Shown piece by piece: positions 1 through 64,000 of a DNA stretch of 64,000 bases (positions are counted from its first letter, which is position 1; every line of letters begins with the position of its first letter). The DNA comes from Mesostigma viride (Eukaryota > Streptophyta > Mesostigmatophyceae > Mesostigmatales > Mesostigmataceae): the NCBI GenBank assembly GCA_009746045.1, contig RPFO01000050.1:2909216-2973215 (forward strand). Reading direction: 5' to 3'. The position numbers and the translations under genes are program-made. The notes under the pieces are model-generated. The model ran no database searches. It was not told the origin of the DNA and saw only the letters and a program-made list of their open reading frames with translations.

Positions 1-1490
1 TACGGAACTGGATCTGCGACGCTCCTTCACGAGGAATGGACCAACGGAACTGGATCTGCGACGCTCCTTCACGAGGAATGGACCAACGGAACTGGATCTG
101 CGACGCTCCTTCACGAGGAATGGACCTACGGAACTGGATCTGCGACGCTCCTTCACGAGGAACGGACCTACGGAACTGGATCTGCGACGCTCCTTCACGA
201 GGAATGGACCTACGGAACTGGATCTGCGACGCTCCTTCACGAGGAATGGACCTACGGAACTGGACCTGCGACGCTCCTTCACGAGGAATGGACCTAAGGA
301 ACTGGATCTGCGACGCTCCTTCACGAGGAATGGACCTACGGAACTGGATCTGCGACGCTCCTTGACGAGGAATGGACCTACGGAACTGGATCTGCGACGC
401 TCCTTCACGAGGAATGGACCTACGGAACTGGATCTGCGACGCTCCTTCACGAGGAATGGACCTACGGAACTGGATCTGCGACGCTCCTTCACGAGGAACG
501 GACCTACGGAACTGGATCTGCGACGCTCCTTCACGAGGAATGGACCTACGGAACTGGATCTGCGACGCTCCTTCACGAGGAATGGACCTACGGAACTGGA
601 CCTGCGACGCTCCTTCACGAGGAATGGACCTACGGAACTGGATCTGCGACGCTCCTTCACGAGGAATGGACCTACGGAACTGGATCTGCGACGCTCCTTC
701 ACGAGGAATGGACCTACGGAACTGGATCTGCGACGCTCCTTCACGAGGAACGGACCTACGGAACTGGATCTGCGACGCTCCTTCACGAGGAACGGACCTA
801 CGGAACTGGATCTGCGACGCTCCTTCACGAGGAATGGACCTACGGAACCGGACCTGCGACGCTCCTTCACGAGGAACGGACCTACGGAACTGGATCTGCG
901 ACGCTCCTTCACGAGGAATGGACCTACGGAACTGGATCTGCGACGCTCCTTCACGAGGAATGGACCTACGGAACTGGATCTGCGACGCTCCTTCACGAGG
1001 AATGGACCTACGGAACTGGATCTGCGACGCTCCTTCACGAGGAATGGACCTACGGAATTGGATCTGCGACGCTCCTTCACGAGGAACGGACCTACGGAAC
1101 CGGACCTGCGACGCTCCTTCACGAGGAACGGACCTACGGAACTGGATCTGCGACGCTCCTTCACGAGGAATGGACCTACGGAACTGGATCTGCGACGCTC
1201 CTTCACGAGGAACGGACCTACGGAACTGGATCTGCGACGCTCCTTCACGAGGAATGGACCTACGGAACCGGACCTGCGACGCTCCTTCACGAGGAACGGA
1301 CCTACGGAACTGGATCTGCGACGCTCCTTCACGAGGAATGGACCTACGGAACCGGACCTGCGACGCTCCTTCACGAGGAATGGACCAACGGAACTGGACC
1401 TGCGACGCTCCTTCACGAGGAATGGACCTACGGAACCGGACCTGCGACGCTCCTTCACGAGGAACGGACCTACGGAACTGGACCTGCTAT
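1..1490. repeat. 42-bp minisatellite, about 35 copies, in CDC23 intron 9
   Basis: A 42-bp unit beginning ATGGACCTACGGAACTGGAT repeats head to tail from the left edge to about 1,490. Variation is slight: ATGG/ACGG, GATCTG/GACCTG and CTACGG/CAACGG. The unit length is divisible by three and stop-free, which creates long open frames in two frames; these are artefacts. The array lies downstream of CDC23 exon 9 in transcript sense, so it is intronic. It may extend beyond the window. Confidence 0.97.
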
Positions 1491-1504
1491 ATGCTCTTTC
1501 ACCG

Positions 1505-1680
1505 GGTAATGGCAAGCGACTCTTACCCGCGGCGTGGCGGTAACGCTTCCATGGCGGCCGCCGTGTTCTCCGCCTATTAAAGGTACTAGCAATGGCCTAA
1601 TAAAAAGTTAAGGAAATAGGAATAGTAGCTACCGAGCTCACCCACAGGGTGGCGGTACACATCAGCCATCAATCGCGGCC
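1505..1680 (-). repeat. Two decayed copies of the CDC23 exon 9 3' end and splice donor
   Basis: The genuine exon 9 donor is at 2005/2004. Sequence at about 1,520-1,570 repeats it (TCTTACCCGCGGCGTGGCGG and on through the GCGGCCGCCGTGTTCT tract). A second copy lies at about 1,637-1,680. Donor-equivalent positions are about 1,527 and 1,642. Both lie inside intron 9 and keep a GT-like donor. Confidence 0.8.
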
Positions 1681-2004
1681 GCTCTGACCTATTACTTGCA
1701 TGTACTACAGTGCTATTATAGTACTACAATCTACTTTACTAATGGAGGAATGTCCATGTTTCCCAGACCACTGGGAGCCCCCCAAATACGTGACCAATCC
1801 ACAAAGGGGAGAAAACAGCGGGCCAGTAGCGGGCAAGTCCCCAAACTACACCCAAACCAGGGGCAATCCACGAAAACGCAGGTTGCACGCGGGTTGGTTG
1901 CAAGCTCAGACTGCCATGTGGGGCTGGGTGGAGCCAGCGGTGTCACTCTAGTGCCATTATAGTACATGGCAGTGCTCATCAATAGGGGGATGAAGACATC
2001 TTAC

Positions 2005-11767
<9,763 letters not shown>

Positions 11768-13950
11768 GGCCGAAGCAAGCGTCGCTTGGATCACCTAATC
11801 ATCGACATTCCACAATCGTTCATCGTGGTTCACTGAACTCGCTATAGCTAGAACTGCTTCGACTTTGGTTGGACCCCAGAATTTACTGTGAAACTGCAGG
11901 TGTATTGGTGTAAGTCCTCCAGGAGGCCGCAGTTATCATGTCTCGCTGGTCTGAACGCTGCCCGTCATCGACACTCGTCCGGTGTGCTATGGCAGAATGG
12001 CTATGAGTACACAGGGCTGGTCATATCTACGGTTGGCTCGAGCTTATTACAGTAGAGCTTCACATATTTTTTGGCGGGATCGCATCGTTTGAGCGTTTGT
12101 ACTTTGTACGGGTTGTTTCTACTTTCTAGTGCTTTGTTGTTGAGATAAGGCCCAGTATGAAAAACTTCTGCTGACAGCCGCGGATTGTAGCAATCTATCA
12201 TTCTCAATGAATAATTGAATATACATAGACCAAGTAGACTGTACATAATCTCGGTTGCCAAGCTGGCGTCACGATCATAAATTGCCCAAGCGTGAAGCGT
12301 CCCGACTCCAGAGTCCAGCGCCCCACGCCCGACTGCTCGCCGCTCGGTGACCGCAAGTTTTTTACACCGATTCTATGATAGTGATGACAGCTCGTTGATG
12401 ATTGACCAGTGACAATTAATAAGGCCACTCTGACCACGTGACGCATTACTGGCGTGGGCTGTACAAGACCATGGTACAAGTTTGTGAAAAGTCTTGACTA
12501 TCCAACAGCGATTTTTATGCTTGGCTAGTCAGACATCAGCAATCAGGCTTGACTTATTGACTGTCATCTTGAGTGTCATGCGCATCATCAGGCATGATAG
12601 GCATGCCATGGAGTACTATGCTAATCTCATAAGAAAAATAATTACACGAAAGCTAGAAATATCGTCTGCATCATGCCCCAACCTGCAGTCATGAAATGGG
12701 GATATAACCATATTTATCACCACGGAGCCCTCCGGCCGGCCTCTGGGCCACTTCCGGCTACACATAGTTCACCAGTGAGCGTTCGTTCCTCCTCGGGATG
12801 CAGCATGATCATAGACAATGTACTGCCCTTGCCCGCTGTGTTGCCCCATTGTTTGTATCCACCGAAACCCTATGATTTACAGAAGAGACCAAAGTGAGTT
12901 TTTGCCTCCCTAGCCATGCAGGCTAAGTTTCCCTATCGATTCCAACGCTGCTGGCATGCACGCTCCCGTTCCATGCAGTGCCTGTGATCCGCTGTTCAAA
13001 GACCACCCCTAAGCAGAGCCCGGTGCGAGGCCCCCTTCCGAGGACCTTGCGTGATGCAACCCCGTGCACGAAGCATGTCCTTCATCATGTCATTCCACTC
13101 ATCAAACAGGCCCGCTCATTCCTCGCATGCTACGCACAGTGCCACTGCGCTCGGCCACATGCATGCCAACTAGTAGTACCCAAGCTAGCCCTATTGTTTG
13201 ATTCGCACTACTTTCTTATGGCCCACAACAGCTCTGCCACTTGCCACACATACTGCCGTTTGAGCGAACTAGCCTGTTACTCCTCTTTAGTAGTCTAGTA
13301 CAGTTTATCATCGTTTGTACCGTATTCATATGGGTCACATCAGGATCGCGCGCAACAGCTCTCACTGCCACCTGTCACGTGCTTAAATCAGTTCAATCTT
13401 AACCTGCAAACGTGTCACGGATAGTAATGCTAGTGGCAGAGGCGGGCATAGCCGCAGAATCCATGCATCTGTCATCATCACCATGTTGATTATCCTTCCC
13501 AGCAGATGGCGCAGCGGACTTCGAAAAAAAAAAATTGTAAGGCCCAGCTAGGCAGATGGAAGCTACCAAGTACCAAGAAACCAAAAAGAAACCGGTGATA
13601 CCAACTGGGACGTCCCGTCTGATGGTGAAGACCAAGAAAGAGGCCATAGCCACTGCGTATTTTCCCAGTTCCGTGCAGTCATGTTGATTCTTGACGTACC
13701 AAACTAATGAATGCATCATCGTAATTCAGGGCTCATCATCTGACTTCATCTGACCCATTTCAAGGTGTGGAACCCGAAATTTCTACCAAAATGGCATGTT
13801 GACAGCCATATCTTGTATGCAACGGTAGAAAATGTTGGCAAAAGTCACGTGGCAACTCCATGAGTGATTAGCATGTGACTGCATGTCACGTGGGTGCAAA
13901 TACAGAGTAAAGGAACCTTGATCAACACCTATACACAATATAGAACCAAA
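11768..13950. other. Intergenic region upstream of CDC23, no gene recognised
   Basis: This holds the presumed CDC23 promoter (next to 11,767) and AT-richer unique sequence. Open frames are short and lack family motifs. A minus ORF at 13,399-13,719 has two hydrophobic stretches but an A10 run and no recognisable domain. I do not call it a gene. Confidence 0.6.
12560..12710 (+). repeat. Dispersed repeat family E2, copy 1
   Basis: The core GGAGTACTATGCTAATCTCA, an A-rich run, TTACACGAAAG and CGTCTGCATCATGCCC recurs at 17,600-17,790, 37,500-37,625 and, in reverse, 40,556-40,680. No coding capacity. A likely decayed non-autonomous element. Confidence 0.8.
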
Positions 13951-14252
13951 CTTTGTGATGTAGTTAGTTGTACCTTGTGTGCACAGCTGGCGTGATCCTT
14001 GCTTGCCTGCGTCAGATTACTATTATTTTCTTCAGGGTTCTTCTTCTTTTCGGGGTTTACCTTATGTTGCATGCCATTCTCACCTCCGTAATTTATCATT
14101 CTCAATGAATAATTACAGCGGTGAGATGGGCATGCAACATAAGGAAAACCCCGAAAAGAAGAAGAACCCTGAAGAAAGTAATAGTAATCTGACACAGACA
14201 TCCAAGGATCACGCCAGCTGCACAAGATACAACTAACTATGTAATCACAAAA
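13951..14252. mobile_element. Foldback/MITE element, about 140-bp inverted arms
   Basis: The left arm runs TTTGTGATGTAGTTAGTTGT...CAGCTGGCGTGATCC and continues through GAAAAGAAGAAGAACCCTGA (in reverse) to the centre near 14,101. The right arm is its near-perfect reverse complement, ending ACTAACTATGTAATCACAAA. Related half-copies occur at 14,295-14,360, 37,630-37,700 and 41,070-41,225. It has no ORF. A non-autonomous DNA transposon is likely; the superfamily is undetermined. Confidence 0.85.
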
Positions 14253-14369
14253 CTACTATGAATATATATAGTTGTCTCCTTGATAGAACCCTAGGGTTTT
14301 TTCCTTATGTTGCATGCCCATCTCACCTCCGTAATCTATCATTCTCAATGAATATATATAGGCCAGTTA

Positions 14370-14523
14370 GGCTCGAAACACACGCCCTGATCAAGCATGC
14401 TGTTTCCGGCCCCACCGTCTAGGTCATCTAGTACGTCGCTCTACACGTAACCCAGCCATAATTTCAATGCACAAGGATACACATTTCCAGATGTCACCAT
14501 TCATCTTCATCATCCTGAACGAC
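14370..14523 (+). repeat. Dispersed repeat R1, left part (interrupted by LINE)
   Basis: GGCCAGTTAGGCTCGAAACA through CATCATCCTGAACGAC matches 17,083-17,236 closely. There the sequence continues uninterrupted into the R1 right part. Confidence 0.88.
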
Positions 14524-15660
14524 GTTATGCGCCAGGCACGTGCTCGCTTTGCTAGCATTGCAGGCCGTGCCCCTGGCCTAGCGATCACGAACGAGCTTGG
14601 GGAAGGGGGGCCGACTAACAAGCAGAATTTACTAGCTGACCTCATTTATGCCGACGACATCACGCTCATCGAGAAGCCGGAGTCTGCCCAACTTTGGCTG
14701 GACTGCCTGGCGCTCGAGGCTCGGGCGGTTGGTCTAGAAATCAGCCCCAAAACGGAGGCCCTGGCCCTCGGCATGGCCGGCAGGGCCCCCACCCACACTC
14801 CGCCTCTTAGACGATGCCGAGGTCAACTACCCTCCTTCAGGCCGCTTCAAGCTGCTCGGCAGTTGGCTTCCCGACTGCGAGGACGACATGACGACACGGA
14901 TCGGCATGGCGTGGGCGCACCTCCATGACCACCGCCGCTGGTGGAGCAACCCCGCCCTACCCCGGATCGTCAAGCGTGACCTCTTCAAGGTCGTCATTCT
15001 GACGATCCTGACCTACGGCGCCGAGACGTGGACACTGATGCAGGAGCTGGAGCAACGACTCGACGGCGCCGTCACCAAGATGCTGCGCAAGGCCCTTAAC
15101 ATCCCCTTTGGTTTGCACATTAGTAATGAGGATTTGTACGCTGATTTGCCCTATGTTTCCCACATTATTAGGCACAGGCGCCTGGGCCTAGCCGGGCACC
15201 TGGCCCGCACAGATCAGGTAGATACATCCTGAAGATAGACTAGCTGGCACCAAGCCTGCCCAGCCTGGGCAATATGTCCTCACCTGGCGTGCCCCCGGCC
15301 GCGCGCGGCAGGGCCGCCACGTACCGACGGTGGACTTTTCGTGATAGACTCGGCATGGACATGTGCTACACTAGACGTGACGGGCTCACCCCCGGGCAGC
15401 CTCCTGGTTTGTCTGTAATATGATCGAGGCAGATGGTGCGCAAGGATAGATGGCAAGTAGTGATGAAGGAGACCACCCCCAAGCCTGTGGGGGCTCCGCG
15501 TGTGACCAAGTATGGCATTCATAGCGATTCGGGCCGCGGTGCCCACACCCCTGTAACTAGGACCTAGATAGCTTATACCATCCATTCCATCCCATGTTCC
15601 CCTCCCACTGAGGACTTATGCTCACGTGACGCAGTCACGTGTCTATTAATTAATTAATTA
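14524..15660 (+). mobile_element. 5'-truncated LINE with reverse transcriptase fragment
   Basis: A degenerate non-LTR retrotransposon. The RT region reads FIFIILNDVMRQARARF, then DLIYADDITLIEKPESA (the YADD catalytic motif), then ALEARAVGLEISPKTEAL. After a frameshift near 14,810 it continues GRFKLLGSWLPDCEDDM, RIVKRDLFKVVILTILTYGA, ETWTL and RHRRLGLAGHLAR, the usual LINE C-terminal block. The 3' end has an inverted-repeat hairpin (CACGTGACGCAGTCACGTG) and a (TAAT)n tail. It is flanked by a near-perfect target duplication, ATCCTGAACGAC (14,512-14,523) versus ATCCTGAATTAACGAC (15,661-15,676). The uninterrupted target exists at 17,215-17,240. Frameshifted and truncated, so not functional. Confidence 0.92.
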
Positions 15661-15785
15661 ATCCTGAATTAACGACTCGAACACGCGGACAAGATAACGG
15701 CAGGCTCGAGCTACCATGGTCCGGATTCTCCCGATTTCTGGCCGGGCTGCGCTGGTTGTCTCCTTGATAGCTAGAACCCAATATT
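15661..15785 (+). repeat. Dispersed repeat R1, right part
   Basis: Runs from GACTCGAACACGCGGACAAG to CTACCATGGTCCGGATTCTC and TGCGCTGGTTGTCTCCTTGA. It matches 17,232-17,326. Its last about 50 bp is the monomer amplified at 32,885-33,365. Confidence 0.85.
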
Positions 15786-16125
15786 AAATGAAATGAAATG
15801 AAATGAAATTATAACATGCCTCCGTTGGGAGATCATGTAGCACATATTCCTTGATGGATGGGTGGAGTGGAGGGAGCCGCGCAATCGAAATAACCTAACT
15901 CTAGATATAATAAGCTATCTAGTCTAGAAAAATTCTAACGACACTACTCATCAAAGCGCCGCCTCCTCTTGGGGGGAGGTGGCTTGCCCACAGGGGCTGG
16001 CGTGTGAGCCTTGACAATTCTTCTGCCACCGCGTCTTGTTCTGCATGGCAGTCCAAAGAAGGGAGAGAGAGTGGATGCGGTGTTCAAACTGGGGGGAGGA
16101 CCCAATATATAACCCTATATATGAG

Positions 16126-16465
16126 TGAGTAGAGGACATGGGGGGCCTAGGCCTCTCCGTGATTTGGAAGAAGATGATGGACAAGGCCAAGTGGGCCCAG
16201 GTCATAGAGGACAACGAGCCCCCCCCAGTGGGGAAGTGCCCGCGTGTGCAATCCCGCGGGAGGCACGCCAGATAGCTCCCCCTAGGGCAGCGAGCGGCTG
16301 CCTAGATAGATGTTGTAGTTAGAATGCTGTTAGATAGATGTAGTATGTAGACAAGGTAGATAGATTAGACCGGTAGGAATGTTTGCACCCATCCATCCAT
16401 CCATCCATCGGGGTTAATGCTCCGTGACTCCCCAACGGGAGCACGAGTCTAATTAATTAATTAAT
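16126..16465 (+). mobile_element. Second, very short LINE 3' end
   Basis: About 340 bp flanked by 10-bp direct repeats TATATATGAG (16,116-16,125 and 16,466-16,475). The 3' end is a stem-loop (TGCTCCGT...ACGGGAGCA) followed by (TTAA)n. The coding-like stretch (GLSVIWKKMMDKAKWAQVIE) resembles the extreme C-terminus of LINE ORFs. Truncated copy. Confidence 0.75.
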
Positions 16466-16609
16466 TATATATGAGGAGGGAGGGCGCCCTAGCTTCTCTA
16501 GATAACTGCCACAAACTTGTGGGCAGGCCACAGATCGCGCTCTCTCCACAGCAGGGTGCCAGGGCGCAACACTGTGGGTGCAATACAACCATGCAGTACC
16601 ATAGACGTA

Positions 16610-16768
16610 GGCTGAAGCATACAAAGACTATGACCGAGCCATTATGCTCCGTCAAGTCCGATGTTTTTTGCAACGTCACCCACATCTGTTCGGTGCTGCC
16701 CCTTGGCACAAGCTCTACAAACAGGTCGTGGACCGGCTGGATCGCATAGTATCTCCGCACATCTGAAC
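16610..16768 (+). other. Unrecognised coding-like stretch
   Basis: A stop-free stretch reads AEAYKDYDRAIMLRQVRCFL and ends WHKLYKQVVDRLDRIVSPHI before a TGA. Composition looks protein-like and a possible AG acceptor precedes it, but I recognise no family and see no neighbouring exons. It could be a gene or transposon relic. Confidence 0.25.
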
Positions 16769-17082
16769 CCTGTGATGCCAGATCTCCTTTGCGGCCGTTC
16801 CGAGCTTGGCACTGGATTCGTTGTCCACATCGTCGCGTCGCTGCCGCAACACGATGTTTTCTGGCATCCGCGGGCTTTTGGTTCCCGCCGCACATTTGAA
16901 AGTGCTGTCCTCCGGCTTTTTGCCTTTGCACCGTGTGCAGTTCTTGGACGTTTGGAATCATGGCATGGCTAACGTGATGACTGACTAGCTAGACCTTTTC
17001 AGTGGTTTTCCATTTGCGGGTATTTCCTCGTAAATGGTGGGAGAGCGATCGCAGCAATGGTGCTCACCACTAGACACTCCCG

Positions 17083-17326
17083 GCCAGTTAGGCTAGAAAC
17101 ACACGCCCTGATCAAGCATGCTGTTTCCGGCCCCACCGTCTAGGTCATCTAGTCGCTCCACACGTAAGCCAGCCATAATTTCAATGCACAAGGATACACA
17201 TTTCCATCACCATTCATCTTCATCATCCTGAACGACTCGAAAACGCGGAAAAGATAACGGCAGGCTCGAGCTACCATGGTCCGGATTCTCCCGATTTCTG
17301 GCCTGCGCTGGTTGTCTCTTTGATAC
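17083..17326 (+). repeat. Dispersed repeat R1, intact (empty-site) copy
   Basis: An uninterrupted counterpart of 14,370-14,523 plus 15,661-15,785, lacking the LINE. Documents the pre-insertion target sequence. Confidence 0.88.
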
Positions 17327-17599
17327 ATAGCTTGTAAATTTATGTAACGCTATGATGCACGCGGTATTTACTGAGCTATGGCGCGCAGTCACCTGCCCGA
17401 CAGGTCTTGGCATTTTCATTCCCTTGCGCTGCCCTTGACTGTCAGACAAAAATTTACGTTACGTCGATCACAATTACGTCGGAGGTCACGGAATTACGCG
17501 GTACCTACGTCTTACGTTACATGGCTTGTTGTCCAAATTAATGGACAATGTTCATAGGCGGACCAGTGAGTGATCCTCAATGAATGAGGTACTTAAGTA

Positions 17600-17790
17600 A
17601 GTACTTGCGTATACGTCATGCGCATGGGCATGCCAGACTACGACTCTAATCTCATTGGAAAAAAACACACACGAAAGTTACAAATATCAAGGAGACAACC
17701 AGCGCAGGCCAGGAATCGGGAGAATCTGGACGAAAGTTACAAATTAATTAATTAATTAATCGTCTGCATCATGCCCGGCATGCAACTCAT
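17600..17790 (+). repeat. E2 copy carrying a nested insertion
   Basis: E2 is interrupted after ACGAAAGTTACAAAT by ATCAAGGAGACAACCAGCGC...GAGAATCTGG. The 15-mer then repeats, followed by (TAAT)4 and the rest of E2. The inserted piece is the reverse complement of the R1 terminal motif. Confidence 0.8.
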
Positions 17791-17804
17791 GTAAAGTAAA
17801 TGTT

Positions 17805-18195
17805 TCTGGTAGCTTCTGGGCTTTCTTACTTTCTGTTTTCCGCGGAATCTCAGATTTGGGCCGCTACCCCCCCCCCCCCCCCCCCCCGTTTCCCAGGTTT
17901 AAGATCTTGAGACCCTGGATTTAGGAATTTCAGGTTTAAGATCGCAGGGCTGGTTTTGGGCAAAAGATCTTAAAGTAGTTACAAATAGCTGGTCAGTGGC
18001 ATGTGTTATAGATTCATTATGTACTCAGGTATACTGCATCAGGTTTAAGATCGCCTACAGCTCTCAAGTTCGATTCGTCAGCCCTGGATTTGACTTTAGG
18101 TTTAAGATCGCAGCCCTGGGTCGGCCGGACCCCAATCTTAAACGTGTGGGGGTGTGTGTGTAGCGTTTTCACGTTTGTTGCTTTCTGATCTGACG
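17805..18195. repeat. Dispersed repeat interrupted by poly-C / GTTTAAGATC insert
   Basis: Left flank GGTAGCTTCTGGGCTTTCTT...GATTTGGGCCGC and right flank TAGCGTTTTCACGTTTGTTG...GACAATATCT are contiguous at 55,900-56,000. Here about 290 bp intervenes: a C25 run, then at least four copies of a motif around GGTTTAAGATC(G)CAG. Confidence 0.8.
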
Positions 18196-18199
18196 ACAA

Positions 18200-18665
18200 T
18201 ATCTAGTAAATCGTCATCCTATAGTGCAATGCCAAGCACCGACAGTGGTCACCGCCAGGCAGATCCTCCGCCGCAACAGGGACCCGACCGCCAAGCCTCG
18301 CCTGCAAGCGGCTCTGCGGGTCGCCTACGAGCAAGCTGAGAAGGCCGACGCTCAGCAGATGGTCAAGGACCTGCACACCTGCCAGCAGAAGAATGACGGC
18401 AAAGGGGCCTGGTTCTGGTACAAGCGCCTCGGACACCCGGACGGCCTTGGCCGACCCCACCACCACGATGTACCCGGGGCACCGGCCAAGCGGCTCCGCA
18501 CCTGGGCCGAGGCCACTGCAGAGGTCTTGGGGACAGCTGCGCCACCCCCGCCCCTGCTACCGGCCGCCGCCGCCCGCCAGGCAGGCGGCCCAGCCGGGTC
18601 CCCGGCCCCGCCCGGGTCAGCGACGGACTACCTAGCCCCCCCGCTGACCGGCCCGCTCGGCGACA
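18200..18665 (+). mobile_element. GC-rich LINE-like ORF remnant
   Basis: An open frame reads VVTARQILRRNRDPTAKPRL, ALRVAYEQAEKADAQQMVKD, CQQKNDGKGAWFWYKRLGHP, then proline/alanine-rich sequence. It resembles the linker between endonuclease and RT domains of non-LTR elements. It stops within a few bases of the stop codon of gene A on the other strand. Truncated at both ends. Confidence 0.5.
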
Positions 18666-18669
18666 AATG

Positions 18670-21600
18670 TTATAGCTTGAGACCACCACACAGCACGTTT
18701 GCCAGGATGTTGGTAACAACAATATTCGCCAAGTTGCGGCAGTGCCATGGCGCATGCATCCTTTCAAAAACGTGCAGTCTTTCACAGCTCCAGTGCAGGC
18801 CGTCAAAGCAATAGTCCGGCGTCAGGGCATCGGTCAGGGCAGCAAAGTCCACGATGTGGATTCGCCCTGGGACATGAAACAACAAACAAAGGTAGACGAT
18901 GGCACACTTTCGTAGGTAAGCTCAACAAACCTGAGAGCATCATCTAATGAAGCTAGGAGGAATCTATTATGTGGATTGGCCCTGGAACATGAAACCATGG
19001 GCAGGGGACGGCAGGCAGAGCAGGTGACCGATACGCCCCCGCCCCCGCCCCCGCCCCTGCCCCCGCCCCCGCCCCGCCCCGCCCCCGCCCCGCCCCCGCC
19101 CCCGCCCCCCCGCCCCCGCCCCGCCCCCCGCCCCGCCCCGCCCCCGCCCCGCCCCGCCCCCGCCCCCGCCCCCCCGCCCACGCTCACGCTGGTCATCTAA
19201 GTGAGCAAGGTACACGCCAGCTCGACATTCGTGGGAAGGCAGATAGTATATTGGGCTACCATATTGCAGACACCAGAGATATCTATCACAAGGTGGATAG
19301 CGAAAATAGGGACATTGCAAACGCGCATAACAGGCTAAGAACCTGGATCACGCACGCACACCCGCACGCACGCATATACATGCATTCAGTCATGGGCGTG
19401 TGCAGGCATGAAAAACCCACCAAAAAGCTACAGTGCAAAAGCATGAGAATCACCCCCGAGCACATCCTTCATCATCGCCACCGTCTCGTTCCCATCTAAC
19501 CGTTTCATAGTCTAAGATTGCATACTAATACAGTGTCATGTGATCCGCGGTTAAAATATGATGTCCCAAACGGCAGATCATGATCAACAACACAACCCGT
19601 AGTGGGCAACGCATCCTCCATCACCGTCACCCGAGGCGGTGACGATGATGGAGGATGCCTTGCCCACTGCCGCCTAGAATGACCAACATACAAAAACACA
19701 ATAACCCGTACAGGGAAACATCCCATCGTCATCGCCGCCAACTCGCTCCTTGCAACAAACATCTCCAAAGCCTATACCCCTCCTCCGTCAGAAAAACGCA
19801 GCACAATCTCCTTTTGGCACCGCGAAATGCCGCTGTCGCCAGCACCCTCTCCTCACAGCCGCCCCATCAATACTCCTCACCGTCATCTCAACGTTGTATA
19901 GTAGGGGGTATAGTATAGTTGGGGGTATGGTATAGTAGGGGGTATAGTATAGTAGGGGGTGTAGTATAGTAGGGGGCGTAGTATAGTAGGGGGTGTAGTA
20001 TAGTAGGGGGTGTAGTATAGTAGGGGGTGTAGTATAGTAGGGTGTGTAGTATAGTAGGGGGTGTAGTATAGTAGGGAGTGTAGTATAGTAGGGGGTGTAG
20101 TATAGTAGCGGGTGTAGTATAGTAGGGTGTGTAGTATAGTAGGGGGTGTAGTATAGTAGGGGGTGTAGTATAGTAGGGGGTACAGTATAGTAGGGTGTGT
20201 AGTATAGTAGGGTGTGTAGTATAGTAGGTGGTATAGTATAGTAGGTGGCATAGTATAGTAGGGGGTGTAGTAGGGGGAGAAAACAATCGGTGCTGATACA
20301 TAAGAATACCACGACTCGTACCAGCGAATGCCTCGTCCACCATCGAGACTGCACCTCACACCCATCTGATATTTAGCATCTTATGAGATACGATTATAGT
20401 AGTATAACTATTTCAAATCATAAGAACTCCACGAAACCGGGAAACCCCGGCTTCAACACCGCCACTGCCTCACCATCAATACACCCCCGCCTGTGCAACC
20501 AAGGTCCACCAAAGGCCTTACCAGGGAACGCCTCCTTCATCATCGCCACCGCCTTCTCGTTGGCCCACTTGATGCGCGCGTACGTGTTGTGGACCAGGGG
20601 CATGTGCGCACTGTGCCCGACCACCTCCCCCACAGGCTTCTTGAGGCCGTCCCAGCTGAGCCGGCCGCCCGCGTGCGCCCCCCCCGCGCCCCGGTGCTCG
20701 ATCCCTGCTCTCGTGAGGAACCAGGGGTAGTCGATCACTTTTGTGAGAGGGGCATCCCAAGTAGTCTCCATCTTCTCCTCCACCCAGTGGTCCCTCATCC
20801 CGCACTGGCACAGGCAGTTGGGGTCGGACGACTCCCGCCCGCACTTGCGCGAACGGCCACCGGGGCAGCTGCATTCGCCCGGTTGCCCGCCGATCGATTT
20901 GTACAGTCGGGTGGGCGAGGTCACCCATATGATCTGCCCGCGGTAGTCTGCGCCCTTGAGCATGGATATGAGCTCGCTCAGGTGCTGGGTGTACCTGCAG
21001 GGTGGATAGGATCGTTTTTTTTGGGGGGGGGAGCGAGGGAATAAGCCACGTTGGTCTTTCATGACGAAACGAGGTTGAGCAGGGTTTGCATGAGGATAGG
21101 CGTGCACCCGGACGACATGGACATCCGCTCAACCCATTCCCATTCGTGCCCTGAATATTTATGAGAAAACCAGCGCAGGCCAAAACTATGCTTGTGTCCC
21201 CTGCACCACCGAGAGTAAGGCACCAATTAGCCTTACTCTCTTGGCCAAACCTGACCTCGATTATCTCTCGGCGCGTCTTTCCCCACCACATCTCCTGCTC
21301 GCCCCCTCCCTGACAAGGTTTAGGGGTAAGGGGTAAGGGCTTAGGGCAACTAAGGTAGTGAAAGATTTATTGAGAGGCAGATGATCATAATTAGGAAGAA
21401 ATCACTAAGGGTTTTTTTAGTAAAGATACCAGGGTACTTGTTACTGAGTGGCATGAGAACATTCTTCCCTCGTTATCTTATTAGTCCACATTATCTCAAA
21501 GTAGTCCACGTTATCTTATCAGTGGTCCATGTTATCTTATCAGTAGTCCATGTTATCTTATCAGTAGTCCATGTTATCTTATCAGTAGTCCATGTTATCT

Positions 21601-24600
21601 TATCAGTAGTCCACGTTATCTCATCAGCAGTCCACGTTATCTTATTAGTTCTACCGTGCATGGCCATACAATGCTGCATAAACCCAAGAACCCATGGCAT
21701 TGCAGAAAGTGGCATTTCTGACATTTCAGCAAGGCAAGAACAGTGTGGGACTCTTTTAATAGCTTCCGGTACAGATACTGGGAAACTTTAGGCCGAGCAG
21801 GCACTCACTGACTGCACGCTCACAAAACGCAGAAACACCACCACCTTGGCTCTTGACCTGACCAGGGCTAATCAACCATGCGACTCACAGCGCCATGGAA
21901 CGCCGCATCATGTCGTTGTGGGCCGACAGAAACACGAGTGCCGATGGAATGTGGCTGGGGCTCAATTTCCAGAGCCCCATCTCCTCCTTGAGGGCGGGCA
22001 GAATAATGCCCAACCCATGGTGGTGGAGTACACGCAGTCGCGGGTCTGGTCCCAAATTGATCTCGGACTCCATTTTGTGGTACGGCGGCCAGTAGTAGAG
22101 CCCGCTGTTGGTCTTCTTGCCCTCCTGTGGCCCAGTGTCAGGATGAATATAGTGGAGGGCCGATGAAAGCAGTCAGAAGTGTCAAAGTGGTTTCAACGTG
22201 AGTAGGTAGTCGTCGGAGATGGCTTCAATGTGTACCGTCCGATGAGTGTAGTCTGTTGAATACAGCTGGGTGGATGTAGTTCCGCGTGGGAGCATCGGTA
22301 TGGAAGTCGCGATCAGCACGAGCAAATATGAAGAAGAAGCTACGAAAGGACAAAGGGCGATGAGATGCCAGTTATACAAGATGCGGGGTGCCGGTAGGTA
22401 TTTGTCCCACCAGAAAAGGGAGGGGGGGGGGGGGGGGGGGGGGGGGGCAATGACACCAGCAGTTGCCGGCACGGTTGATTAGATTAGGGGGCGAGGGTTT
22501 AAGCACACACGCCCCCGCTTCACAGCGTCCATATATTTCGGGCAGCAGGGGTTTACAGAGAGTGGGGGTATGCAGCGTGAATTACAAAGTAAAAAGTAAT
22601 TAGTGATAGTAGTAAGTAATTAATAAGTAGAAAATTGATATGAAATTCGCAAAGCAAACCGTGAATAGCAGAGAATGACAAGCTTTGTTGCTGCATGCCA
22701 GCCACATAATCCCCCTCCAGCATGCCCATCAGCAGCAAGACTATATTGTACACGATGCTCTAGCGCGTTGGGGGCATGTCATGAGGGGCAAACAGGCAAC
22801 ACAGGGGCGTGCCACTCACATAATCCCCCTCCAGCATGCCCATCAGCAGCAGGAAGATGTGCTGCATGATGCTCTCCCCCACGAACCAGATGCGCGGCGC
22901 TTTCTCCTGCGGCTGCAAGCATTGCCGCAGCGACTCGGTCGTGTGCACCCGGTAGCGGCACCCGTAGGGCAGCCAGTGGATGGGCTCCCCCTCAAAGGGG
23001 GGGTACAGCGGGTCATCCACACCGGTCCACCGGCCACGGTGGTCGCCGCGCGTGCAGCGGGGCGCGGGGGGAGGGGCTTGCATCACCCTGCAGGGCGAGG
23101 GTTCTTTGAGGCGTTGGCGGTCGGGCTTGGCTTCCAGTACCTGCACCATTGCGAAAGCATACAATTTAGATCGGACGAGTCTTAATTTCTCTTGCAGAAA
23201 ACGAGAGGCGGCGACACGCGGCACGAGCACAGGCGGAGCCCCGTGGGCATGGGCGAAAAGTAAGTGAGCTTCAATAACACCGATGAATAAAGAAAGGGAA
23301 CTTAATATAAGCACCGATTAAAGAAACTGAACTTAATTTATTCAACGATGAAAGAAAGTGAACTTAGAATATGCCTAAGGATGGAAGAGTCAGTGTTGAC
23401 TCAGTACTGAGATCTGTGCAGGGCAACTCTTAATGGGGTCTGAGTCCATACGTCAGGAGGCAAAATAACATGATCTCTGGGGGCTGAGCAAGGCTGAATG
23501 GAAGAGGCGGAGCATGACGTTTGCACTGAGCATGCGCCGTGCGTAATCTGCGCTTGAATAGAGGAGCGGGCGCTTGAATAGAGGAGCAGGCGATTGAATA
23601 GAGGAGCGGGCGCTTGAATAGAGGAGCGGGCGCTTGAATAGAGGAGCGGGCGCTTGAATAGAGGAGCGGGCGCTTGAATAGAGGAGCGGGCGCTTGAATA
23701 GAGGAGCGGGTGCTTGAATAGAGGAGCGGGCGCTTGAATAAAGGAGCGGGCGCTTGAATAGAGGAGCGGGCGCTTGAATAGAGGAGCGGGCGCTTGAATA
23801 CAGGAGCGGGCGCTTGAATAGAGGAGCGGGCGCTTGAATAGAGGAGCGGGCGCTTGAATAGAGGAGCGGGCGCTTGAATAGAGGAGCGGGCGCTTGAATA
23901 GAGGAGCGGGCGCTTGAATAGAGGAGCGGGCGCTTGAATAGAGGAGCGGGCGCTTGAATAGAGGAGCGGGTGCTTGAATAGAGGAGCGGGCGCTTGAATA
24001 GAGGAGCGGGCGCTTGAATAGAGGAGCGGGCGCTTGAATAGAGGAGCGGGCGCTTGAATAGAGGAGCGGGCGCTTGAATAGAGGAGGGGCCGTGAGTGTG
24101 GATTTGTGCCTAGGCGAACACAACGGCGGCTTATATGAACACACATACATGCACACATATATCAGCGAGACAACCATGAACATATATATGGACACAAATG
24201 GATGCTTATATGAACACAGCGGAGGCGACCCATGCAGGCCAGTGGGAGTGGTGGTGTGTGTGTGTGTGTGGGGGGGGGGATATTTTGCTGCTGACTTGCA
24301 CAGGAGAGCAGCGCATGGCACGTAGACCGTGAATGAGCAAGTAATTACGATTGCATCCGTCACAACTAGATGAAATCTGTTCAGCTAGGCTGACCACCCT
24401 AGGAGGTGTATACATAAAAAGAAGAGCAGCGGATCTCGACACGCATGAATCTGACGAGTCTGAACACGAATGAGTCTGGACACGGATGAGTCTGGACACG
24501 TAGTCATGAACTTCACGGTTACAATACGCGCAAATCACGCAGCAGTAGACAGCAGCGGGTCGTCCACAGAGGTAATAGCCCACAGCCGCGATCATACAGC

Positions 24601-25330
24601 TCACCCGGCACATAAGATATACACACATACAAACAGAAGCTTTGTCTGTTAATGGGCAGGAAGAATCCACAGCATCATACCCATGACCAAGCGCATACGA
24701 GCAGAAGCCATGGGCGGGCGTGTTGTTCACAGGCGCTGTGTGGTAAAGGTAACTAACCGGTGGGTGGGCATGGGCCTGCAGACGGGTGAGTCAGCTAGGA
24801 CTGGGGCGTAGAGGGTGTGGCACCAGTGAATGGAGGTGGTGATGGGTGGAGGGTGGTGGGTGGTGGGTGGTGGGTGGTGGGTGGTGGGTGGTGGGTGGTG
24901 GGTGGTGGGTGGTGGGTGGTGGGTGGTGGGTGGTGGGTGGTGGGTGGTGGGTGGTGGGTGGTGGGTGGTGGGTGGTGGGTGGTGGGTGGTGGGTGGTGGG
25001 TGGTGGGTGGTGGGTGGTGGGTGGTGGGTGGTGGGTGGTGGGTGGTGGTGGTGGTTGGTGGTGGTTGGTGGTTGGTGGGTGGTGGGTGGTGGGTGGTGGG
25101 TGGTGGGTGGTGGGTGGTGGGTGGTGGGTGGTGGGTGGTGGGTGGTGGGTGGTGGGTGGTGGGTGGTGGGTGGTGGGTGGTGGGTGGTGGGTGGTGGGTG
25201 GTGGGTGGTGGGTGGTGGGTGGTGGGTGGTGGGTGGTGGGTGGTGGATGGTGGGTGGTGGATGGTGGGTGGTGGGTGGGTGGTGGTGGGTGGTGGTGGGT
25301 GGTGGGTGGTGGGTGGGTGGGTGGGTGGGT

Positions 25331-25368
<38 letters not shown>

Positions 25369-26777
25369 TGCGCGCTGCGCGGTGACATTGTGGATGCGCA
25401 TGTGTTTGTGCATGCATGTGGGGAAGCAGGGTAGGAGGGAAAACGGGAATGTATTGGTGACATTGTTGTCGGTACTGACATGGGGGGAAATTGGGGGGGG
25501 GCGGGAGACATGAGCTGCGTCCAATCCCACCTGCAGCCTGCCAGTGATCCTTATCCGCAGGTTGTAGAGGGAAGGTCCCCGAAGGCCCGAGTCGCTGTTG
25601 CCCGCCAGCACATGTGCATGCCAGTCGATCTCGGGATCGGGGTCCAGCATGCCTTCCCCGTTTATGTGGATGAGCCTGTGTGGTATGCATGAAGGCACAC
25701 ATCCGACACCACATCACACGTTCGATAAACTATTGGTGAAGGCTTGTCCACGCGGTCCTGTTGAGGACGCAAGGAGCCCTAAATACCATACATGCATGGG
25801 TGCTTGCGTCCGGCATGACAGCACACACATGGGGGCATGCGTCCGGCACCAAGTCAGGAATAACCCCACCATATATTACCACAGCGCCATGCCATCATCC
25901 GGGTATGAGTGTTGTTACAATGTCGATTGACATGCTTTGCGCCCATCAGCCGGGCGTGCAATTTGTAAACGCGACCACGAGTCTTACATCCGCAGAATAC
26001 AATAGCATTTGCATGTATAAGGACAGGCTAGAAACGCAGCAGCTAGGGAAAAGCGGGAAAGCAAGATGGTTTTGGGGCATGAATGGTTAGGGGGCAAGAA
26101 TGGTTAGGGAGCAAGTAATCCATTACTGACCAGTTGGACGGTGATATTTAAGGGGAAGAGCATATGCCAGCAGTGCCCAAGAAACGAGTTCAGTCGTTTC
26201 ATCCTACCTTACGTCAAAAGACATTGGCGTGGAAACCTACTATTTAATTGGTCGTCCCGATTGCACCAGCTTGTAAAACTTCGCAAGCTGATTCCCTAGA
26301 TGCATATTCAGACATTTACCTGAATTCCAGCCAGTAATTTCCAGGGTGTGGCGGAGGCTCGAACACGAGCTCATACGACCGGCAGGTTGACTGCTTTTCC
26401 ATGACGGACGCAAACCACACCAGGCCCTCGTCGCTCACGAAGCGAGCACGAATTGTGTCCCCGCATTTTGCCTTAGGTGATCGCGGCCCACTCCTGCCCG
26501 TAGTGTCAATGGTAACAGCCAGGCGCAAAAGCCCCAAGCGTTGCAGCGACGATGAGGTTCTCGATACTTCCGGTGCTTCTGGGTCCTTCTCCGCATCGAG
26601 ACGGAGTAGTTTTCCGAAGCAGATTCTACGTGTCCATTGATTAGCATTGACTTCATGGCACGCGAAGTCGTGATGGACGAACCAGGGAGGAATTCTAATG
26701 CTTGAATCCCCGAGGGCGCACTCAAATGCAGTTAGCAGGCAGGCGAGCACGAGGACAAAACCCGACCAGGCAGCCAT
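18670..26777 (-). CDS. Secreted SGNH/PC-esterase protein, NXPE/TBL-like (paralogue A)
   Basis: Probable extracytoplasmic carbohydrate O-acyl transferase/esterase; the substrate is unknown. Exons (minus): 26320-26777, 25531-25675, 22820-23140, 21889-22124, 20522-20994 and 18670-18866, total 1,830 nt, 609 residues, phases consistent. Residues 1-22 form a signal peptide (MAAWSGFVLVLACLLTAFEC). An Ig/filamin-like N-domain follows (about residues 30-150, with CGDTIRARFVSDEGLVWFAS). The catalytic domain starts at CTRGDHRGRWTG. It carries a block-I motif FVGESIM (GES in place of GDS), a block-III-like FLSAHNDMM and the terminal DxxH motif CFDGLHWSC. A cysteine-rich insert (CSCPGG..CGRES..CLCQC) precedes the last exon. 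Head-to-head with paralogue B, same exon number and phases. Family assignment rests on motif order; NXPE versus TBL cannot be decided here. Confidence 0.87.
18867..19000 (-). repeat. Copy of the gene A exon 6 splice acceptor region
   Basis: GATGTGGATTCGCCCTGGGACATGAAAC spans the real acceptor (exon starts 18866). GTGGATTGGCCCTGGAACATGAAAC recurs with its acceptor-equivalent at about 18,981, 115 bp upstream in transcript sense. Confidence 0.8.
19028..19192. repeat. CCCCCG/CCCCGCC low-complexity tract, gene A intron 5
   Basis: 165 bp of (CCCCCGCCCC)n-type sequence. The transcribed strand copy is GGGGCGGGGG, a strong G-quadruplex candidate in the pre-mRNA. Confidence 0.95.
19895..20275. repeat. 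17-bp minisatellite, about 20 copies, gene A intron 5
   Basis: Unit TATAGTAGGGGGTGTAG with point variants (GGGTGT, GGCGTA). Open in three minus frames as TPYYT/PTIL repeats, not protein. Confidence 0.95.
20430..20521 (-). repeat. Decayed copy of the gene A exon 5 3' end
   Basis: On the minus strand, GAGGCAGTGGCGGTGTTGAA followed by GCCGGGGTTTCCCG resembles the exon end GAGAAGGCGGTGGCGATGAT...GGCGTTCCCTG|GTAAGG. The donor-equivalent is about 20,438, 84 bp away. Confidence 0.65.
21485..21655. repeat. About 22-bp minisatellite, gene A intron 4
   Basis: About eight copies around CCATGTTATCTTATCAGTAGT. Confidence 0.9.
22419..22447. repeat. Poly-G run, gene A intron 3
   Basis: A near-continuous run of about 25 G (poly-C in the transcript). 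Confidence 0.95.
22706..22775 (-). repeat. Copy of the gene A exon 3 3' end and donor
   Basis: ATAATCCCCCTCCAGCATGC CCATCAGCAGCA at 22,706 onward repeats the true exon end at 22,820 onward; spacing 114 bp. The copied donor reads GTGGCT instead of GTGAGT. Confidence 0.85.
23545..24087. repeat. 20-bp minisatellite, about 27 copies, gene A intron 2
   Basis: Unit GAGGAGCGGGCGCTTGAATA, almost homogeneous. It reads as SIQAPAPLFKRPLLYSSARS in minus frames, an artefact. Confidence 0.97.
24846..25367. repeat. GGGTGGT 7-mer array plus poly-G, gene A intron 2
   Basis: About 480 bp of (GGTGGGT)n ending in a G run of about 37. The transcript strand is CCACCCA/poly-C. Open in all six frames. Confidence 0.97.
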
Positions 26778-27527
26778 CTTCCAGTGTCGAATGTGAACCC
26801 TTGAAAAATCTAGCGACAGTTCTTATCGCGACAAATACTTACAAGCACAACAAGGATTGTTTCCCTTTCGTTAACTGCCGTGTCTTTAACATGCACGTGA
26901 CAGTGGATTCCAACATTGGCGTTCCCATGGCGATAAAGCATGGCAGGAATGCCCGCTGCGCGCACGCTTACTGGCCTCAGTCGTTATAAAACAACAGAAC
27001 ACGTCAAGGGAAAACGTCGATCGCTGCCAAAACCACATACTTGCCCCTGGGTAAATTCTTACCACTATTATTATTATTGTGAATTATATGAATTATTGTC
27101 TAATTCTTTCCTAATTTTCTTAGTTAACTATAAGGACTGACAAGTGACAACCCGGCTGGCCTGTAACTAGGACTCAGACTAGAGGAGGACTGACAACCAG
27201 GCAGCAATTGGCTATCTACCTTTTCCTTTGTAAACCCGCGCGTGCTTGCATCGTGTCTATAAAATTGTGAAAACTGCAATCAACCTAGTCCAGGCCATTA
27301 ACGCAAGGGTTTTAAAACGCAATCGACGCAAGCGTTTTGCGTGCACGGAAATTAGGGACATTGCATGGTTTACCCTCATGAGAATACCAATGTTTGAACC
27401 TAATCTTTTGTGCTCGTTTCCAATACACAAAAACGGCCGAGGGGATGAGACATTACATTAATGCTTGTAGTGTATCACGATAAAATGCAGTGTCGCTAGC
27501 AATGTGTGATGCTAAGTGCACTGGAAC
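26778..27527. promoter_or_regulatory. Shared intergenic region between paralogues A and B
   Basis: 750 bp separate the two divergent start codons, so both promoters must lie here. The B-proximal half is AT-rich (TATTATTATTGTG at about 27,066). No individual element was identified with confidence. Confidence 0.6.
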
Positions 27528-30500
27528 ATGGCTACCTGGCTAAATTTTGCCCTTGTGCTCACCTACCTGTTAAATATAGATAAGTGCGCCCTCGGGGAAT
27601 CGAGCCTTAAAGTTCCTCCCTGGTTTGTCCATCACGACTTCGCGTGCCATGAAGTCAAGTCCCATCAATGGACACGTAGAATCTGCTTCGACCAGCTTTC
27701 CCGTTTTGATGCGCAAAAGGACCCAGAAGCCCCGCGAATATTGACAAGCGCTGTGGGAAAGTCACCACAACGCTTGGGGCTTTTGCGCCTTGCTGTTACC
27801 ATTGACGTCACGGGCAGGAACGCTCAGCGTTCACCTAATGAAAAATGCGGGGACACAATTCGTGCTCGCTTCGTGAGCGACGAGGGCCTGGTGTGGTTTG
27901 CGTCCGTAAAGGAAGTCCAGTTAACTTGCCGGTCGTATGAGCTCGTGTTCGAGCCTCCACCACACCCTGGAAACTACCTGCTGGAGTTCAGGTACGATAT
28001 TGGATGTGCATTGACCTAGTCCTGGCATATTGTAGGGCATTTAAGTTCCTTGGTATTGTAGGCTCCTGCAATTGGGCCTGTAGTAAGTCCTTACAAGTCG
28101 GCCGACACGTCACCTCCCTAGCGAAGGAGGCACGCCTTCAAATCTGGTTTATGCTGTCTATAAATCCACTGGGTGACCTACTGGATTGTCAAACTAGATC
28201 TCCTTCTTCGTCAAATCTCTCCTCTTGTTGCTCCATGTAACCTTTTTCCTCCACAACTGCCAAGTGACCAACATGCCAAGTGACCCTATTAGCGAGTAGG
28301 CATACCAGCAAGTAGCCTTGCGACATCGCACCAACAGCCATGCATTTTACCTTCCTTACAACATGGGGCATAATTGCGCTTGTTGCATTGATTGCGGCAG
28401 AAACTTTTGAAATGGCAAAAGCTTTTGAAGCTGAAACGGGGTTACCTTCGAGGATTGTCGATTATGGCATGATAGGCACTACCTAATTCTCTGTTGTAGA
28501 AAATTGTCACGGCTGGTTGGGGTGTTCCTTTTGGTTATTTTTCCCTCAACCCTGGGATGCCCTGTGCTACGTCCTCCCCTCTGATTCCATCCTCACACAT
28601 TAAAAGATGTGTCCAAGCCCATGGTATCAAGCATTATATTACACCCATACCAATACCGGGTGGGTGGTGCTATAGTGCAAAGTCCATAACGGAGTCTTCA
28701 TAGGCCTTTTGCCCCATAGCCCGCATCATAAACGACGTGTCAGTACTCAACGTCATACTTAACTTACATGTAATTGCGTTGTTAGTACAACAGTCTTATC
28801 CTCCGTGTGGTGCTGGACGCCATCGCGCTGCGTAGCCGTTTCGTTGCATTGCCAGGCATTTGCCATGGCTTTTTGTGTTCACAGTAGTGCTTATCCTCCT
28901 GTACCGTTGCGCATGCGTGCAACCACTTACTCACCGCAGGCTGATCCATGTGGATGGGGAAGGCATGCTGGACCCCCATCCTGACCTGGAATGGAATCAG
29001 CCCATCCTGGGGGCCCAGGGTGATGCCGATTACCGGGGCCCTCCCCTCTACAACCTGCGCATAAGGATCACTGGCAGGCTGCAGGTGGGGTTGGACGCTG
29101 TCCACCACCACCAGTGTATCTCCCCCCACACCCCTGCTTCCCCATTCCCGCCTGCACCATGACCACCCACACTTCCCCCCGCCCCCCCCCCCAACCAACA
29201 ACAAAGGGTCCCCGCTGTCCCTCTCCCTCATTCTAGATGTGAGAGCACACACACAGATCGCCGCCGCCACCACCACCACCACCAGCAGCACCACCATCAC
29301 ACCACCACCACCACCACCACCACCACCACCACCACCACCACCACCACCACCACCACCACCACCACCACCACCACCACCACCACCACCACCACCACCACCA
29401 CCACCACCACCACCACCACCTCCTCCTCCTCCTCCTCCTCCTCCTCCTCCTCCTCCTCCTCCTCCTCCTCCTCCTCCTCCTCCTCCTCCTCCTCCTCCTC
29501 CTCCTCCTCCTCCTCCTCCTCCTCCTCCTCCTCCTCCTCCTCCTCCAGTACTAGACTATCACTCACCGGGCCTTACGCCAATGGAAGTGTTACGGATGCA
29601 TGGATGCCCCCGCTTGCACCAGGCCACTAGGGCTTCCCTGGGCACCCAACCCGTATGGATTCACTTCTTGAGCCCACTCCACCGCCTTGCGAATCTATTA
29701 CCGCCTTGCAATACCCAGGCTCTTGACCTGCTAGAGTGCCAAGTCATGCCCAGCCATGCCCGCCACCTAAGCGACCTAAGCGAAAAGTCTATCCATGCTG
29801 GACCATGAAGCCGCCCAGTTTATGCATTTTCATTTACAGTTTTTACATGTTCCTGCCATGCCCTCATCCAACAAGAAAGATGACACCACACTATCAGTAC
29901 TCACGGTCACACTATCGCTACTCTCGGTCACACTATCATTAGTCACGGTCACACTATCGGTACTCACGGTCACACTAGCGGTACTCACGGTCACACTAGC
30001 GGTACTCACGGTCACACTATCGGTACTCACGGTCACACTAGCGGTACTCACGGTCACACTAGCGGTACTCACGGTCACACTATCGGTACTCACGGTCACA
30101 CTATCGGTACTCACGGTCACACTAGCGGTACTCACGGTCACACTATCGGTACTCACGGTCACACTAGCGGTACTCACGGTCACACTATCGGTGCTCATGC
30201 ATCCATGCAGATTCTTAGTTGTCCCTGTCACGCCTACGTGAAGTATAGTAGGAATGAGTTATTGTAGGATTTTCATAGGTAAGGTCTAGGAAGCATAGGC
30301 TAAGTATAGTAGGAATCACTTCTAGTAGGGTGAAGTATATGATGAATAGGTCAAGTGTAGTTAGTACCACTTCTAGTAGAACTCACTCTTATCGGATCTC
30401 ATGCATGCAAGCTCACCCCATCACTTGGGCACTAAAGTAACGTATGTAATGCCTGACTATTGAGATTATTTATACTAGTATTTATTTGTGCATGGGCAAG

Positions 30501-33500
30501 CCCCAGGCTCTGACGGGCCCCATGTCACCACATGTCACCACACACTGAATGCCGTATCGTCCTATGCAGTAGCATTCTGCTATGGTAGCACTATGTCACT
30601 ATGTCAGCACTGTCTTAGCATTAACGTAACGCTGCCGGTCACGGGCTCTTTTGCACACTTCGTATTCAACTAACAAACTAGGCACTATCGTAATATTCAC
30701 CGCCACGCACTGGCTGTGCAGGTGATGCAATCAAACATGGACCGACGCAAACTGAAAGAACTCCCCAGTTGCACCGAGCTGCAAGCCCCTCCCCCCTCGC
30801 CCCGCTGCACGCGCGGCGACCACCGCGGCCGGTGGACCGGTGTGGATGACCCGCTGTACCCCCCCTTTGAGGGGGAGCCCATCCACTGGCTGCCCTACGG
30901 GTGCCGCTACCGGGTGCACACGACCGAGTCGCTGCGGCAATGCTTGCAGCCGAAACCGGGGGCTGGGCCGCGCGTCCTCTTCATGGGGGAGAGCGTCATG
31001 CACAATATCTACCTGCTACTGATGACGATGCTGGAGGGGGAATATGTGAGTGGCACGTCCCCCATGGCGCCTTCTCTGTCCATCATAATACGTATCATAG
31101 TATATATATCTATCTATCATAATGTCTGTCATAATGCGCACACAAGAGTGCTAGAAATTCATGCGGATTGTCTACAGTCATTCACGTCGTAAATTGGATT
31201 GGCTGGCGCTGTATTTCCTTGTCAACGTTTGGTTGTTGTGTTTGCGGCTGCGTTACCGTAGCCAGGTACAGATTGTCAAAAATTAGTACATACTGCTATA
31301 TTTATCATCAGCACAGATAGCACAAGTTACAGTCTCTATTAACATCTTGAATTTTTATCTCCCCAGTTGGGCGATGAGCTACACATTCGACGCGAATGAA
31401 CCGTACTTGCTGGTGTTGACGATGCTGGAGGGGAATATCTGTGGTGCACCCCCCTGTGCCCTCTGAGTCCTATCTGCCTTGCCCTATGTTTTCCGTGAAT
31501 GCGCCCTATATTCGCCCTGATGTCTCCCTGTATGTGCTATGGTCACTGTAGCATGGTCAGTGTAGCATGTGCTCTGATCATCTGTAGCATGTCGGCCCAA
31601 CAGGTCATGCACTCAAGTCTCCCTGCTGCCAATCACGACTACTGGGGCATTTGAGGAATTTCTAATTACAAGGGCTGTGTCATTAGTGCATATCAGAACA
31701 CATAGCCTCGCGACGTCTTATTGCAACTGCTTCATTGAACTACTTAGTACTTCCCGCTACGTTGGTGAGGCTGTCTCTGCCCCCCCCCCCGCCCCCCTCG
31801 TTGTCAAACCGTCTGACCAACCCAATCATTGTTACCCTCATCTCCCCCTCCACCCTCTACGCCTTCCGTCCATGACCCTGGCCCTGGCAACCCTTGTGTG
31901 ATGCACCTCATCCTGGCCCCCCCCTCCCCGGCATGGCAGGACACGCCCCCTCTCTCTCTTCTCCCCATTCATCCTAATCAATGACCTATCCTTTTTAGTG
32001 GGGCTGCTGGTGTGATAAGAGAGGTCCACGCCCCTCTGTGTAGGAGGAGAGTTTCTGCTCCCACTTAACGAAACATGATGCAACTCTGTTTCCCATTCAC
32101 CCTGCAAACTGGGCACGAACTGCTCTCCGGATGGCACCGACTGCATCGGCCCATCAACCTCATTGCGTGTCGCGTGGTGCACAGGAGGGGGAGAAGAGCG
32201 ACAGCGGGCTCTACTACTGGCCGCCGTACCATACAAACGAGTCTACCATACCACCGAGTCTTATACACTGACTGCTTTCATCGGCCCTCCACTATATTCA
32301 TCCTGACACTGGGCCGCAGGAGGGCAAGAAGACCAACAGCGGGCTCTACTACTGGCCGCCGTACAACAAGGGGGAGCATGAGCTCAACCGGGGCCCGGAC
32401 CCACGCCTCCGTGTGTCCAGCAGCCACGGGTTTGGCCTCATACTGCCCGACCTCAAGAAGGAGATGGTCATGTGGAAGAACAACCCTGGCCTCGTCCCTT
32501 CGGCACTCGTGTTCCTGTCGGCCCACAACGACATGATGCGCCGCTCGATGGCGCTGTGAGTCGCATGGTTGATTAGCCCTGGTCAGGTCAAGAGCCAAGG
32601 TGGTGGTGTTTCTGTCGGCCCACAACGACATGATGCGGCGCTCGATGGCGCTGTCAGTGGCTTTCGTTTGGGTTATCTGGGGGGGTTCGTTCGGGTTGTA
32701 TGGTTGTCAGAGAGGCTTGAGCTCTGGGTGAAATGGTGGATGCTTGCATGGTTGTTTCAGGCTCTAGCGTACAGGGGCCTAGTATGACCAGCCATTATGA
32801 GGCAATACAAAGTACAGGAACCTCCAACCGCAGCCACCTGCTCATTAATTGATATGGCAAACTTATAGCCGGTGTCAAGACGCAGCAGGCTCTGGCTACC
32901 ACGGTCCGTATTCTCCCGATGTCTGGCCTGCGCTGCTTCTCTCGTTGATGCCACGGTCCGTATTCTCCCGATGTCTGGCCTGCGCTGCTTCTCTCGTTGA
33001 TGCCACGGTCCGGATTCTCCGGATGTCTGGCCTGCGCTGCTTCTCTCGTTGATGCCACGGTCCGTATTCTCCCGATGTCTGGCCTGCGCTGCTTCTCTCG
33101 TTGATGCCACGGTCCGGATTCTCCCGATGTCTGGCCTGTGCTGCTTCTCTCGTTGATGCCACGGTCCGTATTCTCCCGATGTCTGGCCTGCGCTGCTTCT
33201 CTCGTTGATGCCACGGTCCGTATTCTCCCGATGTCTGGCCTGCGCTGCTTCTCTCGTTGATGCCACGGTCCGGATTCTCCCGATGTCTGGCCTGCGCTGC
33301 TTCTCTCGTTGATGCCACGGTCCGTATTCTCCCGATGTCTGGCCTGCGCTGCTTCTCTCGTTGATGCTACCCATGTATGCATGTCGCCGGTATATACCAC
33401 ATGCGGCGCATGTATACTGGTATATGCAGCCGGTATGAATGCAGCGGCGCATGTATACTGGTATATGCAGCCGGTATGAATGCAGCGGTGCATGTATACT

Positions 33501-36500
33501 GGTATATGCAGCCGGTATGAATACAGTGGTGCATGTATACTGGTATATGCAGCCGGTATGAATACAGCGGTGCATGTATACTGGTATATGCAGCCGGTAT
33601 GAATACAGTGGTGCATGTATACTGGTATATGCAGCCGGTATGAATACAGTGGTGCATGTATACGGGTATATGCAGCCGGTATGAATACAGTGGTGCATGT
33701 ATACTGGTATATGCAGCCGGTATGAATACAGTGGTGCATGTATACTGGTATATGCAGCCGGTATGAATACAGTGGTGCATGTATACTGGTATATGCAGCC
33801 GGTATGAATACAGTGGTGCATGTATACGGGTATATGCAGCCGGTATGAATACAGTGGTGCATGTATACTGGTATATGCAGCCGGTATGAATACAGTGGTG
33901 CATGTATACGGGTATATGCAGCCGGTATATACTTAGTAGGAACTAAGTAGGAGCCGAGCATGTGCCACAAGTAGTACGGCATATTTGTTGATGCGCCGGC
34001 ATCACCTTGTCTGGGCGCGTGCCCTGCTGCTCATCACAGCTGCAAGCTTATCCTCCAACGCCATCGCTACTTTCGGGTCCCCAGTTTATTAGGCCCTAGT
34101 TCAGGCCCTACTTGCGGACCCCTATTTTATGCCCTACTGCAGGCCGTACTTCAGGCCCTACTTAAGGCCCTACTTTAGGCCCTACTTCAGGCCCTACTTC
34201 ATGTCCTTATTTAGGCCTTACTTCTAGCCCTGCTTTAGTCCCGAATTCAGTCCCTGCTCTAGGGTCAGCCTCGACTTTGAGCCTCATCAAGGGGTTGAGA
34301 CTTTTCAGGGTAGACTTCTGGGGGCTCGGGCAGGCTTTTTATGCGGGGGGGGCAGCTCTGGAGTCTCAGGGAGGCTTACCTGTTGCTGGAGTTGATGACG
34401 TGTTTATTGTAGTGATATTGCCTGTAGTCTTGTCCCTCATTCCCTATGGTAGCTCGCTCTGCTTACCTGTTGCTGGAGTTGATGACGTGTTGATTGCAGT
34501 GATATTGCCTGTAGTCTTGTCCCTCATTCCCTATTGTAGCTCGCTCTGCTTACCTGCAGCTGGAGTTGATGACGTGTTTATTGTAGTGATATTGCCTGTA
34601 GTCTTGTCCCTCATTCCCTATTGTAGCTCCCTCTGCTTACCTGTTGCTGGAGTTGATGACGTGTTTATTGTAGTGATATTGCCTGTAGTCTTGTCCCTCA
34701 TTCCCTATGGTAGCTCGCTCTGCTTACCTGTTGCTGGAGTTGATGACGTGTTTATTGTAGTGATATTGCCTGTAGTCTTGTCCCTCATTCCCTATTGTAG
34801 CTCCCTCTGCTTACCTGTTGCTGGAGTTGATGACGTGTTTATTGTAGCGATATTGCCTGTAGTCTTGTCCCTCATTCCCTATTGTAGCTCCCTCTGCTTA
34901 CCTGTTGCTGGAGTTGATGACGTGTTTATTGTAGTGATATTGCCTGTAGTCTTGTCCCTCATTCCCTATTGTAGCTCCCTCTGCTTACCTGTTGCTGGAG
35001 TTGATGACGTGTTTATTGTAGCGATATTGCCTGTAGTCTTGTCCCTCATTCCCTATTGTAGCTCCCTCTGCTTACCTGTTGCTGGAGTTGATGACGTGTT
35101 TATTGTAGTGATATTGCCTGCAGTCTTGTCCCTCATTCCCTATTGTAGCCCGCTCTGAGCAAAATAACGGTCCTATCCACCCCACCACCCTGCAGGTACA
35201 CCCAGCACCTGAGCGAGCTCATATCCATGCTCAAGGGTGCAGACTACCGCGGGCAGATCATATGGGTGACTGCCCCGACCCGCCTGTACAAATCGGCGGG
35301 TGGCCACCCGGGCGAGTGCCGCTGCCCTGGCGGCCGTAACTATGAGTGTGGGCGCAACTCCTCCGAGCCCCACTGCCTGTGCCAGTGCGGGATGAAGGAC
35401 CACTGGGTGGAAGAGAAGATGGAGACCACCTGGGATGTCCCTTGGGCCCCTGTGATCGACTATCCCTGGTTCCTTCGCAGTAGATCCGGGATTGAGCACC
35501 GCCACGTGGGGGGGGTGCATTCGGGGGGGCAGCTCAGCTGGGAAGGTCTCAAGAAGGTCCCCGACGAGCTCATTACTTACAGTGGGCACACGCCCCTGGT
35601 CCACAACACATACGCGCGCATCAAGTGGGCCAACGAGAAGGCGGTGGCGATGATGAAGGAGGCGTTCCCTGGTAAGGCCTTCGGTGGAGCTTGGTTGCAC
35701 AGGCGGGTGTGTGTTGATGTTGATTGGTGAAGATGAGGCAGTGGCGATGTTGAAGCTGGCGTTCCCTGGTAGGGCAGCGGTATTCCATTGGAGATAACAA
35801 TCAGTAGATAGGATGAAGGCAGTGGCCATGATGAAGATTCCTTTCCGCTGGTGAGCCTCACGCATGGTATGTAATATTTTCCCTGCGCTGCCTATATCTA
35901 TTATATTTTTCCTGCATTGTCTCTCTGCTTTATGTAAGTACTCATTATTCATTGATAGGTATCAGGTATGTGTGTATATATTGTTAGGTATATGTATATG
36001 TAAGTATACCCCTATCCACGGTCCACTTGTATTCATTCTCAATATACATACATTATAAACCAAGTTGGCTTTGTTTATGAATATGCATACACCTATACGT
36101 ATATATACAGATATATACATGTGTAACGTTGATGTTGGATTTTGATAGCTCTTTCGTCCCTGTGCGTGACGTGGCTTGGCTTGCTTGACGTTGCCCCCTT
36201 TTGGAGCTCTTTTCAACGGCCCCTGTCTTTCCTTGTTCCCCTTTGCTTCATGTCTTGTTCCCCTGACTTCTTGTCTTGCGCCCATAAGTTAAAGATTGCA
36301 GTTGGTGTTTGCCTCGCAAACTTGTAGGTCCCTGTGGGCAGGGCAGTCTCTGTTTACAATCCATTACCCATAAGAAAGCCTGCCTTTTTTTCTTTCTAAA
36401 ATGGGTACCTACCCTACCGCATCATTGTGAAGGAATCGTGCATGATCCAAGAACCTACCAGGCGTCGCCGTCTTGCTATTCACTATTTCTTGAACTCCAT

Positions 36501-36916
36501 AGCTCGACTAGACCATGCTCTTCTGTGTTTTGCTTACCTACCTGCGTGCGTCAATATATGCCATTTGCTTAACTACCTGAGTGCGTGTTTCTTCTCGAGC
36601 GTTACAGGGCGGTCCATTATGTCGACTTTCCTATGCTCGATTAGACCATGCTCATGTGCTTTTTAGCTTTTTACCTACTTGATTGTGTCATCCCCTGCCT
36701 GTGTTTGTGTTCTTACTTTCAGGGCGGATGCACGTTGTCGACTTCTCTGCTCTCACCGACGCCTTGACGCCGGACTACTGCTTTGACGGCCTGCACTGGA
36801 GCTGTGACAGGCTGTACGTGCTGGAAAGGGCACATAGCCCCTGGCACTGCCGCAACTTGGCAAACGCTGCCATCACCAATATTCTGGCAAACGTGCTGTG
36901 TGGCCTCAAGCTATGA
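27528..36916 (+). CDS. Secreted SGNH/PC-esterase protein, NXPE/TBL-like (paralogue B)
   Basis: Paralogue of A. Exons: 27528-27991, 28940-29084, 30722-31045, 32320-32555, 35196-35671 and 36723-36916, 1,839 nt, 612 residues. Phases are identical to A (2,0,0,2,1). The start is ATG at 27528, matching A's MAAW; an upstream in-frame GTG is not needed. Signal peptide MATWLNFALVLTYLLNIDKC, N-domain with CGDTIRARFVSDEGLVWFAS, second-exon RLIHVDGEGMLDP, then CTRGDHRGRWTG, block I FMGESVM, FLSAHNDMMRRSMAL, and terminal CFDGLHWSC with DxxH. Coding sequence is strongly conserved with A but no intron satellite is shared, so exons are under selection while introns turned over completely. Likely role: O-acyl transfer or ester hydrolysis on surface or secreted glycans, inferred from family. 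Confidence 0.87.
29265..29547. repeat. (CCA)n-(CCT)n trinucleotide block, gene B intron 2
   Basis: About 155 bp of CCA/ACC followed by about 128 bp of CCT/TCC. It reads as poly-proline in plus frames; it is intronic because it lies past the exon 2 donor at 29,084. Confidence 0.95.
29890..30195. repeat. About 20-bp minisatellite, gene B intron 2
   Basis: About fifteen copies of CACGGTCACACTATCGGTACT with TATCGG/TAGCGG alternation. Confidence 0.93.
31395..31460 (+). repeat. Decayed copy of the gene B exon 3 3' end
   Basis: TGACGATGCTGGAGGGGAATAT followed by CTGTGGTGCACCCC resembles the real end GACGATGCTGGAGGGGGAATAT|GTGAGTGGCACG at 31,045. The donor-equivalent is about 31,438. Confidence 0.75.
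32185..32240 (+). repeat. Copy of the gene B exon 4 acceptor and 5' end
   Basis: ACAG|GAGGGGGAGAAGAGCGACAG through CTCTACTACTGGCCGCCGTA repeats the exon 4 start at 32,320 (GAGGGCAAGAAGACCAACAG...); spacing 135 bp. A second potential acceptor survives. Confidence 0.85.
32600..32660 (+). repeat. Copy of the gene B exon 4 3' end
   Basis: GTGTTTCTGTCGGCCCACAA through GCTCGATGGCGCT then GTCAGT repeats the exon end at 32,555 (GCT|GTGAGT); spacing 97 bp. Confidence 0.88.
32885..33365. repeat. 52-bp minisatellite derived from the R1 terminal motif, gene B intron 4
   Basis: About nine copies of CCACGGTCCGTATTCTCCCG + ATGTCTGGCCTGCGCTGCTT + CTCTCGTTGATG. The same motif occurs singly at the ends of R1 (15,710-15,770; 17,270-17,326) and in reverse at 17,690 and 48,425-48,555. 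Confidence 0.93.
33370..33930. repeat. 41-bp minisatellite, about 13 copies, gene B intron 4
   Basis: Unit GCATGTATACTGGTATATGC + AGCCGGTATGAATACAGTGGT. Because 41 is not a multiple of three, all three minus frames show the same peptide pattern, proving it is non-coding. Confidence 0.95.
34075..34262. repeat. Short imperfect repeat AGGCCCTACTTC, gene B intron 4
   Basis: About ten degenerate copies of AGGCCCTACTTC, 12-15 bp period. Confidence 0.8.
34372..35158. repeat. 87-bp minisatellite, about 9 copies, gene B intron 4
   Basis: Unit begins CTTACCTGTTGCTGGAGTTG and ends TAGCTCGCTCTG. Period 87 (29 codons) leaves a plus frame open. It ends 38 bp before the exon 5 acceptor. Confidence 0.93.
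35672..35860 (+). repeat. Two copies of the gene B exon 5 3' end and donor
   Basis: The real end is GTGGCGATGATGAAGGAGGC...TTCCCTG|GTAAGG at 35,671. Copies end at 35,768 (GTTCCCTG|GTAGGG) and about 35,850 (TTTCCGCTG|GTGAGC), spaced 97 and 82 bp. Both keep a GT donor. Confidence 0.88.
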
Positions 36917-37500
36917 TGACCGTGATTAGAGGCACAATTTTTTCTTCACGCGCCGGCCAATGTTTCTATTGGAGCCCACAATGAAATGGAATGATGATGA
37001 AAGTGGGTGGCGTGTTGACGTCATACTACATACAGGTGGCGTGGCGTTACGATCGTGGCACCCATACAATGTGTAGCATTGCCCATGTCTCTGTCAACTG
37101 GAATAAACTGCATGGTGAAATTACTAATTTTGAGGTGGTATCATGAGTCAATGTTGATGGCGAAATTTAAGCTGATGCATGTACAGTCCGTTTGCAAACT
37201 GTGCCCAGGAGTGTTTGGGGGCCCATTTGGAGCAGTGCTCGATCATTTAGGGCATTTTTTCGTGCCCTTACTTGGGCTATAACCCCAAATCGCTCTGAGG
37301 ACAGAAGCTAAACTGCTCTTGCCATGCCACATGCAGTTGCTGGAAGCTTTCGATTGACCTGCCAACACATTCCAAACGAGTTCCCCGGTGCCCTCCTTGA
37401 CCCTGCATGGCTACTTCCATGGGTCAGAGGTTTGTATAGGAGTTACTGATTTTCCCGCCAATTAAAATAAGGTTTTTCTTGTGGGAAAATTTGTAAGTAG
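36917..37500. other. Downstream of gene B, nothing recognised
   Basis: Unique, moderately AT-rich sequence. No family-like ORF and no repeat recognised. Presumed 3' UTR and terminator of gene B. Confidence 0.5.
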
Positions 37501-37700
37501 TTAAGTAAGTGTGTCACGCGCATGGGCATGCCACGGAGTACTATGCTAATCTCATTTAGAAAAATAATTACACGGAAGTTACGAATAGCGTCTGCATCAT
37601 GCCCTGTCCAGAACCATATATGGTCATTTCGGGTTTTTCCTTGTGTTGCATGCCAATCTCACCAAAGTAACTTAGAACATTCTTAATGAATTATATATAT
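37500..37700 (+). repeat. E2 copy followed by foldback-MITE end
   Basis: ACGGAGTACTATGCTAATCT...CGTCTGCATCATGCCC (E2) is followed by TTTTTCCTTGTGTTGCATGC and CATTCTTAATGAATTATATA, matching an arm of the foldback element at 14,050-14,110. Confidence 0.75.
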
Positions 37701-37719
37701 AGCCACTTTTCCTTATACC

Positions 37720-37882
37720 ATGGCTTGGCTATGTCTGTCGACCCGGGACAGTGCAACAAGGTCCTCAGGTACTGGTGGTTCAAGAACGCAAGATTTTTAC
37801 ACTTGACGCGGAAGGGCTTAATTTCAATCACGTACGATGACGCGAACCAGCTAGGTGACGAATCTCCTCACCTCTCGACATG
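37720..37882 (+). other. Unrecognised coding-like fragment
   Basis: An open frame reads VDPGQCNKVLRYWWFKNARF, then TRKGLISITYDDANQLGDES and stops at 37,882. Its amino-acid composition looks protein-like, but I cannot assign it. It lies between transposon remnants. Confidence 0.25.
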
Positions 37883-38024
37883 AATCGCTCCAGCGCATGA
37901 CCATTCTGCATGACCAGCCACTTCCAGCTCAGTGAATGCTCAGCCCTCATTGCGCTTCTGCGCTACACATGCACCCCGCCCCCGCGCCTGCAGCCACACC
38001 CGCTCCCTCCCTCAGCAAGGGTGA

Positions 38025-38080
38025 CATCCGCGCCGTGCCGGCGGCACGGCGCGGATGTACTTCACTCAGTGAAGTACATC
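38025..38080. repeat. Nested perfect palindromes (cruciform-capable)
   Basis: CATCCGCGCCGTGCCG, one spacer base, then its exact reverse complement (38,025-38,057). It overlaps a second palindrome GATGTACTTCAC-TCA-GTGAAGTACATC (38,054-38,080). A further TTCACTCAGTGAA lies just downstream. Confidence 0.95.
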
Positions 38081-38184
38081 CCAATTCACTCAGTGAAGTA
38101 CTCAATGGGTAGGCTAATAAATGCTCGTACTCAAGTGTAGGCTAGCAAGCTAGTGACCTGGCCACTGGCCGAGAAGCTGACCTC

Positions 38185-38530
38185 GCTGACCACCTAGCTC
38201 AACCCGGTGGTGGCCCAGGCCTCCAATGCATGCGGAAACCAAGGTCGCCCACAAACTTCAACCCCGGGTCACGGCGAGCGCTGCAGACCGCGACGCAGGC
38301 TAAATCCTGAAGGTGGAAGGCATTGAAGTGCGGCCTGCTCGTCGGCAAGAAGCTCGATGCCATCTCGACCCGGCCGCCCAAACAGAGGCCCTGGGCGCGC
38401 ATGTGGTCCCAGAGATTGCTGCGCATAGACGGCCACAATCGCCGCCCAGCCTGCTTGGCGCGCGGGGCCGGGAGGCGCCAGCACCGAGCGCGACCCGGGC
38501 GCAGCTGCCGGGTGACGCAACTGCGCTAGC
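38185..38530. other. GC-rich coding-like block, unassigned
   Basis: A GC-rich island in an AT-richer area, open on both strands for 70-95 codons. It includes minus-strand RVEMASSFLPTSRPHFNAFH. No domain recognised; probably a relic of a coding transposon. Confidence 0.3.
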
Positions 38531-38535
38531 TTGAG

Positions 38536-40260
38536 GATGCAGGCAGAGTGCAATCATACGCCGTATAATACGGTATAATACGGTATAATACGTAATACGC
38601 TGGCTTTGAGCGTATGATTCATACGTTATAATACGTTTTAGCGTATAATGACGTATAATACCGTATTATACCGTATGATGCCGTGTTTTCCGCGTTTTTT
38701 TTACGTTTTGCGCGGCTAGGATGCCAGAACGACAGGGCAACGATTTGAAGCCACAGATTTCGTATCTCTACTATAAGTACTGACCCGTCTGAACTTTCAC
38801 AATTCGACGCGATCTTATTTTGAAATTGTGGGCCCACCTTCATTAGGATTCGCTGATACTCATTTCCCCTCTCACCTCTTTGGTCCATAATTGGCTAATA
38901 AAATATACCCATTTCCCCGTTAAATTGTGGTGCACAGTGCGCGCACCGCGGAGGTGGCCATGGCGACGTGCGTTCCGTTAAAATATGGCTAATCCGGCGG
39001 GCGACAGGCGAAAAAATTAAGCCGATGGTTAAAAGTGATGTTCTATTATGATGTTTCATAGCAAGATCTGCACTATTTGCAAATTCGCTGCCTTTGTTGG
39101 TACAGATTTGCACGGGGGTCTCATCCAACAATTTGGCCGCGATGAATAATCTAGCATGTGTGCCTGCGACGGTAGAACTCGATATTCGTGGGTTATTTTG
39201 ATGCAGCAAGAGCCGTTTAGTAACGGACACCATGAAAATAACCTAAGCATCTTCGATCTGCGGCCATTTCCTGTCATTTCTAAAATGATTTCGTTCAGGC
39301 CTGCGCGATCCGCGGTTAATCCATCCATGGCTGGCTGGCTTTTCTTGCGCGCCTGGGTAGGAAATAATGCCGGCCGTGGTACGTTGATTTGCCGCATGTC
39401 ACCGCCCAGTCTGTTTGCGCTCTTAATGAACCTGGCATGAAACTTTTTGCGCCGTTTCTGGGTTTTTCTTGCTATTTTGTTCTCCACTTGTTGCAGTTGT
39501 GCTATCAGATTTTCCGCAGCTTTCAATGGTTTTCCTTACGCTACGTATGCCATGCTTCCTAAAGCTACCCAGAATTGATCGGGCAGTTATCTGGCTTTGC
39601 TACGCTTCCTGTATGGAGGTTTTCACACGGTAGACATTCTATATTGCGTAGTCAAGGACCCTAGCTGCCTGGGAGCGGCATCACCGTTGCAAGGAGCTGG
39701 CGAGCTCATAGACGCCTGTCATGCTCTTCAGCCTGCTGGAAAACAAGGTTGTTGTATGGAAGGTGAGAATATGTGAGTTACTTATTATCACATCCCCACC
39801 TGTTTAGCCATGTTTAACATGTTGGCCCCTTGCTGGCCCACTGCACGGTCCCCTAGTTATTGCTGGCCTTTTTACCATATATAATTACTTGCATCAAAGT
39901 GAAGGCACCCAAGTAAACATAACCAATATAAAGCCACATATATACAGTTATACACATACACACAATTATGCATGCGCACGTTTACACTCTCAGTATTACA
40001 TGCAATATATCGATCGTGTCCACAATATCCACCGTATAGAGTATAGCCGAGGGTAGGGCAACCTTGGATTATGTCCAAAACAGTGTTAAAAACATGTGGA
40101 TTGATGGTGGGTGTCTTAAAATGTGTAAAATCAGAGTATTCTGAGTGTGTCCGTACGAAAACGTATAATACCGTATTATACCGTATTATACCGTATTATA
40201 CATTATACTCCACCGTGACCGTATAACGCGTATAACGTACGATTGCACTCTGGATGCAGG
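38536..40260. mobile_element. hAT-like DNA transposon, 1,709 bp, with 8-bp TSD
   Basis: The element spans 38,544-40,252. Terminal inverted repeats begin CAGAGTGCAATC and end GATTGCACTCTG (12 bp perfect). It is flanked by perfect 8-bp duplications GATGCAGG (38,536-38,543; 40,253-40,260). Eight-bp TSDs are typical of hAT elements. Subterminal regions carry many copies of CGTATAATACGG and its complement. Internal minus ORFs (39,056-39,526; 38,895-39,233) show no recognisable transposase, so it is probably non-autonomous. An unoccupied target lies in the inverted partner at about 42,255-42,275. Confidence 0.9.
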
Positions 40261-40552
40261 GCTTCTGGGACTATCTGTACTCCGCGCCCGCGTGATAGAC
40301 AAGGAGAAATCATAAATGGGCTGCCGTCTGCAATAAGCACCTTCCTGACCTGGGTATGCTCCTGTTTTATCCCCGGCCACGGGCCCCGCGGCCCATTGCA
40401 TGCTAGAATGCAGGGTAGAAGTCCCGGCGCAGGTGGAGGTTATCATTGCACCGGCCTGCCTGAGGATATATATTAGCCCGCTAAACTACTGCCTCGTCTG
40501 CCATTGCAGTAGAGCACAGCTCAGATGAGGATTATATCCTCCTCTAGTGACT
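40261..40552 (+). repeat. Large inverted repeat, left arm
   Basis: GCTTCTGGGACTATCTGTAC, GATAGACAAGGAGAAAT, CACCTTCCTGA, ATGCTCCTGTTTT, GCAGGTGGAGGTTAT and GAGGATTATATCCTCCTCTA all recur in reverse at 42,002-42,270 in the same order. The hAT element has inserted at this arm's outer end. Confidence 0.88.
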
Positions 40553-40555
40553 GTT

Positions 40556-40680
40556 TGGTCATTTGGGCATGATGCAGACGATATTTGTAACTTTCGTGTA
40601 ATTTTTTTTTCTAATGAGCTTGGCATAGAGTACTCCGTGGCATGCCCATGCATGCGCATGACACTCATGCAAGTACCTAC
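40556..40680 (-). repeat. E2 repeat, reverse copy
   Basis: GGGCATGATGCAGACGATAT, TTTCGTGTAATTTTTTTTTC and AGAGTACTCCGTGGCATGCC are the reverse complement of E2. Confidence 0.8.
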
Positions 40681-41069
40681 TTACTTCCTTACCCCCTTCT
40701 TGCCTCACGCCACAGGCATGCCATGCATATGAGGGTGCTCAATCGTCCGGAACCATCCAGAGGATAGAGTGCGCTTCCTTCGATCGGCAGCTCGAGACTC
40801 TGCACTCCAGCCCATGGTACGTTGCTGGACGACGACCTGGCTCCCGCGCAGCAGCAGCAGCGTCACGAGCTGTGGCCCGCCTTCATCCATCCACCATGAA
40901 GCAATCCCGGCCCCGAGAAGCCCTATTAATGTCCAAGTGCTGGCAGAGCGGGGACCTGTACATTATCAGCGAGCTCGATCCAGGGGTTCGATATCCACCC
41001 ACGTGACGTACATGGAGGATCGGTCCATGATGTCTACATGCACTAGGTTCAGAAATGGTTGCGTGATGT

Positions 41070-41225
41070 TCATTGAGAATTTGATATATTACAGCGGTGA
41101 GATGGGCATGCGACATAAGGAAAACCCCGAAAAGAAGGAGAACCCCAGGAAGGAATTAATAGGAATCTGACACGGACATCCAAGGATCACGCCAGCTGCA
41201 CTTGTAAGGTACAACGAACTAATTA
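41070..41225 (+). repeat. Half-copy of the foldback element
   Basis: ACAGCGGTGAGATGGGCATG through GACATCCAAGGATCACGCCA and CAGCTGCACTTGTAAGGTAC matches the right arm of the 13,951-14,252 element. Confidence 0.8.
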
Positions 41226-41544
41226 CTGATGTTTATGCATTGCTCCATGTATGGCCTAGCCACTTGCATGGCCTTCGCAGCGCCGTGTACATTGGCTCAG
41301 CGTACTCCCGGCTACCTTAGTTCGTTCAGCGTATGCCCCCGCATGTCTACCCGCACACTTAAAAGTACTGGCTACAGTTCATTGTGCCAGATCGCAATTA
41401 TGCCCCAGCCATGTCGATCCATGCTTGTTTGCTCACGTCTCCAATGCAATGCAATGCTCACACAGGACTGCATATATTGCACCCACAGGGGATGCCCCGG
41501 ATCGTGCTTGTAGTATACGTAGACGGGTCCGATTGCATGAGCAC

Positions 41545-41975
41545 CCTGTGGCATGCCTGTGGCGTGAGGAAAGGGGGTGGTCTCTGCCCCCCTACCCGTT
41601 GTGCACACTCAGGGAGTTTAATTTAAGCCCTTTACTAGGTGCTCCGTGACCACCCAACGGGAGCACGTGTTTAATTAGTTAATTAGTTAATTTAAATGTC
41701 GATCCATCACCCACGCACGTCGCACAGTGAACAGCCTATAGTGCACTCACAGTTATGCCAGACTAGCTCTCCTCGTGATTTGCAGCTGTGGCTGGCCTCC
41801 GGACATGAGGGAAGACGGGCCGGGCGGTGTCTCTGCCCCAGTTACCAGTGTGCAACATACATGCAGGGATCAGAATACATGCAGGGATATGAAAAGCACT
41901 TAAGCTCTGTACATATACATGATCAGTACTGTGCTCTGCACATGACTCCCCAACAGTCCTGAGCACGTTTAATTA
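41545..41975 (+). repeat. Two diverged tandem copies of a LINE-type 3' end
   Basis: Copy 1 ends GTGCTCCGTGACCACCCAAC-GGGAGCAC then (TTAATTAG)n at about 41,640-41,693. Copy 2 ends GACTCCCCAACAGTCCTGAG CACG then TTAATTAATTC at about 41,945-41,975. Upstream portions also align (GAGG.AAG..GG.....GTCTCTGCCCC). The stem-loop plus TTAA tail matches the LINE end at 16,419-16,465. Confidence 0.65.
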
Positions 41976-42001
41976 ATTCATTCATCCATGTAGTCACTAG
42001 C

Positions 42002-42290
42002 TAGAGGGGGATATATAATCCTCATCATGAGCTGTCCTCTACTGTAATGGCAGATGAGGCGGTAGTGTAGCGGCTATCCTCACCTGGGCAATAACCTCCA
42101 CCTGCGGAATTCTACCCTAGCTAGCGATGGGCCGCGCGGGGCCCATGGGGAGAAAACAGGAGCATGCCCCTCAGGAAGGTGCCTATCGCATGCAGATTGC
42201 AGCCCATTTCTCCTTGTCTATCATGCGGGCCGCGCAGAGTGCAGATAGTCCCAGAACCCCTGCATCCTCAAGCAGTTGCTGGAAATAACT
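42002..42290 (-). repeat. Large inverted repeat, right arm
   Basis: Reverse-complement partner of 40,261-40,552, by eye roughly 80 percent identical. It continues through CCCCTGCATCCTCAAG to GCAGTTGC, which matches the outer flank of the hAT insertion at 38,520-38,543. It is therefore the empty site. Confidence 0.87.
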
Positions 42291-42529
42291 CTGCATGTGT
42301 CCGTATCACGCACGGGCATTAGCATGCATTGCATGCAGTCCACCATTGGTTGTCTCGCTGGTCTTGTCAATATACACTATATACAAGGAAAGGAAGTACT
42401 CGGATTATTGTGGTATGAATTTTCGCAATGTCAGCCCAGTGATATCTGGTTGCCTCAATCAAGGCTGAAAGGGAGAACCCATGCCAAGTGTGTCAATACG
42501 TGCTACTGAGCCGTCGCATGCAGAAAAAA

Positions 42530-45500
42530 TCATGCAGGGGCACGCTTGAAAAACGAAAGCAGGGAAGCCTGCTTCCCAGGTGAGGGCGCAGGTGCGCCCT
42601 TGCTGCCAGCATGCTTCCCAGCGCCAGGCCCCTCCTTTGTTCCATGGGGTTTGTGAGGCCCTTTCTTGAGCGGGCTGAGAGGGCGAGCTGTCCCTCCTGC
42701 AGGTCGACGTGTGGGCAGCGTTTCGCTTCGATGCGGGGACTTTGTTGGAGACAGCACTGTAGGGTCTGCAGCACAATGTGGGGTCAGAGTTCCCAACAAT
42801 CAAGTCATGAAAATGCATGCATGCATGCATGCATCAGGGGCAGAGGGGAAGATGGACGGGCAGGTGGATGGATAAGTACCTGTCCGTCAGTCTGACGGAA
42901 TGATGTTCGTTGCTAGCAAGTTCCCATCGCAGCGGGTATTCCATGCTGTCATCAAAAGTTTGATTCCTGCTGAATCAAGTCATGCGCAACTGTAAGAGCC
43001 TTCCCTCTCTTATGACTGCTGCTCAAGCATGAATGCAAGTGAAGTAAGAACTAACCGCTCCACCGCAACTAAGTAAAATCTGACAGCTGCTTCTGATGCA
43101 GCTTGATAGTAGCCCCAAGTCCCTTACTGAGAAGAGCCATGTGGGACCTGCAGGGATGTTGATGCATGGGAATGGCAGGCAAGAGTCTCCCATAACCCAA
43201 GTACTATTAGCTAGTACTAAGTAGGGAAGAAAAAGCAGGAGCAAGAAAAGAATATCCGACATCAGACCTAGAGGAAATGAGCGCAGACGTCCCAGCATCA
43301 AGACTAATACACAGATGGTGATCAACTTTAAAGCGACACAGCATCAAGACTAATACACAGATGGTGATCAACTTTAAAGCGACACAGCATCAAGACTAAT
43401 ACACAGATAGTGATTAACTTTAAAGTGACACAGCATCAAGACTAATACACAGATAGTGATTAACTTTAAAGTGACACAGCATCAAGACTAATACACAGAT
43501 AGTGATCAACTTTAAAGCGACCCAGCATCAAGACTAATACACAGATAGTGATCAACTTTAAAGCGACCCAGCATCAAGACTAATGCACCGATAGTGATCA
43601 ACTTTAAAGCGACAAGAAGGCCCAAAATAAAGAGATTACATACACTACAGACATCATACTTTCTGTATATTTTGTAGTCTACAGACTAAACATTTCCCCG
43701 TGGCTTTACCTTTCACGGATGACGAAACACGCTCATGCTGACCACCGGCCTCCCCGCCCTCTTTCTTGATGACAACATCATGGCCCATGGCCAGGTCCCA
43801 TGCCCCATCCTCCTCCTTGCCATGTGTTTGCCTGTCTCCCATCCCCCTGTCATTCGTTTGCCTGCCCTCGGTTCGCCTGCCTTCCTCATGCCTGTCTTTG
43901 TTGTCCCTGCCCTCCGTGTCCTGGCCTTTTGTTTGCCCGTCTTCTGTGTCCCTGTTCGCGTCAACATCCGCGCAGGCTGCCTCGTCCAGCCGCCCTGTGT
44001 TACTGCTGTCAACCCCCACCGCTTGCTCTGCCCGCAGCCGACCGGCTTCATCCTCAAGTTCCCCCTCCGCCTTGCGCTTGCTGCCCACACGCCCACCCCC
44101 ACAGGGCATGTTGGCGCTGTCGCTAATGGTGGGCCTATCATTGCCGTCACCACAGCTAGCGCTGGGTTTGTCACTGCCGCCACCACTGCTTGTGGTGGCC
44201 TTCTTGTTGTTGTTGTTGTTGTCATTGTCGGTAGTGTGTCCAGCGCTACTAGGGCTGGGCTTCGCGCTCTTGCTGGCGAAAAGCGCCGCGATTTTGCTGC
44301 CTTCGGCAGATGTCTGCAAGGAGGGGGGGGCAGGCAGGGCAGGGCAGGGCAGGGCAGGGCAGGGCAGGGCAGGGCAGGGCAGGGCAGGGCAGGGCAGGGC
44401 AGGGCAGGGCAGGGCAGGGCAGGGCAGGGCAGGGCAGGGCAGGGCAGGGCAGGGCAGGGCAGGGCAGGGCAGGGCAGGGCAGGGCAGGGCAGGGCAGGGC
44501 AGGGCAGGGCAGGGCAGGGCAGGGCAGGGCAGGGCAGGGCAGGGCAGGGCAGGGCAGGGCAGGGCAGGGCAGGGCAGGGCAGGGCAGGGCAGGGCAGGGC
44601 AGGGCAGGGCAGGGCAGGGCAGGGCAGGGCAGGGCAGGGCAGGGCAGGGCAGGGCAGGGCAGGGCAGGGCAGGGCAGACAGGGCAGACAGGGCAGACAGG
44701 GCAGACAGGGCAGACAGGGCAGGCCAGCGGACGAGCACGTTTGTCAGCATTCCGGGATTTAAGATGGCTGAAAATATAGGAATGCAGGTCCATTGTGCCT
44801 AGATTCTAAGAACGGCGAGGGGGTAGGAACTAAACCACAATGAACAGCATCATGGACGTATAGAGGTAAAGCCAGATGGCCAGGTCCAGGAAACTAGGCC
44901 AGAACAACTGATATTAATACTGCTAACAAATTACAAGTCTATCAATCATACCCTCAAGCACGACTAGCACTTCTGTTCATGCTGCGCACATTGGTGCGAC
45001 ACACAGTACTGACAGTGTTATCGCTACTACTGGTGATCTATTTTCGGTACCCACCTTGGTGCAGCATGCGGGCCCATCAAAGCTGCGCACGTTCATCTCT
45101 GCGGTCACGCGGTAGCGCCGCTGCCCGCCCCCACCCCCGGAGGTTGATGGTTGATGGTTGATGGTTGATGGTTGATGGTTGATGTTTGATGTTTGATGTT
45201 TGATGTTTGATGGTTGATGGTTGATGTTTGATGGTTGATGGTTGATGGTTGATGGTTGATGGTTGATGGTTGATGGTTGATGGTTGATGGTTGATGGTTG
45301 ATGTTTGATGTTTGATGTTTGATGTTTGATGTTTGATGTTTGATGTTTGATGTTTGATGTTTGATGTTTGATCGTTGATGGTTGATGGTTGATGGTTGTG
45401 GTTGATGGTTGATGGTTGATGTTTGATGTTTGATGTTTGATGTTTGATGTTTGATGTTTGATGTTTGATGTTTGATGTTTGATGTTTGATGTTTGATGTT

Positions 45501-48500
45501 TGATGTTTGATGTTTGATGTTTGATGTTTGATGTTTGATGTTTGATCGTTGATCGTTGATGGTTGATGGTTGATGGTTGATGGTTGATGGTTGATGGTTG
45601 ATGGTTGATGGTTGATGGTTGATGGTTGATGGTTGATGGTTGATGGTTGATGGTTGATGGTTGATGGTTGATGGTTGATGGTTGATGGTTGATGTTTGAT
45701 GTTTGATGTTTGATGTTTGATGTTTGATGTTTGATGTTTGATGTTTGATGTTTGATGTTTGATGGTTGATCGTTGATGGTTGATGGTTGATGGTTGATGG
45801 TTGATGGTTGATGGTTGATGGTTGATGGTTGATGGTTGATGGTTGATGGTTGATGGTTGATGGTTGATGTTTGATGTTTGATGTTTGATGTTTGATGTTT
45901 GATGTTTGATGTTTGATGTTTGATGTTTGATGTTTGATGTTTGATGTTTGATGTTTGATGTTTGATGTTTGATGTTTGATGGTTGATGGTTGATGGTTGA
46001 TGGTTGATGGTTGATGGTTGATGGTTGATGTTTGATGTTTGATGTTTGATGTTTGATGTTTGATGTTTGATGTTTGATGTTTGATGTTTGATGTTTGATG
46101 TTTGATGTTTGATGTTTGATGTTTGATGTTTGATGTTTGATGTTTGATGTTTGATGTTTGATGTTTGATGTTTGATGTTTGATGGTTGATGGTTGATGTT
46201 TGATGGTTGATGGTTGATGGTTGATCGTTGATCGTTGATGGTTGATGGTTGATGGTTGATGGTTGATGGTTGATGGTTGATGGTTGATGGTTGATGGTTG
46301 ATGGTTGATGGTTGATGGTTGATGGTTGATGGTTGATGGTTGATGGTTGATGTTTGATGTTTGATGTTTGATGTTTGATGTTTGATGTTTGATGTTTGAT
46401 GTTTGATGTTTGATGTTTGATCGTTGATGGTTGATGGTTGATGGTTGATGGTTGATGGTTGATGGTTGATGGTTGATGGTTGATGGTTGATGGTTGATGG
46501 TTGATGTTTGATGTTTGATGTTTGATGTTTGATGTTTGATGTTTGATGTTTGATGTTTGATGTTTGATGTTTGATGTTTGATGTTTGATGTTTGATGTTT
46601 GATGTTTGATGTTTGATGTTTGATGTTTGATGTTTGATGTTTGATGTTTGATGTTTGATGTTTGATGTTTGATGGTTGATGGTTGATGGTTGATGGTTGA
46701 TGGTTGATGGTTGATGGTTGATGGTTGATGGTTGATGGTTGATGGTTGATGTTTGATGGTTGATGGTTGATGGTTGATGGTTGATGTTTGATGTTTGATG
46801 TTTGATGTTTGATGGTTGATGGTTGATGGTTGATGGTTGATGGTTGATGGTTGATGGTTGATGGTTGATGGTTGATGGTTGATGGTGGATGGTGGATGGT
46901 TGATGGTTGATGGTTGATGGTTGATGGTTGATGGTTGATGGTTGATGGTTGATGGTTGATGGTTGATGGTTGATGGTTGATGGTTGATGGTTGATGGTTG
47001 ATGGTTGATGGTTGATGGTTGATGGTTGATGGTTGATGGTTGATGGTGGATGGTGGATGGTTGATGGTTGATGGTTGATGGTTGATGGTTGATGGTTGAT
47101 GGTTGATGGTTGATGGTTGATGGTTGATGGTTGATGGTTGATGGTTGATGGTTGATGGTTGATGGTTGATGGTTGATGGTTGATGGTTGATGGTTGATGG
47201 TTGATGGTTGATGGTTGATGGTTGATGGTTGATGGTTGATGGTTGATGGTTGAGTGTTGAGTGTTGAGTGTTGAGTGTTGAGTGTTGATGGTTGGTGGTT
47301 GATGGTTGATGTTTGATGGTTGATGGTTGATGGTTGATGTTTGATGTTTGATGTTTGATGTTTGATGTTTGATGTTTGATGTTTGATGTTTGATGTTTGA
47401 TGTTTGATGTTTGATGGTTGATGGTTGATGGTTGATGGTTGATGGTGGATGGTTGATGGTTGATGGTTGATGGTTGATGGTTGATGGTTGATGGTTGATG
47501 GTTGATGGTTGATGGTTGATGGTTGATGGTTGATGGTGGATGGTTGATGGTTGATGGTTGATGGTTGATGGTTGATGGTTGATGGTTGATGGTTGATGGT
47601 TGATGGTTGATGGTTGATGGTTGATGGTTGATGGTTGATGGTTGATGGTTGATGGTTGATGGTTGATGGTTGATGGTTGAGTGTTGAGTGTTGAGTGTTG
47701 AGTGTTGATGGTTGGTGGTTGATGGTTGATGTTTGATGGTTGATGGTTGATGGTTGATGTTTGATGTTTGATGTTTGATGTTTGATGTTTGATGTTTGAT
47801 GGTTGATGTTTGATGGTTGATGGTTGATGGTTGATGGTTGATGGTTGATGGTTGATGGTTGATGGTGGATGGTGGATGGTTGATGGTTGATGGTTGATGG
47901 TTGATGGTTGATGGTTGATGGTTGATGGTTGATGGTTGATGGTTGATGGTTGATGGTTGATGGTTGATGGTGGATGGTTGATGGTTGATGGTTGATGGTT
48001 GATGGTTGATGGTTGATGGTTGATGGTTGATGGTTGATGGTTGATGGTTGATGGTTGATGGTTGATGGTTGATGGTTGATGGTTGGTGGTTGATGGTTGA
48101 TGGTGGATGGTGGATGGTCGATGTTTGATGGTTGATGCATAGTGTACAACACTCACGAAATACCATAGGGGGGAAATGACACACCGCAAAACGGAATGAC
48201 GCAGCGCGAAACGAAATTAGTTTCCCATGCAACAAATCATATTTGCATGTCCCCAACATGATTAAGAACAAACGCGGCGGGCAGGGAAACCCAGTCCAGG
48301 ACGCTGGCACTCAACAGGGATCTCGCCAGCTTAGAGTGGGGACGAGGAATCCCGTTCACTGCCAAGGGTCATGACCCCCAGTGCCTGCCCAACTGCTGCC
48401 GTAAGGAGTCAGACCCCCACTATAACAATGAGAAAACAAGCGCAGGCCAGACATCGGGAGAATCCGCGGTCCTGTTGGAACATCCGTGTCTCCGGCTAGA

Positions 48501-49617
48501 GGAGACTAGTATCAAGGAGACAACCAGCGCAGGCCAGACATCGGGAGAATATGCGGTACTGTGAATAGGGCCTCTGCAGCAGCCTATTACGTCAGACCCA
48601 TGCACGGAAAGTCCAAGTTTCGTGAGTTTGTACCACTGGGTTTGTACAGTCCTATCTTGGTTGTCTCCTTGTTCTATTGGTCGTCTCGTTATGCCAATGA
48701 GGCTGCCAGTGTGGGCATAGCTAGAGCAGGATGTCTGACAAGTACGCGGAAAAATCGGTAGGCAGGCGGTGAGAACACCGGCGCAAGCGGACGAGACCAA
48801 GGGGCAGTGAGCGGGGACATTAACATACACTAAGACACACCAATATTCCATAGGTACACTATGTAGCGCGACGAGACCAACGGGCAGCGAGCTGGCAGAT
48901 TAATATAGTACTACTATACCGATACAGTATTTTAGTACTACTATACCAATTAAGTGTATTAGTACTACTATACCAATACAGTACATTAGAATTACTATAC
49001 CAATTTAGTGTTTACTAGTACTATACCAATAAAGTATATTAGTGAATACATAGTGTATACACACAAAGTGATGCGTACCAGGTTTGGGTATCGCTGCCCC
49101 TTGGCCGCCACCAGAGGGGTGATGTCCATGTCAGGGTCCAGGTACTCCATGACCTGGTCGGGCTGGAGCAGTACCGGGATGCGGTCTGTTCCACAAGGGC
49201 ATGATCCAGGCAATGGGAGTTTCAGCCAGCAGGGAAACTGCACGTATGAGCTCTAAAGTATGAGGCAGCAGCAGGACAGGAATGCGGTCTGCAGCACATA
49301 GGCATGCAGAGTTTATCACTCATAGGCAGGACAAAGCAGTCGCGTTGATCACACATGGGTGTGACAAAAGCAACCGGAGTCCTCTATAAAAGAGGGTACT
49401 TGTCCAGTAAATCCGCCCAACATTGCTGGAACTAGAGCCGCGAAACAACCGATGTTTCCTATGTCTTAATAAAAAGGAACCAGCTAGGGCCACGGCGCTT
49501 CCACCACATCCAACACCTCCACCTCCCCCCCCTCCCCCGCCTCCCCCCCTCCCCCCCCCCCTCCCCCCCTCCCCCCTTCCCCCCTCCCCCCCCCCCCCCT
49601 CCCCCCCTCCCCCCCCT

Positions 49618-49649
<32 letters not shown>

Positions 49650-52600
49650 CCCGCCTCCCCCCCCTCCCCCACCTCCACAGTCTCACCGTGCAAGTCGCTC
49701 AGGGGGGTCCCCTGGGACGACTGCGTCAGCACCGTGTACGTGGGCATGCTGTAGCTGCTGCCGTCGCCCTGGGCTGCTTGAGAGGAAAAAGTCCCCATTG
49801 AAGGTTCCATACATGCAGCCAATGCAGAGACACAAAACAGTCCATCAGGCATGGTTGGTCAGGGATGCGATGCAGTCATCGAGCTCCTCAAAACATGGTG
49901 TTAACAAGAGACGCGGGGTGGGCAGCCTCGAGCCTCTGTAGCCAGTTGATTACAGAGACTAAAGAGCATGAATATATTCTAGAGCTTGAATTTACTCTAG
50001 GGCTTGTTAGACCGAGCTTTTCTTTTTTGCTCAGACTTGTGTCTGATCGCGACCGGTTGCATGTTTGTCTCTTGAACATTAAAACACAAAAGGCCTCATA
50101 AGGCCTAGCTCCTTTCCGTGCCCCCCCCCCTACCTCCCCCTCCCCCCCCCTCGCGACATGGCATGGGTTCAGGATGTCAAGATCGTGAGGGGCGATCGTC
50201 TTGCAAAGCGATAGCAGCCACCCTTGCACTCCATCCATGCCAGGGTAGCAGAGGTAACGGAGGAGGATGGAGACACTCGACACTGCACCAACACGGAAGC
50301 AAACCCATCAAGCCGCTCACGCGCGTGAAGCATGCGGCATACGATGCGACAGTGACCGCACAGTGACCGCACAGTGACCACACAGTGACCACCCATACGA
50401 TGTGACGGTGACCGCACAGCGGGTTGTTATTACTGGCCGACACGAGTATTGACACAGGACCCGTGGAACAGGAACCCTATGACGACATCGTGGCTTATCC
50501 ACGGTACAAATCATCCACGAACCTGAGTAGGGCTTAGCCTACTCATCCCGTGAAGTGCTCACCTTGCGAGAGATTAGACTTGGAAGAATGTCTTTGCGTC
50601 AAGCATGCGGTATACTGTCTGAACTGTTCAAACTGTACTTTTCTTTCTTCTGATGAGCATTTCTTTTATCTAGCAGCTAGCAGCTGCTACTAGGGTTGAA
50701 ACCACAAGCCATATCATGGATAAAGCTTATTTATCTAGCTGATGCTACTAGGGTTGAAACCACAAGACATGTCATGGATAAAGCTTATTTATCTAGCTGA
50801 TGCTACTAGGGTTCAAACCACAAGACATGTCATGGATAAAGCTTATTGACCACACACCCACCAATCATCCGCACGTGTCAAACATGCATGCTACGGTATG
50901 CTATAGTGACCAACTACCGCCATGTAATCTACAGCAAATAGCCACCGACTCAAACCCACCGATGCGTTCGCACGTGTCGAACAGCCCTGCCATGAGCATG
51001 GGCATCCGCTTCTCGGTTTCGTCAACCTGGTAGACGAAGTAGGGCAGCCGCGCGCTCCCCTTCTTCTCCCACTCGTAGAACCTGCACGATGATACAGAGG
51101 TTGCTGGCATCCGTCACGCTCCATGACCACCCTCGCCATACCCAGCAGCGCGCCCCCCCTTCTTCTCCCACTCGTAGAACCTGCAGGGGTTGCTGGCATC
51201 CGTCACGTTGGATGACCACCCTCCTCAGGCAGCCGTGCACCCCCCTCCTCACAGCCAACCGCGGAAAGGCCTGCATGCACCTTGCGACCCAGACCCTCGC
51301 CAACAAACGATTCCCCTTCCAACGGCCCACCTTCAAAGATTTACACTGAATCCACATTTGTCCAGAGAAGAGCTGACCATCCAAGGGCCCATTCAAGACT
51401 CCTTACCCGTCACACATGGCGACACATCGGTTGTGCTTGACCAGGTGGCGGAAGGCAGGCTGAAGAACCCAAGTGACAGGTGGCAGCATATCCGTGGGGT
51501 GAGAAGAGTTAGGGGCTGGAAAAGGTGCACATGTTGCCACCCCCGCGTTATCCAAGCGGCAGGACTCGGGAACCAAGGCTACAAGACTAGAGCCAATGTT
51601 TTAGTATACAAAGTAATACGGTTTCAACTTTTTAACTCGGGAAAGCCAGGAAAGGCGGCTACGCAGGACAGATGCAAATGCAGTTACAACTTACAACCGG
51701 CTCACAACTTACAACCGGAACGGAACAGGTACCCCCCCGGCACAAACACGCGCAAACCCAGGCACAGGAAATCTGGTATGCTTTCTGGTATGCTGATACG
51801 GTGGCCGACAGACAAAAACGCACCCACCGACACGCTCAGACACGAGCTACGAGGCTACTCATGCATCTACCCGGCAAACAGACCCCACCCAGGGCTCTTG
51901 CTGATGTGGCGGGACAGTCTGCAGGCGACATTCATTCACAAATTCATTCATTCATGCACGCGCCTCCATCGGGAGAGATCTTGCAAACAGACTTAGTAGG
52001 TACCTTTCATCCCCTGATTGATGCATGGCATGAAGGGGGTGATATGTGCTACGAATATGATACTCCTAGTGGTAGTACTATGGTTTTAGCCACGTCAAGG
52101 AAGAGGGCATACAAAGAAAGAAATAGTGCATTTCTAGAATATGATACTCCTAGTGGTAGTACTATGGTTTTAGCCACATCAAGGAAGAGGGCATACAAAG
52201 AAAGAAATAGTGCATTTCTAGAATATGATACTCCTAGTGGTAGTACTAAGGCTTTAGCCACGTCAAGGAAGAGGGCATACAAAGAAAGAAATAGTGCATT
52301 TCTAGATACTCGTCTCAAGATGGGAAGCATCCCAAGAAGCCACCTCAAGAAAGGAAGTCCAGGCTCCTTCTGGCTACCCGTTTATATACAGCTTAGTTGT
52401 CACAACTATAAACCTATACAACCAGGGAGTCCCGCCCCTAGGCAACATAAGCTAACCCGAAAAAGCTAACAGTATTAACTGCCTCTGCGAAGCCTAGCCT
52501 CTCTGGCTATAGGCATTACTGATCAGCTAAGGATTACATCTGTCCGACCGATTGATTCGTATCACCACCGGGCTTTGATCTGCATTTTCCGTTCAGGGAG

Positions 52601-55600
52601 GCAGCACCACCAGGCGCCATCATTTCCACCGGCACCTGACGTGAAGGGCCACACAATTCACGGGCTCGACTCAACCAATACCAGTCGTAGTCTTGCGGCC
52701 TACGGCAGCGGTGTCCCGCTACTGCAGTAGTGGCTATACTAGCGGTCTTGAATCATGGTGCCCCGCTACTGCAGTAGTGGCTATACTAGCGGTCTTGAAT
52801 CATGGTGCCCCGCTACTGCCGTGTGGCTATACTAGCGGTCTTGAATCATGGTGCCCCGCTTCTGCAGTGTGGCTATACTAGCGGTCTTGGATCATGGTGC
52901 CCCGCTACTGCAGTGTGGCTATACTAGCGGTCTTGAATCATGGTGCCCCGCTACTGCAGTGTGGCTATACTAGCGGTCTTGAATCATGGTGCCCCGCTAC
53001 TGCAGTGTGGCTATACGAGCGGTCTTGAATCATGGTGCCCCGCTACTGCAGTAGTGGCTATACGAGCGGTCTTGAATCATGGTGCCCCGCTACTGCAGTG
53101 GTGGCTATACGAGCGGTCTTGAATCATGGTGCCCCGCTACTGCAGTAGTGGCTATACGAGCGGTCTTGAATCATGGTGCCCCGCTACTGCCGTGTGGCTA
53201 TACGAGCGGTCTTGAATCATGGTGCCCCGCTACTGCAGTAGTGGCTATACTAGCGGTCTTGAATCATGGTGCCCCGCTACTGCCGTGTGGCTATACGAGC
53301 GGTCTTGAATCATGGTGCCCCGCTACTGCAGTGTGGCTATACTAGCGGTCTTGAATCATGGTGCCCCGCTACTGCCGTGTGGCTATACGAGCGGTCTTGA
53401 ATCATGGTGCCCCGCTACTGCAGTAGTGGCTATACTAGCGGTCTTGAATCATGGTGCCCCGCTACTGCAGTGTGGCTATACTAGCGGTCTTGAATCATGG
53501 TGTCCCATATTCGTATCTACAATAGCGGTACTGTGTGAGAGCGGACTCCCACTTCTATATCTATAATACCGGTACTATTATACTAGTACACAGCTAATTA
53601 TTGTGTAGTCATCTATGGTGTCCCGCTGTCATATCTAGCTATATTCATTTCATTGTCAGGTAGGTTGTAGGTATCTGCACCACGCGTGGGCACAACGCCA
53701 CGGCTCCCAGTGGGAAGCCCCCGACTTGCATCATGCATGGCAGATACAGCACACAAGGACACAGGATATAAGGGATATGAGGAATTGAGGGTTTCAAGGG
53801 ATTTGATGGAACCAATGAATCTCGTGGGTATATTTGATGGAATGGCTGTGATCGCGACGATGAAGTTAAGGCTTGTGAGAGTTCCATTCTCATTTTATGA
53901 ATACTATAATAAACATGATAAAACTCATTCAATGAATACTATATTATATATGATACATCTCATTTAAGGAATAGTGCAGTTATCGGATGAAGCCACCTGA
54001 AAAAGATAACAGCTGCCTTGCAAACAGTGCTAACAGCCAGGGCTACACTTACCCAGGTAACATCTTCACCTTGTCGTACATGGCTTGTGACAACTGGCGC
54101 CACCCCACCCCCCACCCCCACCCCCCCACCCCCCAAAACAAACCAATTCATGCATCACGCACAAAACCTCCTCTCTGAATGTCCAAGAAGGATTACTCTC
54201 AGACTGCAACTCGAGTACGCTAAGTAGGCATCGCTAGTAGTCGTGGATCAGCACGCCGCCACTAGCAAGTGCCCTCACGCCGTGCGCAAGCCTACGCACT
54301 GCAAGCCCGTTCCAAGATACTATCGCTGCTGTACAGATCACAACATCCCTGCCACCGCCGCCACCCCCTCACCCTCTCGTGCACGCCTTCGCTCCTCGCG
54401 TTGAACTGTTCCGCAAGTCGAATCCGACATGGCAGCAAGCAGGCAAAAGGCAAAGTGTGGGGATGCATAGTCAAGTTGAAGATTATCATCAGAATTGTTT
54501 TTTTTTTCTTTTTTTTTTTTTTTAAGTCAAGGCCAGTGGCGCTGGCGCCAGCCCAGCCATGACACTTGAGTGCTTCCACCCAGCAACACGTGTGCACCCA
54601 AATCATTACCACTGCGTGCGGATGCAATTAGGGCAACATGTGCCCCCAGATAGTACCACCTGTGCACCCAAAGAATGCCAACTACCTACAAATCCGCCCC
54701 CATGCTGATGCCATCCGCATGATTGATTGATTTGGGAATCCATGGCTACTTTGTGGCAACGCGGCCACCATTGCGACCATGAGGGCATGCCATGAGTGAG
54801 GACATGCCATTATTGACCATAAAATAATATGCCTCACTGCACCATCACGGCATGAGCCATCACGGCACGCGGCCACCAGTGGACGCCATGACCAAAATGC
54901 ACTCTACTTCAAGCTAACCTAGGAGCTAGAGGTGGGCAAGGGGTTCAGCTCGAGGAAGTTCAACTGAATGTCGTTCCATTGAGATGCAGCGCAAAGGTGT
55001 GCGCCATATCAAGGAGACAACCTGCCATTTAGTCGCAGTAGAGTGCCTCGGCCCAATGAAGTACTTGCTTGACATGCAATATGCATTCTTGCTCCACGGC
55101 TGATACGTCCGAGAGCGCAAGAGACGGAGAAGACGCGCTCAAGGCTGGGTCACGAAAGGAGCTTTGATTCCTGACAAGGGCCAATTGGCCGCTTGCCACC
55201 CTGTTAAGTTACCACTAGGATTAGTTGCCTCGCAAGTTACGAAGCCATAGCCCGCGAAGCCCCAGCCCCTTCACTGGAGCAGCCACAGCAGGTGCATCCT
55301 GATTTCTGAACCTGATATAACTATCATGCGCTGCACTTACCATTTGATAGTGGTCGGCCTTCTCCTCTGGGCGCGTCCATCGGGGGATGAGACCCCATTT
55401 CATCGGCTGTATCACCACCGCCCCCGGCTCGCCTCCCTCGCTGAGCCGCATTACCGGGGTGAACCGCCCAGGCGAGACGTTATATGACGGTTCATACCTG
55501 CATATCCCGAAAAAGGAAGGGCGGAGTGGCAGATTATTACTTACGCAGCCAATCGGCACTTGGCAAAACACTGTATTGACCAACGTAGGATGTCTTCACT

Positions 55601-55785
55601 GTTGGCAGCCGGCAGGCGCCATTAACCCAAACGCGACAGAGTCGCTTGGATATGAGGGTGAGGCGGTCCGACTAGCTCAGCCTTCGGCTAACGTACAAGG
55701 TCATGTCTTGATAAGCGGCCACATTAACTTTGGCAACATTTGCCACATCTTCTGCGCGCAGATGGCAGCAGGTTCTTCCGCACAT
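42530..55785 (-). CDS. HMCES: HMCES/SRAP abasic-site processing protein
   Basis: SRAP-domain protein that crosslinks through its Cys2 to abasic sites in single-stranded DNA at replication forks. Exons (minus): 55697-55785, 55341-55497, 54373-54405, 51407-51459, 50960-51081, 49687-49773, 49079-49185, 45055-45120, 43710-44313 and 42530-42765: 1,554 nt, 517 residues, all phases consistent. It starts MCGRTCCHL, with the catalytic Cys2 exposed after Met removal. It then reads YEPSYNVSPGRFTPVM, MKWGLIPRW, FNARSEGV (active-site Asn), HNRCVAMCDGFYEWEKKG (active-site Glu), MPMLMAGLFD, YTVLTQ, SDLHDRIPVLL (active-site His) and VTAEMNVRSFDGPACC. The last two exons form a hydrophilic, disordered tail with a KRK basic patch, ending QASLLSFFKRAPA, a canonical PIP-box. 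Introns total over 11 kb. Divergent from EXO1. Very confident. Confidence 0.95.
43290..43612. repeat. 46-bp minisatellite, 7 copies, HMCES intron 9
   Basis: Unit CAGCATCAAGACTAATACAC + AGATAGTGATCAACTTTAAA + GCGACA with few substitutions. Confidence 0.95.
44332..44723. repeat. AGGGC pentanucleotide array, HMCES intron 8
   Basis: About 75 copies of AGGGC, the last few interspersed with AGAC. In the transcript it is (GCCCT)n, a pyrimidine-rich tract ending about 20 nt before the exon 9 acceptor (44,314). Spurious ORFs result on both strands. Confidence 0.97.
45141..48130. repeat. 3-kb heptamer array, ATGGTTG/ATGTTTG, HMCES intron 7
   Basis: About 425 units of two main heptamers, TGATGGT and TGATGTT, arranged in alternating homogeneous blocks. 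Minor variants are TGATCGT, TGGATGG and TGAGTGT. Seven-bp period leaves all minus frames open for over 1,000 codons (STINHQP/SNIKHQT); not coding, since it lies between exons 7 and 8 of HMCES. Confidence 0.98.
48425..48560 (-). repeat. Two reverse copies of the R1 terminal motif
   Basis: CAAGCGCAGGCCAGACATCG GGAGAATCCGCGG and AGGAGACAACCAGCGCAGGC CAGACATCGGGAGAATATGCGG lie in HMCES intron 7, outside the heptamer array. Confidence 0.85.
48895..49040. repeat. About 30-bp AT-rich tandem repeat, HMCES intron 7
   Basis: About five imperfect copies of TATTAGTACTACTATACCAAT followed by ACAGTA/TAAGTG. Confidence 0.85.
49186..49300 (-). repeat. Copy of the HMCES exon 7 acceptor and 5' end
   Basis: The true exon starts at 49,185 (CAG|ACCGCATCCCGGTACTGCTC). 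A copy at about 49,288 reads CTGCAG|ACCGCATTCCTGTCCTGCTG; spacing 103 bp, intact acceptor AG. Confidence 0.87.
49520..49680. repeat. C-rich homopolymer-like tract, HMCES intron 6
   Basis: About 160 bp of C runs separated by T (CCCCCCTCCCCC). The transcript has the G-rich strand just downstream of the exon 6 donor. Confidence 0.95.
50330..50420. repeat. 10-bp repeat GTGACCGCACA, HMCES intron 5
   Basis: About seven copies of CAGTGACCRCA. Confidence 0.85.
50680..50852. repeat. About 57-bp tandem triplication, HMCES intron 5
   Basis: Three copies of GCTACTAGGGTTGAAACCAC + AAGACATGTCATGGATAAAG + CTTATTTATCTAGCTGAT. Confidence 0.93.
51145..51187 (-). repeat. Copy of the HMCES exon 5 acceptor and 5' end
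   Basis: TGCAG|GTTCTACGAGTGGGAGAAGAAGGGG occurs at 51,180 and at the true exon start 51,081, 99 bp apart. The copy leads to a stop after about 22 codons. Confidence 0.9.
52053..52305. repeat. 84-bp tandem triplication with open plus frame, HMCES intron 3
   Basis: Three near-identical 84-bp units encode (in plus) EYDTPSGSTMVLATSRKRAY KERNSAFL. No start context, domain or neighbouring exon supports a gene. Confidence 0.93.
52725..53510. repeat. 46/47-bp minisatellite, about 17 copies, HMCES intron 3
   Basis: Unit GTGGCTATACTAGCGGTCTT + GAATCATGGTGCCCCGCTAC + TGCAGT(A). Length alternates between 46 and 49 by a GTA insertion. Confidence 0.95.
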
Positions 55786-56634
55786 TTCGAAAACACGAGC
55801 AAGCGCACGTGCTAGGCTGTCAATATTCTAGTAGGTGATTGAAGGCAGCCGTAGTCGGTCACACATCGCACATACGACCTTCAATCATATTCATGCTTGC
55901 TGGTAGCTTCTGGGCTTTCTTATTTTCTGTGTTCCGCGGAATCTCAGATTTGGGCAGCTAGCGTTTTCGCGTTTGTTGCTTTCTGACGACAATATTCGTG
56001 CACCCGAGAACGGTAGGTCTCCTAATAAAAGCTTGTTCGCGTCCATAATTTCCTATCCTACAACATGTTCATCTTGTTGGCATTGACAACGCTTGTGACG
56101 AATCTTGCCATACGAACTGCACATTCGAGGTCGGACACGTGGCCATCCCCAGTTGAGAAGTTGTGATCAGTTGTTGAGATTCTTTTTGGCCTTGTCCACA
56201 TTGCCGTGGCCGGCCGGCGGACTGGCGGGTGCGGGGCGGGAAGCGGCGCCGTGCCGCGTGCCAGGGAGGGTCACGTGCTTCAGTCAGATTCAAACTGGGC
56301 AAGAGACTGGGCTACAGGGGTTACATACGCGCGGTATCTTCATGTTGCCAAATGCGCGGGACAGGGCGATGAATGGCCACGTGGGCACGAGCTGAGGGTG
56401 TTTGGCAACCCATTGTTCATGGCGTTTAATGGCGCGGGTAGCCGGCCGTGGGCGCGAAACGTGTGATTCTTTGATGAAGATGACAGCACGTAACCATCGT
56501 AGAAGCCCTTCCCATATCGTTGGCTGTATATGCAGCAGTTGAGAAGTTTCATGGGCCTCCGGGGTGCTTTGAAGCTCAGAGGTGTTGTCGCTGAGTTGCA
56601 CGCGTAGGAAACTGAATTAATGGAGTAAATTCAG
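55786..56634. promoter_or_regulatory. Shared intergenic region between HMCES and EXO1
   Basis: 849 bp between divergent start codons, presumably a bidirectional promoter for two DNA-repair genes. It includes an intact copy (55,900-56,000) of the dispersed repeat that is interrupted at 17.8-18.2 kb. No TATA-like element is obvious next to either start. Confidence 0.6.
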
Positions 56635-59600
56635 ATGGGCATTAACGGGCTTCTGCCCATTCTAAAGCCGTACATCAACCCAGCTCATGTAAAAAACTAC
56701 ACAGGAAGGAGGGTCGGCATTGACGCGTACTCATGGCTGCACAAAGGAGGTGGGTTTGAGGGCATGCAAGGACTCTACATGCAATATGCCTTCTCGTCAC
56801 ACTATCGCGCATGACATGCTGTCCATGATCGAGTCTAACCAGTCCTTTTCAAAAATATATCCACGTGTCAAACTACAACAGATTGTCCTCGTTTGTACTG
56901 ATCTCCGCTGTGGTATTGGCTACTTATATGAAGAAATCGGAGCTGTTTGAAAAGACAGTAATTAACTTTCTGTGTGTGCGTGCAAGGGGCGCGTGTCTGC
57001 GCCAGCGTGTGTGTGATTGGGCGCGTGCGTGTATCTGCCCGTGCCCAAGTCTGTGCTTACATGGGTGCAAGCATCTCGCACTCGTCTATTGCCCATTGGC
57101 GTACAAGAAAATTGCTAGAAGACACGCGGGGTCTACCACAAGCCTGAATAGTGCACGTCGATGCGACGCTCGACAAACAACAGTACCCAGCAGTGATTCA
57201 GCACCCTGCCTTTGATTATCTTTATGGCTTTAGTTTTGATGGTTATAGTCATCTTGGTTATAGTTATCTTTATGGTTATAGTTTTTTTACTTATAATTGC
57301 GATTCACAGCTCTGTGTGGAACGCCCTTATGTCGAAACCTCTGGGACCTGCTCTACCCATGCTATGCCCATGCGGGACATGCCTGTTGGTGCCTACTGGA
57401 CTATGTGCCGGACAACATGCCACCGTTGCCAGCCTACTCGTGCAGCCGGGAGCTGTGCGAGGGCATCTACCTGGGCAAGCTGCCCCCCTATGTGCAGTAC
57501 TGCCTGCACCGCATCCAGCTGCTGGTGCACCACGGCGTGACACCTGTCGTCGTGCTGGACGGCTGCCGGCTCCCTGCCAAGGAGAACGAGGAGGGCGGGC
57601 GCCAGCGGTTAGTGTAAACATACACTTTTCATTGTGTAGCAGTAGCATGGTGCTAGTAGTACAGAGCTTGCCTTTTCCAAAGGACAGTCCCTGCAAGTGC
57701 TTAGTTTTCATCGGGGTCGTGCGTGCATGCTTGCCTCCTCTCGTGCAAGGCTTGCTTATGTACGCGTTGTGTACTTCCTGTTGTTGTGCATGCTGCCGTG
57801 TGTGATCTACCCAGCGATGCGCGCCCATATCTTGGCATCAGCGCGGACTGACCTTGTGGCTAGTACCTATTCCCCGGGCGCACAACCTTTCCAAACACAC
57901 GCCCGCCCATCCTTATCCCCACCCACCTAGCTGGCGTGCGGACAATCTGGCGTTGGCGCGACAGAAGGCAGCGGCCGGTGATGCGGAGGGGGCGCTGCTT
58001 CACTACCAGGTAACACCGGGCTACCACCACGCGACATGCATGCGCGCTGCCACCCGGGTGATGAGTTGTGAGAAAGATACCCACATACCAGACGCACGCG
58101 GTTACTTCTGCATGCCCATACATTATACCCTAGTATGCATGCCTACCCTATTCTTGATGTTCTACTTTACCCTAATCTGCATGCCCGTACATTATGCCCT
58201 AATCTGCATGCCTACCCTATTCTTGATGTTCTACTATGCCCTTCCGCACACCTATATTTATGACGCATTCTGGATGCCCATACGATGTCCTTCTGCATGC
58301 CTGGATGCAGCATATCTACAGGGTGCTTCAGTTTCCTCCATCTGCCTGCCTATATACAGCATATATGTATACTCTATGTACTACTATATTTGTACATACA
58401 CGAGGCCTCGGTTCCTCAATATCTGCAGCGGCTTCCCTGGTGTGTGGGGGGGTTCCCCCTTGTTCTAGTTATGGGCGTCACGACACCGTCAGCCTAGGAC
58501 CTTCGCAAGACCGTCCTTGTCCTTGCCTTTTTTTGCTTGTCATCCTCCTCTCATCTTGCCTGCGGCGGGCAAGACATCGCGGTAGCGCTTCCTTCTGACT
58601 ATCCCACGTGCCCCTTGTCATCTTTAGGGGAGTGATAACTCATACTTAATACCATATTCGTCTAAGGGGGGTATACTCCAGACTTGACGTGTGGTGAATG
58701 GTAGGTACCAGTATCAATCTCTCTGTTATGAATCTATCTTGTTTTTTGTCCTCCTTTGAACATAATCTTATCGTCTCTCTGTCCATACTCGTTTCAAGTC
58801 TCGAGTGTTAACAAGGCTTTACTTGTGTGCAACCCTTGCGGTCCCTCTCCCCCCCTTTCTTCCCCCCCCGCCCCCTCCGTCCCTCTTGCAGCGTGCGGTG
58901 GAGATCACGGCAGCCATGGCCAGCGCGCTGATCTCGGTGGGTGACGCCATGGGTGCCTAGAGTGACCCCACGTGGTCTAGAGTGAACCCACGGGACCTAC
59001 AGGGAACACACGGGAGCTACAGGGAACACACGGGGTCTAGAGTGACCCCACGGGAGCTAGAGTGAACACACGTGGTCTAGAGTGAACCCAGGGGAGCTAC
59101 ACGGGAGCTACAGGGAACCCACGGGAGCTACAGGGAGGCCGTGGAGTCAAGCCATGTGAGGATACCTGTACCGCGGTGGGTGAGGCACCATCCACTAACC
59201 GATCAACCCCAGCGGCTCCTGCTCACCCCCAACCATTCCTTCGTCTGGCGCAACGCGATGCCACCCCCTCAGCAGGTGCCGCATGCTCTTGCACTTTCCC
59301 TCCATGCACTTTCCCTCCATGCACATTCCCTCCATGCACTTTCCCTCCATGCACATTACTTACAATACACCTTTCACACGTCACTCAACCCTCAACCCCT
59401 CCTGCTCCCTGCCATTATCTGCAGGCGCTGCGGGCGCGGTCTATCGAGTACCTGGTCGCGCCATACGAGGCGGACGCGCAGCTGGCATCCCTCACACTGC
59501 TGCCGGAGAGCCAAGGGGGCATCGCCGCGGTGATTACGGAGGACTCGGACCTGCTGGCCTATGGCTGCCCGGTGGTGAGTCCTTTGCTTTGTGGTACGTT

Positions 59601-62600
59601 CTCTGCCCCTTTGCTAAAGTGATTCGTCGGTGGTAAGGTTTTTACTCGGTGGTAAGGTTTTTACTCGGTGGTAAGTGTTTTGCCCTTGGGTAGACCTGTT
59701 GACTTGCTGTATATGCTTTGCCCGGTATCCAGGAGGGGGGAGTTGTTTGCTCTGTTTGTCTCTGTTTCCGGTAGTCAGTCGTTTTATCTCTATCTTTTTC
59801 GTTGGCCTGGTGGTAACCCGTTGGCCTGGGTGGCAAGACAGGGAGTCTTTTGTCCGGTGGCAGTGCTGTCTCTTGCTCTGTGACAACCAACTCGCCCCGT
59901 GGTCAGTCTCTTGCGTGGTGTTTAACTATTGGCCTGGGTGGCACTAAAGGGAGGAACTCGTTCGGGATGCGGCTTGCTCTGTCTGCCCGTTGACACGTTT
60001 CTGTGCTGTGGTAGGTACATGGTTTGCTCGGTGGTTTGTAGTTTGCCCAACGGGAAGATACATGACTTCACGGTACATGTCTTCTTTGTGGCAAATGTGC
60101 CCTTTCCTTCCCCCCCACAACAAAAATAGACCGGTTCTGTTTAAGATGATTTTTATCACGTGTGCCCCCTCTTCCCGATTCCCCCCCTCCCCCCCCCAAA
60201 CAAATTATGAATAAATGAAGCAGGTTCTATTTAAGATGGACCGTTACGGTTCGGCCGAGGAGCTCCGACTGGACAGTGTGCTGGGCCGCCCGCTCCCGCC
60301 CGCAGCAGCCGTCACGGCCGCGACACTTGGCACCGACGAGGACGACAGTGGCGCGAATGCCAGCCAAAGCGAGCCATCTGCAGGGCCGGATGGCAAGAGG
60401 AAGGGCGGCAAGGGCCTCTCTTTCGTGAGGATTGGGACACTCGACAAGTTCCAAGGTGGGATGACAGGTTCTGGCGGTTAGTATTAGTTTTTGATATTTT
60501 AACATTATTTTATAGTTAGTATTTTAACATCATTTCAATATTTTTGTCAACAACAGTATTTTACTATGGCTGGGTTTGGATGCTGGTAGATAATATTAGT
60601 TTGGGTTGGATGCCGGAAGGTACGGAGGCAGGGCAGTGGCAGTTGCCGGTAGATGATGGTAGCTGTAAACTGCGCGGTTGGCCATGCCTTGTGGGTTACT
60701 TGAGTCAGTGGGGGCAGGGCGTTTCAAGGGGGGAGTGTGTAAGATGGGGGCAGGTTTCTCTTAGACGGGGCAAGTTGACTCTTAACAGCTGTTCGAGAAA
60801 GCAGGGGAAAGGACAGTTAAGCCGGATGTGCTTGTGTGCTGCGACCATCTTCCCCTCATTGCCGCTTGCTTCCTGAATGCTTCTGGATCGGTATGGGCTG
60901 GCTGCCACCGGTTGAAAGGCGCTGAACGAGCGCCGAATGATACGTTTGGGCAGCTACTATCACTCCACAGGGGGGTGGTCATCTGCCGGTTCTTTCTACG
61001 CACGCCCTAACCGTGCCCAGTGCATTACTTGCCTGCCCTCACGTTGCCCGTCGTATTTTTATTCCCCCCCTTCCCCCCCTCCTTACCCCCCTCCTTACCC
61101 CCCTCCTTACCCCCCTCCTTACCCCCCTCCTTACCCCCCTCCTTACCCCCCTCCTTGCCCCCCTCCTTACCCCCCTCCTTACCCCCCTCCTTACCCCCCT
61201 CCATTACCCCCTCCTTCTCCCCCTCCTTACCCCCCTCCTTACCCCCTCCTTACCCCCTCCTTACCCCCTCCATTACCCCCTCCTTCTCCCCCTCCTTACC
61301 GCCCTCCCTACCCCCCTCCCTATCCCCCCTTCTCCATCTCTCACAGCCATGTGCGTGCTGGCCGGCTGCGACTTCTTGCCCCAGCTCAAGGGCGTGGGCA
61401 TCATCACCGCCCACAAGTCGATGGCCAAATACAGCAACGTGGAATATGTGCGTGCGCGTGCTGGGTCGTGTAGAGTGGGCGCATGGGTCGCGGGATATCG
61501 TTATGTAGACTTTGTGCGTGCGCTGGGGTGTTCTGTGTAGAAGGCCACGGATGGATGTGCGTGTGTTGGGTGTTATCACAGTGTGGGGTGGGTGCACGTG
61601 CTAGGGGTTAGCGCTTCCTATATGCATTAGACGGTCAATGGAGTCGCGGCTGTATACGTAGACCCTAATACAATATAGAAGTATGTAAGAGCATGGGTGG
61701 GTGTTTATGGTTTGGGTTATTAGAGTAAATGACTCTTGCTGGCTTGTCAAGGTGTGCATGAATGCCTGTTTGGATTCTTCTCTCAAACATGCGACTCTCT
61801 TGCTGTCGTAACAGCCCTGTAGGAAATAGGACGACCAGAGATATGAGAAAGCACACTGGATACTGGTGTGAGAGATAAGGATAAGTTTTGCAACTGGAGA
61901 GGCAAAAAGCTAAACACTAGCAGGCACGCACGAAATGAGTCCTTGCTTCGGAAACGCGACAATCGACACCAGCATAGGCCAGATAATCGTGAATCCTATT
62001 CCTGCTGCCTTATGTCTGCCCTGATGCAGATAATCGTGAATCCTATTCCTGCTGCCTTATGTCTGCCCTGATGCATATAATCGTGAATCCTATTCCTGCT
62101 GCCTTATGTCTGCCCTGATGCATGCCTCATGCCCTTAATATATGCAACGACAGGGCGTCCAGTACCTGCTTCGCAGCCTCAAGGTCAAGCCCCCGGCCTC
62201 CTACAAGATGGACTTCACGCGAGCTCTCGCCGTCTTCTCCCATGCCCGCGTGTAGGTTTGACGCTCTTTGATTGCGGCGCATACAGACATGTGGGCAGGT
62301 TTACTATCGGCTGTTTGACTATGCCATGATGGGGCTTGGCTATTGCAAGCATGTGGCTAGGCTATCTAGGCGCGGAAGTAAAGAGGCGGATTCTGACAAA
62401 CCCTTATTGTTACTTACGGATTCTGACAAACCCTGATTCTTACAAACCCTGATTGCTTCTCAAGGTAGCTGACCATTTCAAAGGCAATCAAAACCCCTGA
62501 CAAATGTCGATGATAATTGACTCACCATGTTTGTGCTGTGTCTATGCTCGCTGGGTGGCACCCTGGCAGGTACGACGCGCAGACCCGGGGCCTGCGCTTT

Positions 62601-64000
62601 TTACGGCCTCTTCCTGCATATCACCGCCTGGGCACAACTGACCTCGACTTTCTGGGCCCGTATCCTCATTATATGTTTCATGCCATCCTTATCGGATGTC
62701 TTGTATTGGGTAGATGTGTACTTGATAGACTACCTCACTCCGATCCTGCTGCCACAGCTTTCTAAACGTGCTGCTTTATATCTTCCTATTGGATCGATTT
62801 CTTCGGGCATATCCGCCCCCTATCTATATCTTCCTATTTGATTCGGGCATATCCAGTCCCTATCTATATCTTCCTATTTGATCAATTTCTTCGGGCATAT
62901 CCACTCCCTATCTATATGTTCCTACTTGATCGATTTCTTCGGGCATATCCACTCCCTATCTACCTCCACTTAAGGCCCTGTGCATGTGATCATGTGTACA
63001 ATAAATAAATAGTAATAATAATGATGATAATAACAATAAGATCTTATGGACCCCTTGTGGTCGTATCAGGTCTCTCTCATACCTGCTGCTGTAAAGTTGG
63101 AAATGGATGGTATTGAGTCGATGAAGGTTAGAATCTAGCATGGCTGTTTGTAATGACCCTACAATGAATTCTCGTGTGCCCTCATGCCCTACCCCAGCGC
63201 CTCACCCTATGGCTGTCCCTTTCCCCGCGTACTCCCGTCGCCCAGCGGGATACACCCGTAAATGGGAGACCATCCCAGTAATGTCTTATCATCCGGCCCA
63301 GTATTGTATTATCATCCGTCCAGTGGGATGGGTACTCATAACCACATGCAGCTACCCAATCCCACTGTCAACTTGCGTTGATTGGGCATCCCATTGTTGA
63401 TCTTTGTTCGTGAGGGGAAACACTTTCGAGTATTGACATCGCATGTTCCAGTGAATAATACGTGGCAATCGATCATTGCAATGACGACTCAGAAAACCCG
63501 CTCAATCCATCCAGATGAAAGAATATCGACGAAATACGAGACACTTTCCTTGACCTGAGGGGCACGATCCCCCATCCCACCGCGCCCGCATCACCCAACC
63601 CACCTCAACCGCAACAACTTTGTCCACCTCAACTCCCCAACCACTCCTTCGGCATCAACTCGCATCATCTCATGCGCCATACCCCCTCGCTGCCTCATGC
63701 GCGATTTCTCGCTGCCATCGCATGACTCCCCCCGCGGAATCCACCAGTGACATGCCCGAGGGCATACCCAGGGCGCTGGCGATCGGCCACGTCCCTTTTG
63801 ACCAAGTCCAGCGGCTTGCCAAGGCAGGCTGGCCGGCCCACCTGCTGGCATCTGCGCTATCGGCTGCTCCTGATACCTGCCAGGGGGGGCCGGGCATGTG
63901 CCCTGGAGGACGATCTGGCCCCGATAACGAACGCTTCCGTCCGACACATCACCGCCCCCACCATGGCCATAGCCAGGCCACCCACCCTGGCAGGTGTGCC
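56635..64000 (+). CDS. EXO1: Exonuclease 1 (XPG/FEN1 superfamily), 3' end beyond window
   Basis: 5'-3' exonuclease and flap endonuclease for mismatch repair and end resection; nuclear. Exons: 56635-56749, 57433-57607, 57931-58009, 58892-58936, 59425-59574, 60224-60455, 61347-61447, 62154-62251, 62570-62659 and 63748-64000 (open), 446 codons so far, phases consistent. N-nuclease: [28 protein letters not shown] (catalytic Asp), [12 protein letters not shown] (Asp). I-nuclease: [15 protein letters not shown] (Glu/Asp), [13 protein letters not shown] (Asp pair), VLFKMDRYG, then [17 protein letters not shown] (Asp and H2TH start). After it come FSHARVYDAQT and [20 protein letters not shown], matching the plant/animal EXO1 signature DLxFLGPxLPxxxAxxIAxG. 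Exon 6 holds an unusual low-complexity insertion of roughly 45 residues (AAAVTAAT...DGKRKGGKG). The exon 10 frame stays open to the window edge. Confidence 0.95.
58115..58250. repeat. About 66-bp tandem duplication, EXO1 intron 3
   Basis: Two copies of CTGCATGCCCRTACATTATR + CCCTA.TATGCATGCCTACCC + TATTCTTGATGTTCTACT. Confidence 0.85.
58955..59150. repeat. About 20-bp tandem repeats, EXO1 intron 4
   Basis: GGGAGCTACAGGGAACACAC and GTCTAGAGTGAACCCACG units alternate, about nine in total. Confidence 0.85.
59283..59355. repeat. 15-bp repeat CTCCATGCACTTTCC, EXO1 intron 4
   Basis: Five copies of TTTCCCTCCATGCAC(A/T), 70-140 bp upstream of the exon 5 acceptor. Confidence 0.88.
59575..59690 (+). 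repeat. Repeated donor-like motifs after EXO1 exon 5
   Basis: The true donor is CCGGTG|GTGAGT at 59,574. TCGGTG|GTAAGG appears twice and TCGGTG|GTAAGT once within the next 100 bp, in an 18-bp repeat with GTTTTTACTCGG. Confidence 0.8.
60125..60160 (+). repeat. Copy of the EXO1 exon 6 5' end
   Basis: GGTTCTGTTTAAGATGATTT at 60,133 mirrors the exon start GTTCTATTTAAGATGGACCG at 60,224; spacing 90 bp. The acceptor AG is lost. Confidence 0.75.
61066..61335. repeat. CCCCCTCCTTA pyrimidine repeat, EXO1 intron 6
   Basis: About 22 copies of CCCCCCTCCTTAC with TCC/ATTAC variants, ending 11 nt before the exon 7 acceptor. It acts as, or has grown from, the polypyrimidine tract. Confidence 0.95.
61978..62122. 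repeat. 47-bp repeat, 3 copies, EXO1 intron 7
   Basis: Unit ATAATCGTGAATCCTATTCC + TGCTGCCTTATGTCTGCCCT + GATGCA, ending 30 nt before the exon 8 acceptor. Confidence 0.95.
62770..62970. repeat. About 48-bp repeat, 4 copies, EXO1 intron 9
   Basis: Unit CTATCTATATCTTCCTATTT + GATCGATTTCTTCGGGCATA + TCC(A/G)CTCC. Confidence 0.92.
62971..63747. other. EXO1 intron 9, 3' part
   Basis: Mostly unique sequence with a short AT-rich microsatellite (AATAATAATGATGATAATAA, about 63,012). Nothing else recognised. Confidence 0.5.

Follow-up and report, generated by a model that had tools for sequence, protein, structure and literature searches.

Decayed copies of splice junctions in the introns of a Mesostigma viride locus

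Introns in a 64,000-nucleotide stretch of Mesostigma viride DNA (on contig RPFO01000050.1; we call the whole of this stretch the window) contain what look like second, worn copies of their own exon–intron junctions, and these raise the question of whether splice junctions are preferred sites of duplication or were simply crossed, now and then, by a duplication process that acts throughout the genes. A preliminary description of the window held that at least fourteen junctions, in all five of its genes, have such copies, that their spacing clusters near 100 bp and that the feature was not known to its author as a general one. According to the available part of the genome paper for this species, introns are long (mean 1142 bp), with 30.1% repetitive elements, and in that part the junction copies are not mentioned (PMC6947507).

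Genes in the window

The five genes of the window (CDC23, A, B, HMCES and EXO1) are nuclear DNA of Mesostigma viride (Streptophyta). Joined from window DNA, the six exons of gene A give an intact frame of 609 residues, and gene B likewise gives an intact frame of 612. The product of A and the eukprot record Mesvir1/21695 share 100% identity, our partial CDC23 model shows 96% identity to Mesvir1/21694 over 97% of the query, and the incomplete HMCES model matches Mesvir1/21697 at 84%; when the Mesvir1 CDC23 and HMCES proteins were mapped back, the exon ends that we use were recovered and further exons gained. The EXO1 product has an XPG N-terminal domain, and its joined model has a frame slip, so that EXO1 donors are accurate to a few nucleotides only. 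Comparison with annotation covers A, CDC23 and HMCES. The published annotation combines ab initio, homology and RNA evidence, as the available part of its source describes it, and may not be the Mesvir1 models (PMC6947507). Exon numbers (for example, CDC23 E6, E7 and E8) are our own. We placed 72 splice junctions, a set that takes in EXO1 exons up to E8 and those exons of CDC23 that lie inside the window; 13 of the junctions were added for the one-sided test described below and positioned at the GT or AG nearest the annotated exon end.

Genes A (18670-26777, minus strand) and B (27528-36916, plus strand) form an inverted paralogue pair, head-to-head, with six matching exons. Several tracts of exon and intron edge, about 65–127 nt long, are identical within sequence that is otherwise 76–86% identical, a pattern that suggests gene conversion between the two arms. 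A protein search with product A (7772 scored candidates from 5.8 billion) gave only three matches at E 1e-3, all from Mesostigma and one of them A itself, and a Pfam comparison of the same product gave no family above cut-off. Product B is absent from product A's matches at E 1e-3 although its frame is intact, and the annotation may lack gene B or have it wrongly modelled.

The window has several other features. HMCES (42533-55785) spans more than 13 kb and its product has a long low-complexity tail followed by a terminal QASLLSFFKRA, which we take to resemble a PCNA-binding motif; one of its introns holds a 3-kb array of the heptamer GGTTGAT in 428 copies (45142-48137). A 31-bp minisatellite at 9160-9391 stops at the edge of a small CDC23 exon, about 2 nt from the acceptor. 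At 13952-14251 lies a near-palindrome of 300 bp, 85% identical to its own reverse complement, beside a reading frame (14371-15232) that resembles a LINE reverse transcriptase; the first part of this frame had no match in Pfam.

Copies of junctions in the adjacent introns

We tested each junction from one side, taking 60 nt of exon and 25 nt of intron and aligning them, with gaps, to the adjacent 600 nt of intron, with arrays of at least three units masked and z computed from 100 Markov shuffles. A junction passed if z exceeded 6 and at least 3 nt aligned on both sides of it. This covered 69 of the 72 junctions, the A E2 donor, the B E5 acceptor and the HMCES x8 acceptor being left out with regions too short or mostly masked. 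Direct copies reached z > 6 at 15 of the 69, and 13 of these (19%) span the junction: the A E3 donor and E6 acceptor; the B E3, E4 and E5 donors and E4 acceptor; the CDC23 E6 acceptor and donor, E7 acceptor and E8 donor; and the HMCES E5 acceptor and donor and E7 acceptor (Table 1). Three exons, CDC23 E6, HMCES E5 and B E4, have copies on both sides. In this stretch, then, roughly every fifth splice junction is accompanied, in the intron next to it, by a decayed copy. The copies are confirmed as real, and an ungapped scan of the window found 285 repeats at a score of at least 16 (arrays with units above 12 bp included) against 5, 5 and 9 in three shuffled windows.

The preliminary description listed 13 junctions where it claimed at least fourteen, and 11 of the 13 pass the spanning test at z > 6. 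The claim for all five genes holds for A, B, CDC23 and HMCES, with EXO1 contributing a single weak case of 16 nt. The distances given for the copies were right (105/210, 110-111, 115, 135, 98-99, 103, 90, 363/478, 114, 84, 393-394, 97 and 97/178-179 bp), and three junctions can be added to that list, namely the CDC23 E6 donor, the HMCES E5 donor and, weakly, the B E6 acceptor.

Table 1. Junction copies in the window, with the distance of each from its source junction and the state of its invariant dinucleotide
Feature	Positions	Strand	Evidence or remark
CDC23 exon E8, donor end, source of two intron copies	2005..2096	-	gene model
CDC23 E8 donor/exon-end copy, 478 bp off, GT kept	1521..1569	-	z 30.8; 42 nt exon + 6 nt intron aligned
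CDC23 E8 donor, second copy, 363 bp off, GT kept	1637..1664	-	
CDC23 E7, 105-bp tandem array, last unit overlapping E7 by ~24 nt	3128..3394	-	2.5 copies at 99%
CDC23 E6 donor/exon-end copy, 109 bp off, GT lost	4840..4868	-	absent from preliminary list
CDC23 E6 acceptor/exon-start copy, 110-111 bp off, AG lost	5127..5161	-	z 5.8, 5.3, 7.0 in three runs
Gene A exon 6 acceptor copy, 115 bp off, AG kept	18969..18995	-	gene B equivalent at about the same distance
Gene A exon 5 end copy, 84 bp off, GT kept	20438..20470	-	z 8.4; only 2 nt into intron
Gene A exon 3 donor copy, 114 bp off, GT kept	22693..22761	-	exact match over the final 32 exon nt
Gene B exon 3 donor copy, 393-394 bp off, GT not in register	31404..31454	+	
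Gene B exon 4 acceptor copy, 135 bp upstream, AG kept	32175..32229	+	
Gene B exon 4 donor copy, 97 bp downstream, GT kept	32606..32661	+	
Gene B exon 5 donor copy, 97 bp downstream, GT kept	35736..35775	+	
Gene B exon 5 donor, further copy, 178-179 bp	near 35815-35850	+	
Gene B exon 6 acceptor copy, 115-116 bp upstream, AG kept	36585..36637	+	weak, z 5.6; absent from preliminary list
HMCES E7 acceptor copy, 103 bp off, AG kept	49264..49306	-	
HMCES E5 donor copy, 98-99 bp off, GT kept	50852..50892	-	absent from preliminary list
HMCES E5 acceptor copy, 98-99 bp off, AG kept	51143..51223	-	intron part recognisable
EXO1 E6 exon-start copy, 90 bp upstream, AG lost	60133..60148	+	weak, 16 nt; z 5.2-5.4

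Orientation and spacing of the copies

Inverted copies were found at none of 57 junctions at z > 6, the single nearest case reaching 5.9. Templates taken from exon interiors (at least 20 nt from both junctions, in exons of at least 100 nt with both ends placed) matched the adjacent intron once in 223 cases, and that one match is the B exon 4 junction copy itself. Copies that are direct and contiguous with the junction have the geometry of a contiguous tandem duplication. At CDC23 E7 the tandem unit is seen in fresh form, its repeated intron part still visible, with two decoy acceptors in the upstream intron and a diverged further copy at 3654-3715; in the HMCES E5 acceptor copy the repeat of the intron also survives, with an indel in it. 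Dispersed templated insertion, which we had considered as a source, was set aside for want of inverted and of independent exon-interior copies. The direct orientation, together with exon material that reaches the junction, supports the earlier view that short direct duplications have recurred across junctions and left pseudo-junctions that lengthen introns.

Among the 13 strictly spanning junctions, 11 have a copy 97-135 bp away, the exceptions being B E3 (394 bp) and CDC23 E8 (363 and 478 bp). In simulation the detection weight of a duplication, that is, its unit length multiplied by its detection probability, grew from 2 for a unit of 30 bp to 31 for one of 100 bp and 39 for one of 120 bp. 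Because this weight rises toward about 100 bp, we do not read the clustering as a mark of mechanism; the distances themselves are sound, and their gathering near 100 bp is largely what detection favours.

How often junctions are copied, compared with other positions

We think it likely that short tandem duplications of an ordinary kind gave rise to the copies. Local duplication is very common in this genome, and some of these events would by chance have run across a splice junction, leaving the copies as their relics. A tandem duplication, with a unit mostly of about 84-135 bp, would cross an exon edge; the outermost splice site (the upstream donor or the downstream acceptor) would still yield an unchanged protein, leaving the event nearly neutral; the inner copy would become intron and then decay; and the functional exon, held by selection, would keep the exon part recognisable for longer than the intron part. 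In this sequence of steps, neutrality, the duplication itself and the decay are what we infer. The alternative that the frequencies bring to mind is a junction-biased process, by way of transcription- or splicing-linked breaks or of template switching near exon ends, that would place copies of exon ends and a few intron bases nearby without a full tandem unit. We regard such a process as unlikely, on a balance of observations that runs through this section and the next.

In a masked run with exons removed and equal shuffles, which again covered 69 of the 72 junctions, 113 of 1823 array-free intron positions (6.2%) gave a copy, or 57 of 1617 (3.5%) once positions near the listed copies were taken out, and so did 16 of 1140 intergenic positions (1.4%); neighbouring control positions overlap in these sets and so are not independent. 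The raw junction rate of 19% (13/69) is 3-5 times the array-free intron rate, which argues for junction bias and against ordinary duplication, as exon constraint alone eases the detection of a junction copy 1.25-1.55 fold in simulation. Arrays, however, make up 32% of gene introns (the window has 75 TRF rows), and with them unmasked the order is reversed: 565 of 1724 intron positions (33%, a figure inflated by the expansion of the arrays) and 34 of 612 intergenic ones gave a copy, against 12 of 72 junctions (17%). Introns away from junctions are thus rich in local copies with or without arrays, as ordinary duplication would have it, and junction bias has to contend with introns that exceed junctions once minisatellites are included. 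The chance of at least 13 copies in 69 junctions is 0.0003-0.003 if the expected rate is 6-8%; if each array is taken as one event, a rough guess puts the expectation at perhaps 10-13%, at which that chance becomes 0.018-0.107 and the case for junction bias weakens. The geometry also tells against such bias, given that inverted and independent exon-interior copies are both absent and that the copies at CDC23 E7 and the HMCES E5 acceptor are plain tandem units.

An earlier ungapped scan with a 5-nt margin agrees with this: it matched 9 of 57 junctions, and among intron positions the share was 26.0% when arrays were counted and 7.8% when they were left out; at margins of 8 and 10 nt the junction counts were 5/57 (9%) and 4/57 (7%), with little excess over array-free rates of 6.5% and 5.7%. 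Of random pseudo-junctions, 5 of the 289 placed in introns matched, as did 8 of the 295 placed between genes. A denser control (72/1448 intron, 19/1460 intergenic) was superseded because a number of exon interiors had entered its intron positions and the 3' portion of HMCES had entered the intergenic ones. When the junctions were rotated, at least nine matches occurred in 77.6% of shifts with arrays and in 0.3% without.

The excess at junctions is accordingly soft, roughly 2-4 fold against array-free intron and gone if arrays count. We lowered the estimate because exon constraint aids detection and because masking hides minisatellites, which are themselves duplications. The earlier suggestion, in so far as it makes duplication special to junctions, is not supported by this comparison: junctions are copied more often than array-free intron and less often than intron with its minisatellites.

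The short intron side of the copies

The aligned intron part is 18 nt or shorter in 12 of the 13 spanning cases, and in 11 of the 12 whose exon part is at least 15 nt. When tandem duplications were simulated and those whose exon part reached 15 nt or more were considered, so short an intron part occurred in 19-64% of cases, depending on indel rate and age; the observed copies exceed this in how often they end just beyond the splice site, which counts against ordinary duplication and is what a junction-biased process would leave. In 4 of 16 copies a repeat of the intron can be made out at 12-62 nt from the junction, and the others may be too old or may never have had it. At the B E4 donor, copy and exon disagree at 2 of 47 positions, yet no repeated intron is recognisable there, a combination that again points toward junction bias. 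Genes A and B share an identical intron start at this donor, and conversion from A may have overwritten the repeated intron in B. Across the set as a whole, the short intron part could reflect fast intron turnover, conversion between exon and copy or exon-limited copying.

Conversion of this kind, between an exon end and its inner copy, would homogenise the exon part only and so keep the two similar. It would account for the A E3 copy, in which the last 32 exon nt are identical whereas the preceding 24 match at 16, and for the E6 copies of A and B, which both lie at about 115 bp and are each about as close to their own exon (22/33 in A, 23/32 in B) as to one another (21/34); the identical exon tracts of the two genes, which suggest conversion between them, lean the same way. 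The E5 copies, however, behave as simple orthologues, with 31/38 matches between the A and B copies, 26/38 between the A exon and its copy and 31/38 between the B exon and its copy, and the differences in both quartets come to a few bases. As the explanation of the copies, we find this very unlikely.

Retention and use of the copied splice sites

The invariant GT or AG is kept in 15 of the 19 copies in which it was read, which might be taken as a sign that they serve as alternative or decoy splice sites and are kept by selection. By our own arithmetic, the same retention is about that of neutral decay at 10-15% divergence, and it neither shows purging nor calls for selection. The inner copy at A E5 (20438-20521), if used, would lengthen the exon by 84 nt, in frame and with no stop, giving an open extension of 28 residues, which is the other point in favour of function; the same stretch in gene B has a stop, and splicing at the A E3 or the B E5 copy would likewise bring stops into the stretch read. 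Between A and B, the E5 copies (31/38) are no better conserved than the intervening intron, which agrees at 43 of 46 aligned bases with a 13-nt gap. The preliminary description saw in the copies a possible source of exon extension or alternative splicing; in the annotated A, CDC23 and HMCES proteins, the outer junctions are used and none of the copies is. Selection for splice function is therefore, in our judgement, a most improbable reason for their presence, and relics of ordinary duplication remain the reading that we prefer.

Relation to known duplications

The tandem genomic duplication model of intron gain is reportedly found in Gao and Lynch 2009 and in Hellsten 2011. Tandem genomic duplication is counted among the mechanisms of intron gain, in a model that uses AGGT in an exon, in the available part of one review (PMC3443670). 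As described there, that model and the Mesostigma copies have in common a short tandem duplication in genes that makes or multiplies splice sites; they differ in that the AGGT model derives a new intron from duplicated exon, whereas in Mesostigma existing junctions have been copied into existing intron. Looking for intron gain of the AGGT kind, we found no new intron at the copies in the A, CDC23 and HMCES proteins, and the copied segments hold intron boundaries that existed before.

A closer parallel comes from potato. The accessible portion of a study of its RdRp gene describes a tandem duplication that crosses an intron-exon boundary, by which a new intron was gained and is used, with RNA-seq support, and also an 83-bp tandem duplication within an intron (PMC4974935). 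Duplication across an intron-exon boundary is thus a kind of event already described, contrary to the preliminary remark that the feature was not known. On the evidence of that portion, the Mesostigma copies differ in having apparently been left as intron and in recurring at about a fifth of the window's junctions. With introners they share the repeated, intron-associated sequence; introners, in the part of the source at hand, copy into many genes (PMC9860276), whereas the Mesostigma junction repeats, compared within the window at E 1e-3, found no partner beyond the same gene and the A/B paralogue, and none in unrelated genes such as an introner or other mobile element would have. No survey of the frequency of such junction copies was among the matches listed for the open-licence literature, as far as the available text of those sources goes.

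Should the junctions of Mesostigma viride nevertheless be preferred sites of duplication, a process linked to exon ends would be placing copies of 20-60 nt of exon and the splice consensus some 100 nt inside the intron, doing so at about one junction in five, and exchange with the exon would be keeping the copies similar. We consider this compound reading decidedly unlikely. If it were true, the genome would have throughout a stock of splice sites ready to be used when exons lengthen or introns change.

Overall, the event is of a known kind, and its local frequency is high and merits a count across the genome. If the frequency holds genome-wide, Mesostigma would provide many natural examples of duplicated junctions, differing widely in age. 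From them one could measure the rate at which such duplications arise, the time until the spliceosome passes over the extra site and the frequency with which a copy becomes a new exon end or a new intron. Such a set would bear on the origin of introns and of alternative splice sites, in a lineage that stands close to where the line of the land plants begins.
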